Below, piece by piece: positions 1 through 64,000 of a DNA stretch of 64,000 nucleotides. A program made the position numbers and the translations under genes. The notes below the pieces were generated by a model. That model worked only from the letters and a program-made list of their open reading frames with translations. It was not told where the DNA came from and did no database searches. This DNA is from Lysinibacillus irui (GTDB taxonomy: Bacteria > Bacillota > Bacilli > Bacillales_A > Planococcaceae). Location: positions 2,101,501 to 2,165,500 of the forward strand of contig NZ_CP113527.1 of the NCBI RefSeq assembly GCF_028877475.1. The letters run 5' to 3'. Each line of letters starts with the position of its first letter. Positions within the stretch are counted from its first letter, which is position 1.

Positions 1-821
1 CCATAGACGTTGACAAACCCAATAACAGCAATTTCCGCAACAGAGATGGCAACCATACTAATGCTTGATGGAATCGCGAGCTTTAATAGGGAAGCTAAAA
101 TATCTTTCTTTAATTTAAAATGCTGTAAGATCGATTTGTCTAAACGCAGTAAATGCTTTGTCTTATGCAAATAAGCCAGTAACAAGATCATCGTTACAAG
201 GTTGGATAACACAGAAGCATAGGCAGCGCCATTTAAGCCGAATGCTGGCAAGCCAAACCATCCGAAAAGTAGCGGTGGAAGGAAGGCGATATTTAACACG
301 ACACTGATGACTAAAAATAAAAATGGTGTTTTCGAATCACCGACGCCACGCATAAAGGTTGTATACACCATATACCAAAACATAATTGGTAAGGTGAAGA
401 ATAAAATTTGTGCATAGCTTATACTCATGTCTAAAATATTAGCTGGTGTTTGCATAAAGCGTAATATCCATTCAATAAAGAAGCCACCAAAGATTGCCAC
501 GACAATGGATAAAATGGTTGTAAAGGCTAAGGTTACCCCAACGACTTCCTTCATTTTCTCATGTTGGCCAGCGCCAAATGTTTGCCCAACTAAAATTGAG
601 CTACCTGACCCAATACCTATCGCAAAAGCCATTAAAAAGAAGAAGAATGGGAAAAATGCAGAAATGGCAGCGAGCGCATCGACTCCTAAATTGCGACCAA
701 CTAAAAACATGGCAAAAACTTGACCAACCGACTGTAGCACATTCGCTAACATAACGGGAATTAAAAAATTAAAAAAAGCTTTTCTCAGTTTTGTATCTTC
801 CTGTAACATTTGTTCATTCAT
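1..821 (-). CDS. MATE family efflux transporter (partial, C-terminus outside window)
   Basis: The frame is open from an ATG at 821 to the left edge, so about 273 N-terminal residues are visible and the C-terminus is missing. The protein begins MNEQMLQEDTKLRKAFFNFL and runs into repeated hydrophobic helices, with the MATE-like stretch GQVFAMFLVGRNLG in the first helix pair and a later MRGVGDSKTPF loop typical of NorM/DinF-type drug/sodium antiporters. An AGAGGAAC ribosome binding site precedes the ATG. It lies 20 bp downstream of the DUF6530-like gene on the same strand and is probably co-transcribed with it. Substrate cannot be told from sequence. Confidence 0.88.
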   Translation of the reverse strand, partial: MNEQMLQEDTKLRKAFFNFLIPVMLANVLQSVGQVFAMFLVGRNLGVDALAAISAFFPFFFFLMAFAIGIGSGSSILVGQTFGAGQHEKMKEVVGVTLAFTTILSIVVAIFGGFFIEWILRFMQTPANILDMSISYAQILFFTLPIMFWYMVYTTFMRGVGDSKTPFLFLVISVVLNIAFLPPLLFGWFGLPAFGLNGAAYASVLSNLVTMILLLAYLHKTKHLLRLDKSILQHFKLKKDILASLLKLAIPSSISMVAISVAEIAVIGFVNVY

Positions 822-841
822 TTTAAAGTTCCTCTTGAGTT

Positions 842-1321
842 TTAATAACCCATTTCTTTTAAGATTCGAGATAGTGTGCGAAGGCGCTCACCAATCAGCT
901 CACCATCATTATTTAATGCCTGTTGAAAAAGCTGTATATCCTCTTTAATTTGTTCATTTTCTGTACAAACCTCTACAGTCATAGCGTCTCCTTGTAAGCC
1001 TACACGATTAATAATAGGGTTTTCCTCATCATATAGATGCTCGTGACGATACGCCTCCTTAAAATAAAGTTGTGTTTCACATACTAAAATAGCCAGGTCA
1101 AGAACACGATGCAATGGAAGCTCCTCTGATTGACGCGACCATTTGCCACCTGTATGTCGCCAAACCTTCGCAGAAATATCAACCTTTCCTCGATCATTCC
1201 ATTGCGCCAAGCCAAGAGAAAGCCCTTGAGCATCTGTTTGATAAGCTGTACGCCCGTCAATATTAGCGTAGTTTTCAGCAACGATAACAGGTTTATGTTT
1301 TAAATGTGTTGGGATTTTCAT
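842..1321 (-). CDS. Conserved hypothetical protein, DUF6530-like
   Basis: 159 residues starting MKIPTHLKHKPVI, soluble, with no signal peptide or membrane helix. Recognisable conserved patches are DGRTAYQTDAQGLSLGLAQWN and KVWRHTGGKWSRQSEELPLHR, which I associate from memory with the uncharacterised DUF6530 family; this assignment is not certain. The C-terminal part is helical and charged. The gene starts about 30 bp inside of a perfect 17-bp palindrome (1350-1366) and is followed 20 bp later by the MATE exporter, so the pair looks like one regulated operon. No function is proposed. Confidence 0.75.
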   Translation of the reverse strand: MKIPTHLKHKPVIVAENYANIDGRTAYQTDAQGLSLGLAQWNDRGKVDISAKVWRHTGGKWSRQSEELPLHRVLDLAILVCETQLYFKEAYRHEHLYDEENPIINRVGLQGDAMTVEVCTENEQIKEDIQLFQQALNNDGELIGERLRTLSRILKEMGY

Positions 1322-1349
1322 TTTCCGTACTCCTCGTCATGCAGTTTTA

Positions 1350-1366
1350 GTAATTTAGTAAATTAC
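1350..1366. promoter_or_regulatory. Perfect 17-bp palindrome, candidate operator
   Basis: The sequence GTAATTTAGTAAATTAC reads the same on both strands around a central G. A further TTTAGTAAATTTAG copy lies just to the right (about 1370-1384). It sits immediately upstream of the leftward DUF6530-like/MATE pair, where an operator for a dimeric repressor of the MarR kind would be expected. The regulator is unknown. Confidence 0.5.
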
Positions 1367-1473
1367 TGCTTTAGTAAATTTAGCATCCAATGAAATAGAA
1401 GTCAAATCAAAAAAATGTAACGTTTTCTTCAATTGTCAGTCTAATAAGTAAAATGATGGAAAGGGGGATATGC

Positions 1474-1905
1474 ATGAAGCCTTATCTACGTATGGTTTCC
1501 TTCTGCTTATTAATAATGATAATAATACCTGCCAACGCTGTTGCAACAAGCTGGGTTTATCCCTTTGTTGTTTGGGATGGTTATATGTATGAAGTGACCG
1601 ATGAAAAAGTAACAACGATTGAAAATAAAATTGGAGCGGTCACGAAGTATTCAGATATGAAGGAATATGGAGGGAATTTTTCAAATGCTTATCCAAAAGG
1701 AACAAAATATTTTTCTATAAAGGGGATAGATACGGAGATTGCCATTGCGGTACAGGTTGACAAAGGGACCTACCTGAAAGCCATTAGAGACGGAGAGTAT
1801 ACGTATCATCAATTCAACATTGCCCACAATTTATTTAAAGCTTTAGTAGTAATCGGCCTTTTTCTTATTCTTTTCCTATTGTTCAATGCTTTGCGTAAGA
1901 GGTAA
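1474..1905 (+). CDS. Hypothetical exported/membrane protein
   Basis: From the ATG at 1474, which has AAAGGGGG seven or so bases upstream, the protein is 143 residues; an ATG at 1453 in the same frame lacks a ribosome binding site. It has an N-terminal hydrophobic segment (about residues 5-22, possible signal peptide ending near NAVATS), an extracytoplasmic domain of about 95 residues, and a second hydrophobic helix at the C-terminus (about 118-138) followed by the basic tail NALRKR. I do not recognise the family. It precedes the split terminator described below. Confidence 0.7.
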   Translation: MKPYLRMVSFCLLIMIIIPANAVATSWVYPFVVWDGYMYEVTDEKVTTIENKIGAVTKYSDMKEYGGNFSNAYPKGTKYFSIKGIDTEIAIAVQVDKGTYLKAIRDGEYTYHQFNIAHNLFKALVVIGLFLILFLLFNALRKR

Positions 1906-2198
1906 GGAGTCTAGTTATACCTCCCGATCTGCTGTATTTGTATTTTTCAATTAGTGTTTGAACGGGCTACCTTAAAACGGTACAACGTCTAACAGGAAAA
2001 TGGTAAACAGGATGATTAACATTTTTTAAAATTCTTTCGAGAAACCTGTAACCTTTGCAAAGCTGGTACGACTAATGTAATAGTAGAATACAAAAAACTA
2101 AAGCAACCTAGTAAGTTTCACTTTTCACAAAAAGACCAGGACTCTAAATATTTGAACTGCACCCCGTCAAGTAGACAGTGGAAATAATAAAAAATGTA

Positions 2199-3122
2199 TT
2201 AAGCGGCTTGAGTCCTGAATTCTAACGGACTCAAGCCGTTTAATCGTTTCTGATAACGATAGTAATTATAAAAATGAATATACTCATCAATCGCTAGTTT
2301 TAACTCTTCATATGAATCGTACTTATGTAAATAATACTTCTCACACTTCAATGTGCCCCAAAATGATTCAATTGGTCCGTTATCAATACATCGACCAACA
2401 CGGGACATACTCTGTGTCATATTGGCTGTATCCACAATTCGCTTAAATTCCTTCGATGTATATTGAAAACCTCGATCACTATGTATTAATGGCTGTTCGC
2501 CTGATTGTAATGATTGAATAGCTGATTTGATTGTTTTGAAAACAAGGGAATTATTATTCGAATGACCTAACACATAACTCACAATTGAACCATCATATAA
2601 ATCGATAATTGCACTTAAATAAGCTTTTTTCCCGTTTCCATACTTAAACTCTGTGACATCTGTACACCATTTTTCATTGGGCTTTTTCGATGTAAATGCT
2701 CTATTTAATACGTTCTCCGCCACATGATGTGCTGGGGATTTACGATAAGGCTTGCGCTTTCTACGAATAACAGACTTCAATCCACTAATCTGCATTAAAC
2801 GATAAATACGCTTTTCGTTAACCATCGTTTGATTATTTTCTTTTCGCTGACGATTGATTGTCAACGTTGTACGACGATAGCCGTAAATACCATCTACTTG
2901 TTGGTAAAGGAGATGAATGTCCTTTAAAATGGCTTCATTTTCAACTTCTCTGTTAGAAGGCTTGCGACTTAACCACTTATAGTAAGCTGCACGCGAAACA
3001 TCAGCTATTTCACATAGTAAAAGAATCGAAAGTTCTTCCTCTCGATGTAAATCTTGAATCGCTAAATAGCGTTGCTGTAGACGTATTTGGCTTAACGATG
3101 CCTCCTTTCGATTTCCTCTAAC
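2199..3122 (-). CDS. IS3-family transposase OrfB (DDE integrase domain), made by -1 frameshift
   Basis: The frame is open from the orfA slippery site to the stop at 2199 (about 308 codons), without a conventional start, so it is read as the second half of an OrfAB fusion. The N-terminal part has the HTH_21-like region (QQRYLAIQDLHREEELSIL ... VDGIYGYRR). The rve catalytic core follows: first Asp in WCTDVTEF, second Asp in LIHSDRGFQYTS, and Glu in DNGPIESFWGTLKCE. The C-terminus ends with the usual HFYNYYRYQKRLNGLSPLEF. All catalytic residues are present, so it is likely active. Confidence 0.88.
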   Translation of the reverse strand, partial: VRGNRKEASLSQIRLQQRYLAIQDLHREEELSILLLCEIADVSRAAYYKWLSRKPSNREVENEAILKDIHLLYQQVDGIYGYRRTTLTINRQRKENNQTMVNEKRIYRLMQISGLKSVIRRKRKPYRKSPAHHVAENVLNRAFTSKKPNEKWCTDVTEFKYGNGKKAYLSAIIDLYDGSIVSYVLGHSNNNSLVFKTIKSAIQSLQSGEQPLIHSDRGFQYTSKEFKRIVDTANMTQSMSRVGRCIDNGPIESFWGTLKCEKYYLHKYDSYEELKLAIDEYIHFYNYYRYQKRLNGLSPLEFRTQAA

Positions 3123-3772
3123 TTTTTTAAAAATAAATTTTCTGCACGTAAACGTTCATTTTCACGTTCAATACGTTGAATCTCTAATTTCAATTTCTCC
3201 TCAACGGTTAATTCGACTTCATCTTTTGTGCGACCACGACGATCACGTAATCCCTCTTCACCATTCGTTTCAAATTTCTTCGTCCATTGATATACCTGTT
3301 GATACGAAACACCATAGGTATGCGCTGCCAACTGATAATTTTTCTGGTGCTTCAAACAGTACTCGACAATCTCAATACGTTCTTCAAAAGTTGTCTTTCT
3401 TCCTTCGGTCATAGCTTGACTCATTCCTTTACCTGAATCTTTTATTTCACTATGACTAGTATACTTTTTTACCCAGCTTTTTAAAACGGAGGTACTGCTA
3501 ATCTCGTATTTCGCCAACACCTCCATCTGTGAATAATTTCGTTGAATGTAGTCCTCCACAGCCGCTAATTTTAACTCTTTTGAATAGAACTTACATGAAG
3601 TAGCTTCTTGTAATCCTTCACGTCCACCTGCCTCAAATTTCATTTTCCATCTATGAAAAGTTTGATGATCTATTGAAAACCTTTCACACAATTCATTGAT
3701 AGAATAGTGACCTTCTTCGAACAATTGAAGGATATATAGTTTCAACTCGAGTGAATGTTTGCTTCGCCCCAT
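3092..3772 (-). CDS. IS3-family transposase OrfA (helix-turn-helix protein)
   Basis: 226 residues, longer than the roughly 170 of IS150 OrfA. Three consecutive helix-turn-helix-like units are visible: SINELCERFSIDHQTFHRWK, QMEVLAKYEISSTSVLKSWV, and YQLAAHTYGVSYQQVYQWT. A C-terminal leucine-rich coiled coil (EEKLKLEIQRIERENERLRAE) precedes the frameshift site. The stop at 3092 lies about 30 bp past the slippery heptamer, so OrfA and OrfB overlap as expected. It binds the terminal repeats and regulates transposition in related elements. Confidence 0.85.
   Translation of the reverse strand: MGRSKHSLELKLYILQLFEEGHYSINELCERFSIDHQTFHRWKMKFEAGGREGLQEATSCKFYSKELKLAAVEDYIQRNYSQMEVLAKYEISSTSVLKSWVKKYTSHSEIKDSGKGMSQAMTEGRKTTFEERIEIVEYCLKHQKNYQLAAHTYGVSYQQVYQWTKKFETNGEEGLRDRRGRTKDEVELTVEEKLKLEIQRIERENERLRAENLFLKKLEEIERRHR
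3122..3128 (-). promoter_or_regulatory. Programmed -1 frameshift slippery heptamer A AAA AAG
   Basis: On the minus strand, the orfA frame reads TTA AAA AAG TTA. Slipping back one base gives the uninterrupted orfB frame. This is the classic IS3-family motif. A GAAAGGAGG stretch occurs about 15 nt downstream on the same strand. Confidence 0.75.
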
Positions 3773-4005
3773 AAAAAATACTCCCCTTAGATAAACAGAT
3801 TTTATTTTTTCATCTGTCTACCTAATAGGGAGCATATCATATTTGAAGAGCTCCTGGTCTTTTTGTGTTCTGGAATCAAATGGGAAGTGATGTTAAAATA
3901 AGATCAATACTTTCGAATTTTCTTGAAATGATATCAAGTCACCTATAAATGAAAAAATAACGTCCCCCATTATTTTTTCAAATAGGCATATAAAGGAGTT
4001 AGCCA

Positions 4006-4026
4006 ATGCAAAACGGTCCAATTTAA
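4006..4026 (+). CDS. Six-residue leader peptide MQNGPI upstream of MFS exporter
   Basis: The ORF is ATG CAA AAC GGT CCA ATT TAA, preceded at a good distance (7 bases) by a strong AAAGGAG ribosome binding site at 3992-3998. It ends five bases before a hairpin that hides the ribosome binding site of the exporter. Such short translated leaders control inducible resistance genes (cat, erm, msr types) by ribosome stalling. No stalling motif is recognised in this one, so the role is inferred from layout only. Confidence 0.55.
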   Translation: MQNGPI

Positions 4027-4030
4027 ACAT

Positions 4031-4061
4031 CCCCATAAAAAGCTAAAATTTTTTTATGGGG
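4031..4061 (+). promoter_or_regulatory. Shine-Dalgarno-sequestering hairpin (translational attenuator)
   Basis: CCCCATAAAAA (4031-4041) pairs perfectly with TTTTTATGGGG (4051-4061). The right arm contains most of the GGGGG that serves as ribosome binding site for the GTG at 4070. A second sequence able to pair with the same bases, TCCCCCAT, lies upstream at 3963-3970, before the leader peptide. The layout fits ribosome-mediated opening of the hairpin. Confidence 0.6.
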
Positions 4062-4069
4062 GATAAAAA

Positions 4070-5266
4070 GTGAATAAAAAAAACCGTTCTTTTTCAATTT
4101 TACTGACAGGTCAATCTCTTGCGGATATAGGAGATATCCTCTATATCGTAAGTGTTATTAGTATCATTTATCGTCTAACCAATTCCGCTATTTCAACGGC
4201 ATTGGTGCCATTTATTATTACTTCCAGTATGTTGATTTCAAGCCTACTGACACCAATCTTTACTACGAAGTGTCCTTTGAATCGTTTGCTAACTATTTCT
4301 CAAGGCTGTAAAACAGCTGTCCTCGTTGGTCTTGCATCCTATGTAGAATGGGTAGGTGCTAAGCCAATCGTTGTCTATATTTATGTCATGATTGCGATAA
4401 TTGCCTTACTGGATGGGTGTGCCAATCCCATTCGTCAATCCTTGTTACCTCATTATGTGGAGGAAAAGGATTTGTTGCGAGCAAATAGTATAGCTGAATC
4501 GGTTATTCAATCCATTCAAGTGGGTTCTTGGTTCGTTGGAAGTTCCTTGCTTATTCTTTTTACTCCATCTCAACTTTTATGGGTTGTTGTCTTTCTTTTT
4601 TTCTTGGCAACAGTTCTTTTAAATCTTTTACCAGATGTCCCTTGGAAACAAAGTCAGCAGACAAAAAAGCGGCAATTACTAGTCGAAGGCTGGCAAACCA
4701 TTCTGCAAAGCCCTGTGCTAAAAATAGCGGCACGTATGGATTTACTAGAATCTATTGCAGGTGCAGCGTGGGTCGCAGCTATTTTGCTTGTCTTTGTTGA
4801 GGAGGCTTTGCAGGTTTCCTCTCAATGGTGGGGTTATCTCAATGGCATTTTTTTCATTGGAATGATTATAGGGAGTATGATATGTCTAAAATGGACTTCA
4901 GTTGTCGATCGTAAAAAAGCAGTGTTCATTTGTGGAGGTGCTTTGTTATCAGCTATTTTCACATTGTTCTTTGCCTTTAGTCCGACAGCACTTTTGGCGT
5001 TACTTTGCTCGTTTATGATTGGCATTTGTGGACAATTAAAAAACATCCCACAACAGACCATCGTTCAAATAAGTGTCACCAAGGAAAAATTACCAACCGT
5101 TTATACCTCTTTAAATGTCATTGTTACTGGGGTATTTGGCATTTCTTCTTTCATTTTGGGCATCTTATCGGAATGGTATGGAGTAAGAATGGTTTTTGTC
5201 GTGTCTTCCATGATGCTATTTGTCGTTAGCCTCATAGCTTATAAAAATAAAAAGTTTTTCACGTAA
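4070..5266 (+). CDS. MFS transporter, MFS_3-like drug/siderophore exporter type
   Basis: 398 residues with about 12 membrane helices. The start is the GTG at 4070, preceded by GGGGGATAAAAA. The N-terminus (SILLTGQSLADIGDILYIVSV) and the central loop (QSLLPHYVEEKDLLRANSI) are typical of the MFS_3 group that includes macrolide exporters of the Mef kind and the enterobactin exporter. The upstream leader peptide and hairpin suggest drug-inducible translation, which favours an antibiotic as substrate; this is inference. A terminator follows at 5270-5306. Confidence 0.82.
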   Translation: MNKKNRSFSILLTGQSLADIGDILYIVSVISIIYRLTNSAISTALVPFIITSSMLISSLLTPIFTTKCPLNRLLTISQGCKTAVLVGLASYVEWVGAKPIVVYIYVMIAIIALLDGCANPIRQSLLPHYVEEKDLLRANSIAESVIQSIQVGSWFVGSSLLILFTPSQLLWVVVFLFFLATVLLNLLPDVPWKQSQQTKKRQLLVEGWQTILQSPVLKIAARMDLLESIAGAAWVAAILLVFVEEALQVSSQWWGYLNGIFFIGMIIGSMICLKWTSVVDRKKAVFICGGALLSAIFTLFFAFSPTALLALLCSFMIGICGQLKNIPQQTIVQISVTKEKLPTVYTSLNVIVTGVFGISSFILGILSEWYGVRMVFVVSSMMLFVVSLIAYKNKKFFT

Positions 5267-5269
5267 ATT

Positions 5270-5306
5270 AGTGGCCCCTCCTTTCACGGTTGGGGCTATT
5301 TTTATA
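5270..5306 (+). terminator. Intrinsic terminator after MFS gene
   Basis: AGTGGCCCC and GGGGCTATT form a 9-bp stem with two G-T pairs around a 13-base loop, followed by a T-rich run. Confidence 0.6.
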
Positions 5307-5364
5307 ATTTTTATTATGGTTATGAATCACTAGAGGATAGTACGAAATAAATTAATTATGAGAC

Positions 5365-5663
5365 AGCTTTAACACAATTGGACCAATCATCGAAAATGGG
5401 GAAAATTTTAATTTTTGGGTATTGTGGTGTGGCCCATGCCAACAGGAGAGTACCTAATTTAGAGGTATTCTGTCAACGCAATTAATGCCACAGCCTATGA
5501 TAGTCTTGAAAAGGCCGTAGTATGCGATTTTTATAGACAAAGAGGGGATACTACAAAAAAGCTTGTAGTGATGAATTATCCAAGTACTTTTATTTTTGAT
5601 GAAGAAGGAAAACTACAATTCAGCAAGAAGGTGAAATCATTCAACAGAAACGAATACAATTAG
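5365..5663 (+). pseudogene. Decayed TlpA/ResA-like thioredoxin-fold protein
   Basis: One frame reads NFNFWVLWCGPCQQEST then stops; it carries the WCGPC redox motif of thiol-disulfide reductases. After a frame change and an apparent internal deletion, a second frame reads VNAINATAYDSLEKAV, then GDTTKKLVVMNYPSTFIFD and EEGKLQF, which are the later landmarks of TlpA/ResA proteins (cis-Pro loop in NYPST). The central part of the fold is missing. No start or ribosome binding site remains. Two membrane-protein genes flank it. Confidence 0.75.
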
Positions 5664-5783
5664 AGGATGGCATTTAAATATCGAAAAAAGACCGATAGAA
5701 ATGACAATAAATTCAGAAAAAACGAAACTTCCCCCATATATACGACGTAGATGTAGTAATTAACGGGGAAGGGAGCCATTAGA

Positions 5784-6122
5784 ATGCGTAGGAAACACGT
5801 CATTATTATGGTCATTGCATGGATTGTGGAAATAGTGTTGACGTATTGGATTGCCACTATGTTCTCGGTACGATTTATTGAAGTGATGTTTTTCACTGGT
5901 GTTGCCTTTACTCTAGGGACATTCTACTTTTCTAGCAGTGGTGGAGCTATGTCTAGACTTTTTGCATCCCAAGTGAGTGCACAAACAGGTATCATTCATG
6001 AGCGAGAACGGTTCCAGGTTCAACTTGGTCCGACCTTTTATGCGTCTCTGCTATTTTTCCTTATTGGATTGGTTTTCTTTATCTTACTTGTAACGGGTAT
6101 CATTCCACCACAAAATATGTAA
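5784..6122 (+). CDS. Hypothetical membrane protein
   Basis: 112 residues with three predicted membrane helices: about residues 6-26, 30-50 and 86-108. The loop between helices two and three (SSSGGAMSRLFASQVSAQTGI and the charged HERERFQVQ) is polar. The ribosome binding site GGGGAAGGGAG precedes the ATG. I do not recognise a family. It is followed by a strong terminator, so it is probably a single-gene unit. Confidence 0.75.
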   Translation: MRRKHVIIMVIAWIVEIVLTYWIATMFSVRFIEVMFFTGVAFTLGTFYFSSSGGAMSRLFASQVSAQTGIIHERERFQVQLGPTFYASLLFFLIGLVFFILLVTGIIPPQNM

Positions 6123-6173
6123 AAACTACATAGGTTACTGTGGAGTGCTTGTTAAAGTCATTCAACCATAAAG

Positions 6174-6210
6174 AATCAGCTATTCTCAAGAAGGAATAGC
6201 TGATTTTTTA
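6174..6210 (+). terminator. Intrinsic terminator
   Basis: AATCAGCTATTC and GAATAGCTGATT form a perfect 12-bp stem with an 8-base loop and a TTTTTTA tail. Confidence 0.85.
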
Positions 6211-6270
6211 TGTTAAAATGACTAATTTTTAATTGATAGAAGCCTACCTTTATTCAGGAGGAACATTTTG

Positions 6271-6378
6271 GTGGACGTAGTAGATTTCTATCTCTTTCAA
6301 GAGATTGACACGGAAGAATTTGTTAGAATCGCAAAGTATTATTTTAACCTAGAAGATGCGACTGAATTTGAAAGTTAG
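6271..6378 (+). CDS. Small ORF, 35 residues, possibly a gene fragment
   Basis: A GTG at 6271 follows a CAGGAGGAAC ribosome binding site and opens a 35-residue acidic peptide (VDVVDFYLFQEIDTEEF ... EDATEFES). It has no hydrophobic segment. The good ribosome binding site argues for translation, but the length and abrupt end suggest the start of a larger gene that was truncated. Family unknown. Confidence 0.35.
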   Translation: MDVVDFYLFQEIDTEEFVRIAKYYFNLEDATEFES

Positions 6379-6398
6379 TTGAATAAGAGTTCTTTATG

Positions 6399-7292
6399 TT
6401 ATACCGGAGAAGCCTGTGGTATTTTTGTTTTAAAATGAGTGAATAAATAGCAGCCGATAATAACGATCAGTCCTCCAGCCCCTTGCAACCAAGACAGCTT
6501 TTCTCCGATAAACAAAAAGGCAAGCAGGGCCGTGAAAATAGGATTAAAGTTTAAAAAAATACCAGAGGCTGTTGCCCCTAAATTCTGTACCCCAATATTC
6601 CAAAATACCATACACAAAACAGTAGAGATAATGCCTGTATAGAGGAGTGAAAGAATGAAAGCCGAATCCATATTAGAAATGGTAAAATCCATCCTTGTAA
6701 ACGGTACAAGCATGAGCACACCGAATATACCTGCGTATAATGTCGCCATTAACGGAGAAGTAGTTTTCATAGCCCATTTACTACAAACCGAATAAAGTCC
6801 CCATACACAGACAGCTGCAACCATCCATAAGTCCCCAGTATTCAATTGGAAATCCAGTAATAGCTGCCATTCTCCTTTCGAAAGAACAAGAACCACACCG
6901 AATAAAGAGATTGTCATTGCCACAAGCTGCATGCTATTTATTTTTTCTTTTAGCAAAACAAACGAAAAGAGGGCAATTGAGATTGTATTCATCGTTGAAA
7001 TTAGACCTGCATTAGTGGATGTTGTCCGTTCTAAAGCTAAAAATTGAAAAATATTAAATAAGGCCACACCTGTTATGCCCATTAAGAATAAGGGCACAAG
7101 AGCTTGTTTTGCAGGCACTAATTTCTTTTCTTTCCACCAGACGAATGGTACAAGGACGACGACTGCTATTAACCATCTTGCTGTGGTTAATGTCATAGGA
7201 GAAGCGTGTGCGACAAGCGTTTTAGCCACGACAAAATTTCCTCCCCAAAGTAGACTCGTGATGAGCATTAAGCCCATATAAAACTTAATCAA
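6399..7292 (-). CDS. EamA/DMT-superfamily transporter
   Basis: About 297 residues with ten membrane helices arranged as two EamA repeats; WGGNFVVAK in the first helix and the later FLFIGEKLSWLQGAGGLIVIIG stretch are characteristic of drug/metabolite exporters. The frame extends to 7313, but that end overlaps the GAAAGGAGT ribosome binding site; a TTG at 7292 or the ATG at 7277 are the likely starts. It is divergent from an Lrp/AsnC regulator at 7483, a layout often seen when the regulator controls an amino acid or metabolite exporter. Substrate unknown. Confidence 0.82.
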   Translation of the reverse strand: MIKFYMGLMLITSLLWGGNFVVAKTLVAHASPMTLTTARWLIAVVVLVPFVWWKEKKLVPAKQALVPLFLMGITGVALFNIFQFLALERTTSTNAGLISTMNTISIALFSFVLLKEKINSMQLVAMTISLFGVVLVLSKGEWQLLLDFQLNTGDLWMVAAVCVWGLYSVCSKWAMKTTSPLMATLYAGIFGVLMLVPFTRMDFTISNMDSAFILSLLYTGIISTVLCMVFWNIGVQNLGATASGIFLNFNPIFTALLAFLFIGEKLSWLQGAGGLIVIIGCYLFTHFKTKIPQASPV

Positions 7293-7482
7293 GGCATGTA
7301 ACACTCCTTTCAAATAATATGTATACTAAGAATCATAGCATTATCGGATGTTTAGCTGTATAATATTTTGTTGAATTGAGTAAATTCAAAATAATTAAAA
7401 GTTATTGAAGTTTTTACAAAAAAATCTTCTGTAATTAAGCGTTATATGTCAGTTGTAAGAAATTATCGAAAGGGGGAAAATT

Positions 7483-7953
7483 GTGGAGGAGATTAAAAAT
7501 AAGGCGTTAGATAGCGTGGACCTTCAATTATTAGATATTTTGCAGAGAGAGGTTCAACTCAGTAATGCAGAATTGGCTAGACGAGTCAATCTATCCCCGC
7601 CAGCAACACATACGAGGGTCAAACGTTTAGAAAATGAAGGATATATCGATCAGCAAGTCGCGATTTTAAATCAGGAGAAATTAGGTTTTGATTTACTGTG
7701 CTATGTTTTTATGAGTACAAATATTCATCAAGCAAAGGAACTAGAGGAATTGGAGAACAGCTTGAAAACAATGACCGAAATATTAGAATGTCATTGTTTA
7801 ACAGGTGCCTATGATTATCTGTTGAAGGTTGTTATACGAGATCGCAAGGAATTGGATTTATTTATTCGAAAATTAAATAAGCTCGGGATTTCTAGAATTC
7901 AAACGAACTTATCCTTACGTGAAATTAAATTTTCTACAATATTACCAATATAA
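7483..7953 (+). CDS. Lrp/AsnC family transcriptional regulator
   Basis: 156 residues from a GTG with AAAGGGGG upstream. The N-terminal helix-turn-helix is LDSVDLQLLDILQREVQLSNAELARRVNLSPPATHTRVKRLENEGYI in this order (residues about 10-57). The C-terminal part is the RAM ligand-binding domain (CHCLTGAYDYLLKVVIRDRKELDLF). Such proteins form octamers and sense amino acids. The divergent EamA exporter (starting near 7292) is its most likely target, with the 190-bp shared intergenic region as control site. Confidence 0.9.
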   Translation: MEEIKNKALDSVDLQLLDILQREVQLSNAELARRVNLSPPATHTRVKRLENEGYIDQQVAILNQEKLGFDLLCYVFMSTNIHQAKELEELENSLKTMTEILECHCLTGAYDYLLKVVIRDRKELDLFIRKLNKLGISRIQTNLSLREIKFSTILPI

Positions 7954-7956
7954 AAA

Positions 7957-7998
7957 AACAGCAAGTTTGAGCAGCGAACGCTCACTTGCTGTTTTTTA
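7957..7998. terminator. Bidirectional terminator between lrp-like gene and resolvase-like gene
   Basis: ACAGCAAGT...GAGC and GCTC-ACTTGCTGT form a stem of about 13 bp, with an A-run on the left and a T-run on the right. It overlaps the stop codon of the leftward gene (7996) and serves both converging genes. Confidence 0.8.
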
Positions 7999-8556
7999 GT
8001 TATCATGATGGCCTTTATTCACTTCATCTATATAACGGTATAAGGTAGATTTACTTATGCCTGTTTCGTTTTTAATGTCCATAAGTGAATAATTTTTACT
8101 TTGATACATCGCAAATGCTTTTCGTAAATTATCATCTGATTTTTTAGGTCGTCCAATCGTTTTTCCCGCTTTTTTAGCTTCAACCAGACCAAATGTTGTG
8201 GCATGGCTCTTCAGCTGAGTTTGTAGATTAGTAAAGAGGGTAACGGACTCTAATAAATCTAGCTGGAGCAATGATGTATTGGAAATCTGCTCCTCTAGGA
8301 ACGTAATCCTGACACGGTCTTTTGCAAGGACGTGAAGGACATCTAATAATTGATGAAAGGAGTCTGCTAGCACCACTAGATTTTCAACAACAATTTCATC
8401 GCCTGGTTGGATTGTCATTAATAGATCCTCTAGGACATGCCTTTTTTTCGAAAAGGGATGTGCTTCTACAAATAATTGATCTACTTGTCTATCTACTAGC
8501 TGTTGTTCTCCTGATTCATCACCAATTATTGGCCGCTTATAGCCGTAAATCATCAT
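7996..8556 (-). CDS. Resolvase-like DNA-binding protein lacking catalytic residues
   Basis: 186 residues from the ATG at 8556, chosen because GGGAGG lies five bases upstream; the frame itself runs to 8574. The protein follows the plan of small serine recombinases: an N-terminal domain, a long helix, the GKTIGRPKK hinge and a C-terminal helix-turn-helix (SLMDIKNETGISKSTLYRYI). However, the N-terminal GYKRPIIGDE has no nucleophilic Ser where recombinases have YARVS, and the DRLGRS arginines are replaced by VVLADS. It is therefore probably a regulator. It is divergent from the SulP-Usp pair. Confidence 0.75.
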   Translation of the reverse strand: MMIYGYKRPIIGDESGEQQLVDRQVDQLFVEAHPFSKKRHVLEDLLMTIQPGDEIVVENLVVLADSFHQLLDVLHVLAKDRVRITFLEEQISNTSLLQLDLLESVTLFTNLQTQLKSHATTFGLVEAKKAGKTIGRPKKSDDNLRKAFAMYQSKNYSLMDIKNETGISKSTLYRYIDEVNKGHHDN

Positions 8557-8562
8557 TAATCC

Positions 8563-8586
8563 TCCCAAAATCATTCCTTTTTGGGA
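8563..8586. promoter_or_regulatory. Inverted repeat in resolvase-like/SulP intergenic region
   Basis: TCCCAAAA (8563-8570) and TTTTGGGA (8579-8586) form a perfect 8-bp inverted repeat with an 8-base centre, overlapping the ribosome binding site of the leftward gene. A further GTCCCAAAT occurs near 8615. Candidate operator for the resolvase-like protein; unproven. Confidence 0.4.
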
Positions 8587-8671
8587 ATGAGTATGTTATG
8601 CTACTTCTTGTTCGTCCCAAATAGGTATCTTTTGGTACGATTTATTCTACTATAACTAAGGGAGTTTATTT

Positions 8672-10099
8672 ATGCAAACGTTAAAAGAACAATGGTTTGG
8701 CAATGTCCGTGCTGATCTATTATCAGGTATAGTTGTTGCCCTTGCACTTATTCCCGAAGCCATCGCATTTTCTATTATTGCAGGCGTTGACCCGATGGTA
8801 GGTTTGTATGCTTCATTTTGTATCGCGACCATCATCGCCTTTGTAGGGGGAAGACCGGCCATGATTTCCGCTGCTACAGGTGCGATGGCATTGGTGATGA
8901 CGAGCCTTGTAAAAGATCATGGTCTTCAATATTTATTAGCAGCAACGATTTTAACAGGTATTTTCCAATTGTTATTTGGGGTACTAGGTATTGCTAAGCT
9001 AATGCGTTTTATACCTAATGCCGTTATGATTGGCTTTGTCAATGCGCTGGCTATCTTAATTTTTATGGCACAAGTCCCTCACTTTTTAAAAGAAGGGCTT
9101 TGGACATATGTATTTATTGGCATAACATTGTTGATCGTGTATATTGTACCTAGATTTTTCAAAGCAATCCCAGCACCATTAATTGCTATCGTTGTCTTAA
9201 CAATTGTGGCCTTCTCAACAGGTGTGGAATTAAAAACGATTGGAGACTTAGGTTCCATTGAGCGTGCATTACCGTCATTCTTCATTCCAAACGTGCCATT
9301 TACAATGGAAACGCTAATAATTATTTTGCCTTATTCATTAGCTCTCTCTATCGTTGGATTACTAGAATCCCTGTTAACCTCGCAAATTGTCGATGATATG
9401 ACAAGTACGAAAAGTGATAAAAACCGAGAAGCACGTGGGCAAGGTATTGCCAATATTGTCAATGGCTTTTTTGGTGGCATGGCCGGCTGTGCGATGATCG
9501 GTCAATCAGTCATTAATGTTAAATCTGGAGGGCGAGGACGTCTATCAACACTAGTGGCAGGGGTCTTTTTAATGTTCCTCATCATTGTCCTTGGCGATTT
9601 AGTGGTAGATATTCCAATGCCGGTTTTGGTTGGTATCATGATTATGGTAAGTATTGGTACATTTGACTGGGATTCATTCCGTTATATTGTGACAGCTCCT
9701 CGGGCAGATGCATTTGTCATGATTGCTACTGTGCTCATTGTTGTATATACCGATAACTTAGCTATTGGTGTTGTCATCGGTGTTATTTTAAGCGCCCTCT
9801 TCTTTGTATCGAAGGTATCGAAGGTTTCCATCCAGCAAGCAGGTACGACCTTTATCATCGAAGGGCCCTTATTTTTTGCCTCAACGAAAAGCTTTATGCA
9901 GGCATTTGAACATATTAAAGCTTCCAGTATTACTATTGATTTATCAAGTAGTCATCTATGGGATGAATCGGCCGTTGGAGCACTCATGAAAGTCAAAGCC
10001 CGTCTAGAAGCACAACAAATTGATGTAAACCTAGTAGGCTTAAATCCTGCAAGCCAAGCGTTATATTATCAATTAAATGGCATCACAACCAACCATTAG
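8672..10099 (+). CDS. SulP family anion permease with STAS domain
   Basis: 475 residues. The SulP core spans about residues 1-385 with 10-14 hydrophobic helices; the signature near the N-terminus is [31 protein letters not shown] written in order, and the middle contains [21 protein letters not shown]. The C-terminus (about 390-470) is a STAS domain with the conserved [16 protein letters not shown]. The length is slightly short for the family. AAGGGAG precedes the ATG. The ten-base gap to the universal stress protein gene implies co-transcription. In bacteria such proteins carry sulfate or bicarbonate; which one is not decidable here. Confidence 0.88.
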
Positions 10100-10108
10100 G
10101 AGGTAAGC

Positions 10109-10528
10109 GTGTATCAGCGTATTTTATTAACAGTAGATGGCTCTGATAATGCGTTTCGAGCAGCACAGGAAGCTATAAAATTAGCCAAGCTGTCCGAAAC
10201 CTCCACAATCGATATTGTGTATGTGGTGAATGTAGATAAAATAAAGAATGAACTGCTAATCGCTGGCACTATCGACAACGTGGAGCTAGCCCGTCAGCGC
10301 AAAATCGCCCCAGTTGAACAGGCATTACAAGAAGCAAACATTTCTTATCAAACAACATTTTTAAAAGGAGACTCTGGTCCCGAAATTGTACGCTATGCCA
10401 ATGAACAACAAGTAGATCTTGTGGTCATCGGTAGCAGAGGATTAAATAGCTTACAGGAAATGGTCCTTGGCAGTGTTAGCCATAAAGTCATGAAACGTGT
10501 ACAATGTCCAGCCTTAATCGTAAAATAA
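10109..10528 (+). CDS. Universal stress protein, UspA family
   Basis: 139 residues from a GTG preceded by AGGAGG. The Usp fold is recognisable from YQRILLTVDGSDNAFRAAQEA at the N-terminus and the ATP-binding signature GSRGLNSLQEMVLGSVSHKV near the C-terminus (G-2x-G-9x-G-S pattern). It directly follows the SulP permease and is ended by a strong terminator, so the two form an operon. SulP-Usp pairings are common in Bacillales; the functional link is not established. Confidence 0.9.
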   Translation: MYQRILLTVDGSDNAFRAAQEAIKLAKLSETSTIDIVYVVNVDKIKNELLIAGTIDNVELARQRKIAPVEQALQEANISYQTTFLKGDSGPEIVRYANEQQVDLVVIGSRGLNSLQEMVLGSVSHKVMKRVQCPALIVK

Positions 10529-10532
10529 AACC

Positions 10533-10584
10533 AGCTGTCCCAACACCTTGTCAGAAACGACAACACGGTTGGGACAGCTTTTTT
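10533..10584 (+). terminator. Intrinsic terminator after SulP-Usp operon
   Basis: AGCTGTCCCAAC (10533-10544) and GTTGGGACAGCT (10568-10579) form a perfect 12-bp stem followed by TTTTT. Confidence 0.88.
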
Positions 10585-10639
10585 ATGCAAGGTTTTTTTG
10601 AACTGCTCAACAAAACGTCGGACCCTTTTCCGCGATGAG

Positions 10640-11060
10640 GAGGAAGAGTCCAGGAAAAGTGATGGATCTCCTTTAAGTGATGAGATAAGTGTTCAAAAAA
10701 GTGAAGGATCCGCTCCAAACAATAAGGGAAGCGCTCAAAAAAGAGAGGAACCCGCTCCAAGTGATGAGAAAAGCGCTCGATAATGTAAGGACCCCGCTCC
10801 AAACGATGAGAAAAGCGCTCAAAAAAGTAAGGAACCCGCTCCAAATGATGAGAAAATCGCTCAAAAAAGTAAGGGACCCGCTCCAAATGATGGGAGAAGC
10901 GCTCGATAAAGTAAGGAACCCGCTCCAAACGATGAGAAAAGCGCTCGATAAAGTAAGGAACCGCTCCAAACGATGAGAGAAGCGCTCGATAAAGTAAGGG
11001 ACCCGCTCCAAATGATGAGAAAAGCGCTCAAAAAAGAGAAGCTCCCGTTTCAAGCGGTGC
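10640..11060. repeat. Array A: 42-bp tandem units built from two 21-bp halves
   Basis: About eight good copies follow some decayed ones. Each unit starts with CCGCTCC, then AAA-YGATGAGARAAG, then CGCTC and a second spacer such as AAAAAAGTAAGGAAC. The two halves are both 21 bp and both begin with CGCTC, so the core recurs every 21 bp. One unit (near 10920-10961) is 41 bp and breaks any reading frame. The array begins about 60 bp after the Usp terminator and fills the intergenic space. It has the same strand sense as array B and the opposite to C, D and E. Confidence 0.9.
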
Positions 11061-11266
11061 GAGAATTAGCGGCTATTTATAATAATGTTTGAAAAAATCA
11101 ACTCGTTAGTTAGTCTTGAGGTGATTATTTTTTTGGATATTTATGTTAAAATTAATTTTAAGTAAATCATCGAATTCCCCTTTATGCTATGTTGATATGT
11201 ATCATCGACAAGCGGTGTTTCCTTATTGAGCTAGCTGCGTATTTTGGTAGAAAAGAGTGATGTGGA

Positions 11267-11704
11267 ATGACTAAAGATAAAAAACAATCTAAGAAAAGAG
11301 GTAGTAAAGTCATATACGGTACGACGCCTGAAGAACGATTTAAAGAAGTACACGGAATGACAATAGAGGAATGGCAAGCAAAAGAAGTAGAAATGTTTAA
11401 AGCTAAAACAGGTATGAGTTCCGACGAATGGTATAGACAACAGGTTAATTCTTCAACACCAATTGATTATTTAATAAAAAGTAATGGCGGTGTTTCTCAG
11501 GATGATATCGAACTGGTGCGAGATTTACAAGAGTTGGGATTAAACGATAGCGTTATAAATGTATTGTTAGATTATGTAAAAATTGTTAATAGAATTGGTT
11601 TTATTCACCCGTTAGTAAGAGAAATGGGGGAATGTTGGCTCAAAAAAAATATCGTAACTATGGAAAGTGCAATAGCTTTTGTCAGAGAAGAGTGGGATAA
11701 ATAA
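11267..11704 (+). CDS. Hypothetical protein with DnaB/DnaD-like C-terminal domain
   Basis: 145 residues. The N-terminus is lysine-rich (MTKDKKQSKKRGSK), followed by two short GMT-EEW/GMS-DEW repeats (HGMTIEEWQAKE and TGMSSDEWYRQQ). The C-terminal 60 residues (ELGLNDSVINVLLDYVKIVN ... ECWLKKNIVTMESAIAFVREEW) resemble the C-terminal domain shared by the Gram-positive replication initiation proteins DnaB and DnaD (DnaB_2 type). It is too short to be either protein. The ribosome binding site is weak (GATGTGGA). It lies in the cassette between arrays A and B. Confidence 0.65.
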   Translation: MTKDKKQSKKRGSKVIYGTTPEERFKEVHGMTIEEWQAKEVEMFKAKTGMSSDEWYRQQVNSSTPIDYLIKSNGGVSQDDIELVRDLQELGLNDSVINVLLDYVKIVNRIGFIHPLVREMGECWLKKNIVTMESAIAFVREEWDK

Positions 11705-11783
11705 GGTTCGCGGACCCTTATTAAACTAATGGTGCAAAATTGTCCACCTATAGTTTTTATAATAAAAATATAAGGAGAGCTAA

Positions 11784-12077
11784 ATGGATTATTTCTTCAT
11801 AATTCTAATGGGTTTTTTTATCGTTATTGCAAATATTATTGGGTTTATCTCATACAGAAAAAAGAAGAATCTCTATTTTTCTGCTTTTACAATACTACTA
11901 CTAGCAATCTTTTTTGGTACGCTCGGTGGAACATTAGCAATAATAATTATTCGAGATCCTTTCGCGCTGTTTTATGGCATGCAACTTGGGTATTATTTAA
12001 TGATAAATAGTGCTATCGTTTTTATTATTGCCATTTTAGCAACTGTTGTAAAAAAATATAACAGCAAAAACATTTGA
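11784..12077 (+). CDS. Hypothetical small membrane protein
   Basis: 97 residues with three membrane helices (about 2-24, 31-57 and 68-92), separated by the short basic loop YRKKKN and a loop containing RDPFALFYG. A good AAGGAG ribosome binding site is seven bases before the ATG. I do not recognise a family. Strongly AT-rich, like its two cassette neighbours. Confidence 0.65.
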   Translation: MDYFFIILMGFFIVIANIIGFISYRKKKNLYFSAFTILLLAIFFGTLGGTLAIIIIRDPFALFYGMQLGYYLMINSAIVFIIAILATVVKKYNSKNI

Positions 12078-12135
12078 TTCGCTACTTTACTTTAAAAAGA
12101 GTTTTGCGAAATGATATGTTAATGAAAAAAGAGGG

Positions 12136-12711
12136 ATGACCATATTCATTTTATTTGGATTATTCATTTCATTTATTACGATTATTTTATTTCTGATGTT
12201 ATGTGCGAACATAATGATTTCTACCATTACAAAGAAAGCTTTTCCTAAAAAAATGCTCATTGCAACATTGTTAGGCATTGTTCTGACATCTTCAATCTTT
12301 GTATATAAAATGTACTTTTTTTCATTCAGTAATATTGATAGAGAATTTATTCAAAAAGGACCTGGACCTGTAACATCCCCTACAGAAAAGTATGATGCTA
12401 ATGCTTATTACGAACCATATGGTGGAGCTGCAGGTGGTGTAAATGTATGGGTTGAAATTACAAATAATATGGAGAAAAGTAAGGTCAAAACAGTTTATTA
12501 TAGTGATGCTAAGAGTAATTTTGCGATGGAATGGCTGGATGAGGATACGCTGTACATAGTAAATGATGACCCCAGCTATCCAAATTCAAATAGAAGCATC
12601 CAATTAATAATTGATAAAGAGATTTATCATGAAAATGGATTGGCTTGTAAAAGTTTGTTAATGAAAGATGAATATGAAACTTGCTATCAAAACTTCAGGA
12701 AAGACCCTTGA
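12136..12711 (+). CDS. Hypothetical membrane-anchored protein, DUF5412-like
   Basis: 191 residues. Two hydrophobic helices lie at about residues 2-28 and 37-58, followed by an extracytoplasmic domain containing SPTEKYDANAYYEPYGGAAGGVNV and a cysteine pair near the C-terminus (LACKSLL and YETCYQNF). The GGAAGGV patch in front of a beta strand is what I recall of DUF5412 proteins; this is a tentative call. The ATG at 12136 sits directly against its GAGGG, so the exact start is uncertain. Confidence 0.6.
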   Translation: MTIFILFGLFISFITIILFLMLCANIMISTITKKAFPKKMLIATLLGIVLTSSIFVYKMYFFSFSNIDREFIQKGPGPVTSPTEKYDANAYYEPYGGAAGGVNVWVEITNNMEKSKVKTVYYSDAKSNFAMEWLDEDTLYIVNDDPSYPNSNRSIQLIIDKEIYHENGLACKSLLMKDEYETCYQNFRKDP

Positions 12712-12889
12712 TTCTCAGTGTTGTAGGGTGGTTTTGCATTACCTATACTTAAATCAAAAAATAATTCAATTTTGAACTTTTTTCAAAGTGGAGTTTTTGT
12801 GTTTGCTATAAATTATTTTTTAATATTAGGTATTCATTTAAAGAGATGAGAACGTATGGCAATGTGTGAAAACAGCTCAATAAGTATAG

Positions 12890-13200
12890 TACCCGCTCCA
12901 AACGAGGAGTTAAGCGCTCAAAAAAGAGAAGCCTCCGCTCCAAACGATGATAGAAGCGCTCGAAAAAGAGAAGAACCCGCTCCAAACAATGCGAGAAGCG
13001 CTCAAAAAAGTAAGGAACCCGCTCCAAATGATGGGAAAAGCGCTCAATAAAGTAAGGAACCCGCTCCAAACGATGATAGAAGCGCTCGAAAAAGAGAAGA
13101 ACCCGCTCTTAAATGAGAAGCCCCCGCTCATAAAAGAGTTATCCCCCCTCAAACCAATAAGGCAATCGCTCAAAAAAACTAAAACCCGCTCCAAAATGTA
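12890..13200. repeat. Array B: 42/21-bp units closely related to array A
   Basis: Five 42-bp units with CCGCTCC and GCGCTC cores are followed by single 21-bp and 22-bp units and decaying copies. Individual units match array A at about 40 of 42 positions; for example the unit with AAATGATGGGAAAAG here against AAATGATGGGAGAAG in A. Same strand orientation as A. Arrays A and B bracket the three-gene cassette 11267-12711. Confidence 0.88.
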
Positions 13201-13247
13201 AGAAGCAATCCCCACAAAAACAAATCGTTCCATCCTATCCTATACAT

Positions 13248-13299
13248 GCAACTGATTAGTTGCTTCTAATTGACCTGCAACCAAATAGTTGCTTATAAT
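13248..13299 (+). promoter_or_regulatory. Promoter with two ArsR-type operator palindromes
   Basis: TTGACC (13270-13275) and TATAAT (13294-13299) are 18 bp apart. Two 16-bp inverted repeats, GCAACTGATTAGTTGC (13248-13263) and GCAACCAAATAGTTGC (13277-13292), flank and fill the promoter; their centres are 29 bp apart. The second lies between -35 and -10, ideal for repression. The start codon of the ArsR gene is seven bases past the -10 box. Confidence 0.75.
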
Positions 13300-13305
13300 C
13301 GATGT

Positions 13306-13584
13306 ATGAATTGGGATAAAGACACTATTTTTAAAGCACTTGGGGATTCGACACGGAGACTTATATTAGACGAACTAGCCGAACGTGACGAGATGACGTT
13401 GTATGAATTGACGGTTCGCCTTCTCATGAAGTATGAACTTTCTATTTCGAGACAGGGGATTGCCAAACATCTTTCAGTGTTAGAAAATGCAGGACTCGTC
13501 ACATCACAACGTAAGGGAAAATATCGAGTGATGATCTTCAATAAAGAACCACTTCAAGATTTGCTGAAAGGATGGGTAGAGTAA
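13306..13584 (+). CDS. ArsR-family winged-helix repressor
   Basis: 92 residues beginning MNWDKDTIFKALGDSTRRL, where ALGDSTRR is the classic ArsR signature. The recognition region is ISRQGIAKHLSVLENAGLVTSQRKGKYRV with the wing after it. No cysteine or histidine metal-binding set is visible, so this is the non-metal kind often paired with glyoxalase-fold or SRPBCC proteins. The frame is open upstream to 13270, but the ATG at 13306 coincides with the predicted transcription start, which implies a leaderless message. The VOC gene follows 50 bp later. Confidence 0.85.
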   Translation: MNWDKDTIFKALGDSTRRLILDELAERDEMTLYELTVRLLMKYELSISRQGIAKHLSVLENAGLVTSQRKGKYRVMIFNKEPLQDLLKGWVE

Positions 13585-13634
13585 AGTAAGAGACGGCACT
13601 GGCACTACACCACAAAGACAAGGAGGAAAATATA

Positions 13635-14018
13635 TTGAATATCATAGTAAACAGTATATTTGTACAAGATCAGGCGAAGGCACTGGCATTTTATACGGAG
13701 AAGCTAGGGTTTGTAAAAAAGGAGGATGTTCCTGTAGGTAAATATAGATGGTTAACGCTTGTTGCGCCTAATGATCAAGAGGGTCCGGAGCTTTTGCTCG
13801 AACCAGATGAGCACCCTGCAGCAAAAGATTATCAAAAGAGGATTTTCGCAGAAGGGATTCCCGCAACGATGTTTGGTGTTGCAGATATAGAAAAAGAGTA
13901 CGCGAGTTTGCTGGAGAAGGATGTAAAGTTTACTATTGCACCGACCAAAACAGGGGATGTCACAATAGCAGTTTTCGACGACACTTGTGGGAATCTTATA
14001 CAGATTATACAAAGATAG
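13635..14018 (+). CDS. VOC family (glyoxalase/bleomycin resistance-like) protein
   Basis: 127 residues starting at a TTG with an AGGAGG eight bases upstream. The fold shows the usual two halves: NSIFVQDQAKALAFYTEKLG at the start, and DVTIAVFDDTCGNLIQIIQ at the end with the terminal metal-ligand-like DTCGN-x-IQ. It follows the ArsR gene and most likely shares its promoter, so the repressor probably senses the compound this protein handles. Possible roles are dioxygenase, isomerase or binding protein for an antibiotic or electrophile. Confidence 0.85.
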   Translation: MNIIVNSIFVQDQAKALAFYTEKLGFVKKEDVPVGKYRWLTLVAPNDQEGPELLLEPDEHPAAKDYQKRIFAEGIPATMFGVADIEKEYASLLEKDVKFTIAPTKTGDVTIAVFDDTCGNLIQIIQR

Positions 14019-14028
14019 TCCAAAATAG

Positions 14029-14067
14029 AAGCGTGTTTTGATTGTATTTCATCAAAACACGCTTTTC
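14029..14067. terminator. Bidirectional intrinsic terminator
   Basis: AAGCGTGTTTTGAT (14029-14042) and ATCAAAACACGCTT (14051-14064) form a 14-bp perfect stem with TTTT after it. It ends the ArsR-VOC unit and lies just beyond the stop of the opposing lipoprotein gene. Confidence 0.85.
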
Positions 14068-14070
14068 CTG

Positions 14071-14223
14071 TTAGTCATCAAGTACCAAAACATTTTGATG
14101 TTCTTTTGGCTCTGCATTGACGGTCTGTTCTTTGGCTTCGGCTTCCTCACTAGGCGGAGCTTGTTCCGCGGAGCAGGCAGCCAGGAAAAGTAGCACAATA
14201 CTTAGTAACAGTAATTTCTGCAT
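14071..14223 (-). CDS. Small lipoprotein, 50 residues
   Basis: The peptide begins MQKLLLLSIVLLFLAACSAE, a complete lipoprotein signal with lipobox LAAC. The mature part is acidic and low in complexity (many E, A, P) and ends HQNVLVLDD. A GGAGGTTTGTCAC ribosome binding region precedes the ATG at 14223. No family is recognised. It lies downstream of the copper amine oxidase-like gene on the same strand. Confidence 0.7.
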   Translation of the reverse strand: MQKLLLLSIVLLFLAACSAEQAPPSEEAEAKEQTVNAEPKEHQNVLVLDD

Positions 14224-14301
14224 GTGACAAACCTCCATCGAGCAAACGTTGATAGGAATAGTTTGCGCAAATTCATACAGAATATGTTAAGCATAAAAAA
14301 T

Positions 14302-15147
14302 TTAAGCTACTGTATTACTAATAACGGTACTAAAGCCATTTTCTGATGCATTGTTGATAAGCTGTTGGATCGAATTCACGGCTTGCTCTGAGAAGATATA
14401 CCAGCTATTTTCGGAAACATCATGTAGAAGTACCTTAGGATAGCCTTCTAGTAGTTCTTCTGGGAAAGGACCGTTTAATGAATAAATATCAAATTGCTTG
14501 ATACTCTTATTGTCATGAGTCATAAAATCATACTGGCCAAGCTTGTAGTAAGACCCAGGTTCATCTAAATTAATGTGCCAATAATATTCCTTTGGAGCTT
14601 CTACTTTGTCGCCTTTCTTTTCTTGGAAAATTTTATAAATAGCGTTGTGATAGGCATTGCCCTTTATCTCTTGAATGATACCACCCATTGTCATATGGTA
14701 TTCATATTGTAGGGCCTTTATTTTTTCATTTTCAATCAGCAATGGTTTAGTGGCAATAGACACTGTTCCTTGCTTGTAATCGACTTGGCTGCCAAATGTT
14801 TCGGCAATAAAGCGGAGCGGTACATAGGTACGGTTATTTTTAATGTAAGGTTTTACATCTAATTGCTCCTTTTTGCCATTTTTAATTACTGTTTGATTGT
14901 TGACATTTAAAGAAACCGTTGTTTGATTCATCGATAGGGTAATTTTCGAATCTTTCCAATCAACTTGGGCACCAAGGTTTTCGCTGATTACACGTAATGG
15001 TACCATTGTTCGATTGTTTTTTTGCTCGGGTGCTGTATCCGTTTTTACTACAACATCGTCAATTTTAATTTGAGTCGTGGCAGCATCAGCCGGTGAAGCC
15101 ATCCATAACATTGATGTTATACAAAGACCTGTGAAAATTTTCTTCAT
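14302..15147 (-). CDS. Secreted protein with copper amine oxidase N-terminal-like domains
   Basis: 281 residues with a Sec signal peptide (MKKIFTGLCITSMLWMASPADA). Two tandem CuAO-N/stalk repeats follow: NRTMVPLRVISENLGAQVDW at about 43-62 and NRTYVPLRFIAETFGSQVDY at about 104-123. The remaining 150 residues show no domain I know. These repeats are wall-associated or carbohydrate-binding modules in Bacillales; no copper oxidase activity is implied. AGGAGG lies upstream of the ATG. Confidence 0.85.
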   Translation of the reverse strand: MKKIFTGLCITSMLWMASPADAATTQIKIDDVVVKTDTAPEQKNNRTMVPLRVISENLGAQVDWKDSKITLSMNQTTVSLNVNNQTVIKNGKKEQLDVKPYIKNNRTYVPLRFIAETFGSQVDYKQGTVSIATKPLLIENEKIKALQYEYHMTMGGIIQEIKGNAYHNAIYKIFQEKKGDKVEAPKEYYWHINLDEPGSYYKLGQYDFMTHDNKSIKQFDIYSLNGPFPEELLEGYPKVLLHDVSENSWYIFSEQAVNSIQQLINNASENGFSTVISNTVA

Positions 15148-15294
15148 GGTAATAAACCTCCTAATATATAAAAAATTGCCACATATACAATTTTACCATA
15201 ATATTCTTCTGTTTTTAATTAAATTTTTGTATAAATACCGTAGCGTATAATCCGATTATGTTATCTAATACTAAAACTGAAAGGAGGTTATTCT

Positions 15295-15459
15295 GTGAAA
15301 TTTTTAACTTGGGGCATTGTAGGTGTGGCGCTTTTTGCAGCCATGAAAGGCTATGGGAAATCAAACCAAGGACAGAAGGAAAGCTTTCAGCAAACGACAA
15401 CACCTGTTCAATTAGTTGCAAATGCTAATCCACTGACAGCCAATACGCCGAAACAATAA
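15295..15459 (+). CDS. Small hypothetical protein, 54 residues
   Basis: A GTG at 15295 has an excellent AAAGGAGG at the proper distance. The peptide has a short hydrophobic N-terminus (KFLTWGIVGVALFAAMKGYG) and a polar Gln/Thr-rich tail. It may be a single-pass membrane or exported peptide. A 11-bp hairpin follows it. Confidence 0.6.
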   Translation: MKFLTWGIVGVALFAAMKGYGKSNQGQKESFQQTTTPVQLVANANPLTANTPKQ

Positions 15460-15471
15460 CATGAAATATAG

Positions 15472-15499
15472 GCTTATAGATTGATTTTAATCTATAAGC
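15472..15499 (+). terminator. Hairpin, weak terminator
   Basis: GCTTATAGATT (15472-15482) and AATCTATAAGC (15489-15499) form a perfect 11-bp stem with a 6-base loop; the following T-run is interrupted. Confidence 0.5.
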
Positions 15500-15561
15500 T
15501 TACTGAATTTTACATAAATATCCTATCATTGGTATAATAGATTGCGAGAAAATGGGTGTAG

Positions 15562-15755
15562 ATGCTTCATTTTAAAAATTATCATGATGACGATTTAGAA
15601 GTAATTCTGCAATTATTTTACGAATTTGTACATAATGTCAACGCTCAAGATTATTCAGAGGCACAATTGGGGGCTTGAGCACCTTCAGAAATGCAGCAAC
15701 AAAGTTTATTGGTCAGAAGTTGAAGACGTTCGGACAAGAATATATCGAGCCTTAG
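15562..15755 (+). pseudogene. GNAT acetyltransferase remnant, interrupted by TGA
   Basis: The frame starts MLHFKNYHDDDLEVILQLFY and continues EFVHNVNAQDYSEAQLGA, the usual N-terminus of a small GNAT acetyltransferase. The next codon is TGA where the family has Trp (AWAPSEM); the same frame goes on APSEMQQQSLLVRS before a second stop. Another frame ends FGQEYIEP. The acetyl-CoA-binding half of the protein is absent. Confidence 0.65.
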
Positions 15756-15871
15756 AAATAAATAAAGGTGGAAATTGTCTACCGCAACAAAATGGTTAAA
15801 TCTTATTTTGATTTGCATCTGATAAAGGTAACTTAAAAATTAGCAATGAATAAGGAAGCAAAAGACCCGAA

Positions 15872-16332
15872 TTAGTTCAGGAATCGATGAATGGTTAAAA
15901 TCGCTTGGAAATGCAACCCTTCATGAAAGATAGTGCGTAGCAGTACTTGTTCAATGGTTTGCATGCCCATGTCAATAGGGGGAAATTCTTCAGCCAATCG
16001 ATCACCATATCGTTCCTTGACTTGGTCAGGCTGCCGAGCCAAGTACTTTTTAATTCCTCAAGGGTTGGCGTTTCTTTGTCAAAATGATTCGGCGATGTGC
16101 CAAAACCAAACCATTTCATGAAAACGTTTAGCTCCGTGTCCTTTTCTTTTGTTAATGCTTCTATCCATAAATATTGATCGAGATAGAGATGGCCCAAATT
16201 CCAGCGAATATTATTATGAAAACCAGTTGGAATGATATTTGCCTCTTCTTCAGACACATGCTCTAGGAAGTGGAGCAACTCGCTACGGTAATGAGCTAAT
16301 TGCTCAAATAAATTTTCTTGACGTTGATTTAA
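15872..16332 (-). pseudogene. DinB-like protein, start lost and frameshifted
   Basis: Upstream of the reading frame, an AAGGAGGG is followed by TTA at the place of the start codon, and the frame reads LNQRQENLFEQLAHYRSELL before the conserved FHNNIRWNLGHLYLDQYLW of DinB proteins. Near 16050 the reading switches by one base within a run of five A: the other frame continues YLARQPDQVKERYGDRLAEE and EQVLLRTIFHEGLHFQAILT, the usual DinB C-terminus with its His. One missing A explains the shift. Sequencing error is possible for the shift, less so for the start. Confidence 0.7.
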
Positions 16333-16383
16333 GTTAAACCCTCCTTTTTAGTATGTATTGGCTAACATTCTTCATTTTCCTGC

Positions 16384-16413
16384 AAAAAAAGAAGAACACA
16401 TATCGTGTTCTTC
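16384..16413 (-). terminator. Intrinsic terminator of lysE-like gene
   Basis: GAAGAACAC and GTGTTCTTC form a perfect 9-bp stem with a 5-base loop; on the minus strand it is followed by TTTTTTTGC. Confidence 0.8.
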
Positions 16414-16419
16414 TTCAAA

Positions 16420-17037
16420 TTATCTACTTTGTGTCTGTAACGCTAAACGGACACCGAGACCGATATAAACGAAGCCAACTGTCTTTTCAAGCCAACGTGA
16501 GCTACCACTCGTTTTCGTAAAGATTTTCTCACCGATGAAGCTTGTAATAATTGCTAGTAGGATAGTATACAAGGCACTCATTACGACAAATGTAATCCCC
16601 AGCGTTAGCAATTGGCTTGTGACAGATTGTTCATTGTGCTGAATAAATTGTGGTAGGAAGGCAAGGAAAAATAATGCCGTCTTCGGGTTTAAAATTTCTG
16701 CCAAAAACCCTTGGCGGAATGACGTACTAGCAGGGCTTTGTTCCACAGTTGGTTGTTCGATTTTCTTTGGTTTTGTGAGGAGCATTTGAATACCTAAATA
16801 CACAAGGTAGGCTACCCCTATATATTTCACCACTTCAAAGGCAGTGGCTGATTTCATTAAAATAGCAGAAAGACCTAAAACAGCCGCTAATGTATGCACT
16901 AAATCTCCAAGACCAATGCCTAAAGCTGTATAGATCCCATTCTTTTTACCACTTTTTAATGTTTGTGTAATCGTGATAATGACAGCAGGACCTGGAATTA
17001 AAAATAATAAAAGAACTATTGCAATAAAAGATAACAT
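16420..17037 (-). CDS. LysE/RhtB family amino acid exporter
   Basis: 205 residues with six predicted helices. The N-terminal signature IPGPAVIITITQTLKSGKKN (usual form PGP-x5-T/R-x4-G) and the later FRQGFLAEILNPKTALFFLAFLPQF are diagnostic for LysE translocators. Length is normal. It is ended by its own terminator and has no co-directional neighbour, so is likely monocistronic. The exported amino acid cannot be named. Confidence 0.9.
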   Translation of the reverse strand: MLSFIAIVLLLFLIPGPAVIITITQTLKSGKKNGIYTALGIGLGDLVHTLAAVLGLSAILMKSATAFEVVKYIGVAYLVYLGIQMLLTKPKKIEQPTVEQSPASTSFRQGFLAEILNPKTALFFLAFLPQFIQHNEQSVTSQLLTLGITFVVMSALYTILLAIITSFIGEKIFTKTSGSSRWLEKTVGFVYIGLGVRLALQTQSR

Positions 17038-17186
17038 GCTAAACCATCCTATTCTAATAAACTAATCATTCTAGGGTGAATGCATGGAATATTATATTCT
17101 AGCTACAGTGCGGCTGTCGATAAAGAAATATTGAAAAAGTAATGAAAAAATATTCAGAAAAATAATTTAACGGGGGAGTGATTGCA

Positions 17187-17426
17187 ATGAGCAGATCTTT
17201 AGGCTTACAACTACTATTTGCTGTGGTCATTATTATGATTAGCGTTTATGGTCTCGTAACAAAGGATTTTACGTTTTTACCTGTTACCTTCACCTTATTA
17301 GGCTTAACATTTGTACTTATCGGGGTGAGAGAGTGGCGAAAGGAGAATAAATCGGCAATGAGCATCGTATCATTTGGCACAGCTTGTTTTCTATTTTTGG
17401 TTGTAGCACTGTCTTTTTTTCCTTAA
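17187..17426 (+). CDS. DUF3953-like small membrane protein
   Basis: 79 residues from the ATG at 17187, which has GGGGGAG at a spacing of eight; an in-frame GTG at 17178 overlaps that site. Three helices are predicted (about 6-23, 28-48, 58-76), with the TKDFTFLPVTFTLLGLTFVLIGVREW patch in order between the first two, which I recognise as DUF3953. Function unknown. Confidence 0.7.
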   Translation: MSRSLGLQLLFAVVIIMISVYGLVTKDFTFLPVTFTLLGLTFVLIGVREWRKENKSAMSIVSFGTACFLFLVVALSFFP

Positions 17427-17499
17427 ACTCTATTTTTAGTATCAACTACTAATAATTAGTGTTAGAATAAGGCTATAAAAAGCTGTGGAGGGATTACGT

Positions 17500-17925
17500 A
17501 TGTTAACTGGTCAACAAATTCAAGAAATTTTACCACACCGTTATCCATTTCTTTTAGTAGATCGTGTGTTGGAATTAGAGGAAGGAAAGCGAGCAGTTGG
17601 GCTAAAAAATGTGACCATCAATGAGGAGTTCTTTAACGGCCATTTTTCACATTACCCTGTAATGCCTGGTGTGCTAATTGTAGAAGCACTTGCACAAGTC
17701 AGTGCAGTCATTATGCTAACAAAGGAGGGGAATGAGGGACGCTTAGGTTTATTGGCAGGTATTGATCATTGTCGCTTTAAAAAACAAGTAAAACCTGGTG
17801 ATCAACTACGCCTTGAGGTGAACATTACACGAGTTAAGGGAGCAATAGGAAAAGGGACAGGAATAGCGACTGTAGATGGAGAAATCGTATGTGAAACGGA
17901 TCTTGTTTTTGCGTTTGGTAATTAA
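17500..17925 (+). CDS. fabZ: 3-hydroxyacyl-ACP dehydratase FabZ
   Basis: 141 residues from the ATG at 17500, with GGAGGGAT upstream; the frame is open further to 17485 but that covers the ribosome binding site. The family motifs are complete: [14 protein letters not shown] at the N-terminus, catalytic His in [21 protein letters not shown] and the Glu of VEALAQ in the central helix. It dehydrates beta-hydroxyacyl-ACP in type II fatty acid synthesis. It stands outside any fatty acid gene cluster here. Confidence 0.95.
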
Positions 17926-17952
17926 AAAAATTTCGCAAATGGAGGTGCTAGT

Positions 17953-18132
17953 ATGAAGTATACCATCATGCTGTATATTGCAATTTGTATGATGCAAATT
18001 ATCATTTTAGCGAACATTACTATTGCTAAAGGTGCTTATAATGGACTGGCAATGTGGCTCTGTACGACGGTTTTTGTCTTTGCTTCTACCATGTTTGGGC
18101 TAAGCTGGCAACGGAAAAGCACTAAAAAATAG
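17953..18132 (+). CDS. Small hypothetical membrane protein, 59 residues
   Basis: The ATG has TGGAGGTG at a good distance. Two hydrophobic segments (about 3-22 and 32-50) are followed by a basic tail (WQRKSTKK). It starts 27 bp after fabZ on the same strand and is probably co-transcribed. No family recognised. Confidence 0.6.
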   Translation: MKYTIMLYIAICMMQIIILANITIAKGAYNGLAMWLCTTVFVFASTMFGLSWQRKSTKK

Positions 18133-18301
18133 TAACTTTACTTTCTGACGTACTACTTCTCCATCTTTCTATCATATAGTATAAGGTCTAATTGTTTTTA
18201 TCATGAGCGGATGAGGAGGTTTAAGGGTCGCCTTCATTGACATTAAAGATGAGCTATTAAAGCCTGAGAAAGCGCTGGCGAATGATTTTGGGGATCAATT
18301 T

Positions 18302-18715
18302 GTGCTTAAGTTTCATAAAAATATACTTCATAAAAAGCTAAACGATGAGGTATATAGGTCTTATTTTGTTATTTTTCAACAGCAATATACAATTCAAGAG
18401 GTTCAATATATCATCCGAATTTTAAAATTACAGGCGGATGAAATTATGCGTTATAAGCCTATTTTTATCACGTTAAGTGGGGTTATTCTGTCCGTATTGA
18501 TGTTCATTGCTGCGACGATGAATAACATGTTCTTAGTGGGGATGTCGCTTGTCCAGCTTGTGTCAATAACGGTATTAAGCTTTACGATCACTGTTTTAAT
18601 GATTTCCATTAAAATTGAAAAAGAGTATAAACGAGTGCAAGATGTCATTGCGTTGTTAGATTATTATGTTCAGATTAATCAGGTAGGGAGTGACCATTAT
18701 GCAAAAGACGATTGA
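18302..18715 (+). CDS. Hypothetical membrane protein
   Basis: 137 residues from a GTG at 18302, preceded by GGGG at a workable distance. The same frame is open upstream through DELLKPEKALANDFGDQF back to an AGGAGG at 18213-18218, but no standard start codon follows that site, so the true N-terminus may be longer. Two adjacent membrane helices lie at about 55-75 and 80-102, with an amphipathic helical N-terminus. The C-terminus overlaps the DinB gene start by 17 bp. Family unknown. Confidence 0.6.
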   Translation: MLKFHKNILHKKLNDEVYRSYFVIFQQQYTIQEVQYIIRILKLQADEIMRYKPIFITLSGVILSVLMFIAATMNNMFLVGMSLVQLVSITVLSFTITVLMISIKIEKEYKRVQDVIALLDYYVQINQVGSDHYAKDD

Positions 18716-19145
18716 TCAATTACAATATTGGATTATAAAAGTGCCCGAATTATTTCATGTGATGACAGCAGAAGAAATAGCGCATCGACCTGCGGCGAAA
18801 AAGTGGTCTAAAAAAGAAATAGTTGGTCATTTATGTGATTCGGCTATAGTTAATCTTGAAAGACTAATAAACATCCAGTATAAGGCTTCACCATACGTAG
18901 TGACTACATACGACCAAGTGCGATGGGTCGAGTTACAGGGTTATCAAGAAATGCCAATAGAAGCTATTTTACAGCTATGGACGAGCTTAAACAAAAAAAT
19001 CATCTATGTGCTGGAAAACATACCTGAAAAATCGTTAGAACTACCGATTGTTATGAATCAGCAACATTTGACACTAGCATCGCTTATTCAAGATTATGTG
19101 CAACATTTGGAACATCATATACAACATCAAATTTGCGAAACGTAA
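18699..19145 (+). CDS. DinB superfamily protein
   Basis: 148 residues from the ATG at 18699, with GTAGGGAG upstream. It is a four-helix-bundle DinB_2-type protein: PAAKKWSKKEIVGHLCDSAIVNLERL with the first metal-ligand His, and the closing QDYVQHLEHHIQHQI with further His residues. Such proteins are divalent-metal-binding and often bacillithiol-dependent transferases. It overlaps the preceding membrane protein gene, so the two are translationally coupled. Confidence 0.82.
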   Translation: MQKTIDQLQYWIIKVPELFHVMTAEEIAHRPAAKKWSKKEIVGHLCDSAIVNLERLINIQYKASPYVVTTYDQVRWVELQGYQEMPIEAILQLWTSLNKKIIYVLENIPEKSLELPIVMNQQHLTLASLIQDYVQHLEHHIQHQICET

Positions 19146-19207
19146 GCATTTTTTTATGAAATCCTCAAATAATAAAGTACGAAAAAATTATTTGGGGACG
19201 TGAAAAT

Positions 19208-19954
19208 GTGAAAAAGCTTTTACTGTTTTTACTACCACTTTGTCTAATTACCGTGTCATTTTTTTATATGAAAGTGAGTTCTTCTGAGAATAAAGGAAGA
19301 AAGTATTATGAAGAAGCGGGACAAATTCTTTGGGAAATCCAAACAGATGAAAAAATCATTGCCTTAACTTTTGATGATGGCCCGCATCGTAAATATACAG
19401 CAGAAATTCTCGATGTCTTGGAGCAATATAATGCGAAAGCTACCTTTTTTATTGTCGGTCAAAATGCAGAAAAAAATCCAGAACTCCTTTCAAGAATGTA
19501 TGAAGAGGGGCATGAATTAGCCAATCACACATTTACGCACCCTTTAAAAACAAATGTGCCGAACTTAATGAAAGAAATTCAACAAACCGATGAAGTAATT
19601 GTTGGTATTACGGGCTATCAGCCAACATTATTCCGGCCGGTCGAGGGACAATATACCGATGCAATGATTGAAGCAATTGCCAAGGAAGGCTATAAAGTCG
19701 TGATGTGGTCCTGGCATTTGGATACGCTAGATTGGAAAAGCCCTGGAGTCCATCGTATCGTTAACACGGTACTGAAAGGTGTGGAGGCTGGTAATATTGT
19801 TCTCTTTCATGATGGTGGTGGAAACCGAGCCCAAACAGTCAAAGCACTGGAGCAGATTCTACCTGAGCTGGAAAAACAGGGTTATCAATTTGTAACAGTT
19901 TCTGAATTGATGGAAATACAGGGGACGCCGAAAAAAATGGAAAAAAAACAGTAG
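19208..19954 (+). CDS. Polysaccharide deacetylase (NodB homology domain), membrane anchored
   Basis: 248 residues from a GTG at 19208. An N-terminal hydrophobic anchor (about 2-20) is followed by the NodB domain: LTFDDGPH with the catalytic and metal Asp pair, [11 protein letters not shown] with the two metal His, and later FRPVEGQY and [10 protein letters not shown]. All catalytic motifs are present. It probably deacetylates peptidoglycan or another wall glycan outside the membrane, like the PdaA/PdaB group; the exact substrate is unknown. Confidence 0.9.
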
Positions 19955-19985
19955 TGTTGAAGCAAAACGTCTTCAACACTTTTTC
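19953..19985 (+). terminator. Intrinsic terminator after deacetylase
   Basis: AGTGTTGAAG and CTTCAACACT form a 10-bp stem with an 8-base loop and TTTTC tail. Confidence 0.85.
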
Positions 19986-19998
19986 TTTATGTAAAGGG

Positions 19999-20277
19999 TT
20001 ATTTTAACATTTTTTTAATTTGTTTAAGCTCAGTAATTAAATAATCAATTTGTTTCTGCATATTATCTATTTTCACTGTTTGATTGCCATTCCCGTTGCC
20101 ATTATTATTTTGAGAAGAATCATTGTTCGCGTTTTGGAGCGCTTCTAGTACAAGACCAGCTGCAATGGTCTGTAAGCCATCCCCTAGTGTTGAAATGGCT
20201 GTACCAATATAAGATAGCTTAGCCGCGTAAATTTCTATGGATTCATTGCCTTGGTTTTGTTTATTATTTCTCCCCAT
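19999..20277 (-). CDS. Hypothetical small protein with C-terminal coiled coil
   Basis: 92 residues. A polar N-terminus (MGRNNKQNQGNESIEIYAAK) leads into a weakly hydrophobic stretch (IGTAISTLGDGLQTIAAGLVLE), an Asn/Gly-rich linker (SSQNNNGNGNGNQ) and a heptad-like C-terminus (IDNMQKQIDYLITELKQIKK). GGAGG precedes the ATG. The arrangement resembles spore or membrane-associated small proteins of Bacillaceae, but I cannot name the family. Confidence 0.65.
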   Translation of the reverse strand: MGRNNKQNQGNESIEIYAAKLSYIGTAISTLGDGLQTIAAGLVLEALQNANNDSSQNNNGNGNGNQTVKIDNMQKQIDYLITELKQIKKMLK

Positions 20278-20417
20278 TGTTTTTCCTCCTTACATGTGTC
20301 ATTACTAGCATCATATGCGTAAGCTTAAGAAAAGGCGATTCACGTTCACGATAACGCTATTTGAATCATTCACCAATAATGGTAAAATTAGCAGAAATCA
20401 TTATTGGAGGAAATGCC

Positions 20418-21185
20418 ATGTCACAGGTAGAAATGCTTGAAATGAACGGAGAATGGTTAGAGGGAATGGGCAGTTTCTGTTTACGGAGCAAAAAGAATTC
20501 GCCAGGCTATCTAAACAAAAACAAATGGCTCAATCAACAATTTGAAAAAGGTTTACACTACATACAGCTACTTGAAAATGGTAAACAAGTAGGTTTTATT
20601 GAGTATGCAGATGCGGAGTACTCGTCGAGGGTCGTTTATGCTGATGGCTTTGTAGTTATTCATTGTCTCTGGGTGAGTGCAGTAGGCAAGGGTTACGGAA
20701 CACAATTACTGAAAAAATGTTTAGAGGATGCCAAAAAGAGAGGGAAAAAAGAAGTAGTCGTCCTATCGAATGATCAAACATCCTGGACACCGAGCAAGGA
20801 TTTATTTTTACAGCACCAATTTCAATGTATTGCAACAGCACCTTATGATTTCGAATTATTAATGTTTGCATTACAAGAAAATATTGATTTGCCCTACTTT
20901 CCTAATAACTGGAAGGAACGATTGGCGAAATTTCAAAACCTAACTATTTTGCGTTCGTTTCAATGCCCCTATGTTGAAGTAGCTACAGAAAACATTCAAG
21001 TAGCGGCGAATAAATTAGGATTGATACCAGATCTGATTGACCTTCAAAATAGAGAGGATCTGATGGAAAAATCGCCTACTCCATATGGCATTTTTTCTGT
21101 CGTTTATAAAGGGCAACTTATTACCTTTCATCGATTAACCGTCCATTCGGTCTATAAAAAACTGCAAAAATTAATGAATAGTTAA
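20418..21185 (+). CDS. GNAT family N-acetyltransferase
   Basis: 255 residues from the ATG at 20418, with TTGGAGG at the right distance; the frame extends 19 codons upstream without a better site. The acetyl-CoA-binding region is VIHCLWVSAVGKGYGTQLLKKCLEDAKKRG in order (Q/R-x-x-G-x-G/A form KGYGTQ). The second half, from about residue 150, has no clear domain and includes DLIDLQNREDLMEKSPTPYG. The family name YoaP-like is possible for such two-part GNATs; not certain. Confidence 0.75.
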   Translation: MSQVEMLEMNGEWLEGMGSFCLRSKKNSPGYLNKNKWLNQQFEKGLHYIQLLENGKQVGFIEYADAEYSSRVVYADGFVVIHCLWVSAVGKGYGTQLLKKCLEDAKKRGKKEVVVLSNDQTSWTPSKDLFLQHQFQCIATAPYDFELLMFALQENIDLPYFPNNWKERLAKFQNLTILRSFQCPYVEVATENIQVAANKLGLIPDLIDLQNREDLMEKSPTPYGIFSVVYKGQLITFHRLTVHSVYKKLQKLMNS

Positions 21186-21474
21186 TGAGGTGCAACTTTT
21201 TTGCTCTCTTGCACGTTATATTCTTATAGCATTTCTATGTTTCTTTTAGTTTTTTGTTGACTGCTACTAGGAAATGAGTAAAATTAAAAGGCAGTACCAT
21301 TATATGTCTAAACTTAGGTGAATAGGTGCTAGAATACTAGATAGGATGAAGCATGATTGGACATGGTCTGTCATGAAATTTTGACAGTCTTTTTCTTTTC
21401 GTCTTCTGTATAACCTGTTAAGATGGTAGTAGTGTGACAACAAGTTAGTGTAAATGAGAGTGGTGACAATCAAG

Positions 21475-22989
21475 ATGGATGAACAGAAAAAGGAAAGTAC
21501 AGAACAGCAGCAGGAATCGACACCAGCTGAAATAAAGCCGGCAGGACAATTTATTCAACTGAAACCGTTTAAATTTATCATGCTCATGTTCTTTACTATT
21601 CTTATCACGGCAGGTTTAACGATTTTTGCGTTAACATTTGGTGATAAGAAAGTAGTGGAAGTGAAAGTTCCGGTTGAACGTGCGGAATTTACAAAATTAT
21701 ATGAAGCATTTGATTTACTGAAAAATAACTATTACCAAGATATTGATGATGAAAAAGTAGTCGACGGTGCGATCAATGGTATGTTTGATGCATTAGGAGA
21801 TCCATATTCTGACTTTATGGTGAAGGAAGAGGCCGACCAATTTAATTCTGGCTTATCTTCTAGCTTCCAAGGAATTGGTGCTGAAATTCAAGAACGTAAT
21901 GGTTATATTACAGTTGTGTCACCTATCAAAAATTCTCCTGCTGAAAAGGCAGGCTTATTACCAAAAGATATCATCTTAACGGTTGATGGGAAAAGCATTC
22001 AAGGCTTCAGTGCAACGGAAGCAGTGGCACTCATTCGCGGGGAAAAAGGAACACCTGTGAAATTAACAGTGAAACGCGGAGAAAATACGGAGCCTATTCA
22101 CATGACAATTGTTCGTGATGATATACCAGTGGAAACAGTGTATGGCGAAATGCTTGATGGCAATATTGCCCATATTCAAATTACATCATTTAGTGAACAA
22201 ACTGCCCAAGAGCTTGACAAAATCCTTGCTGAATACGAAGGTAAAGGCATGAAGGGCATTGTCTTAGATTTACGTCAAAATCCTGGTGGCTACTTAAAAG
22301 CTGCAGTAGATATTTCTAACTTCTTTGTACCAGAGGGCAAGGCGATTGTTCAGGTTCAAGAAAAAAATGCAGAGCCACAAATCACAAACGCTATTGCAGG
22401 GAAGAAATATAATCTACCAATCACAGTGCTTGTCGATAATGGTAGTGCTTCTGCTTCAGAGATTTTAGCAGGTGCTTTAAAAGAATCTGTTGGTGCCAAA
22501 GTTGTAGGTGAAACATCCTTCGGTAAAGGTACTGTTCAAAATGTGACACCATTAAAAGATGGTTCTAATCTGAAATTTACAACAGGTAAATGGTTAACGC
22601 CTAAAGGTAACTGGATTAATGAAAAAGGGATTGAGCCTGATGTCAAAGTGGCTTACCCATCTTATGCCTCTTTACCATACTTGAATGCCTCTATTGAAAT
22701 GAAGGCAGGTTTACAATCTGACTCTGTGAAAGCAGCAGAGGAGATGCTTCAAGTATTAGGGTATGAGCCTGGTGAGGTCGATGGCATTTTTGATGACAAT
22801 ACAGAGCGTGCTGTAGAAGAACTACAAGCAGCGAATAATCTTGAACAAACAGGTATTTTAACTGGTAATACAACGTACGCATTAATGGATGCTTTACGTG
22901 CGAAAATGAAAGCGGATGATCCACAGTTGTTAAAAGCCAAAGAGCTTCTTTTAGGAACAGCTGAAAAAACTGAGGAATCAACAAACTAA
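21475..22989 (+). CDS. C-terminal processing protease, S41 family (CtpB-like)
   Basis: About 504 residues; an ATG at 21454 is also in frame and the start is not fully settled. Order of parts: cytoplasmic charged N-terminus, membrane helix (about 32-54), helical segment with DDEKVVDGAINGMFDALGDP, PDZ domain (SFQGIGAEIQERNGYITVVSP), S41 catalytic core with Ser in DNGSASASEILAG and Lys in SFGKGTVQ, and a C-terminal peptidoglycan-binding domain (LQVLGYEPGEVDGIFDDNTE). This is the CtpA/CtpB layout of Bacillus, where CtpB acts in sporulation signalling. Its terminator follows immediately. Confidence 0.93.
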   Translation: MDEQKKESTEQQQESTPAEIKPAGQFIQLKPFKFIMLMFFTILITAGLTIFALTFGDKKVVEVKVPVERAEFTKLYEAFDLLKNNYYQDIDDEKVVDGAINGMFDALGDPYSDFMVKEEADQFNSGLSSSFQGIGAEIQERNGYITVVSPIKNSPAEKAGLLPKDIILTVDGKSIQGFSATEAVALIRGEKGTPVKLTVKRGENTEPIHMTIVRDDIPVETVYGEMLDGNIAHIQITSFSEQTAQELDKILAEYEGKGMKGIVLDLRQNPGGYLKAAVDISNFFVPEGKAIVQVQEKNAEPQITNAIAGKKYNLPITVLVDNGSASASEILAGALKESVGAKVVGETSFGKGTVQNVTPLKDGSNLKFTTGKWLTPKGNWINEKGIEPDVKVAYPSYASLPYLNASIEMKAGLQSDSVKAAEEMLQVLGYEPGEVDGIFDDNTERAVEELQAANNLEQTGILTGNTTYALMDALRAKMKADDPQLLKAKELLLGTAEKTEESTN

Positions 22990-22995
22990 CAGTGT

Positions 22996-23041
22996 AGCTG
23001 TCGCAGCAGTCGTCTTTCACGGCATCTGCGACAGCTTTTTT
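22996..23041 (+). terminator. Intrinsic terminator after ctp gene
   Basis: AGCTGTCGCAG and CTGCGACAGCT form an 11-bp stem followed by TTTTTT. Confidence 0.87.
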
Positions 23042-23059
23042 TATAGGAGGATGAATAAG

Positions 23060-23962
23060 ATGAAAGATGTATACCTTTTTAGTGGCTTTTTAGGGAGTGG
23101 CAAAACGTCAATGCTTACAGATGTCATTCGCCAACTAAAAGAAAAAAACTTAAAGCCAGCAGTCATTATGAATGAGCTTGGGAAGTTACCATTTGACTCA
23201 CAGGCAGTAGAAAAAGATATTCCTCTTAAAGAGATGCTAGAAGGCTGTATTTGCTGTTCAGGTGCTGAAAAAACGGAGGCGCAAATTCAATCTCTTCTAT
23301 TAGATAGTGATTTTGATGTGTTAATTATTGAAACAACAGGTGCAGCACATCCCGTGGAAGCATTAGATGCTGTGTATTCACCCCTTTTTGCTGATAAGCT
23401 TAATGTCAAAGGCATTGTCACAGTAGCTGATTCTAAGCTTTGGCTCCATCGTGAAACGCTAACACCGCAAGTACGTTCTTTATTTATGGAACAAATTCGC
23501 CATGCACATCTCTTATTGGCAAATAAAACAGATTTATTAACAGAGGTGGAGCAAGGTCAGGTCGTCTACGAGCTCCAGGGCTTAAACCCACATGCCTTTA
23601 TTTTGCAAACAACAAATGGGCGTGTACCACTACATTTATTAGAGGGATTAAAGGCAACGACACAGGCTGATAAAGCGGACATTGTCAAAGCACCTATTGC
23701 CTCCTTGCAGCTTGGCTCACGCTTAGTAGAATTCACGGATGTGGAATTTTCTCAGGAGCAGTTTGAAGATTGGGTTCGAACATTACCTGAAACGATTTAC
23801 CGTATGAAAGGCTATGTACCAATTGAGGGCATCAAAAATCCGATGCTGTTCCAATACGCTTATGGGATGGTACAATGGCTGCCCGAGTATATTAAAATGC
23901 CAGCAAAACTTGTCATCATTGGAGAGAATGTTGGTTCACTACCTGTTATTGGGATGAATTAA
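23060..23962 (+). CDS. COG0523 (CobW/YjiA-like) GTPase
   Basis: 300 residues from the ATG at 23060, nine bases after AGGAGG; the earlier ATG at 23051 touches the ribosome binding site. The P-loop GFLGSGKTS is at residues 8-16, the metal-binding GCICC at about 68-72, and the guanine-specificity NKTD at about 158. The C-terminal CobW_C domain is small (WVRTLPETIYRMKGYVPIEG). These are metal-chaperone GTPases for Zn or Co; no zinc-uptake regulator site was recognised nearby, so the metal is open. Confidence 0.9.
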   Translation: MKDVYLFSGFLGSGKTSMLTDVIRQLKEKNLKPAVIMNELGKLPFDSQAVEKDIPLKEMLEGCICCSGAEKTEAQIQSLLLDSDFDVLIIETTGAAHPVEALDAVYSPLFADKLNVKGIVTVADSKLWLHRETLTPQVRSLFMEQIRHAHLLLANKTDLLTEVEQGQVVYELQGLNPHAFILQTTNGRVPLHLLEGLKATTQADKADIVKAPIASLQLGSRLVEFTDVEFSQEQFEDWVRTLPETIYRMKGYVPIEGIKNPMLFQYAYGMVQWLPEYIKMPAKLVIIGENVGSLPVIGMN

Positions 23963-23972
23963 ATAAAATGTT

Positions 23973-24027
23973 AACCTGCGCATTTTTACACATATAGGTC
24001 ATGTGTAGTTTTACGCAGGTTCTTTTA
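23973..24027 (+). terminator. Intrinsic terminator after COG0523 gene
   Basis: AACCTGCG (23973-23980) and CGCAGGTT (24014-24021) close a long hairpin with an inner ACACAT...ATGTGT stem, followed by CTTTTATTTTT. Confidence 0.75.
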
Positions 24028-24406
24028 TTTTTATGTAAATGAAATGTAACGCCTTTGTAACATAACTGTAATATTAGAATGGCTATCAGCTATCAATGCT
24101 AGCCATCTCAAGCTCTATTCAACAATTGAAATGAAAAAATGAGGAATAGGATCGGTTGCATAAAACATACATTTTTTATTCATTTTAAATGCTGTTTTTC
24201 GAAAATATTTACTAGTTTAAGAGGAGTGTCAACCCTCTTTCGAACGTAAGTATTTCATAGATTGGAGAAACCTACTAAAAAGTAGGGTAAAAAAAACCCG
24301 ATTTTTCGCGCATTTCTTTCCTTGTTGGCGTAGTTAGCAAATGATGGTAGGAATTTAAAGAAAATCATCCCTTACGATTAATGGCAGAGAAGGAGGAATT
24401 GCAAAC
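24028..24406 (+). promoter_or_regulatory. Long leader of CAP-domain gene with several hairpins
   Basis: About 380 bp without a gene. Visible inverted repeats are ATGGCTA...TAGCCAT (near 24079-24107), AAGAGG...CCTCTT (near 24220-24240), and CCTACT-AAAA-AGTAGG (near 24270-24286) directly followed by GGTAAAAAAAACC. AGAAGGAGGAATT before 24407 is the ribosome binding site. No known riboswitch class was recognised. Confidence 0.35.
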
Positions 24407-25093
24407 ATGAAAAAAACACTCACTGCAATTTGTGCAACATTTCTATTAGCAGCTCCAATTCAAATAGCTTCTGCTGCTACTAATACAACAGAAGGGAATT
24501 CCGTAAAGCAGTCAACGAACTGTAATGTTTATTATTATAAATGGTCAAACAATCATAAGTGGAACATTCAATTACCACAGGCATCTACACCATCTAAAGA
24601 GACGCCAACTACAAATGATAATACACAACCGACACCAAATAATAATCAACCATCACAAAATGAAAAACCAGCAACAACACCATCTACAACAACACCATCT
24701 ACAACAACTTCAGATGTAAACGCGTTTGAACAAGAAGTAGTTAAATTAACAAATGCAGAACGTACAAAAGCAGGTTTATCACCACTTCAAACTGATGCAA
24801 AATTAATGGCTGCAGCTCGTGAAAAATCACAAGATATGCAAAGTAAAAACTATTTCTCACATACAAGTCCAACATTCGGTTCACCATTTGATCGCATGAA
24901 AGCTTTAGGTATCACTTACAAAGCTGCTGGTGAGAACATTGCCCAAGGTCAACGTTCACCACAAGAGGTGGTACAAGCATGGATGGACTCACCAGGTCAC
25001 CGTGCGAATATCTTAAACGGTAACTTTACACATATCGGGGTAGGTTACGTGAAATCAGGTAACTACTGGACACAACAATTTATCCAAAAATAA
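24407..25093 (+). CDS. Secreted CAP-domain (SCP/YkwD-like) protein
   Basis: 228 residues with a Sec signal peptide (MKKTLTAICATFLLAAPIQI ASA, cut near residue 24). A low-complexity Thr/Pro/Asn linker (about 55-105) separates a short N-terminal segment (NCNVYYYKWSNNHKW) from the CAP domain (about 108-228), with conserved HTSPTFGSPFDRMKALG, GENIAQGQ, VVQAWMDSPGHRANIL and HIGVGYV. These proteins are common in spore formers and are wall- or spore-associated; activity is unclear. The N-terminal segment lacks a LysM or SLH anchor. Confidence 0.9.
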   Translation: MKKTLTAICATFLLAAPIQIASAATNTTEGNSVKQSTNCNVYYYKWSNNHKWNIQLPQASTPSKETPTTNDNTQPTPNNNQPSQNEKPATTPSTTTPSTTTSDVNAFEQEVVKLTNAERTKAGLSPLQTDAKLMAAAREKSQDMQSKNYFSHTSPTFGSPFDRMKALGITYKAAGENIAQGQRSPQEVVQAWMDSPGHRANILNGNFTHIGVGYVKSGNYWTQQFIQK

Positions 25094-25111
25094 TCAACCG
25101 TTTAAAGAAAG

Positions 25112-25152
25112 ATGCTCTATAAGTCTGCCGAGGCTTATAGAGCATTTTTTTT
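25112..25152 (+). terminator. Intrinsic terminator after CAP gene
   Basis: ATGCTCTATAAG and CTTATAGAGCAT form a 12-bp stem followed by TTTTTTT. Confidence 0.88.
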
Positions 25153-25205
25153 GTTGATTTAATGGGGAGCTACCTTCTAGAAAAGTAGCATATGGCAAAG
25201 TAATT

Positions 25206-25643
25206 AGAACGGATTTCTTCAAATAGGAGCGGGTATCAAGGAAAAAAGAGCGGTATTCCTGCAAAAAGGAGCGGGTAGCAATGTAAAAGGAGCACCTTTC
25301 ATCAAAATAGGAGCGGGTAGCAAAGTAAAAGGAGCGCCTATCCTCTAAATAGGAGCGGGTATTAGGTTAATAAGAGCACTTTTCGACAAAAAAGGAGCGG
25401 GTAGCAATGTAAAAGGAGCGCCTATCCTCTAAATAGGAGCGGGTATTAGGTTAATAAGAGCGCTTTTCGACCAAATAGGAGCGGGTAGCAAAATAAAAGG
25501 AGCGCCTATCCTCTAAATAGGAGCGGGAACCAAGGTAATCGAGCACCTTTCAACTAAATAGGAGCTTATACTAACGTATTAAGAGCGCTTTTCGTCCAAA
25601 TAGGAGCGTATATCAAGGAAATATGCGCGCTTCTCTTGACACA
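25206..25643. repeat. Array C: about twenty 21-bp units alternating in two types
   Basis: Type 1 units start GGAGCGGGTA and often end AATA or TAAAA; type 2 units start RGAGCGCYTWTC and end AAATA. They alternate almost perfectly, giving a 42-bp super-period; nearly every unit is exactly 21 bp. The reverse complement carries CCCGCTCC and AAGCGCTC at the spacing seen in arrays A and B, but the spacer bases differ. Each unit has TAA or TAG in the frame where array A is open, so the array does not code. It starts about 55 bp after the CAP terminator. Confidence 0.9.
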
Positions 25644-25740
25644 AGAGGGTGAGAAGGAATTAGCCTTGCATAACCAACATGAAAAAATGGAAGGTAAGCC
25701 TTTTCTGTATGAGGATCTCGAGACTTATTTTAAAAAATAA
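25636..25740 (+). pseudogene. Short ORF or C-terminal gene remnant after array C
   Basis: From a TTG inside the last array unit, 34 residues are open: LTQEGEKELALHNQHEKMEG then KPFLYEDLETYFKK. No ribosome binding site is seen. The composition looks like the true end of a protein, and a terminator follows at once. It may be what remains of a gene whose front was replaced by the array. Family unknown. Confidence 0.3.
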
Positions 25741-25750
25741 AACACCATCA

Positions 25751-25786
25751 AGATGCTCCTTTTTCCTTAAGGGCATCTTTTTTTAT
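25751..25786 (+). terminator. Intrinsic terminator
   Basis: AGATGCTC and GGGCATCT form an 8-bp stem with one G-T pair, followed by TTTTTT. Confidence 0.7.
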
Positions 25787-25861
25787 GTCTCTGTTCCCTT
25801 ATAAGAGTGGCGTTTGAAAACTGCTAAAAATGCTTATACTCTCCAATAGAGGAGGCGTTTT

Positions 25862-27295
25862 ATGGATAAAGTGGAATATATGATGAAAAGCCTGCAAAAA
25901 GTATTCTACCATTCATCTGATTTGACAGTCAGACAGGTAGATTGGCATGAAGGAAACCCTGCTATTTTATGCTTTTACGCTTCTCTTGTTGATGCGAAGG
26001 AAGTACAAAAAGTATTAGATACGATTTATGCACGATTAGATACAGAAAAGCCTTTTTGGAGTGAAACCTTAATTACGACATTAGAAGATTTTGACCTCCC
26101 TCTAGCGATTGAGCGGGTATGCCAGGGCGAAACAATTGTTATATTGCCTGAAATAGGGAAAATGCTGACACTTTCTATTATCAACGATGTCCACCGAAAT
26201 CTTGAAGAACCTATTAATGAACATATTCTACGTGGCTCCCATGAAGGTTTTATTGAAAGAATCGATACGAATTTAGCCTTGTTACGCAAACGGGTGAATA
26301 ATCCAGCGCTTGTCGTTAAATCTTTTCTGGTTGGCAAAGAAACCAAAACAAAAGCGTATTATCTCTACATGGATGGGGTGATCCAACCGGAGACACTGCG
26401 TGAGATAGAGAAGCGTATTAGGTCTCTCGATATCGACTATTTTTATAGTATAGGTCAATTAAGTGATGCATTGGAGGATTCTGTGTTGTCTCCATTTCCT
26501 CAATTGCTAAATACAGAACATCCTGATCGGGTTGTTGCCAATTTAGTGGAGGGTAAGGTTGTCGTGATGACGAATATTTCACCAACCGCTTTTATTGCAC
26601 CCGTCACGTTTTTCTCTTTCTATCAAACACCAGACGACTACAATGGTCGAGTAATCGTTGGATCCTTTTATAAAATTGTCCGATTGCTGTCGTTTATAAC
26701 TGCTGTTTTTTTACCAGCTTTTTATATTGCCGTGATTAGCTTTCACTTTGAGGTATTGCCTTTGGAATTAAGTAATCAAGTGAAAAATGATGTAAAGGAT
26801 ATCCCTTATCGTCCATTAATCGAAGCCCTTATTCTTGAAATTATTATGGAATTAATTCGAGAATCGAGCATTCGTTTACCACAATCCGTAGGGCAAACCA
26901 TCGGGATTGTTGGAGGCTTAGTTATAGGGGATGCAATTGTAAGTGCGGGCCTAGTATCCAATTTAATGGTCATCGTTGTCGCTCTAACGGCTATTTCCAG
27001 CTATGTGGTGCCATCCGTTGAATTGAATAGTACAATTCGTATGCTACGATTTCCGTTTATGGTACTAGCCTCTATGTTTGGTTTTTTAGGGATTGTTGTG
27101 GGGATTGTTATTTTACTCATTCATCTCCTCAATTTAACGTCCTTAAAACAGCCGTATTTTTCACCGATCATTCCATTTCAGCCAAAAGCGGTCTTTAAAA
27201 TCTTTTTACGCTGGCCGTTTATTAAGCCATCCGTTCAAGTTACTAGCTTTCAGCCGCCAAAGGATGCACAGGCAAAAAATGAGGATACACCATGA
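25862..27295 (+). CDS. gerKA: Spore germination receptor subunit A (GerKA/GerAA family)
   Basis: 477 residues. A hydrophilic N-terminal domain (about 1-270) is followed by a membrane part with helices around 285-305, 345-375 and 385-440. Conserved GerA patches are SPTAFIAPVTFFSFYQTPDDYN, VLPLELSNQVKNDVKDIPYRP and RLPQSVGQTIGIVGGLVIGDA in order. It is the A subunit of a nutrient germinant receptor in the inner spore membrane. First gene of gerKA-KB-KC; its stop overlaps the next start by four bases (ATGA). Which of the GerA/GerB/GerK sets it matches best is uncertain. Confidence 0.9.
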   Translation: MDKVEYMMKSLQKVFYHSSDLTVRQVDWHEGNPAILCFYASLVDAKEVQKVLDTIYARLDTEKPFWSETLITTLEDFDLPLAIERVCQGETIVILPEIGKMLTLSIINDVHRNLEEPINEHILRGSHEGFIERIDTNLALLRKRVNNPALVVKSFLVGKETKTKAYYLYMDGVIQPETLREIEKRIRSLDIDYFYSIGQLSDALEDSVLSPFPQLLNTEHPDRVVANLVEGKVVVMTNISPTAFIAPVTFFSFYQTPDDYNGRVIVGSFYKIVRLLSFITAVFLPAFYIAVISFHFEVLPLELSNQVKNDVKDIPYRPLIEALILEIIMELIRESSIRLPQSVGQTIGIVGGLVIGDAIVSAGLVSNLMVIVVALTAISSYVVPSVELNSTIRMLRFPFMVLASMFGFLGIVVGIVILLIHLLNLTSLKQPYFSPIIPFQPKAVFKIFLRWPFIKPSVQVTSFQPPKDAQAKNEDTP

Positions 27296-28317
27296 ATGTT
27301 TCTCTTTCAAAAGCTCAATTTTTTCTTTTATTATTTATCATACAGACAGGTGTTGTTTATATTGCCTTCCAAACACCATTAATCATTGGCAGTCAGACGA
27401 ATGCTTGGTGGATCTTTATGGTAGGTAGTGTCATACATTATGGTCTACTCCTATTTTTCGAACGTAATTATCAATATTTCTATTTAAATGCATTCTTTCG
27501 ATGGATCTATCAAATTTATTGGCTGCTGCTAACAGCTATTTTAATTGCCTATATGGGCTATGTATTAGCCTCATGGGTACTCCCGCAGACACCTGAATGG
27601 ATTGTTGTAGTCATTATTGCTGCACTATCTCTTTATGCTAATGTGAGTAGACCTGAAACAGTCATTAATATGAGTGTCATGCTACTGCCGATTATTTTGC
27701 TATTTGTGATTTTTTTAATGCTAGCGCTACCTGACTTAACGTGGAGTAACCTTTTCCCAGTTGAGTGGAATAATAAACAAATCATAGCGGGGATCATTCA
27801 TAGCACTTACGCTTATTTTGGAATTGAAATGTACCTCATCTATCGACCGTATGTACAGAAGGAATTACAGGTCAAAGGGAAACCATTGTTCATCTATCAA
27901 CTGGTCATTTTTATTTTTTTCTTTATGTCGATTGTTTTTACGCAAATGTTTTTTGGTTTGGAGGAGATCAAGCTTATTCCAGAGCCAATTATGTATATTT
28001 TGAAATCACAGGAAGTCACATTCGTGAAGCGGCTTGATATTTTTTTCGTTTATATATGGCTTTCTTGGTCGATTGTTACGGTCATGATTTTCGGACTGTC
28101 TTTTCGTTTGCTGTATTTGAAGAAAAATAGGAAGAAACCGATTGGAAGTATAGTTGTCTATCACATATTGCTAGCTGTTCTTCCGCTTTTTGTTATTAAA
28201 TTCCGAAGCATAGAAATAATCAAAAACTCTTTACATTATCTATTTTTAGTCTTTACGTTTTTGTTACCCATTGTCATTATCTATTGGAATAAATGGAGGG
28301 GAAAAGGTGTATCGTAA
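27292..28317 (+). CDS. gerKB: Spore germination receptor subunit B, permease (GerKB/GerAB family)
   Basis: 341 residues with about ten membrane helices, an APC-superfamily fold. The opening SLSKAQFFLLLFIIQTGVVY and the helix pair around LPDLTWSNLFPVEW and NKQIIAGIIHSTYAYFGIEM are typical of GerAB proteins, the subunit thought to bind the germinant. It overlaps gerKA by four bases and gerKC by eleven, so the three are translated together. Confidence 0.9.
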   Translation: MNVSLSKAQFFLLLFIIQTGVVYIAFQTPLIIGSQTNAWWIFMVGSVIHYGLLLFFERNYQYFYLNAFFRWIYQIYWLLLTAILIAYMGYVLASWVLPQTPEWIVVVIIAALSLYANVSRPETVINMSVMLLPIILLFVIFLMLALPDLTWSNLFPVEWNNKQIIAGIIHSTYAYFGIEMYLIYRPYVQKELQVKGKPLFIYQLVIFIFFFMSIVFTQMFFGLEEIKLIPEPIMYILKSQEVTFVKRLDIFFVYIWLSWSIVTVMIFGLSFRLLYLKKNRKKPIGSIVVYHILLAVLPLFVIKFRSIEIIKNSLHYLFLVFTFLLPIVIIYWNKWRGKGVS

Positions 28318-29383
28318 GGGGATTCTACTGATGTTGTCCGTCTTGCTGCTTGTCGCTTGTTGGGATGAACGCCTCTATAAAAATGCTTCCGTTGTGACGC
28401 TTGTTGGTGTGGAAGGGCGTGTGGGGGAATATAAAGGTTATTATGCCTATCCCAACAATACTGCTCAGCAAACAGAGATTATTATGGCTGAGGGAATTTC
28501 ACCAAGGGATGTTCGTAGTAAAGCCAATTTGAATGTCGAGCAGACACTTGATTTATCAGAACTATCAACTATTCTTGTTTCGGATCAAACGGTAAAAGAG
28601 CCCCTTTATGATATTTTAGATATTTATTTTCGTGATCCCCATAACCCCATTTCCATTAAAATTGCAATAACAGATGGGGATGTTCAACCGTTTATTGACT
28701 TAACAAAAGATTTATCGGGTAGTGCAGGAGGCTATTATCAACGGTTTATTGAAAGTTCAGAAGAAAATACCTATTTTCCGAAGCTGGATTTACAGACCGT
28801 TGGCTCGATGTTATTTGAACAGACAATCGATATTGCTCTTCCATATATCAAGCTAAGTGAGGATAGAAAGCATGCGGTTGCAGCTGGTTTAGCCTTGTTT
28901 TCAGGTCAAACCTTTACGGGTACAGTCTTAACACCAGATCAATCATTAATGATGCTGCTTTTAATGAATCAATCTAGTAAACAAGCACGAATGAGCTATA
29001 TGTGGAAGCATGATGGAAAAGAAATGCCGATTACAGCAAATGTTATTCATGTGAAAAGGAAATGGACAGTGAATGAGGAATTACGAAGAATCACGATGGA
29101 CTATCAAATAGACATGGAAATTGAGGAATTTGCCCAAAATCATTTATATAAAGATTCCATTTTCAAAGATGTTCAACAATTGTTTCAAGATCGTGTGCAG
29201 GCTGAATTTGAGGAGGTTTTACGCATTCTTCAAAATCAAAAGTCAGATACATTAGGGATAGGTCGTCATATTCGGGCTTACCACCCAAACATGTTTCAAG
29301 AAAACTGGCGTGATGAATTTGCATCATTACAGCTTGTGCCGACAGTTCAAGTAAAAATCATTCGTACAGGAGTTATACGATAA
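28307..29383 (+). CDS. gerKC: Spore germination lipoprotein, Ger(x)C family
   Basis: 358 residues from the GTG at 28307, which follows GGAGGGG; the frame extends upstream into gerKB. A lipoprotein signal ends with lipobox LLVAC then WDERL, the standard GerAC start. The family is further shown by DLSELSTILVSDQTVKEPLY and the C-terminal IGRHIRAYHPNMFQENWRDEF. It is the membrane-anchored C subunit of the receptor. A terminator shared with the opposing MATE gene follows. Confidence 0.9.
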   Translation: MYRKGILLMLSVLLLVACWDERLYKNASVVTLVGVEGRVGEYKGYYAYPNNTAQQTEIIMAEGISPRDVRSKANLNVEQTLDLSELSTILVSDQTVKEPLYDILDIYFRDPHNPISIKIAITDGDVQPFIDLTKDLSGSAGGYYQRFIESSEENTYFPKLDLQTVGSMLFEQTIDIALPYIKLSEDRKHAVAAGLALFSGQTFTGTVLTPDQSLMMLLLMNQSSKQARMSYMWKHDGKEMPITANVIHVKRKWTVNEELRRITMDYQIDMEIEEFAQNHLYKDSIFKDVQQLFQDRVQAEFEEVLRILQNQKSDTLGIGRHIRAYHPNMFQENWRDEFASLQLVPTVQVKIIRTGVIR

Positions 29384-29418
29384 AAATCGCCTTTCTCAAC
29401 AGGAAAAGGCGATTTTTA
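29382..29418. terminator. Bidirectional terminator between gerKC and MATE gene
   Basis: AAAAATCGCCTTT and AAAGGCGATTTTT form a 13-bp stem, giving T-runs on both strands for the two converging genes. Confidence 0.87.
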
Positions 29419-29422
29419 ATCG

Positions 29423-30769
29423 TTAGACGGTCACTCTTTTTTGTACGATAAGTAAGCGAATGAGAAGGGTAATAGCACCCATTGTAAGGCCTGCAACAAG
29501 TCCAATCCAATAGCCGAATGGGCCAAAATCAGTATGCGTAGCAAGGACATAGCCTACAGGCAAGCCGATTACCCAGTAAGAGATAATGGCCATTATAAAT
29601 GTTATCATCACATCTTTATATCCTCTTAAAGCTCCCTGTACAGGTGCTTGGATCGCATCAGATAGCTGGAAAATCGCCGCATAGACTAAAAACTGTACGG
29701 CATATTCGAGCACCATGCTGTCTGCTGTATACATATGAGCTACTGGTTCACGTAAAATGAATAGGATACAAGCAGAAATAAAGCTAAACAAAATGGCTGT
29801 TCCTACACATAGATAACTATAAATGCGGGCATCACGCATGCGTCCAGCGCCAATTTCAAAGCCTACTAATATCGTAACGCCCATGGAAATACTAAGCGGT
29901 ACCATATATAAAAGGGAAGTGAAATTTAAGGCAATCTGGTGGGCTGCAATTATTTCAGTGCTAAAGTTACTCATCATCATCGTCACGGCAGAGAAAATAC
30001 TTGTTTCTGCAAATAAGGAAATGCCAATCGGTACACCAATGAGTAATATTTCCTTCCAGCGCAGCCATTCTAGTTTAGGCCATTGGTGAAACAGACGGAA
30101 ACGTTCGAACGGTACTCGTTTCGCGATAATCCATACCGTAATCATGAAAATGAGCCAATATGTAATGGCTGTTGCGACACCAGCACCAATCCCACCAAGC
30201 TCAGGTGCGCCGAATTTACCGAAAATAAACATATAGTTAAGGGCAATATTAATCGGCGTTGTCATTAAAGTAATAATCATCGTGACACGTGTCTGTCCGA
30301 GTGCGTCAATAAAGCAACGCATAACAAAGAATAAGAATAGTGGTAATAGACCAGCACACATTGCATAAATGTAGCCCTTGGCAATATTATGTACAGCAGA
30401 TTCTAAGCTCATCTTGCTAAGTATCCAGTCAATGCCAAAAAAGAGTCCTGAGAAAATAATAATAGCTAGCATGATGGCTACATAAATGCCTTGCTGGACA
30501 GCCTTTTTAGCATCCATCTCTTTTTTTGCACCGACAAGCTGTGAGACAATCGGTGTAATGGCAAGAAGAATCCCTGACAGGCCAGTATAAATGGGCATCC
30601 AGATAGAGGAGCCAATCGATACACCTGCTAAATCTGCCGTCCCATAGCGACTGGACATTAAAATATCAAAAAATGAAATGAGATAAATAGCTACTTGTGT
30701 CACTAGTATAGGGACAATCATTTTTAAGAGTAATGCGTATTTTTCCTTGATTGTAGATGTTTGGTACAT
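29423..30769 (-). CDS. MATE family multidrug efflux protein
   Basis: 448 residues, 12 membrane helices. The N-terminal SFFDILMSSRYGTADLAGVSIGSSIWMP and the second-half repeat AETSIFSAVTMMMSNFSTEIIAAHQIALN (read in order) are standard for the NorM branch of MATE. Full length, intact, with AGGAAG before the ATG. Likely a cation-coupled drug exporter; substrate unknown. It is the second MATE protein of the window and differs in sequence from the first. Confidence 0.9.
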   Translation of the reverse strand: MYQTSTIKEKYALLLKMIVPILVTQVAIYLISFFDILMSSRYGTADLAGVSIGSSIWMPIYTGLSGILLAITPIVSQLVGAKKEMDAKKAVQQGIYVAIMLAIIIFSGLFFGIDWILSKMSLESAVHNIAKGYIYAMCAGLLPLFLFFVMRCFIDALGQTRVTMIITLMTTPINIALNYMFIFGKFGAPELGGIGAGVATAITYWLIFMITVWIIAKRVPFERFRLFHQWPKLEWLRWKEILLIGVPIGISLFAETSIFSAVTMMMSNFSTEIIAAHQIALNFTSLLYMVPLSISMGVTILVGFEIGAGRMRDARIYSYLCVGTAILFSFISACILFILREPVAHMYTADSMVLEYAVQFLVYAAIFQLSDAIQAPVQGALRGYKDVMITFIMAIISYWVIGLPVGYVLATHTDFGPFGYWIGLVAGLTMGAITLLIRLLIVQKRVTV

Positions 30770-30940
30770 GTTTTATACTTCCTTCATGAACATAATGAAC
30801 AAGTATAGCATATGTAAAGAGAGAAAAGCTGAATTTTTCATGCTTCATCTATATCTTTTCGTCAGCATATAGTAAAATAGAACACTGTAAACAAAAAGTA
30901 GTGCTGACTACAATGGTTTTTAAGGAATAGGAGAATTCAT

Positions 30941-32017
30941 GTGAAACAACAAACAATCATTTTAACCGGTGGTGGGACAGCTGGCCATGTATCGTTAAAC
31001 CAAGCGATACTCCCGTCTTTACTCGAACTTGGTTATGATGTCCACTATATTGGCTCAGAACAGGGTATTGAAAAAGAATTAATAGGCGAGGCATTTCCCA
31101 ATGTTCCGTTTTATGGCATTGCGAGTGGTAAATTGCGTCGTTATTTTTCAATGAAAAATTTTACAGATCCATTTAAAGTGCTTGCTGGAATGATGCAGGC
31201 TTTTCGTATTATGAAAAAAGTGAAGCCTCAAGTTGTCTTTTCCAAAGGAGGTTTCGTTTCTGTCCCTGTTGTCATGGCAGCGAAACTCGCGGGTGTTCCT
31301 GTCGTTATTCATGAATCCGATGTGACGCCAGGTCTTGCTAATAAAATTGCGTTGCCTTTTGCGTCACATGTGTTTACGATTTTTGAAGAAACGCTGAAGC
31401 ATTTACCACAAGAAAAGGCAACTTGCACGGGCTCTATTATCCGTCCAGAGCTGTTTCAAGGGGATAGAGCAAAAGGTTTATCTTTCTGTGGCTTTTCTAC
31501 TTTAAAGCCGGTGTTACTTGTCATGGGAGGAAGTTTGGGCTCAGTGGTCCTCAATGAGGCCTTGCGTAAAAACTTGCCAGAGCTTTTAAAGCAATTTCAT
31601 ATTATCCATTTATGTGGTAAAGGGAATTACGATGAAGCGTTAGCAGAGATGCCAGGCTACAAGCAATTTGAATATGTGACTACTGAATTACCTGATTTAT
31701 TGCATGCAGCTGATTTTATTGTGTCGCGAGCAGGCTCTAACTCCATCTTTGAATTTTTGGCGCTTCATAAGCCAATGCTTTTAGTGCCGCTTTCTGCACA
31801 AAAAAGCCGCGGAGATCAAATATTAAATGCCAATTTATTTAAAAAACAAGGCTATGCAGAAGTGTTACAGGAAGAAGAGCTAACAAAGGAATCATTTATG
31901 AAATCTGTTCATACTCTAACAGAGCGTAAGGCAGAAATGGTGGAGACGATGGCGAAAACGCAAAAGCCAAAAACACCAGATGAAATGGCGTCATTAATTT
32001 TACAATATAAAAAATAA
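30941..32017 (+). CDS. murG: UDP-GlcNAc:lipid I N-acetylglucosaminyltransferase (MurG)
   Basis: 358 residues from a GTG at 30941 with AGGAGAA upstream. The GT28 N-terminal half shows TGGGTAGHVSLNQAI (usual form GGTGGH) and VFSKGGFVSVPVVMAAKLAGVPVVIHESD in order; the C-terminal half shows VMGGSLGS and SRAGSNSIFEFLALHKPMLLVPL. It adds GlcNAc to lipid I on the inner face of the membrane. It stands alone rather than in a division/wall cluster, so it is likely an extra copy like those in Bacillus cereus. Confidence 0.92.
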   Translation: MKQQTIILTGGGTAGHVSLNQAILPSLLELGYDVHYIGSEQGIEKELIGEAFPNVPFYGIASGKLRRYFSMKNFTDPFKVLAGMMQAFRIMKKVKPQVVFSKGGFVSVPVVMAAKLAGVPVVIHESDVTPGLANKIALPFASHVFTIFEETLKHLPQEKATCTGSIIRPELFQGDRAKGLSFCGFSTLKPVLLVMGGSLGSVVLNEALRKNLPELLKQFHIIHLCGKGNYDEALAEMPGYKQFEYVTTELPDLLHAADFIVSRAGSNSIFEFLALHKPMLLVPLSAQKSRGDQILNANLFKKQGYAEVLQEEELTKESFMKSVHTLTERKAEMVETMAKTQKPKTPDEMASLILQYKK

Positions 32018-32027
32018 AGGCTATAAA

Positions 32028-32074
32028 AAGAAGCTATAGGGCATGTCATGTGACAAAACCTATAGCTTCTTCTT
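32028..32074. terminator. Intrinsic terminator after murG
   Basis: GAAGCTATAGG and CCTATAGCTTC form an 11-bp stem, with T-rich sequence after it and an A-run before it, so it may serve both strands. Confidence 0.75.
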
Positions 32075-32085
32075 ATATAAGAGCG

Positions 32086-32634
32086 TTACATTGCTTGCTC
32101 TTCGCCTTCTTGTATTTGATGTGCTGTTGTTAGATAGAATAAATCTTTTGGAATTTTAAATAAATTAAATTGTGCCTCGCCGCTATTGACCTGTGCTAGT
32201 AGAGTAGGATGGCTTTCGTTTGCACTCATCACATAAGGGAGTTTTAACGCAGCACGCTGTGATTTTATATTTTCAACTCGTATACGGAGAAAGACCGTAT
32301 GGAAATTGTATTCAAAAAATAACTCGTTTAAAAATAACATTTTCGCTTTTTGATTATAACCTTTACCTTGGTAAGGGAGTCCAATCCACGTTCCTAAAAA
32401 GCCTGCACCGTCCTCAACATCGTGTATACTAATGGTGCCGATTGGTTGACCCCAGTCATCAGTAATGGTCCTCGAGATAGCGAGTCCTCTCGCCTCCTCC
32501 TCAATCAGTTGTTTTGTCATAAACCAATATTCATCAGCTGATGTGGCTTTCTGACGGACAAAAGGGAATACAGAAGGGTGTGATAATAGCTCATAAAGCT
32601 CTGTACATTCATGCAGGTCTCGATGTTTAAGCAT
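32086..32634 (-). CDS. GNAT N-acetyltransferase, RimJ/RimL type
   Basis: 182 residues. Starts MLKHRDLHECTELYELLSHP, the usual opening of RimJ-like proteins. The cofactor region is FLGTWIGLPYQGKGYNQKAK (Q-G-K-G-Y motif) and the later VFLRIRVENIKSQRAALKL with the conserved Asn-x-x-S. The final 45 residues are an extension rich in Glu/Gln. It probably acetylates the N-terminus of a protein or a small amine; target unknown. Confidence 0.85.
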   Translation of the reverse strand: MLKHRDLHECTELYELLSHPSVFPFVRQKATSADEYWFMTKQLIEEEARGLAISRTITDDWGQPIGTISIHDVEDGAGFLGTWIGLPYQGKGYNQKAKMLFLNELFFEYNFHTVFLRIRVENIKSQRAALKLPYVMSANESHPTLLAQVNSGEAQFNLFKIPKDLFYLTTAHQIQEGEEQAM

Positions 32635-33174
32635 ACGAAACGCCTCCTTTACTAGGGTAGTTAAAACAATTCCGTTGAAGCATAAAGAAGAAAACTAAAA
32701 TTCGTACTGGAATTAAAACCCAAAGAACTAGACGTTATAACTATGATATTCCATAATCTCCCGCTGTCTTACTGATTTCGACCATACCGAAAAAAGGCTA
32801 GTTTTTTAAATATAATATAACACAGAAACTGTTTGATGCAATCATTTTGCTCGTAAAAAACAAAATTCAAGTTTAATAGTCAGTAAATTCTGATAAAGGA
32901 GATGGTAATATCAATTTTATTGTTGTTTTTTAACATTAAGTCTATCCTATCACTTTTAACTAAAATTAATCATTTATCCATTTCTTTAGTAGGATTTAAG
33001 TTTTGCTAGAATAGGTAATATATCAAATATTACCCTAAAAAGGATATATTATTTCTGATTCTAGAAAGGTAATTATTTATTTTTATGTTATAATAGTAGT
33101 ATTATTTTAATTCTACATACGGATACATACTAACATTTTTATCATGATTGCAAGGGTTTTCTGGAGGTGACAGC
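32635..33174. other. AT-rich intergenic region with an 8-bp palindrome
   Basis: About 540 bp without a credible gene. GGTAATAT-ATCAA-ATATTACC (33014-33034) is a perfect inverted repeat. A TTATAATAG-like -10 element lies near 33089 and probably starts the message for the diguanylate cyclase. Nothing else is recognised. Confidence 0.5.
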
Positions 33175-35202
33175 ATGGAGTATCTTTTAAGCGAAGATTT
33201 TTTTAATCAATTGTTTATTGGCAAGGATTTTGTTTTTCTCATGAAAAAAATAGGAGACGATTATCAATATATTCGCTTAAACCAAGCAGCTCGAGATCTG
33301 TTATCCAATGAGGCGATTGGAAAAATGCTTTCGACTGTTACCTCAAAACGAAATTTCTCGATCATTCAGAAAAAGTATCATCAGGCAATTAGCGAGCATA
33401 ATCTGGTTGACTATGTAGATTATGCATATGTTCAGTCGGAGGTGCGTAAATACGAAACGTCCGTCAGACCATTGACATATAATAATGAAGACTATATTTT
33501 GGCCATCACGAAGGAAATTCTTTATGACCGCAGTATTGAAGATAAATTTTTATTTATGCGGTCCATGTTTGATCATGCCTTTTTCTCTACTGTTATTTTA
33601 TCTGCTGAAGGCATGATTTACGAAGTGAATGCAAGCTTTATGGAAGGTTTCCAACTAGATAATGACAGCGTCAAGCAAAAAAGGTTTGTTGATCTACCAA
33701 TCGTTCCAAAAGAAGAAGTGGAAGAAATAAATTTATGCTTACAAATGGCGGCAAGAGGGGAAAACGTTGCAGAAAAGATCATTAGATTGTACACGCTGGA
33801 CCAACAGGAACGAATGTATTTAGTATCATTATCACCTGTGATGCAGGATGATAATTCTTTTGCTATATTTCTTATCATGCAAGACTTTACCCAATTCACG
33901 GTTCAAAAAGCAGAACTACGTTCGAAATCTCACGGGCTTGATGTATTTAAATCTGCATTAAACTCTGCCACGGCCATTGCCGTATTAGATCATGAAGGCA
34001 ATATTTCTGAAGTAAGTGAAATGTTTTTACAGGCTTGTGGCTATAGCGCAGAGGAGCTAATTGGCCAGCCGTATGCATTAATCGAACCACGGATCCATGG
34101 GCAGGATTTTTTGCAGAGCATAAATGACAAGCTTAATGCAGGGGAGATTTGGCAGGGGGAGCTATGCTATCGGACGAAATATCATGCCGATTATTGGGTT
34201 GAAGCCACTATTGTTCCATTAAAAAACGAGTTTGGTGACATCGAACAAATTTTAACCATTAACTATGATATTACGGACAAGAAAAGAATGTTCACGGAAT
34301 TAAAAAATATCGAACGAACTTTCCGCCTCATTACGGAAAATACGAACGATTTAATTGTCATCACGAATGAGGATGGCATCATTATTTATACATCCCCATC
34401 CTATAATATGTATTTAGGCTATGACAATGTAGAGCTGCAAGGACAGTTTTACAGTGACATTATTGATGGAGAAAGTAAGAGTGAGTGGCAATCATTCATT
34501 AATAATTATTCTGGTCAGACTGATACACAGTTTGAGCTACTACTGAGGGCGAAAGATGGTACGCCGATTTGGACGGAGGGCAATGTCACAGTTGTCCATG
34601 ACCCTGAACGGGAGAAGGTGTCACAAATCATGATGGTGTCTCGTGAAATTACCCATCGTAAAGAACGGGAAAATGATTTGCTGTATCTAGCTTATCATGA
34701 TGCTTTAACTCAGCTACCTAATCGACGTTATTTACAAAAGGAGTTTCCGAATTTACTGGTGGAAGCAAACGACAATCAGACATGTGTAGCTATGCTTTAT
34801 CTAGATGGTGACGATTTTAAAGAGGTAAATGATCGCTTTGGCCATGACACAGGTGATGCATTTATTCAACGATTTGGCGATGCCTTAAACAAGACGATTC
34901 GTAGTCATGATATGGTTATTCGTCTAGGTGGCGATGAATTTATTGTCATCTTAACGGGGTTAACGAGAGATATAGAAAAAAGACATAGCCAAATGATGCA
35001 TATTATTCGTCGGATTCGAGATGAATTAGCATTAGGCTGGATCATTGAAGATCATCATTTTTCACCAACAGCCTCCATAGGAATTGCTTATTATCCCGAT
35101 CATGGCCAAACACTAGATGAGTTATTGGATTTAGCTGACCAAGCTTTATATAAATCAAAAGAATTGGGGAAAAATAAGCTCTCTATTTCTGGCAGCCATT
35201 AA
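33175..35202 (+). CDS. PAS-domain diguanylate cyclase
   Basis: 675 residues from the ATG at 33175, with CTGGAGGTGA upstream. Four PAS-like segments can be traced; the clearest are at about 255-375 (AVLDHEGNISEVSEMFLQACGY) and 385-495 (LIVITNEDGIIIYTSPSY). The C-terminal GGDEF domain (about 510-670) has the active site RLGGDEF and, five residues upstream, RSHD, a fitting RxxD inhibitory site. It should make cyclic di-GMP and be feedback-inhibited. There is no EAL domain and no membrane helix, so the sensor is cytoplasmic. Terminator follows. Confidence 0.9.
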   Translation: MEYLLSEDFFNQLFIGKDFVFLMKKIGDDYQYIRLNQAARDLLSNEAIGKMLSTVTSKRNFSIIQKKYHQAISEHNLVDYVDYAYVQSEVRKYETSVRPLTYNNEDYILAITKEILYDRSIEDKFLFMRSMFDHAFFSTVILSAEGMIYEVNASFMEGFQLDNDSVKQKRFVDLPIVPKEEVEEINLCLQMAARGENVAEKIIRLYTLDQQERMYLVSLSPVMQDDNSFAIFLIMQDFTQFTVQKAELRSKSHGLDVFKSALNSATAIAVLDHEGNISEVSEMFLQACGYSAEELIGQPYALIEPRIHGQDFLQSINDKLNAGEIWQGELCYRTKYHADYWVEATIVPLKNEFGDIEQILTINYDITDKKRMFTELKNIERTFRLITENTNDLIVITNEDGIIIYTSPSYNMYLGYDNVELQGQFYSDIIDGESKSEWQSFINNYSGQTDTQFELLLRAKDGTPIWTEGNVTVVHDPEREKVSQIMMVSREITHRKERENDLLYLAYHDALTQLPNRRYLQKEFPNLLVEANDNQTCVAMLYLDGDDFKEVNDRFGHDTGDAFIQRFGDALNKTIRSHDMVIRLGGDEFIVILTGLTRDIEKRHSQMMHIIRRIRDELALGWIIEDHHFSPTASIGIAYYPDHGQTLDELLDLADQALYKSKELGKNKLSISGSH

Positions 35203-35243
35203 AAAAGTCTGTCCACAAGGTAAACTTGTGAGACAGACTTTTT
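35202..35243 (+). terminator. Intrinsic terminator after diguanylate cyclase
   Basis: AAAAAGTCTGTC-CACAAG and CTTGTG-AGACAGACTTTTT form a long stem of about 17 bp ending in a T-run. Confidence 0.87.
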
Positions 35244-35315
35244 AATTGGTGTTATGCTAGTACCGTAAATGGATTAAAATCCTTCATACGCTATTTTGGA
35301 ATAGAAGGTGATACG

Positions 35316-35990
35316 ATGCCTAAAAAGATATTATTAGTAGAAGATGAAAAGCATATTGCTCGTTTTGTCGAACTAGAATTACAGCATGAAGGCTACGAGG
35401 TGAAAGCTGCTTTCGATGGTCGAGAAGGACTTGCAATGGCAACAGCTGAAAATTTTGATGTCCTGTTACTGGATGTAATGCTACCTGGCATTAATGGAAT
35501 AGAGATTTGTCGGCGTATACGTTCACAGTCACAGGTTCCTATTATTTTATTAACGGCTAGAGATGCTGTCATGGATCGTGTAGCGGGCTTAGATGCAGGT
35601 GCGGATGACTATATCGTCAAACCGTTTGCGATTGAAGAGCTACTTGCGAGAATACGGACGATTTTACGTCGTGTCACGCCAGCGGCAGCAAACAGTGAAT
35701 CCCTCTGTTTTCGCGATATCGAAATAGATGTAGCAGCCTATGAAGTTTTTGTGCAAGGGAATAAACTTGACTTAACAAAGACAGAATACGATTTACTGAA
35801 ACTATTAATCGAGCACAAAAATAGAGTATGTACACGGGAACATATTTTAACGTCAGTTTGGGGATATGATACAGATATTGAGACCAATGTAGTAGATGTT
35901 TATATAAGACATTTACGCACAAAACTACCTGGTGATATGAATGCTTATATTGAAACCGTTCGAGGTGTTGGATACGTGATGCGTGAATGA
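35316..35990 (+). CDS. OmpR/PhoB-family response regulator
   Basis: 224 residues. The receiver domain has the acidic pair in LLVEDEKH, the phospho-acceptor Asp in DVLLLDVMLPG (about residue 53), and Lys in DDYIVKPF. The winged-helix output domain (about 130-224) ends ETNVVDVYIRHLRTKL and VRGVGYVMRE. The stop overlaps the kinase start by four bases (ATGA). The pair most resembles the ArlRS/CssRS type; its signal is unknown. Confidence 0.93.
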   Translation: MPKKILLVEDEKHIARFVELELQHEGYEVKAAFDGREGLAMATAENFDVLLLDVMLPGINGIEICRRIRSQSQVPIILLTARDAVMDRVAGLDAGADDYIVKPFAIEELLARIRTILRRVTPAAANSESLCFRDIEIDVAAYEVFVQGNKLDLTKTEYDLLKLLIEHKNRVCTREHILTSVWGYDTDIETNVVDVYIRHLRTKLPGDMNAYIETVRGVGYVMRE

Positions 35991-37372
35991 ACAAATTAAA
36001 AGGATATCTACGCCACCAATCTTTGCAAACAAAATGGATGTTAACGTCGAGTATCGTCATCTTTATTAGTTATACCATTATATGTGTTGTTGTTTATTTA
36101 TTTCTTCATACATGGTTATTAAATGATGAAGAGAGTAAAGTAGTCCGAACTAGTAAGGATATCATCTCCTTTTTAGAATCTCAGGGTCCCAATATTACGA
36201 TTCAGCAAATCCAACAAAATACAGGTTTACTGAAATCAATTGCCGATCGTGATGAAACGGTCAGATTGTTTAATGTAGATGGCATAGAAATCCTACGTAT
36301 TAATCATACGTCAGAAGCCGTACCTCTTACTGCAATGCAAGAGGTTATCGAGACGACAATCGACAAGCAGGATGTATTAGTAATCAACGAGCCATTGCAA
36401 CTAGGCTTTTTTCAGGGATATATTCAAGTCATACATCCGTTAACAAGCTTTCAATCACTGATGCATTATCTACTGACAGCGATGCTTATAGCAGGGATAG
36501 GCGCATTAGTGTTATCGGGTTCTATCGGCTATTATCTTGCCAATTATTTAATGAAGCCATTACGTGAATTGCGTGCATCGATGAAAAAGGTGATGGATCA
36601 GGGGTTTAATGAGCCTATCCAATTGACTTATACATCACATGATGAGATTGGCGATTTATTGAAAATGTACAATGCTATGATGAATGAGCTGCAAATTTCT
36701 TTTACTAAGCAGCAACAATTTGTGGCAGACGCTTCCCATGAGCTGCGAACACCCATACAAGCAATTGAAGGACATCTTTCACTTTTAAAAAGATGGGGCA
36801 AAAACGATCCTGCCATTTTAGAAGAATCGATAGATACCTCTTTATCGGAAATCGCACGTATGCGCAAAATGATAGAGGAATTATTAGAGCTTGCACGGCG
36901 TGAAGAAAAAGATCATGCGAGTGAGGCAAATGCACTGGTGGTACTCCAAGTGGTGATAGATGAACTGAAGCTCGTGCATCCACAAGCGCGAATTTTGCTG
37001 TCGAAGCATGGTGAAATAGGTCCGTTATTTATTACCGAAAATGCACTAAGTCAAATCGTTCGTAATATAATAGAGAATGCTATTCGTTATTGTGAAAAAA
37101 TTCCTGAGATACAAATTTCTATTTCTGTTGCTGGAAATTATGCATGTTTAGAAATTGCTGATAATGGTATAGGAATAGCACAAGACAATATTCCGTTTAT
37201 TTTTGATCGTTTTTATCGCGTGGATGAGGCAAGAAATCGTCAAATTGGTGGAACTGGCTTAGGGCTAAGTATTTCGAAGATGTTACTTGAAAAATACAAT
37301 GCAACAGTAGAAGTCAAGAGTGAGGTTAATATTGGAACCGTTTTCTTCTTGAAAATCCCGCTAAAATATTAA
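35987..37372 (+). CDS. Membrane sensor histidine kinase
   Basis: 461 residues. Two membrane helices (about 18-40 and 160-183) enclose an extracytoplasmic sensor region of about 120 residues. HAMP follows (about 184-236), then the H-box DASHELRTPIQAIEGH (phospho-His near 250), N-box NIIENAIRY (near 360), and the G-boxes IADNGIGI and GGTGLGLSI. The ArlS-like N-terminus and the overlap with the response regulator gene make this a two-component pair. Nearby odhAB is not an obvious target. Confidence 0.93.
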   Translation: MNKLKGYLRHQSLQTKWMLTSSIVIFISYTIICVVVYLFLHTWLLNDEESKVVRTSKDIISFLESQGPNITIQQIQQNTGLLKSIADRDETVRLFNVDGIEILRINHTSEAVPLTAMQEVIETTIDKQDVLVINEPLQLGFFQGYIQVIHPLTSFQSLMHYLLTAMLIAGIGALVLSGSIGYYLANYLMKPLRELRASMKKVMDQGFNEPIQLTYTSHDEIGDLLKMYNAMMNELQISFTKQQQFVADASHELRTPIQAIEGHLSLLKRWGKNDPAILEESIDTSLSEIARMRKMIEELLELARREEKDHASEANALVVLQVVIDELKLVHPQARILLSKHGEIGPLFITENALSQIVRNIIENAIRYCEKIPEIQISISVAGNYACLEIADNGIGIAQDNIPFIFDRFYRVDEARNRQIGGTGLGLSISKMLLEKYNATVEVKSEVNIGTVFFLKIPLKY

Positions 37373-37604
37373 GAAAAATGCACGCTTTATTTCATTATTC
37401 CATCCTTTGCGAAAAAAATTGCTTAATTTGCTAAAAAGAGTTGTATTTTTTGTGAAGAGTAGTAAGATTGAGATGGAAAAAACGTTCTTTAAAATATGGA
37501 AAAGTAGTGTGAAACATTCTTTTAAAGAACGGCTAAATATTATATAATTAATTGCAATTTAATTAATGGAACTGCCGAAAGGCAAAATTTGGAGGTCATT
37601 TTTC

Positions 37605-40430
37605 ATGTCGAACAACGTTACAACTGTAAGTTCTCCATGGTCAGCTTTCTCTGGTCCTAACTTAGGATATGTGATGGAGCAATACGACTTATTCTTACAG
37701 TCTCCTGAAGAAGTAGAACCGGAGTTAGTATCTTTATTCCAACAATTTGGTGCACCAGTAGTAGTAGAAGGTGAAGTAGCTGTAGCTAGTCATACAGCAG
37801 CGGCTCCTGCTGGCGATTACAAAAAAGTGTTAGCCGCTGTAAAATTAGCAGACACAATCCGTACACGCGGTCATTTAGCGGCAGATATTTATCCACTGAA
37901 AAACCGTGAACTACAAACAGCTCAAATTGAAGAAAGCGCGTTCAACTTAAGCGCTGCAGATTTAGCTGAAATTCCTGCAGCAATCTTCTTCAAAGATGTG
38001 CCAGCAAACGTGAAAAATGGTAAGGATGCAATTGACTATTTAAAAGCTATTTATACAGATAAAGTAGCATTTGAATATGGTCACGTAGTAGCTACAGAAG
38101 AACGTGATTGGATTCAAGCGCAAATCGAATCAGGCTTATTTAAACAAGCATTATCTCCTGATGAGAAAAAAGCCTTATTAGATCGTTTAACTCGCGTTGA
38201 AAATTTCGAGAAATTTATTCATAAAACTTTTGTAGGACAAAAGCGTTTCTCTGGTGAGGGCTTAGATACGCAAATCGTTCTTTTTGATGAAATCATTAAA
38301 ACAGCAGAAGCGAAAAACGTGGAAAACGTACGTATTGGTATGGCACACCGTGGTCGCTTAAATGTTTTAACTCACATTTTAAATAAACCGTATGACATGA
38401 TGTTCTCTGACTTTGCACATGTTTCTAATGATTTATTTATGCCAGAACATGGTCGCCTTGAAATCACAAAAGGTTGGACAGGTGATGTTAAATACCACAT
38501 GGGTGCTTCTTACAACCGTGAATCAGGTATGAATGTGAAATTGGCTTACAACCCTTCTCACTTAGAAGTTGGAAATCCAGTGGTACTTGGTGCGACTCGT
38601 GCAACACAAGATGATACGTCTAAACCAGGTCAACCTGTTTTCGATCGTACAAAAGGCTTAGGCATTCTTGTACATGGTGACGCTGCATTCCCAGGTCAAG
38701 GGATTGTAACGGAAGTGTTAAACTTCGCTAAAACAGAAGGCTTTACAACAGGTGGTACAATCCACATTATCGCAAACAATATGATCGGGTTCACAACTGA
38801 ACATTATGATTCTCGTTCTTCTGTGTACTCTTCTGACCCTGCTAAAGGCTATGAAGTACCAGTAATCCATGTGAACGCGGACAGCCCAGAGGCAGTGGCA
38901 CAAGTGGGTCGCTTTGCAGCTAACTACCGTCAAACATTTGGCAAAGATATTATCGTAGACCTAGTAGGTTACCGTCGTCATGGTCATAATGAAACAGATG
39001 ACCCAACTGTAACAAACCCAGAAACATATAAATTAGTTTCAAAACATGAAACAGTACGTGCATTATATGGTGCACAATTAGTGGCAGAAGGTCTTGTATC
39101 TACTGATGATGTAGCAGCTTTAGATACAGCTATCTATGCAGAAATGCAAGCAGCCTATGACCATGTAAAAGAAATGGCAGATAAAGATGATCATCATCAA
39201 TTAGAAATGCCAGAAGAATTAAAAGTAGATTTCCCACAAATTGATACAGCGGTTGGTGCGGAACGTTTAGAAAAAATCAATGAAGAGCTACTAGTGTTTG
39301 AAGAAAACTTTGAGCCTCAGAAAAAGCTTGGTAAAATTTTAGAAAAACGTCGTGATGCTTATGCGTCAGCAAAAATCGACTGGGGTCATGCGGAAACTTT
39401 AGCATATGCAACAATTATCCAAGATGGCACACCAGTACGTTTTACAGGTCAAGATGCACAGCGTGGTACATTCTCTCAACGTCACTTAGTACTACATGAT
39501 AAAAACAATGGCAATGTATTCACACCACTTCACCATATTTCTGGTGCGAACGCATCCTTTACAGTACACAACTCACCACTGACAGAAGCAGGGGTAGTAG
39601 GCTTTGAGTATGGTTACAACCTAGAAAACAGCCATGTATTAACTGTCTGGGAAGCACAATTCGGTGACTTTGCGAATATGGCGCAAGTGATGTTTGATAA
39701 CTTTATTTCAGGGGCACGCTCTAAATGGGGTCAAAAATCTGGCTTAGTGATCCTTTTACCACATGGTTATGAAGGTCAAGGTCCAGAGCACTCTTCAAGC
39801 CGTATGGAACGTTATTTACAAATGTCAGCTGAAAATAACTGGTTTGTAGCAAACTGTTCAAACGCAGGCAACTACTACCACTTATTACGCCGTCAAGCAG
39901 CGTTATTAGGTACTGAAGGGGTACGTCCACTTGTAGTCGTATCACCAAAATCATTATTACGTCATCCATTAGCAGCCGCTAATGCTGAGCAATTAGCAAA
40001 TGGTTCATTCCAAGAAGTGATTGAACAACCAGGTTTAGGTGCTAAACCAGAAGCTGTAGAACGCATCGTTTTAGGTACAGGTAAAGTGATGATCGATTTA
40101 GCCGATCGCGTGAAAGACGGAGAAGGCTTCGATCACTTACACATTATTCGTGTAGAACAACTTTACCCATTCCCAAAAGAGCAAGTTGCTGGTATTATTG
40201 CTAAGTATCCTAATGTGAAAGAAATTGTTTGGGTACAAGAAGAACCTAAAAACCAAGGCTCATGGAATTATGCATTAGAAACATTATATGAACTTTCAGA
40301 AGGTAAAAAGCTTCGCTATGTAGGTCGTCCTGCAATGAGCTCAACTTCTGAAGGGGACGCAGATTCTCATAAAGCTGCACAATCGGCATTAATTGAAGAA
40401 GCAGTTGCTGAGCCAGTAAAGGTTAAATAA
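37605..40430 (+). CDS. odhA: 2-oxoglutarate dehydrogenase E1 component
   Basis: 941 residues from the ATG at 37605, preceded by TTGGAGG; the frame runs on to 37566 over the ribosome binding site. The thiamine diphosphate-binding half includes GMAHRGRLNVL and GDAAFPGQGIV, and the transketolase-like half has GTFSQRHLVLHD and HGYEGQGPEHSSSR. It decarboxylates 2-oxoglutarate in the TCA cycle and passes the succinyl group to OdhB. It forms an operon with odhB, 89 bp apart with a hairpin in between. Confidence 0.96.
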   Translation: MSNNVTTVSSPWSAFSGPNLGYVMEQYDLFLQSPEEVEPELVSLFQQFGAPVVVEGEVAVASHTAAAPAGDYKKVLAAVKLADTIRTRGHLAADIYPLKNRELQTAQIEESAFNLSAADLAEIPAAIFFKDVPANVKNGKDAIDYLKAIYTDKVAFEYGHVVATEERDWIQAQIESGLFKQALSPDEKKALLDRLTRVENFEKFIHKTFVGQKRFSGEGLDTQIVLFDEIIKTAEAKNVENVRIGMAHRGRLNVLTHILNKPYDMMFSDFAHVSNDLFMPEHGRLEITKGWTGDVKYHMGASYNRESGMNVKLAYNPSHLEVGNPVVLGATRATQDDTSKPGQPVFDRTKGLGILVHGDAAFPGQGIVTEVLNFAKTEGFTTGGTIHIIANNMIGFTTEHYDSRSSVYSSDPAKGYEVPVIHVNADSPEAVAQVGRFAANYRQTFGKDIIVDLVGYRRHGHNETDDPTVTNPETYKLVSKHETVRALYGAQLVAEGLVSTDDVAALDTAIYAEMQAAYDHVKEMADKDDHHQLEMPEELKVDFPQIDTAVGAERLEKINEELLVFEENFEPQKKLGKILEKRRDAYASAKIDWGHAETLAYATIIQDGTPVRFTGQDAQRGTFSQRHLVLHDKNNGNVFTPLHHISGANASFTVHNSPLTEAGVVGFEYGYNLENSHVLTVWEAQFGDFANMAQVMFDNFISGARSKWGQKSGLVILLPHGYEGQGPEHSSSRMERYLQMSAENNWFVANCSNAGNYYHLLRRQAALLGTEGVRPLVVVSPKSLLRHPLAAANAEQLANGSFQEVIEQPGLGAKPEAVERIVLGTGKVMIDLADRVKDGEGFDHLHIIRVEQLYPFPKEQVAGIIAKYPNVKEIVWVQEEPKNQGSWNYALETLYELSEGKKLRYVGRPAMSSTSEGDADSHKAAQSALIEEAVAEPVKVK

Positions 40431-40452
40431 TCACATATAAATATTGAAACCG

Positions 40453-40481
40453 GGCTACTTGCCCTTAAGCGGTAGCCCTTC
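40453..40481 (+). promoter_or_regulatory. Intercistronic hairpin between odhA and odhB
   Basis: GGGCTAC and GTAGCCC pair around a 13-base loop, with no T-run after. It may stabilise or process the message between the two genes. Confidence 0.4.
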
Positions 40482-40519
40482 TATGTGCGTAAGCACGTTA
40501 ATCAAAGGAGGAAATGAAA

Positions 40520-41773
40520 GTGGCTGAAATTAAAGTCCCTGAATTAGCAGAATCGATTACAGAAGGTAGTATCGCACAGTGGGTTAAAAAAGTGGGCGAT
40601 CGCGTTGAAAAAGGTGAATTCATCGTTGAACTTGAAACAGATAAAGTAAACGCTGAAATCATTTCTGAAGAAGCAGGTGTATTAACACAAATTTTAGCTG
40701 AAGAAGGCGATACTGTACTAGTTGGTCAAGTTATCGCAGTAGTAGAAGCAGGCGAAGGCGCAGCACCTGCACCAGCAGCGGCTCCAGCTGAAGCAGCTCC
40801 AGCTCCAGCAGCACCACAAGCAGCTCCTGCACCAGCGGCAGCAGCTCCAGTAGTAGAAGAAACTTCTGGTGAGCGTGTTATCGCATCTCCAGCAGCACGT
40901 CGTCTTGCACGTGAAAAAGGTATTGACCTTGCAGCAGTATCTCCAGTAGATCCACAAGGTCGCGTACGTGTACAAGATGTAGCAGCACACGGAACTGCAC
41001 CAGCGGCAGCAGTAGCACCTACACCAGTAGTAACTACAGGTGGCCCAGTTGTATTCACACCAGCAGCTAATTCTGATCGTGTAACAATTGAAAAAATGAG
41101 CCGTCGTCGTCAAACAATTGCAAAACGTTTATTAGAAGTTAAACAATCAACAGCTATGTTAACAACATTCAACGAAATTGACATGACAAACATCATGGCA
41201 CTTCGTAAACGTAAACAAGAAGAGTTTGTGAAAGCAAACGACATCAAACTTGGTTTCATGTCATTCTTCACAAAAGCTGTTGTTGCAGCACTGAAAAAAT
41301 ACCCATACGTAAACGCTCAAATCGTTGGCGATGAAATTCATTTAAATAACTTCTTCGATATCGGTATCGCTGTATCAACTGAAGAAGGTTTAGTAGTACC
41401 AGTTGTACGTGATGCAAACAGCAAAAACTTCGCTGAAATCGAAAAAGATATTGCTAACTTAGCGACAAAAGCTCGTGATAAAAAATTAGGCTTAAATGAT
41501 ATGGCTGGTGGATCATTCACAATCACAAACGGTGGTGTATTCGGTTCATTAATGTCAACACCAATTATGAACGGTACTCAAGCTGGTATTTTAGGTATGC
41601 ATTCTATTGTTAACCGTCCAGTTGCTGTAAATGGGGAAGTTCAAATCCGTCCAATGATGTATGTAGCACTTTCTTACGATCACCGTATCATCGATGGAAA
41701 AGATTCAGTAGGATTCTTAAAAACAGTTAAAGAATTAATTGAAAACCCAGAAGATTTATTATTAAATTCATAA
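40520..41773 (+). CDS. odhB: Dihydrolipoyl succinyltransferase, E2 of 2-oxoglutarate dehydrogenase
   Basis: 417 residues if started at the GTG at 40520 (reads [12 protein letters not shown], as in Bacillus OdhB), which has AAAGGAGG at eight bases; the ATG at 40514 is only two bases from that site. The lipoyl domain has ETDKVNAEI with the lipoylated Lys near 42. An Ala/Pro-rich linker (about 78-115), the E3-binding domain ([17 protein letters not shown]) and the catalytic domain ending in [11 protein letters not shown] with the active His follow. Confidence 0.96.
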
Positions 41774-41780
41774 TACCATT

Positions 41781-41814
41781 AAACCCTGCGAACAATGTTC
41801 AGCAGGGTTTTTTT
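41781..41814 (+). terminator. Intrinsic terminator after odhAB
   Basis: AACCCTGC and GCAGGGTT form an 8-bp stem with a 12-base loop and TTTTTTT tail. Confidence 0.82.
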
Positions 41815-41941
41815 GTATCTTTTGAAAACCCCTTGCTATGCGAGGGGTTCCAAAGGGCTTCTAGCTATGGACAAGAAAAAAACCCCAGCCGTACAATGAA
41901 ATCAGGTCTGGTCAACCGACTTCGTACGAAAGGGGCTCCAA

Positions 41942-42418
41942 ATGGATAATAAAAGTTTAGCACACACGACATGGAATTGTAAGTATCACATCGTCTTTGC
42001 GCCAAAATATAGAAGGCAGATTATTTATGGAAAAATCAAAGCAGATATAGGTAGAATTCTTCGCCAGTTATGTGAAAGAAAAGGAGTAGAAATCATTGAA
42101 GCTACAGCTTGTCCTGATCATATTCATATGTTGGTGAGTATTCCACCAAAAATAAGTGTTTCATCGTTTGTAGGTTATTTGAAAGGGAAGATTAGTTTAA
42201 TGATATTCGATCGGCATGCGAACCTGAAATACAAATATGGAAATAGGAAGTTTTGGTGTCGCGGATATTATGTAGATACAGTAGGTCGAAACAGAAAAAT
42301 CATACAGGAATATATAAAAAATCAATTGCAAGAGGATATTCTTGAGGATCAAATGACTATGAAAGAATTCATTGATCCATTTACAGGAGAAGAAATACAA
42401 GCAAAAAAGCGAAAATAA
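41942..42418 (+). CDS. tnpA: IS200/IS605-family transposase TnpA (Y1 HUH)
   Basis: 158 residues beginning MDNKSLAHTTWNCKYHIVFA, the usual opening. The HUH pair is CPDHIHMLVSIPP (His-Ile-His) and the catalytic Tyr lies in CRGYYVDTVGRNRKIIQEYI. All conserved elements are present, with normal length. TnpA excises and integrates single-stranded DNA by recognising end hairpins. A cluster AAAGGGGCTCCAA provides the ribosome binding site. Confidence 0.92.
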   Translation: MDNKSLAHTTWNCKYHIVFAPKYRRQIIYGKIKADIGRILRQLCERKGVEIIEATACPDHIHMLVSIPPKISVSSFVGYLKGKISLMIFDRHANLKYKYGNRKFWCRGYYVDTVGRNRKIIQEYIKNQLQEDILEDQMTMKEFIDPFTGEEIQAKKRK

Positions 42419-42545
42419 TAAAACCACTTTAGTGGTAGCGTGAAAACGGAGTGCGGTTGGCGGACCTTTCAGTGTGTCTTTAGACATGGGCCAGTACCCC
42501 AGCGTTTCACGCGTAGAGCAAACCACCAGTTAGACTGGTGGTTCT
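42419..42545 (+). ncRNA. Structured right end of the IS200-type element, possible RNA
   Basis: Nested pairing is visible over about 120 bases: an outer 8-bp stem (GCGTGAAA/TTTCACGC) enclosing a small GTGTC-TTTA-GACAT hairpin and GG/CC-rich patches, then a 10-bp terminal hairpin. The length and complexity exceed the single hairpin TnpA needs. It recalls the right-end RNAs of tnpB-bearing IS605 relatives, but no tnpB is present here. Transcription is unproven. Confidence 0.35.
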
Positions 42546-42780
42546 GATTGTGCATAATGAAATCTTTCGACCGATTCTATTTTTGAAAGAGTACTAATGT
42601 TATATCGTATAGAGGAGCAAAAAAGAAATAAACACAACTTTTCTCACATAGAAAACATACTCTATAATAAAAATATGTTGTAATTTTCAGAAATATTGAC
42701 GAAAGCTCAATGATTTAAAATGGATAGAGAACGCATAATAACCTAATATTGTCATTAGTCAGAAAAATGTTAAAATCGTC

Positions 42781-42810
42781 TTGACGAACATATTAGTTTT
42801 ATAGTAGTAT
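42781..42810 (+). promoter_or_regulatory. Promoter of lysine riboswitch transcript
   Basis: TTGACG (42781-42786) and TAGTAT (42805-42810) are 18 bp apart and start transcription about 40 bp before the aptamer. Confidence 0.5.
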
Positions 42811-42849
42811 CTAAATATCAATTAAATAAACAAACCTCACGAATGTTAC

Positions 42850-43113
42850 CAGTGAGGTAGAGGCGCGGTATTTATTAGTTCATTGTTGAGTACAAGCAAG
42901 CGAAGACGCAATGAAGAAGGAAATATCGCCGAAGTATAAAAGGAGCTCGTACTTTTATGCTGGGTCTGCAGTGAATAAGTGCAGGACTGTCCTAGTAAAT
43001 TGATTTCCAGGTTTACTAGGTTGTGCTATCTCGGAAATATGGAAATAATAGTGAGGATTTGGGCAACTGTCATAAAAGGTAAGACCTAAGTTCAATAAAC
43101 TTAGGTCTTTTTT
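42850..43113 (+). ncRNA. Lysine riboswitch (L-box) with terminator
   Basis: The aptamer shows the class landmarks in order: GAGGTAGAGGCGCGG at the start, then ATCGCCGAAG, then GCTGGGTCTGCAG with its pairing partner, and TTGTGCTATCTCGG at the end. P1 forms between GAGGTAG (42854-42860) and CTATCTC (43026-43032). The expression platform is a terminator, AAGACCTAAG-x-CTTAGGTCTTTTTT (43081-43113). High lysine should stop transcription of the ABC importer that follows 40 bp later. Confidence 0.9.
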
Positions 43114-43155
43114 AGTACAGTTGTCTTATTTTTTTACAGAAAAGGGGAGTTTTTC

Positions 43156-44013
43156 ATGAAAAGAAAATGGTTGTTAGTAATGATCTCTATCATGACAGCA
43201 ATTGTGCTAGCTGCATGTGGCACTAGCGACAAAAAAGACGGCGGTTCAGGTGATGCTGGCGCGGACAAGGAAGAAGGCGGCGGTGAATTCCGCATTGGAA
43301 TGGAGGCTGGCTACCCACCATTCAACTGGACACAGCAGGACGATGCTAATGGCGCGGTAAAAATTGCTGATAATGCAGAGTATGCAGGCGGCTATGATGT
43401 ACAAATGGCGAAAAAAATCGCTGAAGGCTTAGGCAAAGAGCTAGTTATCGTAAAAATGGAATGGGACGGCTTAGTACCAGCGCTACAATCAAACAAAATT
43501 GATGCAATCATTGCGGGTATGTCACCAACAGAAGAACGTAAGAAAACAATCGACTTTACTGAAAACTACTACACGTCGGATTTCGTAATGGTGATTAAAA
43601 AGGGTAGCAAATATGAAGGGGCAAAATCAATTCAAGATTTCTCTGGTGCAAAAATTACATCCCAATTAAATACATCGAACTACACAGTTATTGATCAAAT
43701 TAAAGGTGTAGACAAACAAACTGCTATGGAAAGCTTCCCGGCAATGCGTGTCGCTTTAGAGGCTGGCAAAATTGATGGTTATGTAGCAGAACGTCCAGAA
43801 GGAATTTCCGCTGCAGCAGCGAACGATAAGTTCACATATGTTGCATTTGAAGAAGGCTTTGATACAGATCTTTCTAACACTTCAATTGCTGTAGGTTTAC
43901 GCAAAGAAGATGCAAATCGTGAAAAAATTAACGAAATATTAAAAGGTATTACAGAGGACGATCGTCAAGCCATTATGGAAGAAGCGATTAAGAATCAACC
44001 AGCAGCACAATAA
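43156..44013 (+). CDS. ABC transporter substrate-binding lipoprotein, probably lysine
   Basis: 285 residues. The signal ends with lipobox LAAC-GTSDKK, followed by a Gly-rich acidic linker. The SBP_bac_3 domain starts FRIGMEAGYPPFNW and includes EWDGLVPALQSNKIDAIIAGM and TEERKKTIDFTENYY, the normal solute-binding family 3 pattern for polar amino acids. The lysine riboswitch upstream makes lysine the best substrate guess. AAAGGGGAG precedes the ATG. First gene of a three-gene importer. Confidence 0.92.
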   Translation: MKRKWLLVMISIMTAIVLAACGTSDKKDGGSGDAGADKEEGGGEFRIGMEAGYPPFNWTQQDDANGAVKIADNAEYAGGYDVQMAKKIAEGLGKELVIVKMEWDGLVPALQSNKIDAIIAGMSPTEERKKTIDFTENYYTSDFVMVIKKGSKYEGAKSIQDFSGAKITSQLNTSNYTVIDQIKGVDKQTAMESFPAMRVALEAGKIDGYVAERPEGISAAAANDKFTYVAFEEGFDTDLSNTSIAVGLRKEDANREKINEILKGITEDDRQAIMEEAIKNQPAAQ

Positions 44014-44020
44014 TGACAAG

Positions 44021-44045
44021 GCACGGACTAGTTGCTGGTCCGTGC
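44021..44045 (+). promoter_or_regulatory. Intercistronic hairpin after substrate-binding protein gene
   Basis: GCACGGAC and GTCCGTGC form a perfect 8-bp stem with no T-run. In such operons a 3' hairpin stabilises the binding-protein message so that more of it is made than of the permease. Confidence 0.5.
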
Positions 44046-44183
44046 ATGATCATTTCATCATTATCAAAATGAGAACCTCTCTACATAATGATAATGTCCT
44101 AGCGTGACAAATCATAGAATGGTAGAAAGAGCTAGGACACGAAAAAGATAAGCAAGCAACATGACATTGTAAGGAGGAACATC

Positions 44184-44909
44184 ATGAGTCTTGAATGGAT
44201 AATTTCAATTATTGAAAACAACTGGCAAATGTTTTTACGAGGTGCGTATTATACGTTACTGATTTCGATTATTAGTACAATTATTGGTGCATTCATCGGA
44301 TTTTTCATCGGAATTATGCATACGATTCCAGTTCGTAAAAAAGGAATAAAATTTTATAGCCTGAAGCTTATTAATTTTATCCTAACATGCTATGTTGAAT
44401 TTTTCCGTGGTACACCAATGATTGTACAGGCTATGGTTGTCTACTACGGATTAGATATCGCGTTTGGAATTGACATGCATTTTATCACAGCAGGTATTTT
44501 AGTCGTTTCTCTTAATACAGGGGCATACATGGCAGAGATTGTGCGTGGTGGGATTGTATCGATTGATAATGGTCAATACGAGGCAGCATCAGCGATTGGG
44601 ATGAATCACTTCCAAATCATGCTTCACGTAGTCCTGCCGCAAGTAGCACGTAACGTTTTACCAGCAACAGGTAACCAACTAATTATGAATATTAAAGATA
44701 CAGCCGTATTAAATGTCATCGGCGTAACAGAGTTATTCTTCCAAACAAAATCAATTTCAGGTAACAACTTCCGTTATTTTGAATCGTTCTTTGTCGCATG
44801 TGTTCTTTATTTCATTATGACATTTACCGCATCTCGCATCCTTCTATATGTTGAAAAACGTTTGGATGGACCGGATGCCTATCAAAAAGAACAAAAAGAA
44901 GCAGTATAG
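44184..44909 (+). CDS. Amino acid ABC transporter permease (lysine-type)
   Basis: 241 residues with about five membrane helices. The HisM-family start (WQMFLRGAYYTLLISIISTIIG), CYVEFFRGTPMIVQAMVVYYG, and the EAA loop EAASAIGMNHFQIMLHVVLPQ are all present. AAGGAGG precedes the ATG. It is separated by 170 bp from the binding-protein gene, with a hairpin in between, and by 12 bp from the ATPase gene. Confidence 0.93.
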   Translation: MSLEWIISIIENNWQMFLRGAYYTLLISIISTIIGAFIGFFIGIMHTIPVRKKGIKFYSLKLINFILTCYVEFFRGTPMIVQAMVVYYGLDIAFGIDMHFITAGILVVSLNTGAYMAEIVRGGIVSIDNGQYEAASAIGMNHFQIMLHVVLPQVARNVLPATGNQLIMNIKDTAVLNVIGVTELFFQTKSISGNNFRYFESFFVACVLYFIMTFTASRILLYVEKRLDGPDAYQKEQKEAV

Positions 44910-44921
44910 GGGGACGCACAA

Positions 44922-45653
44922 ATGGCAGTCATTAAAATCGAACATTTAAGTAAATCATTTGGACGTAACCAAGTGTTAAAAGATGTGAATTTCCAAGTGG
45001 AAAAAGGCGAGGTTGTTTGTTTAATTGGTTCCTCTGGTTCTGGTAAGTCTACACTACTTCGTTGCATAAATTTATTAGAAACACCAAGTGGCGGGCAAAT
45101 AATTTATCAGGGAGAAGACATCCTAGATGAAAAGCACAATATCCAAGAATATCGTACCCATCTAGGAATGGTATTCCAGCAGTTCAATTTATTTAATAAT
45201 CATAATGTGTTAAGTAATTGCACAGTCGGCCAAATCAAAGTACTTAAGCGCTCGAAGAAAGAAGCGGAAGAAACAGCGCTGAAATATTTGAAGATCGTAG
45301 GTATGGATCAATATGTAAACGCTAAGCCACGTCAGCTTTCAGGCGGACAAAAGCAACGTGTAGCAATTGCTCGAGCACTGTCTATGAATCCCGAAGTAAT
45401 GCTATTTGATGAACCGACATCAGCACTGGACCCAGAAATGGTAGGAGAGGTGCTGAAGGTTATGCGACAATTAGCAGACGCAGGGAATACAATGTTAATT
45501 GTGACACATGAAATGGAGTTTGCAAAAGAAGTGGCAGATCGTGTCGTCTTTATGGATAAAGGTGTGATTGTGGAAGAAGGCCCACCATCACAAGTATTAG
45601 TCAATCCACAACATGAACGTACGAAAGAGTTTTTAAAACGTACTTTAAAATAA
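44922..45653 (+). CDS. Amino acid ABC transporter ATP-binding protein
   Basis: 243 residues. Walker A is GSSGSGKST (residues 32-40), the Q-loop FQQFN, signature LSGGQKQR and Walker [13 protein letters not shown] are all canonical for the GlnQ/HisP family. GGGGGAC precedes the ATG. It powers the importer encoded by the two genes upstream and ends with a strong terminator. Confidence 0.94.
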
Positions 45654-45660
45654 GCACAAA

Positions 45661-45697
45661 AAAGTGAGTCCATTATTTTGGACTCACTTATTTTCTA
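45661..45697. terminator. Intrinsic terminator after lysine-type importer operon
   Basis: AAGTGAGTCC and GGACTCACTT form a perfect 10-bp stem, followed by ATTTTC on the plus strand and TTTTTTG on the minus strand, so it can serve both. Confidence 0.82.
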
Positions 45698-45783
45698 GAA
45701 TTCCATTCTGCATAGAGCACAAAGCAGATTGCGAATGCTACAGCAATGATAAAAAACCATTGCGGTACACCACCAAAACTCAT
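45688..45783 (-). CDS. Small membrane protein, 31 residues
   Basis: The peptide is MSFGGVPQWFFIIAVAF followed by AICFVLYAEWNSRK: one membrane helix with a short polar tail. The ATG has GGGGTG at a good distance on the minus strand, and the stop runs into the shared terminator. Such small single-helix proteins are common in Bacillales; function unknown. Confidence 0.5.
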   Translation of the reverse strand: MSFGGVPQWFFIIAVAFAICFVLYAEWNSRK

Positions 45784-45916
45784 GAGAACACCCCGAATTT
45801 CATTTTTTTTTGGATAGAATAGGTATAGTATTTCTTTTTTCTCCACAAAAGACCCAAAATATTATAAAATAAGCAATAGACATTAGCTTTTGCTAGTAAA
45901 GAGAGGTAGAGAGAAT

Positions 45917-46114
45917 ATGTTACATTTAAAATGGAAAGATGCGCCAACATTACGAACGGTTACCTGCAAACATACAAATGCATCGAAATACTTAGTGTCC
46001 AACGTCTTAACAGTAGGTAAAGAATATGAAGTAAAAAACGAAACAGAAGAATTCATTTTTATTATCGACAACACAGGTAATGTCGGCGGCTATTATAAGG
46101 ATTATTTCGAATAA
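45917..46114 (+). CDS. DUF6501-like small protein
   Basis: 65 residues from the ATG at 45917, with GAGGTAGAGAG upstream; the frame is open to 45890. The sequence MLHLKWKDAPTLRTVTCKHT ... VKNETEEFIFIIDNTGNVGG fits what I recall of DUF6501, a short conserved Bacillales protein. Soluble, no motif suggests an activity. Followed by a terminator shared with telA. Confidence 0.72.
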   Translation: MLHLKWKDAPTLRTVTCKHTNASKYLVSNVLTVGKEYEVKNETEEFIFIIDNTGNVGGYYKDYFE

Positions 46115-46123
46115 ATAAAAACA

Positions 46124-46160
46124 GGGTGGTTCAGAGCATTTGCTGAGCCACCCATTTTTT
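46124..46160. terminator. Bidirectional terminator
   Basis: GGGTGGTTCAG and CTGAGCCACCC form an 11-bp stem with one G-T pair, followed by ATTTTTTAA; it overlaps the stop of the opposing telA gene. Confidence 0.82.
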
Positions 46161-47226
46161 AATCTCGCTGATAGCCTTGAGCACCCGCTACATCTTGCAG
46201 CTGTTGTTTCTCTTGTTCGGTTGCCGTATGCAAAGCAAAGACATCCTTAATTGCTGTTTGTAATTCATGCTGTGTTTCTTTAAATTTTGAAACTTGCTGT
46301 TCAAAAGATGGACTTGTAAAACGATCATGTGTCTTTGATAACCGTTCCTCTAGTCGGGCATAGTGCTGATCCATATGCATCGATAGCATCATTGCCAGTT
46401 GGTTTTTCCATAGCGGAATTAGCGTAACAATTGAGAACTCAATTTTTTCGGCTAACGTTTGATTAGCTTGTTGAATCATCCGTATCTGAGGAGCCGTTTG
46501 CAGGGCTACTTGCTGAGATACTTGTAAATCATAAATACGTTGGTCCAATCGTTCAATTTGCGCAGCAAAATCATTGAGCTGCTGAATAGCGAGCGGCTGT
46601 TTGCTTGCTTGGATACTCATTATTTGTGCTGGTAGCTCTACTTCAATAGCTTGTTGTTTTTTCATTTGACCTGCTGCAATGGCAGTAGCCAGTTCCTCAA
46701 AAAATCCTCGATTATGGTTATAAAGTGCTTCTAAGTTTTCCACATCTTTAATCAGCTGGAGCTGTGCACGTTCTAGTTGAACACCAATACGTTCTACCTG
46801 AATACTAATACGCTCAAATTCTGTTAACGTTTGCTTGACCGAGGGCTCTGTTTTACCAAACATTTTTTTGAAGAACGTTTGCTTCTTTGGCTCTAAAGCT
46901 GTTGGGTCTACTCGATCTAGTGTCTGCATTAAGGAATCAAGCATTTGCCCAATTTTAGTAACGTCCTTTTGCTTCACCTGTGCAAGCATTCGATCCGCAA
47001 ATTGAGATAAGGCTCGCTGCGAATCTTGCCCAAGAGATAGCAATGATTCAAAATCAGTTAAATCGATTTGACTGGCATATAGTAATGCACGACTTTGTGC
47101 AAGAGGCGATAGCGTTTCATATGTCGCCATCGCCTCATTTTGTGGAGTTGTTTCTAAGTAGGATTGGACTAGTGGAGAAAGTCCAGGTATGGTATTAAGT
47201 TGAAATGCGTGTTCATTAGCCGTCAT
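46159..47226 (-). CDS. Toxic anion resistance protein, TelA family
   Basis: 355 residues, predicted almost wholly helical. Landmarks are KVKQKD-like charged helices, TFFKKMFGKTEPSVKQTLTEF in order near residue 125, and QLQLIKDVENLEALYNHNRGFFEEL, as in TelA/YceH. It lacks membrane helices and lies at the membrane with partners in Bacillus. Its start overlaps the stop of the XpaC-like gene (ATGA at 47223-47226), so the pair is one operon. The link to tellurite resistance is by family name only. Confidence 0.87.
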   Translation of the reverse strand: MTANEHAFQLNTIPGLSPLVQSYLETTPQNEAMATYETLSPLAQSRALLYASQIDLTDFESLLSLGQDSQRALSQFADRMLAQVKQKDVTKIGQMLDSLMQTLDRVDPTALEPKKQTFFKKMFGKTEPSVKQTLTEFERISIQVERIGVQLERAQLQLIKDVENLEALYNHNRGFFEELATAIAAGQMKKQQAIEVELPAQIMSIQASKQPLAIQQLNDFAAQIERLDQRIYDLQVSQQVALQTAPQIRMIQQANQTLAEKIEFSIVTLIPLWKNQLAMMLSMHMDQHYARLEERLSKTHDRFTSPSFEQQVSKFKETQHELQTAIKDVFALHTATEQEKQQLQDVAGAQGYQRD

Positions 47227-47873
47227 TTATCATCGCCTCGCCAGTCCAATTGTTCTCTACGTCTTAAATTGGAGCGATTTGCGAACTCGATCTCCATTTG
47301 CAGATGATCGATATCATTAGCAAGCGCATCCTTTAAATCAATTTGTATTGTATCATTTAAATCGGTAAGAGTTTCACGTGTTTTGGATAACGTCAATTGA
47401 ATTTCCTTATCCTTCACAGGCTGCCTTGAAAGCATTGTATATTTATCCGTTAATTCCACCGCAGAAGGTAAATGCGCATAGAAAAATGGTTCCACATTAT
47501 AAAACTTTCGCGGGTCTGTCTTCACAATTTTAACAATATTTTTTGAGATACGTGTCATCTCAAGAAGTTGTTTAAAAGCAGATACAGAACGGACACGTAA
47601 ATAGTTTTGACTTAATGTTTGAATATGCTTATTGGCTGTAGATAATTGTGTTTCAATATGCTTGAACTCTTCTTTTGTGATACCTGCTATTTGCATGACC
47701 TTCTTTTTTTGTCTATGTTTCAGCAACGTTGTACTCGTCGCATATGAACCCGCAAACAGTAAACCACCAAGGAAGAATCCAGGATTTGCCGCAATTGCTG
47801 CGATAGAAACAGTTGTAAGCGAAATAAGAAAGCTGGCACTATGTCTAGAGAAAAACTGTCCGACACTAAGCAT
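47223..47873 (-). CDS. XpaC-like protein (5-bromo-4-chloroindolyl phosphate hydrolysis family)
   Basis: 216 residues from the ATG at 47873, which follows AAGGAGGATGAAAC; the frame is open to 47930. Two membrane helices (about 14-50) lead into a helical cytoplasmic part with EEFKHIETQLSTANKHIQTL and DPRKFYNVEPFFYAHLPSAV in order, the landmark of XpaC/YceG-like proteins. Translationally coupled to telA, as in other Bacillales. Confidence 0.85.
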   Translation of the reverse strand: MLSVGQFFSRHSASFLISLTTVSIAAIAANPGFFLGGLLFAGSYATSTTLLKHRQKKKVMQIAGITKEEFKHIETQLSTANKHIQTLSQNYLRVRSVSAFKQLLEMTRISKNIVKIVKTDPRKFYNVEPFFYAHLPSAVELTDKYTMLSRQPVKDKEIQLTLSKTRETLTDLNDTIQIDLKDALANDIDHLQMEIEFANRSNLRRREQLDWRGDDK

Positions 47874-48029
47874 TGTTTCATCCTCCTTGCTTTTCAATAT
47901 GTCTATCTTCTTATACGAAATAATCGACATAAAGTTTCATTGAAAAATAAACCCTTACATAAATTTTACTGCTAATTGTTAACTTTCTCAATGATAATAC
48001 ATAGAATAAGTGAGATGTTTCGATGGAAA

Positions 48030-48260
48030 AATAGCGGGAGACCGCTTTTCGATAAAATGTGTGTGAGTCGATTTTCATCAAAGAGACCGATGAGCCGTTG
48101 GTTACTATGTTTTTTACTTGAATGAGTGGTTCTATACGGTATATGATCGGTTTTGGTAGTAGTGAGAGCGGTTCTATACGAAATATGATCGGTTTCGGCA
48201 GTAATGAGAGCGGTTCTATACGATATATGACCGGTTTTGCCATTAGTGTGAGCATTTTTA
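48030..48260. repeat. Array E: 42/21-bp units with AGCGGTT and ATCGGTT cores
   Basis: Three good 42-bp units (from about 48121) each split into a half beginning GAGAGCGGTTCTATACG and a half beginning ATGATCGGTTT; the CGGTT is at positions 6-10 of both 21-bp halves. More decayed 21-bp pieces precede it (48030-48120). The opposite strand reads AACCGCTCTC, matching the CCGCTC core of arrays A-C. It lies between the divergent xpaC-like and small-peptide genes. Confidence 0.78.
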
Positions 48261-48485
48261 ATCAACCCAAGAATACATCTAACAAGGTGTGGCTTTTTCT
48301 TTTGTCATTCTAAATTGATTATAGAATGTACACCGAATTATCGTCTTTTCCCTTAGCATTTGGGCAAATTGCCTAGATGTTTTTTAAAATAAAAATTTAA
48401 AAATTCTAAAAAATTAAAGGGATTTATAAAATAATGCAGAATATAACAATTGTAAACCAAATTATGAAATATATGGAGGATGGAA

Positions 48486-48656
48486 ATGATGAAAAAGAAA
48501 AAATCGATGTTGTCTATTTTAGGTGTTCTATTTTTAAGCTTAGGATTAGCTGGTGGTGCAAGCGCGAGTGCTAGCAAACCACATTATGAAAATGACGGCG
48601 GTGGAGGTTCATCAAAGCCACCAAGTTGTGTCAAAGCACCTTGCCCAATGCAATAA
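48486..48656 (+). CDS. Small secreted peptide precursor, 56 residues
   Basis: AGGATGGAAATGATG precedes a basic start (MMKKKKS) and hydrophobic signal (LSILGVLFLSLGLAGGASAS), cleaved near ASA. The mature part is about 27 residues with a Gly run and two Cys: ENDGGGGSSKPPSCVKAPCP. One disulfide is possible. It could be a signalling or antimicrobial peptide, but no processing or export genes are nearby. A terminator follows. Confidence 0.62.
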   Translation: MMKKKKSMLSILGVLFLSLGLAGGASASASKPHYENDGGGGSSKPPSCVKAPCPMQ

Positions 48657-48668
48657 TTAATGAAGATA

Positions 48669-48702
48669 GAGCATCCATTTAATCGTGGATGCTCATTTTT
48701 TA
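48669..48702 (+). terminator. Intrinsic terminator after small peptide gene
   Basis: GAGCATCCA and TGGATGCTC form a 9-bp stem with an 8-base loop, followed by ATTTTTT. Confidence 0.85.
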
Positions 48703-49114
48703 TGACAAAATTTTATGAAATACAATGATTTCCACTCATATCATGATTCATGTAAAGTAAGCTATAAAATAATGAAGCGATTTTCTGTTATATATGGTGA
48801 GGGGAAATACAAAGTGCCATATAATGGAAGAATTCTTTCCGACAGACTTCATCAAAAATAAGAAGATGTATAATGAAACATCTCCCCAAATTTGAGGACT
48901 TCACCAGCCTCATGCGTAATTCTCGCTGCAGAGGTAATTGGTAGCTGAATTTTGACCGCAAGATACAATGTAGCAGATATACAAAATAAAAAGACTGGGG
49001 ACTTTACCCCAATCTTAAGAAACTTGCCCCCGGAAACGTATTCAAGATAACATATTCAAACTATCAGTAAAGGTGCCATAAACCTTGATAAAATGTTAAA
49101 AGGCAAGAGCCAGA
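48703..49114. other. Intergenic region with no convincing gene
   Basis: About 410 bp. A hairpin at 48991-49016 (AAGACTGGGG/CCCCAATCTT, one mismatch) has a T-rich tail on the minus strand and probably ends the acylphosphatase transcript. A second hairpin, GAGCCAGAC/GTCTGACTC, lies at about 49107-49132. A short minus-strand open stretch (48850-48980) is not convincing as a gene. Confidence 0.5.
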
Positions 49115-49396
49115 CTAAACAATGTCTGACTCCATTCGTATATAGCCTTTTAAATCATCGTACATTTCTAATGAAAAGGAATTGGAATCAGCTTGTGGAC
49201 TGACGCCTTTTTGGACAAAAAGGAGGAATTCATTGAGTGCTTTTTCAGAGCCTTCCACTTCGACCTCAATTTGCTCAGCATTATTTAGTCGACAGTATCC
49301 TTTTAATCCTAATTCAATAGCCTTTTGTTTGATAAAGAAACGATAACCTGTGCCGTATACATCACCAAAAAATTTGATACTTGCTCGTTTGTTCAC
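49115..49396 (-). CDS. acyP: Acylphosphatase
   Basis: 93 residues. The substrate loop FFGDVYGTGYRFFIKQKAIE carries the catalytic Arg (family form GxVQGVGFR), and YCRLNNAEQIEVEVEG holds the catalytic Asn (family form GWVRNxxDG, here with Leu-Asn-Asn). The C-terminus is longer than usual by a few residues and lacks the common F-x-I/V-x-Y end. It hydrolyses acyl phosphates. The divergence from consensus suggests altered activity, though both key residues are there. Confidence 0.82.
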   Translation of the reverse strand: MNKRASIKFFGDVYGTGYRFFIKQKAIELGLKGYCRLNNAEQIEVEVEGSEKALNEFLLFVQKGVSPQADSNSFSLEMYDDLKGYIRMESDIV

Positions 49397-49438
49397 GGGA
49401 ATACCTCCTACTAGTGAAGAGGGGAATACCTCTTCTTT

Positions 49439-51166
49439 TTAATGCATAACACGTTCTTTTTCTAAATAGGCAATCAAGTTATTAATATAATAGAGAACAT
49501 GCTTAGATGCTTCATCCACTTCTTTGAGGTGGACATCTGCTTTTTCGATATTACCTGCTTTATGAGCTTCTGCGGCAAGCTTTGCTGATTCATGGACACG
49601 TAAATGGTAGCCATCTAAATCATGATAGTCCTGAAGATGGCCGAAACGTTCTACTGTACGAGGTGCTGTATACCATTTGCCAAGTCGACAGTCTCTATGA
49701 GAAGAAACATCATTTGGTTCAACACTTTCAAGACCTAAAAACATGTTATAAATACGCCACTTCCATAAAATGTGATCTGCTTTCGATAATTGAAGAAGGG
49801 CAATAGAGGAAAGCTGTACATTATTGTTGGCAATAATATCATTACGGAAACGATTAATTTCTTTCCCTAATAGATGAATATCACTAGATGTATTGTGACT
49901 ATAATCACGAATATCTTCCTGCAAGCTTGAAATTTCAATCATTCGTGCGGAGACTTCATCAATCGCTGCCGCTTGTTGCTGAGAAATGGCTGCTGTATTT
50001 GTTACATCTACATTAATACCCTCAATTGCATGCACTATAGCATTTAAGAGTGGTAACGAATCTTTTGCCTCAACGGTTGCTTCTTTAATAATCGCTGTCG
50101 TTTCGGTAATTGAGTTGGACACATCATTAGAGTAACTCTTTAAATGATGTACGTTTGTCGATACTTCACTAAGTGCAGAGACTGTATTTTCCGCAAGCTT
50201 TCGTACTTCTTGTGCAACGACCGCAAAGCCTTTGCCATGTTCACCTGCTCGCGCGGCTTCTATGGAGGCATTGAGTGCCAGTAGGTTTGTTTGATCGGCG
50301 ATTTGATTAATTAATGTTACAACCTGTTCAATATCATTTACCCGTTTTTGCAATTCTGAAAATGATTCGACAATGGACGTAAAGGTTTCTTCCGTTTTAA
50401 ATATTTCCGCTAAGGCATGCTCAATGGCATTTTTTCCTTTCGTTGCATGATCAACCGATTCAGTCGTTTTCTCAGATATATGGGAAGACATACGTGCTAC
50501 CTCATTAATAGAAGCGGCAATCTGTTCTGTTGCGGCAGTGGAAGATTGAATTTCTTCATTTTGCTTATCTAAGCTAAACACTAAATCTTTCATGTACATA
50601 ATTTTTGCATTGACATCCATTAACGAGGATACTTCGCCTACTACGTTTTCAACGATGCGTTCTGTTAATACTTCCACTAGCAATTCTTGATCGACATTGA
50701 CAGCGGCTTGGAAAGATTTCATGTATTGAAAAGCTTTATTCGGCTTAATTCCGAAATTATGTAAAATATAGGTAGTGATATAGAAGGCAAATTGATTGAA
50801 TACAACAATTAATTTACCAGGCTCGTATTGATGTTGACGAAATAGATTGAAAAATTTTACCGTTTCATCGACGTAATCATCGTCACGCGTTGCTAAGAAA
50901 AACTGTGTTAAGTATTTATTGATATTTTCTTCACTAATGGTTAATTGAGAGGTAGGGGAAATCTCGCTTAAATAATGATGAAAAATGGCATTCATAGAAG
51001 GGGTAATATCTTTTAGCTTTTGGTAGAGTGTTTTTAAATGCTCCTCGTCCTGTGAATTGAAGTGATTAAATGCCAATGTTTGATGAAATCGGCCTGTTGC
51101 ATGTAAATCTGTACCACGTTGAAGTAGCTGTTCTAGCTCTGCTTTCGGTCGAATACTTGAAAACAT
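49439..51166 (-). CDS. Globin-coupled chemoreceptor (HemAT-like) with C-terminal CZB domain
   Basis: 575 residues from the ATG at 51166, which follows GGGAGG; the frame is open to 51211. The N-terminal 170 residues are a protoglobin domain; the candidate proximal heme His is in [14 protein letters not shown]. The methyl-accepting signalling domain (about 190-440) has the hairpin tip [20 protein letters not shown]. The last 100 residues are a CZB zinc-binding domain, with [23 protein letters not shown] and [10 protein letters not shown] supplying its His and Cys ligands. No membrane helix. It should sense oxygen or redox state for taxis. Confidence 0.87.
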
Positions 51167-51290
51167 AAAAATACCTCCCAAAAAGTATGTATAATAAGGT
51201 AATAATAGCATAATTCAGGTGGTTTTAATAGACATTTCAGATGTGTTTGATAAAATGAAAATATCTAATGACAGCAAGGAATGGGCAAAT

Positions 51291-51575
51291 ATGTATACAA
51301 TTATTTACATGAAAGCGGACTATGAGCCTTGGTGGAAATTTGAAGGTTGGGAAGCTTTTATTCAAACAGAAGATACATTTGAAACAAAGGAGCTCTTTGA
51401 ACGAGCTTTACAGCAAAAATTAGCACAATTTCGTTCCTCATATGACAATGAAGTGGCGAAGGAAGGGCAGTACTGGGCGTTTTGGTCTGAGGATGAAAGC
51501 TTTTATTGTGAGGCTTGTGATGATGATGCACAAGTATATCATGGGATAATTGCGTGTAAAATAGAAGAGAAGTAA
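51291..51575 (+). CDS. DUF1033 family protein
   Basis: 94 residues from the ATG at 51291, preceded by AAGGAATGGG; the frame is open to 51219 but that part is not family-like. MYTIIYMKADYEPWWKFEGW is the diagnostic opening of DUF1033, and the middle YWAFWSEDESFYCEACDDDA is also conserved. Small acidic cytoplasmic protein of unknown role. Confidence 0.75.
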   Translation: MYTIIYMKADYEPWWKFEGWEAFIQTEDTFETKELFERALQQKLAQFRSSYDNEVAKEGQYWAFWSEDESFYCEACDDDAQVYHGIIACKIEEK

Positions 51576-51679
51576 AATAATTTTGAAATAAAATAAAAAA
51601 AGATTTTTTCTTTATTTGACAAAATTATGAATGGCGTTTATACTTAAGTTAACAATTTAATTGCTTCACCGGAAACATG

Positions 51680-51738
51680 AATTCACATATTACAAAAAGT
51701 GATCGCGTTAGTTCGGTACTCTTTGTAATATGTGAATT
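51680..51738 (+). promoter_or_regulatory. Long hairpin in the cold-shock gene leader
   Basis: AATTCACATATTACAAA (51680-51696) and TTTGTAATATGTGAATT (51722-51738) are perfectly complementary over 17 bp around a 25-base loop, followed by TTTTTC. It looks like an intrinsic terminator placed about 60 bp before the csp start, so it may end the DUF1033 transcript or attenuate csp. Confidence 0.65.
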
Positions 51739-51797
51739 TTTTCAATCGCTGAAGAAATTACATATTGTTCACTTTTATTTTTTGGAGGTTTTCTTAA

Positions 51798-51998
51798 ATG
51801 AAACAAGGTACAGTAAAATGGTTTAACTCAGAAAAAGGTTTTGGATTCATCGAAGTTGAAGGTGAAAACGACGTATTCGTACACTTCTCAGCTATCCAAG
51901 GCGAAGGTTTCAAAACTCTTGACGAAGGTCAAAAAGTGGAATTCGAAGTTGTAGATGGCAACCGCGGACCACAAGCTGCTAACGTAACTAAACTTTAA
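51798..51998 (+). CDS. Cold shock protein, CspA family
   Basis: 66 residues. The single OB-fold carries both RNA-binding motifs, KGFGFIEV (RNP1) and VFVHFSAI (RNP2), in the standard order after [20 protein letters not shown] lies at a good distance. It has a long leader with a stable hairpin, as is typical of cold-regulated csp genes. Binds single-stranded RNA/DNA as a chaperone. Confidence 0.96.
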
Positions 51999-52032
51999 TT
52001 CTCCATAATTAAAATTACTTTCGTTAAACCCA

Positions 52033-52063
52033 AGACATCCTATGCAAATAGGATGTCTTTTTT
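52033..52063 (+). terminator. Intrinsic terminator after csp
   Basis: AGACATCCTA and TAGGATGTCT form a 10-bp stem with a 6-base loop and a T-run. Confidence 0.9.
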
Positions 52064-52111
52064 GTATCATTTGAAAGTTTATGGATTACAAATCTAAATT
52101 TAGGTTAAATA

Positions 52112-52440
52112 TAAAGTAGGGGTAGATAGCTTCGGCAAAGTAGAGGATAGCATTGTAAAAGTGAAGGATAGCAGGGTCAAAGTAGCGGATAGCTCAGCCA
52201 AAGTGGAGGATAGCTCCCCGAAAGTAGCGGATAGCCTCTCCAAAGTAGCGGATAGCACCTCAAAAGTAGCGGATAGCCTTGCCAAAGTGAAGGATAGCTT
52301 CCCAAAAGTGGCGGATAGCACAGCCGAAGTAGAGGATAGCTCCCCCGAAAGTAGCGGATAACTCAGCCGAAATGAAGGATAAAGCTACCAAACTGAAGGG
52401 TAATGTCCCAAAAACAGAGGGATAACCCCTCAAAATGAAA
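52112..52440. repeat. Array D: about fifteen 21-bp units with 15 conserved and 6 variable bases
   Basis: The unit is AAAGTRGMGGATAGC followed by six bases that differ in every copy. Most copies are exactly 21 bp; one (near 52325-52346) is 22 bp and shifts the frame, and the last few decay. The core GTAGCGGATAGC matches GGAGCGGGTAGC of array C at 10 of 12 positions, in the same orientation. It starts about 50 bp after the csp terminator and ends about 50 bp before the next gene. An open frame of KVADS-type heptads is a by-product of the 21-bp period. Confidence 0.9.
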
Positions 52441-52492
52441 GAAAAACCCCACAAGTATTCAAGATAGCTTGTAAGATAGGAGGCAGATCAAT

Positions 52493-52978
52493 ATGGATAA
52501 CTTAGAGAAACTACCGGATGAGCAGGAGCAGCAAGATTTTTATCAGAAGCTACGTAAGAAATTAGTAGCTTTTCTTGGATCGAAAAAGGGAAAAAGTAAT
52601 AAGTTTACGCCGTATTTAATGTTTGTGCCTGATTTATTTCATTTATTAGTGAAGACATTAACGGATGCAGGGGTTGATAAAAAAAGCCGTACATTGATAG
52701 GGGCGTCCATTGCGTATTTTATATTGCCACTGGATTTGATGCCAGAAGGGTTGCTGGGCTTTGGTGGTTATTTAGATGATATTGTCTTAGCGACATTTGT
52801 GGTGAATACGATCATTAATAAATTGGGGCCAGATGTGGTGGAAAAGCATTGGACGGGTGATGACAAGCTGTTACATGTGCTGCAAAAAGTGGCGGAAGTC
52901 AGTGATGAGGTAGTGAGTAAAATTCCTGTTAAATCGCCCATTGCTCAGATTGTTAAGCAAGAGAGTAAAGATAAATAA
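52493..52978 (+). CDS. YkvA/DUF1232 family membrane protein
   Basis: 161 residues. The DUF1232 core is SRTLIGASIAYFILPLDLMPEGLLGFGGYLDD in order (about 67-98), with the typical I-x-PxDL-x-P motif and a short second helix (DIVLATFVVNTII). The N-terminus is charged (LEKLPDEQEQQDFYQKLRKK). GGAGGCAG precedes the ATG, about 50 bp after array D. Function unknown. Confidence 0.85.
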   Translation: MDNLEKLPDEQEQQDFYQKLRKKLVAFLGSKKGKSNKFTPYLMFVPDLFHLLVKTLTDAGVDKKSRTLIGASIAYFILPLDLMPEGLLGFGGYLDDIVLATFVVNTIINKLGPDVVEKHWTGDDKLLHVLQKVAEVSDEVVSKIPVKSPIAQIVKQESKDK

Positions 52979-53003
52979 TATTATTATGTAAACTAAATTC
53001 CGG

Positions 53004-53033
53004 AATGAACCTGTGTAAGCAGGTTCATTTTTT
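53004..53033. terminator. Intrinsic terminator
   Basis: AATGAACCTG and CAGGTTCATT form a 10-bp stem with a 6-base loop and T-run; it overlaps the end of the opposing protease gene (53025). Confidence 0.85.
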
Positions 53034-53846
53034 ATGTTGTTCCAGTACATGATGGAGCTGTTGAACTGGTACAAATAGGCCGACACGTCCAATAGGTTCA
53101 TATTTCATCGTTGCAAAGATAATGCCAATGACCTCGCCATATTGATCAATTACTGGGCTACCACTATTTCCACGATAAACAGGTGCTTGTAACATCACCA
53201 CTGGTTCTTGCCAATCCTCTAATTGGATTGGTTCGAGTAATGTCCCTTCATTGGCTATACCCGTGAAGGCAAGAGGGTTACCAATAAAATAGACATGTTC
53301 ATCAGGTGAAAACGGTGGATCTTCAGCAAGAGGAAGATAGGGGAGTTGCTCAGCTTGCACTTGTATTAAAGCTAAGTCGATAGCTGGATAGCTCTCAATT
53401 AATGTAGCTTCCATCAGTCCCTCATCTGGAAATACAACAGATAATGTCGTTGCATGTTCTACTACGTGAGCATTGGTGACAATTAGACCATCAGAAGAGA
53501 CGGCAAAACCTGTCCCTTTACTCGAGCCTGTCGAAATTTCAACGATAGCCTTTTTATACGTTTGGATATCTTCTTGTGCTGAGAGTCGTGTCGACACCTT
53601 CATAAATTCAATGGCAGGGATGGAGTAAATTTGAAAAATTAGCGCAAAAGTATTGAAAAACAGCATCAAAGCGATCCCCCATACGATCCAGCGTACGAAA
53701 GGTTTTTGTTTCTTGGGTTTCCTACCATGGAAGCGTTCTTCTCGTTCTTGTGCTAATGCTTTTTGCTGCTCCTCAAGTACGAGTTCAATAAATTCTTCTT
53801 CCGTCAATTCTTCTTCTTTCGTTGTTGCATTATGTATATCACTCAT
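53025..53846 (-). CDS. S1C trypsin-like serine protease, membrane anchored
   Basis: 273 residues. A charged cytoplasmic N-terminus (about 1-50, with FHGRKPKKQKPF) precedes one membrane helix (about 52-72). The HtrA-like protease domain has the triad: His in IVTNAHVVEH, Asp in AIDLALIQV, Ser in GNSGSPVI. There is no PDZ domain, so it is shorter than DegP/HtrA. It is probably an extracytoplasmic quality-control protease. The ribosome binding site is AGGGGGCC. Confidence 0.87.
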   Translation of the reverse strand: MSDIHNATTKEEELTEEEFIELVLEEQQKALAQEREERFHGRKPKKQKPFVRWIVWGIALMLFFNTFALIFQIYSIPAIEFMKVSTRLSAQEDIQTYKKAIVEISTGSSKGTGFAVSSDGLIVTNAHVVEHATTLSVVFPDEGLMEATLIESYPAIDLALIQVQAEQLPYLPLAEDPPFSPDEHVYFIGNPLAFTGIANEGTLLEPIQLEDWQEPVVMLQAPVYRGNSGSPVIDQYGEVIGIIFATMKYEPIGRVGLFVPVQQLHHVLEQHKK

Positions 53847-53864
53847 ATAAGGCCCCCTTAGCTA

Positions 53865-53895
53865 AAAAACAGACGCCCAAGCAGGACGCCTGTTA
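53865..53895 (-). terminator. Intrinsic terminator of the lipoprotein gene
   Basis: On the minus strand ACAGGCGTCC pairs with GGGCGTCTGT (with two G-T pairs), followed by TTTTTTAGC. It lies upstream of the protease gene, so the two are separate units. Confidence 0.65.
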
Positions 53896-53903
53896 ACAGC
53901 AAA

Positions 53904-54539
53904 TTACTCTATTTTTTGCAAGGTAGATGTCACAACAAACGGTTCTTCTTGATCGGTCTCCATCGTATCTTCTGAACGAATTAAGCCTATGCCATGCGCA
54001 AAATATTTGGTCGTCGTGACTTTATCATCGGTGCGTAATAGCTGGATGGCATTTTGATAGACTGTAGTGCCTGTATGAACTGTGGCAGTCGTTGATTGGA
54101 TGGTCCAGCCTTGAAAGCTTGTCCCCACTTTTAGGGGCTTTTGCAGAATTGTTTCTAGTACTGGGTAAGATGCAGCCTCTGTCGCACTTGGTAGGCTTGG
54201 CTCACTGTCAACAGGTTCACGATAGACTAGGTCAATACTTGAATCGGAAATGCGATAGATTTTTAAAAGAGTTACTCCACCATTATCCTCAATTTGTACA
54301 ATGTGTTGTGAATCGAGATAGGAAGTTTGCAGGGTATAGCTGGCAAATTCATTGCCTTCCCCTTGAAAATAGGCGGTTGAGCCATCAGGTGGAAAATAGG
54401 ATAGAAGTGATGTTTGATCTTGTTCTACAGGTTGCTTGTCCTCCACAGGCAATGGTGATTGTTCTGATTCTTTGTTGACTTCTTCACTACAACCGAAGAA
54501 TAAAAATGCAAGAGAAAGTACTAGGACATGATGTCTCAT
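53904..54539 (-). CDS. Hypothetical lipoprotein
   Basis: 211 residues from the ATG at 54539 (MRHHVLVLSLAFLFFGCSEE), which has AAAGGAG; a TTG two codons earlier is less likely. The lipobox is LFFGC. A Glu/Gln/Ser-rich linker follows, then a beta-rich domain with YFPPDGSTAYFQGEGNEFAS and TTKYFAHGIGLIRSE, typical of small extracytoplasmic domains of unknown role in Bacillales. Confidence 0.75.
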   Translation of the reverse strand: MRHHVLVLSLAFLFFGCSEEVNKESEQSPLPVEDKQPVEQDQTSLLSYFPPDGSTAYFQGEGNEFASYTLQTSYLDSQHIVQIEDNGGVTLLKIYRISDSSIDLVYREPVDSEPSLPSATEAASYPVLETILQKPLKVGTSFQGWTIQSTTATVHTGTTVYQNAIQLLRTDDKVTTTKYFAHGIGLIRSEDTMETDQEEPFVVTSTLQKIE

Positions 54540-54707
54540 AGGCAAACTCCTTTGCTATTTTCTTTCATTATACGTGAATGGGGACGGTTATACGAATGAA
54601 AAGAGATAACAACTTATAATATTATTATGTAAACAAAACAAGAAACTTGTAACAAGGGAGAAAATTAACTATGATAGAAATGAAGTTAAAAAATGGGGGG
54701 CACACAT

Positions 54708-55178
54708 ATGTATAGACATGTAGATGATTTTTTACAGGAATGGTCGAATGCATCTAATGGAACATTAAATGTGTTACAAGCTTTAACAGATGACAAATTA
54801 GATCAAAGTATTGTGGAGGGTCACAGTACACTTGGCTGGTTGGGCTGGCATTTAGTCGGTTCAGCAGGTTATTTTAGTTATCTAGCTGGCTTAAACGTGC
54901 CATCGATTCGTCAAGAAGATCCAGTACCAACAACAGCTGCTGAAATCGTAGCTGCTTATGAAAAGGTTGCAAACGGTGTAAGTGAGGCAGTCGCAAAGCT
55001 TTCAAATGAGGACTTACTAGAAGTTGTCACTGGTTTTAAAGCTCCAATGCCAAAAGGCGCTCTATTACGAGTATTAATCGATCATCAAACACATCATCGT
55101 GGACAAATGACAGTCTTATTGCGTCAAGCAGGTTTACCAGTTCCAGGTGTTATGGGACCAACAAAAGAAATGCAATAA
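54708..55178 (+). CDS. DinB family protein
   Basis: 156 residues from the ATG at 54708, with GGGGGG upstream; an ATG at 54693 in frame overlaps that site. The DinB four-helix bundle is shown by GWLGWHLVGSAGYFSYLAGL with the first His, and IDHQTHHRGQMTVLLRQAGL with the H-x3-H metal ligands. All three expected His are present, unlike the broken copy at 15872-16332. Its function is unknown; it may be a thiol-dependent transferase. Confidence 0.85.
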   Translation: MYRHVDDFLQEWSNASNGTLNVLQALTDDKLDQSIVEGHSTLGWLGWHLVGSAGYFSYLAGLNVPSIRQEDPVPTTAAEIVAAYEKVANGVSEAVAKLSNEDLLEVVTGFKAPMPKGALLRVLIDHQTHHRGQMTVLLRQAGLPVPGVMGPTKEMQ

Positions 55179-55184
55179 GCAATG

Positions 55185-55221
55185 ATGCAGCAGATAAGTA
55201 AATAATCTGCTGCATTTTTTT
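55185..55221 (+). terminator. Intrinsic terminator after DinB gene
   Basis: ATGCAGCAGAT and ATCTGCTGCAT form a perfect 11-bp stem followed by TTTTTTT. Confidence 0.88.
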
Positions 55222-55223
55222 AT

Positions 55224-55252
55224 TTGACACTTACCTACTAGTAAGTTAGTAT
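55224..55252 (+). promoter_or_regulatory. Promoter with TetR-type operator in the spacer
   Basis: TTGACA (55224-55229) and TAGTAT (55247-55252) are 17 bp apart. ACTTAC-N6-GTAAGT (55229-55246) fills the spacer with an 18-bp palindrome. The TetR start codon is seven bases past the -10 box, so the message should have no leader and be autoregulated. Confidence 0.7.
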
Positions 55253-55258
55253 AAAGCC

Positions 55259-55822
55259 ATGACAAATAGAAAATCACAAATAATTGAATTAACATTAAAG
55301 AATATTCAAGAAAAAGGTTTCACATCATTTAGTTATGATCATTTAGCAAAAGAGCTAGGCGTTACAAAGGCAAGTATTCACTATCATTTTGAAAAGAAAG
55401 GGGATTTAGGTGTTGCTGTTTGCGAAAGAATTCAGCATGGTTTAGAGGGGGCATATACATTCATTAAAGAATCTTCTATGCCAGCTGTGGAAAAGCCTTT
55501 CGCTTTTATTTTGCGACGTGTACAATTTCTTGAGCAAGATGGAGTTTGCCCGATTTCTGCTCTACAGGCAGACTATCAAGAATTATCACCATCTATGCAA
55601 GAAAAGATTCAAGAGCTTAGTCAAATGGAAATCGATGTCTTTGTAGTGTTATTGAAAGAGGCAAAACAACATGGTGCACTGAAATCGACAAATGAGGAGG
55701 ATTTAGCGTCATTGGCTATGCTACTCATTTCCAGTACAAAAGGTGCTTTACAATATAAACGTGTTTTAGGTGAAGATTTCTTTCAGAAAACGCTGGAGCA
55801 ATTAAAGGAACTATTAAAGTAA
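55259..55822 (+). CDS. TetR/AcrR family transcriptional regulator
   Basis: 187 residues starting at the ATG at 55259 with no ribosome binding site. The N-terminal helix-turn-helix is IIELTLKNIQEKGFTSFSYDHLAKELGVTKASIHYHFEKKGDLG in order (about 8-51). The C-terminal ligand domain has one Cys in GVCPISALQADYQ, like the AcuR/YxaF-type TetR_C group. It shares its promoter with the fabF-like gene 20 bp downstream, so the repressor may respond to an acyl compound or an electrophile. Confidence 0.88.
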   Translation: MTNRKSQIIELTLKNIQEKGFTSFSYDHLAKELGVTKASIHYHFEKKGDLGVAVCERIQHGLEGAYTFIKESSMPAVEKPFAFILRRVQFLEQDGVCPISALQADYQELSPSMQEKIQELSQMEIDVFVVLLKEAKQHGALKSTNEEDLASLAMLLISSTKGALQYKRVLGEDFFQKTLEQLKELLK

Positions 55823-55841
55823 ATGAAAAGGAGCGATGTCC

Positions 55842-57077
55842 ATGGTACGTAGAGTCGTAGTCACAGGATATGGGGTGGTCTCCCCTTTAGGTAACACAGT
55901 ATCAGCCTTATGGGAAAACATTAAAGAAGGAAAGTCAGGAATTGATAAAATTCATGCAGAGGAATTTAGCGGGATTAACACCCAAATTGCAGGTACCATC
56001 ACGGATTTTGATGCAGCGCAATATATGGATAAAAAAGAACTGAGTAAGTATGATCGATTTGTTCAATATGCTATTGCCGCTTCACAGCAGGCTTTAGAGC
56101 AAGCAAATCTAAACATGGAACAGGTCGATAAGGAGCGACTAGGTGTATATATTGGCTCGGGTATTGGGGGCATAGATACCATTCTAGCGAATCATCAAGC
56201 GTTCATCGAAAACGGCCCAAGGAAGGTGTCACCATTTATGGTGCCGATGATGATTAGTAATATGGCTGCAGGGATACTAGCGATTAAAACAGGCTTTAAA
56301 GGGCCGAGCTTTTCACCTGTTTCAGCTTGTGCAACTGGAAACCAAGCCATTGGTGAAGCTTTTTTAGCTATTCGACATGGCTATGCTGATGGTATTTTGG
56401 CAGGTGGAGCAGAGGCACCCATTAATCCACTAAGCTTTGCAGGATTCTCACGTATGAAAGCTATGTCTACAAGAAATGAGGAGCCAACAAAAGCGAGTCG
56501 TCCATTTGATAGCGCACGAGATGGCTTTGTCATGTCAGAGGGGGCTGGAATCGTGTTCCTAGAGGAATATGAACATGCCAAACAAAGAGGTGCAACCATT
56601 CTTGGAGAGATAGTAGGCTATGGAGTTACGACAGATGCTTATCATATTACATCACCGGATTATACGGGAGCTGCCAATGCCATGAATTTAGCTTTAAAAA
56701 TGGGCGAAATTGATGTATCAGCTGTCGATTATATCAATGCACATGGTACTGGTACGCCAGAGGGTGATAAATCCGAAACAAAGGCGATTAAAAGTGTCTT
56801 TGGCAACGATGCCTATCAATTAAAAGTAAGCTCCACAAAATCGATGACTGGACATCTTTTTGGAGCAGCCGGCGGTATCGAGGCGATCATTACCTTAAAA
56901 AGTATCATGGAGAATATCATTCCACCTACAATCAATTATGACACGCCAGATCCCGAGTGTGATTTAAATTATGTGCCAAACGAGGCGCTTCATCAAACGG
57001 TCAACATTGCTTTAACCAATGGCTTTGGCTTTGGTGGTCATAATGCAGTACTAGCCTTTAAAAAGTTTGAGGAATAA
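55842..57077 (+). CDS. fabF: Beta-ketoacyl-ACP synthase II (FabF-like)
   Basis: 411 residues from the ATG at 55842, eight bases after AAAGGAG. The thiolase-fold catalytic triad is complete: Cys in SACATGNQAI, His in NAHGTGTPEGD and His in SMTGHLFGAAGG. It elongates acyl-ACP in fatty acid synthesis. The position behind a TetR regulator, apart from other fab genes, suggests a second KAS II with a special role. Confidence 0.93.
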   Translation: MVRRVVVTGYGVVSPLGNTVSALWENIKEGKSGIDKIHAEEFSGINTQIAGTITDFDAAQYMDKKELSKYDRFVQYAIAASQQALEQANLNMEQVDKERLGVYIGSGIGGIDTILANHQAFIENGPRKVSPFMVPMMISNMAAGILAIKTGFKGPSFSPVSACATGNQAIGEAFLAIRHGYADGILAGGAEAPINPLSFAGFSRMKAMSTRNEEPTKASRPFDSARDGFVMSEGAGIVFLEEYEHAKQRGATILGEIVGYGVTTDAYHITSPDYTGAANAMNLALKMGEIDVSAVDYINAHGTGTPEGDKSETKAIKSVFGNDAYQLKVSSTKSMTGHLFGAAGGIEAIITLKSIMENIIPPTINYDTPDPECDLNYVPNEALHQTVNIALTNGFGFGGHNAVLAFKKFEE

Positions 57078-57097
57078 AATAATAGAAAGAGGATGAC

Positions 57098-57140
57098 AAG
57101 GATGGTATGGAATTGGATGTTCATACCATCCTTTCTATTT
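57098..57140 (+). terminator. Intrinsic terminator after fabF
   Basis: AAGGATGGTATG and CATACCATCCTT form a perfect 12-bp stem with a 12-base loop, followed by TCTATTTT. Confidence 0.85.
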
Positions 57141-57185
57141 TAATGTATAATTATGGATGAACGGTTTCAGAGAAAGGGGTTTTAT

Positions 57186-57385
57186 ATGAAGTACGAACTA
57201 TATGGAGACCAACAAAGTAATATTACTATTCTTGCCATACCAGCATTAGGGGAACGAACAGAATTTTATCGTCCATTGGCCAAGCAAATGTTCAAATCGT
57301 TCGTAATGGTCATCACTATTTACCTTTAACCCATACGGAGGAAGTAACAAGTTTTCTACAAATTAATTTAGTAAGAAGTTTGTAA
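57186..57385 (+). pseudogene. Alpha/beta hydrolase with the middle deleted
   Basis: A good start (AAAGGGG before the ATG at 57186) opens MKYELYGDQQSNITILAIPA then LGERTEFYRPLAKQM, the N-terminus of an alpha/beta hydrolase. The frame then fails, but an adjacent frame gives QIVRNGHHYLPLTHTEEVTS followed by FLQINLVRSL, the C-terminus of such an enzyme with the catalytic-type His (GHHYLP). About 170 residues, including the nucleophile elbow, are absent, so this is an internal deletion. Confidence 0.75.
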
Positions 57386-57476
57386 TTATATAAGTTTTTC
57401 TTATGATGTATTAGCAGAAAAACAATATTCTTCTTATGACTGTTATGTGTTAAATTGAGGGAAAGGGGGTTGAAAG

Positions 57477-58220
57477 ATGAAAATTTTTGATGCACATTTT
57501 CATATTATCGATTTAAACTTTCCGATTAATGAAAATCAAGGATACACACCACCGAGCTACATAGTAAATGATTATCTAAAGGCAACTAGTCATTTACATA
57601 TAGGGGGAGGAGCCATTGTTTCAGGATCTTTCCAAGGTTTTGACCAAGCCTATCTAGTTAAAGCATTGACACAGCTAGGTCCCTCATTCTGTGGTGTGAC
57701 GCAATTACCGTATACTGTGACGGATGAAGAAATAGTAGATTTACATAACAATGGGGTAAGAGCATTACGCTTTAATATTAAACGAGGTGGCTCAGAGGAT
57801 GTATCTAAGCTAGATCGCTTTGCTAGAAGAGTGTATGATTTGGTAGGCTGGCATAGTGAATTGTATATCGATGCTAAATCGTTACCGGATATTGCTTCAA
57901 CCATTGAAGCATTACCCGCTATATCTATCGACCATTTAGGGCTATCGGAGGAAGGGCTTCCTCATTTAGTCAAGCTAGTGGATAAGGGCGTACGGGTGAA
58001 AGCGACTGGTTTTGGACGTGTGGAACTCGATGTCAAAAAAGCTTTACAAACTATTTATAACGTCAATCCAGATGCGCTTATGTTTGGGACAGATCTGCCA
58101 TCCACAAGAGCAAAACGTCCTTTTAATAATGCAGACATAGAATTGATTCAACAGCTTTTTGATGAACAGGCTGTTGCTAAAATTCTCTATCAGAATGCGA
58201 TGCAATGGTATTTCAAATAA
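57477..58220 (+). CDS. Amidohydrolase 2-family TIM-barrel metal-dependent hydrolase
   Basis: 247 residues. IFDAHFHI at the N-terminus gives the first metal His pair (D-x-H-x-H). Further barrel landmarks are RFNIKRGGSEDVSKL, LPAISIDHLGLSEEG with the third His, VRVKATGFGRVEL and ALMFGTDLPSTR with the catalytic Asp. The family (COG3618/COG2159 kind) includes lactonases and decarboxylases; the substrate is unknown. AAAGGGGGT precedes the ATG. Confidence 0.85.
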   Translation: MKIFDAHFHIIDLNFPINENQGYTPPSYIVNDYLKATSHLHIGGGAIVSGSFQGFDQAYLVKALTQLGPSFCGVTQLPYTVTDEEIVDLHNNGVRALRFNIKRGGSEDVSKLDRFARRVYDLVGWHSELYIDAKSLPDIASTIEALPAISIDHLGLSEEGLPHLVKLVDKGVRVKATGFGRVELDVKKALQTIYNVNPDALMFGTDLPSTRAKRPFNNADIELIQQLFDEQAVAKILYQNAMQWYFK

Positions 58221-58226
58221 ATAATA

Positions 58227-58262
58227 AAATCCTCTACCTAATGATCGGTAGAGGATTTTTTA
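58227..58262. terminator. Bidirectional terminator
   Basis: AAATCCTCTACC and GGTAGAGGATTT form a perfect 12-bp stem with T-run on the plus strand; it also lies just after the stop of the opposing ABC-F gene. Confidence 0.87.
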
Positions 58263-58268
58263 TAGAAA

Positions 58269-60509
<2,241 letters not shown>

Positions 60510-62393
60510 ATGGGTAAGGGCTTATTATGGACAGCCACTTGTGTAATAGTAGTTTTACTAGGGTTTGGAAGCTACTATTTTATTAAAGAAATAACAAACT
60601 CTATGGCATACAATAAATTAGTGGATGAGTATAAAAAGCCAGAACCAATAAACAATATAGAGGCAGACTATGATGTGATCGTTATTGGTGGAGAACCTGA
60701 GGGGGTAGCAGCTGCAGTAGCTGCGGCTCGCAATGGTGCGAAAACATTATTGGTAGAAAAACGACAAGAGCTTGGTGGTTTATTTACATACGGAATGCTG
60801 AATTTCCTCGATATCCCTCGTGATGGCCACAATAACTCGATCAGTAAAGGTATTTTCAAAGAGTGGCATGAGCTTGTCAAAGGGAATGACGCTTTTGGCA
60901 TTGTCGGTGCGAAGGCAGCCTTTAAAAAACTAATTGATGAAGAGCCAAATTTAACCTTATCAGTGCAAACCGAGGTATTGAAAGCGAATGTGAATCAACA
61001 GCAAGTAACCTCAGTCGAATTAAAAAATGCGTACGGTACATATGTTGTGACGGGGAAATCTTTTATAGATGCCACACAGGATGCTGATTTTGCTGCAATG
61101 TCGAATGTTCCTTTCTTTGTAGGTGGAGAGGATATTGGCATAAAGGATAAACGCATGGCTGTGACTTTAATGCTGCATTTAAAAAATGTAGATTGGGATG
61201 AAGTGAAAAAAGCAGCGAAGTCTGACGTATTTGGCGGAGCCAACTTAAATCATACGGTTATGTGGGGCTTCACAAAGCTACATGATGAATACAAGCCTAT
61301 ACAAGAGGGCACGAGATTAAGAGGGTTAAATTTAGCGCGCGTCGATGATGAATATTTTATTAATGCCTTACAAATCTTTGGCATTGATGGCTTGAATGAC
61401 AACTCCAAACAAGCGGCCATTGCGGCAGGTAAGAAAGAAACGTTACACATTCTCAAATATTTACAGGAAAATTTCCCTGGATTTGAAAAAGCGGAAATTG
61501 TCAGCTATCCAGAAGAGCTGTATGTGAGAGAAACAAGACATATTTGGGCCGAATATCAATTACCAATGGCAGATCTTTGGAAAAATAGTGATCAGTGGGA
61601 TAGTATTGGAATTGCTTCATACCCAGTGGATGTGCAAGCACAGACACCTCATGACTATGGCTACGTCATTGCTGCACCAAAGCAGTATGCCATTCCTTTC
61701 CGTTCATTAGTACCGAAGGATATTGATGGCTTGCTAGTGGTTGGACGCTCAGCCGGTTATTCGTCACTGGCAGCTGGTAGTGCGCGTATTGTGCCTACCG
61801 GAATGGTAACAGGTGAAGCGGCTGGTACTGCGGCTGCACTAGCTTTGAAAGAGAATATCAGCTTTAGAGACATGAGCAAGGATAAAAAGCTTATTGCCTC
61901 TTTAAGAAAGCAGCTCGAAAAACAGGGAGCTTATGTTGATTCATTTTCTGTTGAGTATCCGTATCAAGGAAAATGGTATGATGAAGCCATTCAAACACTC
62001 ATTAATTACGGTCTTGTAGTAGGTGGCTACGAAAATGATTTAAAAGTCGATAGTAAGGCAACAAAAATTAAGTTTGCTAAAATGCTAAAAGAGAGTATGC
62101 TCCGTGCTGGTGGAGAGAGTGCCACAGCTAAGAAGGATCAGCTCGAAATTGTCATTAATAAAGTTTATAATAATGGTGATGAAGCCATTATGAGAGATGA
62201 AATGGCACAATATTTGGCTGACGTTCTTTTAGGCAAATCCGATGCTACTAGCTGGGATACGTTGATTGAAAAAGGAATCGTCACGGAAAAAGTGGCGAAG
62301 AAAGTCAAAGAGAATAAGAATTTAAAATTAAAAGAGATGTACGCCATCATGGCCGATGTCATTCACTATGTAGAAAAAGAACGTTCCTCCTGA
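60510..62393 (+). CDS. Membrane-anchored FAD-dependent oxidoreductase with SLH-like tail
   Basis: 627 residues. An N-terminal helix (about 5-25) anchors or exports the protein. The FAD domain starts YDVIVIGGEPEGVAAAVAAA, a dinucleotide fold with one Gly replaced by Glu-Pro (usual GxGxxG), then LLVEKRQELGGLFTYGMLN, as in the FAD_oxidored family (COG0644-like). After SAGYSSLAAGSARIVPTGMV comes a C-terminal part (about 480-625) resembling SLH modules: WYDEAIQTLINYGLVVGGYE. It may be wall-bound. Substrate unknown. Confidence 0.82.
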   Translation: MGKGLLWTATCVIVVLLGFGSYYFIKEITNSMAYNKLVDEYKKPEPINNIEADYDVIVIGGEPEGVAAAVAAARNGAKTLLVEKRQELGGLFTYGMLNFLDIPRDGHNNSISKGIFKEWHELVKGNDAFGIVGAKAAFKKLIDEEPNLTLSVQTEVLKANVNQQQVTSVELKNAYGTYVVTGKSFIDATQDADFAAMSNVPFFVGGEDIGIKDKRMAVTLMLHLKNVDWDEVKKAAKSDVFGGANLNHTVMWGFTKLHDEYKPIQEGTRLRGLNLARVDDEYFINALQIFGIDGLNDNSKQAAIAAGKKETLHILKYLQENFPGFEKAEIVSYPEELYVRETRHIWAEYQLPMADLWKNSDQWDSIGIASYPVDVQAQTPHDYGYVIAAPKQYAIPFRSLVPKDIDGLLVVGRSAGYSSLAAGSARIVPTGMVTGEAAGTAAALALKENISFRDMSKDKKLIASLRKQLEKQGAYVDSFSVEYPYQGKWYDEAIQTLINYGLVVGGYENDLKVDSKATKIKFAKMLKESMLRAGGESATAKKDQLEIVINKVYNNGDEAIMRDEMAQYLADVLLGKSDATSWDTLIEKGIVTEKVAKKVKENKNLKLKEMYAIMADVIHYVEKERSS

Positions 62394-62408
62394 TGAGGAG
62401 CGTTTTTT
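62380..62408 (+). terminator. Intrinsic terminator overlapping the stop codon
   Basis: AACGTTCCTC and GAGGAGCGTT pair over 10 bp (one G-T), followed by TTTT; the stop codon TGA is in the loop. Confidence 0.75.
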
Positions 62409-62484
62409 CAAAAGGAAAATGAAAATCATATTGACGCCAACTAGAAAGTCCTGTAATATATGTCAAAATCATAAAAAAATTCGA

Positions 62485-62716
62485 TGAAAAAGAGAGTAGT
62501 TGATGGGACAGCTGGCAAGCGAGTTAGGGATGGTGTGAGCCTAATACAGAAACCATGAATGAAGCGCACTTTGGAGAAGATTCTCGAACTAGTAGTAGAG
62601 AATAGCGGGGCGTCACCTCGTTAACAACGGAAAGTGGTCATAACAATGGCAACTAGAGTGGTACCACGGGATTACTATGCTCTCGTCTCTAATTTATAGA
62701 GACGGGGGCTTTTTTA
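62485..62716 (+). ncRNA. T-box leader for argS
   Basis: The 14-base T-box AGAGTGGTACCACGG is at 62655-62669, followed by the terminator GCTCTCGTCTCT-AATTT-ATAGAGACGGGGGC with a T-run (62679-62716). Upstream is a long stem I region with GATGGGACAGC and GAAGCGCAC; the CGC at about 62575-62577 is an arginine codon and the likely specifier. It should bind uncharged tRNA-Arg and let transcription of argS proceed. Confidence 0.87.
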
Positions 62717-62737
62717 TTTGAACAGGAGGATGGGAAA

Positions 62738-64000
62738 ATGAATAAACAAATTGCTAATAGTATTGCAGAAGTTTTTAATCAACAGTTATCGGTGGATGAG
62801 ATTGAACATTTATTAGAAAAACCAAGAACTTTAGAGCTTGGGGATGTGGCATTTCCGTGCTTTACGTTAGCTAAAACATGGAAGAGATCACCGCAAAGTA
62901 TTGCCGCGGATATAGCGAATCAGTTAAAAAGTGATGACATCCAGCGTGTGGAGGCTGTGGGTGGCTATGTCAATATTTTTTTGAATCAACAGCAAGTGAC
63001 GCAGCATGTGTTAAGCAATATCCTGCACGAGAAACACTTATATGGCACCAATCAAACTGCCATGGGACGCGTCGTGTTAGATTTTTCATCGCCCAATATT
63101 GCGAAGCCTTTCTCCATGGGACATTTACGTTCAACGGTCATCGGCAATGCATTAGCTAATATTGCTACGAAAAATGGCTATCAAGCGATTCGTATCAATC
63201 ATCTAGGTGACTGGGGCACCCAATTTGGTAAACTCATCGTGGCGTATCATTATTGGGGTGACAAACAGGCCATTACAGCATCACCGATTGAGGAGTTATT
63301 AAAGATTTATGTGAAGTTTCATGAAAAAGCAGAGCAAGATCCAACACTAAACGAACAGGCACGTGCAGCCTTTAAAGCGTTAGAAGACGGCGATGAAGAG
63401 GCACTCGCATTATGGCAGTGGTTCAGAGATGTCTCCTTAGTAGAGTTTCAGACAATCTATCAGCTACTCGGCATTGATTTTGATGCCTTTACGGGAGAGG
63501 CCTTTTACAATGATAAAATGACAGCCGTTGTGACAGAGCTAAAAGATAAAGAACTCTTAGTAGAATCAGACGGGGCATATGTAGTTGAGTTAGACAATAT
63601 GCCACCGTGCTTAATTACAAAAACGGATGGAGCTACGCTTTATGCAACGCGTGACTTAGCTGCAGCCTTCTATCGTCAACAGCACTACCAGCCAGAAAAG
63701 ATTTTCTACGTGGTCGGTAATGAGCAATCACTACACTTTAAGCAACTATTTCGAGTCATCGACAAAATGGGCTATGCTTGGGCAAACCGTCTACACCACG
63801 TACCATTTGGGATGATGCTTAAGGATGGTAAAAAAATGTCTACACGTAAAGGCAAAGTGGTGTTGCTTGCTGATGTGCTCAAAGAGGCTATTGCAACGGC
63901 CAAGCACAATATTGAAGAAAAGAACCCTCATTTACCAAATAAAGAACAAGTAGCACAGCAAGTAGGGGTAGGTGCGGTCATTTTCAATGATTTAAAATAT
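62738..64000 (+). CDS. argS: Arginyl-tRNA synthetase, streptococcal type (partial, cut by right edge)
   Basis: 421 codons visible from the ATG at 62738, with AGGAGGAT upstream. The N-terminal Arg_tRNA_synt_N domain (LEKPRTLELGDVAFPCF) is followed by the class I core. The HIGH-like motif is SPNIAKPFSMGHLRST and the KMSKS-like one is KDGKKMSTRKGKV. The sequence is close to the Streptococcus enzyme rather than to B. subtilis ArgS, so it is likely a second copy under T-box control. The anticodon-binding domain lies outside the window. Confidence 0.92.
   Translation, partial: MNKQIANSIAEVFNQQLSVDEIEHLLEKPRTLELGDVAFPCFTLAKTWKRSPQSIAADIANQLKSDDIQRVEAVGGYVNIFLNQQQVTQHVLSNILHEKHLYGTNQTAMGRVVLDFSSPNIAKPFSMGHLRSTVIGNALANIATKNGYQAIRINHLGDWGTQFGKLIVAYHYWGDKQAITASPIEELLKIYVKFHEKAEQDPTLNEQARAAFKALEDGDEEALALWQWFRDVSLVEFQTIYQLLGIDFDAFTGEAFYNDKMTAVVTELKDKELLVESDGAYVVELDNMPPCLITKTDGATLYATRDLAAAFYRQQHYQPEKIFYVVGNEQSLHFKQLFRVIDKMGYAWANRLHHVPFGMMLKDGKKMSTRKGKVVLLADVLKEAIATAKHNIEEKNPHLPNKEQVAQQVGVGAVIFNDLKY

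Follow-up and report, generated by a model that had tools for sequence, protein, structure and literature searches.

Arrays of 21-bp tandem repeats with a short conserved core in Lysinibacillus irui: candidate helically phased binding platforms

Tandem repeats of constant size and variable sequence are an open puzzle in bacterial genomics, and an earlier survey of them is said to have appeared in J Bacteriol in 2020. The puzzle is posed here by a window of 64,000 nucleotides from Lysinibacillus irui (contig NZ_CP113527.1, positions 2,101,501 to 2,165,500), in which an earlier note, made from the sequence alone, had placed five arrays with a 21-bp period and a GAGCGG-related core. What are these arrays, and what holds their core? 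A check of the window found all five in place, together with two hairpins that matched a scanner for intrinsic terminators (positions count from the first letter of the window):

Array A, 10672..11050, minus strand: about 17 units of 21 bp, paired as GAGCGG.../GAGCGC... at 42 bp, with a lagging-strand core; flanks, a Usp gene at 10109-10528 (+) and 11267-11704 (+).
Array B, 12875..13200, minus strand: same class as array A, with some units common to both and one 21-mer identical; flanks, 12136-12711 (+, DUF5412) and an open frame at 13270-13584 (+).
Intrinsic-terminator-like hairpin, 25105..25152, plus strand: between the CAP-domain gene and array C.
Array C, 25221..25640, plus strand: some 19 units, among them GAGCGGGTAGCAAAGTAAAAG / GAGCGCCTATCCTCTAAATAG; a polarity exception, with a leading-strand core; preceded by a CAP-domain gene and its terminator and followed by a GerA gene.
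Array D, 48085..48253, plus strand: short and degenerate, with a leading-strand core and 42-bp pairs such as GAGCGGTTCTATACGATATAT / GATCGGTTTTGGCAGTAGTGA.
Intrinsic-terminator-like hairpin, 52032..52059, plus strand: precedes array E.
Array E, 52125..52440, plus strand: units of 21 bp that form a sub-class, with AGTAGCGGATAGC and a leading-strand core; lies past the terminator that follows the cspA thermoregulator region.

Tandem Repeats Finder and lag identity gave periods of 42 bp (together with 21 bp) for arrays A, B, C and D and of 21/63 bp for array E. The cores of A, B and C follow each other at 21 bp or multiples of it, the exceptions being single steps of 20 bp (A, B) and 62 bp (C). 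They lie on the minus strand in A and B and on the plus strand in C, D and E. A GAGCGG-related core is shared, as the earlier note had it, but it interchanged the cores of D and E if the arrays are lettered by coordinate: the array at 48.0 kb (D) carries AGCGGTT and that at 52.1 kb (E) carries TAGCGGATAGC. The intergenic position claimed for all five is consistent with crude ORF calls. Three arrays had been said to start just past a terminator; the scanner matched terminators before C and E, but before A there is only a long-loop hairpin with a T run (about 10530-10585), which was seen by eye and not called by the scanner. An Rfam search returned three matches within the window, none of them overlapping arrays A-E.

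The five arrays are part of a genome-wide set, and many further copies were found in L. irui and in related genomes. The three-core pattern AGCG-N17-AGCG-N17-AGCG matched the L. irui genome 335 times (153 forward, 182 reverse) compared to 6 times for the reversed control, and a five-core pattern matched 222 times compared to none for its control, an abundance far beyond chance. We then have the period: in a lag scan of an unselected 464 kb around the window (periods of 12-69 bp, at least 56% identity over 126 bp), lags of 21, 42 and 63 bp gave 12, 16 and 8 regions, a few of them coding repeats, and the other lags gave one region each at 15, 41 and 69 bp and none elsewhere. Non-coding regions made up seven of the nine repeat regions in 400 kb of L. 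irui and four of the five in 400 kb of its sister species G127, the remaining two and one being judged coding by eye; their lags were 21/42 bp and multiples, with 41 and 62 bp in one array that has 20-bp steps. The proposal that 21 bp matters as two helical turns is supported. From 46 repeat regions we kept 35 arrays, dropping nine judged by eye to be coding or of low complexity and two with masked letters; those beyond the terminus block came from stretches picked for earlier pattern matches, and the arrays at 2086.7 and 2087.0 kb, counted apart, may be one. A consensus list gave three classes, namely class I (GAGCG), class II, whose core CCGCGG is a palindrome, and class E. None of the 70 matches of one class I pattern fell on the 251-kb second contig. 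A search of a plasmid collection with array A gave no blastn match, which argues against a plasmid origin.

Within a unit, core and spacer differ in how well they are kept. Among 697 class I heads, a number that includes some second matches within one unit (9/12-bp steps), GAGCGG was counted 325 times, GAGCGC 131 times and GATCAC 130 times. The 674 intervals between heads comprised 596 of 21 bp, 28 of 20 bp and one each of 19 and 22 bp. With 28 steps of 20 bp and a single one of 22 bp to offset them, no strict long-range phase is kept. Head columns were less diverse than the rest of the unit in 25 of 28 class I arrays (0.243 compared to 0.371, in a registration that does not select heads), and core orientation was nearly uniform within each array. 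Spacers are similar inside an array and different between arrays, with 2 of 479 distinct class I units common to more than one array, in agreement with the earlier proposal that each array expanded locally. AT-content power at 10.5 bp averaged 0.225 over 51 arrays, those belonging to one class not being independent, compared to 0.107 for random non-coding 21-mers; the signal was individually significant (p<0.05) in 15 of the 51, and power at 21 bp (0.116) showed no clear excess. Five arrays from Bacillaceae gave 0.05-0.13 in four cases and 0.28 in Evansella. Under a wedge model with assumed wedge values, the predicted mean ratio of end-to-end to contour length was 0.803 for arrays, 0.875 for permuted units and 0.916 for shuffled sequence. 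Compared to the mean of their permuted-unit controls, 16 of 26 arrays were predicted to be more curved and 10 straighter, a weak increase in curvature that is modest and inconsistent across arrays. RNA folding relative to shuffled sequence gave mean z values of -1.0 and -1.2 over 28 arrays, with single values from -4.9 to +2.4.

The arrays also have a preferred orientation on the chromosome. Outside 2.07-2.38 Mb, all 22 arrays examined carry the core on the lagging strand; inside it, 5 of 13 do. These terminus limits were set after the data had been seen, and the 22 leave out a plus-strand three-core match at 414.4 kb on the right arm. Arrays C, D and E of the window are exceptions, and a dif-like site lies at C1:2,272,977. 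The prevalence of the lagging strand points to a process or function linked to replication direction; as only 5 of the 13 arrays in the terminus block keep this polarity, any directional function is not strict. The purine-rich strand is the leading strand in 34 of 35 arrays. Gene direction was rejected as the cause of polarity: in all four arrays between convergent genes outside the terminus the core is on the lagging strand, and there gene direction cannot decide. The array at 2772.6 kb, between lagging-strand genes, likewise follows replication in its core orientation, although array D does not. No array among 34 lies between divergent genes, although divergent gaps are 72 of the 288 between genes in the terminus block. 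Co-directional cases stand behind leading-strand genes in 23 of 25 arrays, which is close to what the share of leading-strand ORFs (70%, 327/468) would give and so is no evidence by itself. A crude script found a terminator-like site before 16 of 32 arrays.

Treating GAGCGG as the mark of the class proved too narrow, since related species carry other cores at the 21-bp period, CGGCGATT and CGCGAGTATT, and L. irui itself has two further classes. At three orthologous positions, class II arrays of L. irui and G127 differ coherently in one core letter, which is C in 46 of 49 units in L. irui and T in 47 of 47 in the sister species. Three-core runs were all T in 83 of 83 cases in G049, 65 of 65 in G127 and 83 of 102 in G170, and such runs were found in none of the other 14 class-bearing genomes; they are thus confined to 3 of the 17 related genomes that have class II. 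Exceptions to uniform core use exist: cores are mixed in G170, T units are scattered in G198 and G200, and G033 has a ATACACGCG variant. Methylation-driven C-to-T change seems an improbable cause of the switch, since the change affects only one of the palindrome's two strands and T persists in edge units of L. irui. The class II units of G127 are near-identical. Its class I (GAGCG) looks decayed at three orthologous positions and is absent at a fourth, suggesting that the class is dispensable. Polarity was seen with other cores as well, the core being on the lagging strand in all seven G127 arrays that follow the ATACTCGCG pattern; the same genome has one GCGAGTA array, at 1193.7 kb, with the opposite polarity. 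In G166 (dnaA at 746 kb), 23 of the 25 main-class arrays listed up to 3.92 Mb keep lagging-strand polarity, a count that leaves out two GCGAA arrays (1451.8 and 1631.7 kb) matched on the other strand.

Several known kinds of repeat share some of these properties. REP/BIME elements of enterobacteria occur in many copies behind gene ends and form palindromic hairpins; unlike them, the cores of one L. irui array point the same way, almost all class I cores of an array sharing one orientation, the mean fold z is near shuffled and hairpins did not appear consistently. Iterons of plasmids also repeat directly, at a distance of about two helix turns and on a single helix face, whereas the arrays are chromosomal and found at many loci. 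Chi, KOPS and SRS are short polar words, dispersed singly and tied to replication direction, but array polarity fails around the terminus, and there is no KOPS/SRS-like switch at dif, polarity being kept in 5 of the 13 arrays between 2.07 and 2.38 Mb. Instead of the long identical repeats and unique spacers of CRISPR, the arrays have 21-bp units and spacers that recur inside an array. The claim that the family is undescribed was not borne out, since a matching kind is described by Subirana and Messeguer (PMC8161180). The available text reports species-specific tandem repeats of 20-21 nt, constant in size but variable in sequence, which share a short conserved signal, for example TCGCGG in Bacillus weihaiensis; several families occur per genome, as do 52-nt repeats, and the authors, who point to the two helix turns, propose protein polymerisation or small RNA. 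The L. irui arrays resemble these in keeping a 20-21-nt length across unrelated sequences, in varying between loci (2/479 class I units shared) and forming several families, in having a species-specific short signal, indeed more than one, and in being non-coding in the 35 kept arrays, the published repeats being mostly so. Replication polarity, gene-end placement and an orthologous core switch are absent from the available text of PMC8161180, whose main text has no occurrence of 'leading strand', 'terminator', 'convergent' or 'Lysinibacillus'; relative to the kind described there, these features of the L. irui arrays are new, as are the 10.5-bp AT oscillation within the unit and the decayed look of GAGCG arrays in the sister species. 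Borg tandem repeats, in the available part of PMC9879509, are alike in having many loci, independent origins and an A-rich, strand-biased composition, but their unit length varies, their units are perfect and their sequences are virtually all unique per genome.

The genome-wide core word, the polarity and the joint change of a core letter point to recognition of the DNA by a putative reader. The reading that we prefer, and to which we give an even chance, is that the arrays are DNA-level, helically phased binding platforms read by a putative factor of drifting specificity. With one core word per two helical turns, all sites in an array would face the same side of the helix, where a putative sequence-specific DNA factor would read the core and may assemble or wrap along the array. 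Arrays would grow and homogenise locally by slippage or unequal exchange with the core held by recognition, and spacers would be private to each array because this growth is local. A shift in the preference of the factor would rewrite the arrays of its class genome-wide to a new core, or 'dialect', and loss of the factor would let the class decay. Positions behind 3' gene ends would disturb no promoter. We infer both the binding of a protein and the direction of causation. A stronger version, which we hold tentatively and think possible rather than probable, is that each array class is the genome-wide site set of one fast-evolving, replication-direction-dependent chromosome factor, whose change in specificity rewrites the class and whose loss kills it. 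Such a dialect system, if true, would be like centromeric satellite-protein coevolution, but in bacteria. Having orthologous arrays with different cores and a class apparently dead in one and alive in the other, the sister species are a natural experiment that makes the question testable: the reader of the core should differ between them in step with the core letter. A protein reader would be a new type of chromosome-organising or replication-linked factor, and an amplifying enzyme as reader would mean bacterial satellite drive.

The latter belongs to the main rival, a selfish or neutral satellite, in which core-primed slippage, nicking or unequal exchange makes and homogenises arrays where they are tolerated, and the core marks amplification machinery (e.g. 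a nickase or recombinase) without benefit to the cell. We regard it as doubtful but worth serious attention. The avoidance of divergent gaps is the placement at tolerant sites that it expects, spacers are private to each array, the near-identical class II units of G127 are a sign of recent expansion and class I has decayed there, and the purine-rich leading strand (34/35) could be replication mutation bias. Plain slippage gives no reason for a core conserved above the spacers (25/28 arrays), for unrelated loci having core and period in common or for core letters that agree from locus to locus, but a satellite with a core-specific amplifying enzyme would account for all three. An unlikely reading is that phased GC/AT alternation creates sites behind genes that gyrase or a different topoisomerase prefers for wrapping. 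BIMEs in enterobacteria are thought to act as topology sites, and the arrays do alternate in AT content at 10.5 bp and stand at 3' gene ends, but neither a sharply defined core nor its coherent switch between sister species is predicted, and the curvature signal is weak.

Readings as Chi clusters, RNA structure or coding sequence are disfavoured. In Bacillus subtilis, AddAB has AGCGG as its Chi word, and one orientation of Chi protects the origin-side arm of a broken fork, so that arrays might serve as recombination sites; GAGCGG indeed makes up 325 of the 697 class I heads. AGCGG is not in every unit, however, being absent from the GAGCGC (131) and GATCAC (130) heads and from the cores of G127 and G166, and a core on the lagging strand (22/22 outside the terminus) is opposite to the fork-protecting orientation. 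AGCGG, Chi and AddAB occur together in the available text of PMC4824097, but with neither core nor orientation fitting, we consider this very improbable. The arrays might instead act as sense or antisense small RNAs, or as pyrimidine-rich antisense Rho entry sites against readthrough. The 52-nt repeats of Bacillus coagulans are transcribed, according to the available text of PMC8625621, a lagging-strand transcript would be pyrimidine-rich in 34 of 35 arrays, and single arrays reach fold z values of -4.9 and -4.2. This reading is nonetheless improbable, given that folding of the 28 arrays is on average near shuffled (mean z -1.0 and -1.2), that the five window arrays had no Rfam match, that a terminator-like site precedes 16 of 32 arrays and that whole-turn periods and a 10.5-bp signal are properties of DNA. 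Short heptad-repeat peptides (21 bp = 7 codons) are hardly credible: many arrays contain long stop-free frames, but 20-bp steps put successive units out of frame, arrays differ in which frame and strand is most open, and column variation is not codon-like.

Beyond these genomes, a scan of viral contigs found the pattern in 29 of them, and a scan of a genome collection found at least 120 stretches with it; among the matches listed, many were from other phyla and guessed to be coding. Of 17 Bacillales loci analysed from the latter scan, two were without a repeat region and several had long stop-free frames over the repeat, so that the repeats there may be coding. Other periods, of 35, 65 and 75-76 bp, were also seen in relatives.

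All five intergenic arrays of the earlier note (A-E) were read directly and measured, and they lie where the note had placed them, with its 21-bp period borne out by the core spacing in each and 42-bp pair structure seen in A-D. The core words it listed need one correction, as those for D and E are interchanged relative to coordinate order. Rfam has no match at the five arrays; the three Rfam features listed with them below score above the gathering score.

10672-11050, core on minus strand: array A
12875-13200, core on minus strand: array B
25221-25640, core on plus strand: array C
48085-48253, core on plus strand: array D
52125-52440, core on plus strand: array E
42850-43036: lysine riboswitch
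51668-52062: cspA thermoregulator
62475-62693: T-box leader

The genome-wide scan proposed in the earlier note returned 335 matches to a three-core pattern compared to 6 for the reversed control, and 222 compared to 0 for a five-core pattern. An all-lag scan of 464 kb (window and terminus) revealed periods almost solely of 21, 42 and 63 bp (12, 16 and 8 regions, some of them coding), with single regions at lags 15, 41 and 69. From 46 repeat regions, 35 non-coding arrays were retained. Class I, with GAGCGG-type cores, has the consensus roughly TTWK-GAKCRS-N-T and comprises 697 heads (the conserved core part of the unit), including GAGCGG (325), GAGCGC (131) and GATCAC (130), as counted with an expression that itself selects for heads. 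When units were registered without head selection, the head varied less than the remainder in 25 of 28 arrays. The spacers are array-private, only 2 of 479 distinct units occurring in more than one array. The 674 class I intervals include 596 of 21 bp and one of 19 bp, the rest being multiples or within-unit steps apart from 28 of 20 bp and 1 of 22 bp; steps shortened by one base are thus tolerated or generated much more frequently than lengthened ones. Two further core classes were found: class II, with ATACCCGCGG on the leading strand (551.9, 667.1, 731.4, 1846.9, 2071.9 and 2439.5 kb), and class E, of the GGATAGC/GGATAGAA type (window 52.1 kb; 2086.7-2087.6 kb).

The genome is 4.70 Mb in two contigs, C1 (4,447,526 bp) and C2 (251 kb). 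None of the 70 hits to the two-core GAGCGGGT pattern falls on C2, suggesting a chromosomal class. Since dnaA lies at C1:337 on the plus strand, the start of C1 adjoins the origin. A dif-like site at C1:2,272,977 matches 26 of 28 bases of the B. subtilis consensus, and the cumulative GC skew maximum of the block fetched coincides with it. The window therefore belongs to the right arm, about 107-171 kb ahead of the terminus.

Both flanks are known for 34 arrays: 25 are set between genes of the same direction and 9 between convergent genes, and no array has divergent neighbours, compared to 72 divergent cases among the 288 gaps (>= 60 bp) of the terminus block; on crude ORF calls, and taking that block alone as background, the chance of this is ~0.75^34 = 6e-5. 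The lagging strand carries the core in 22/22 arrays outside 2.07-2.38 Mb and in 5/13 within, these limits having been chosen post hoc with the data already seen. Around the terminus (C1:2.07-2.38 Mb) core polarity is thus lost, while the purine-rich strand is still the leading strand save in array D (0.49), as in 34 of 35 arrays overall. Gene direction is uninformative between convergent genes, and 4/4 such arrays outside the terminus keep the replication polarity. All 70 matches of GAGCGGGT-N13-GAGCG follow a single switch, with 39/39 on the minus strand to 2.1146 Mb and 31/31 on the plus strand from 2.1267 Mb, placing the change within the window about 150 kb ahead of dif. Among the three-core matches listed, which extend to 2.98 Mb, one on the plus strand of the right arm (C1:414412-414457) is opposite to the usual polarity and could be chance.

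Related genomes carry further copies: within the family, 90 of 200 genomes contain the four-core pattern, and an order sample gave 122 of 261; this sample overlaps the former and contains the same family alone. The reversed control also matches many of these genomes, because other 21-bp classes include its word. At the 17 loci analysed (several possibly coding), repeats of 21 or 42 bp coincide with the pattern in, among others, Sporosarcina, Lysinibacillus sphaericus OT4b.31, Oceanobacillus, Allobacillus, Ornithinibacillus and Evansella; Ureibacillus, also named with the pattern, has its three best lags at 81-103, without 21. Twenty stretches of other genomes (one of 1.9 kb) were picked regardless of known arrays, except one taken by position only from an array-rich contig region. 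Their lags were 42/84 (two), 41 (one), 35 (one) and coding-like 18/36, and one genome had 65, 76 and mixed 82/103/21 in one region each, so periods other than 21 occur in relatives. The 41-bp array (L210 of genome G036, another genus, 14999-15630) has two TTTGCGR units per 41-bp repeat, 20.5 bp per unit; the 35-bp repeat (L194 of G192, same genus, 8733-8943) is no whole multiple of 21.

Cores differ between related genomes. Among the arrays listed, the main class core is TTYTAYCGGCGATTY in G166, and CGCGAGTATT is the core of nearly all arrays in the sister species G127, whose DnaA protein is 99.3% identical to that of L. irui and whose DNA is 88.5% identical over 318 kb aligned. Three class II arrays are co-located in this alignment. 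At its variable position the core reads C in 27/29, 11/12 and 8/8 units of L. irui and T in 28/28, 10/10 and 9/9 units of G127. The three T units of L. irui are first, second or last but one within their arrays. Class II three-core runs occur in 17 of 32 genus genomes; all-T runs account for 83/83 in G049, 65/65 in G127 and 83/102 in G170, and for none in the remaining 14. The species-specific core word is not absolute, given the mixed cores of G170, scattered T units in G198 and G200 and a ATACACGCG variant in G033. Opposite the class I arrays at 655.3, 691.5 and 783.3 kb, G127 has short sequences of 190, 331 and 161 bp that, read by eye, appear to be decayed, roughly 21-bp-spaced class I remnants; opposite that at 660.9 kb it has 15 bp. 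Polarity is kept in 7/7 ATACTCGCG-pattern arrays of G127 (terminus assumed half-way) and in 23 of 25 arrays listed for G166 (dnaA at 746 kb, terminus assumed opposite). A further GCGAGTA array of G127, at 1193.7 kb, runs in the reverse direction. G127 also has a 42-bp array of GGATAGAA type at C1:671948-672208; the corresponding 139 bp of L. irui are without an array.

Folding of 51 arrays on the 21-bp unit gave a mean AT-content power at 10.5 bp of 0.225, compared to an expectation of 0.10 and to 0.107 for random non-coding 21-mers, with p<0.05 in 15 arrays. The Fisher chi-square (234 on 102 df) is over-optimistic, since arrays within a class are related. At 21 bp the power was not clearly raised (0.116), and at the fourth harmonic it was slightly so (0.121). 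The 10.5-bp power is high across unrelated cores, in class II (0.30-0.35) and class E (0.27-0.32) of L. irui, G166 (0.44) and Sporosarcina (0.14-0.59); it is 0.16-0.27 in class II of G127 and low in Oceanobacillus, Allobacillus and Ornithinibacillus (0.05-0.13) and in the 672-kb array of G127 (0.07). RNA folding of the arrays was on average close to shuffled controls.

The earlier note had thought the repeat class undescribed; it is of an already known kind. Subirana and Messeguer 2021 (PMC8161180) describe constant-size repeats of 20-21 and 52 nt that carry short signals particular to each species, and invoke protein polymerisation or a small RNA. The 52-nt type is transcribed according to PMC8625621, and Borg repeats are described in PMC9879509. 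Replication polarity and orthologous core switching of such repeats were not found in the titles and abstract openings of the papers listed by searches of an open-licence library, two of which listed 15 of 1,359 and 10 of 19 hits. Added to the known class is evidence on five points, namely replication polarity, placement relative to genes, a sub-helical periodicity, switching of the core and decay of a class. Collectively, these five features favour recognition at the DNA level by an evolving putative factor, a reading we hold at about even chances, over a satellite without benefit, which we consider rather unlikely, and over topology sites, which seem improbable.

The arrays as coding repeats are disfavoured, and intragenic repeats should be kept apart from the intergenic class. 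One such case is the 21- and 15-bp tandem repeats within a CAP-domain gene (window 24618-24708) immediately ahead of array C. A 15/21-bp repeat at 40760-40850, within the open frame 40514-41773, resembles an Ala/Pro-rich linker.
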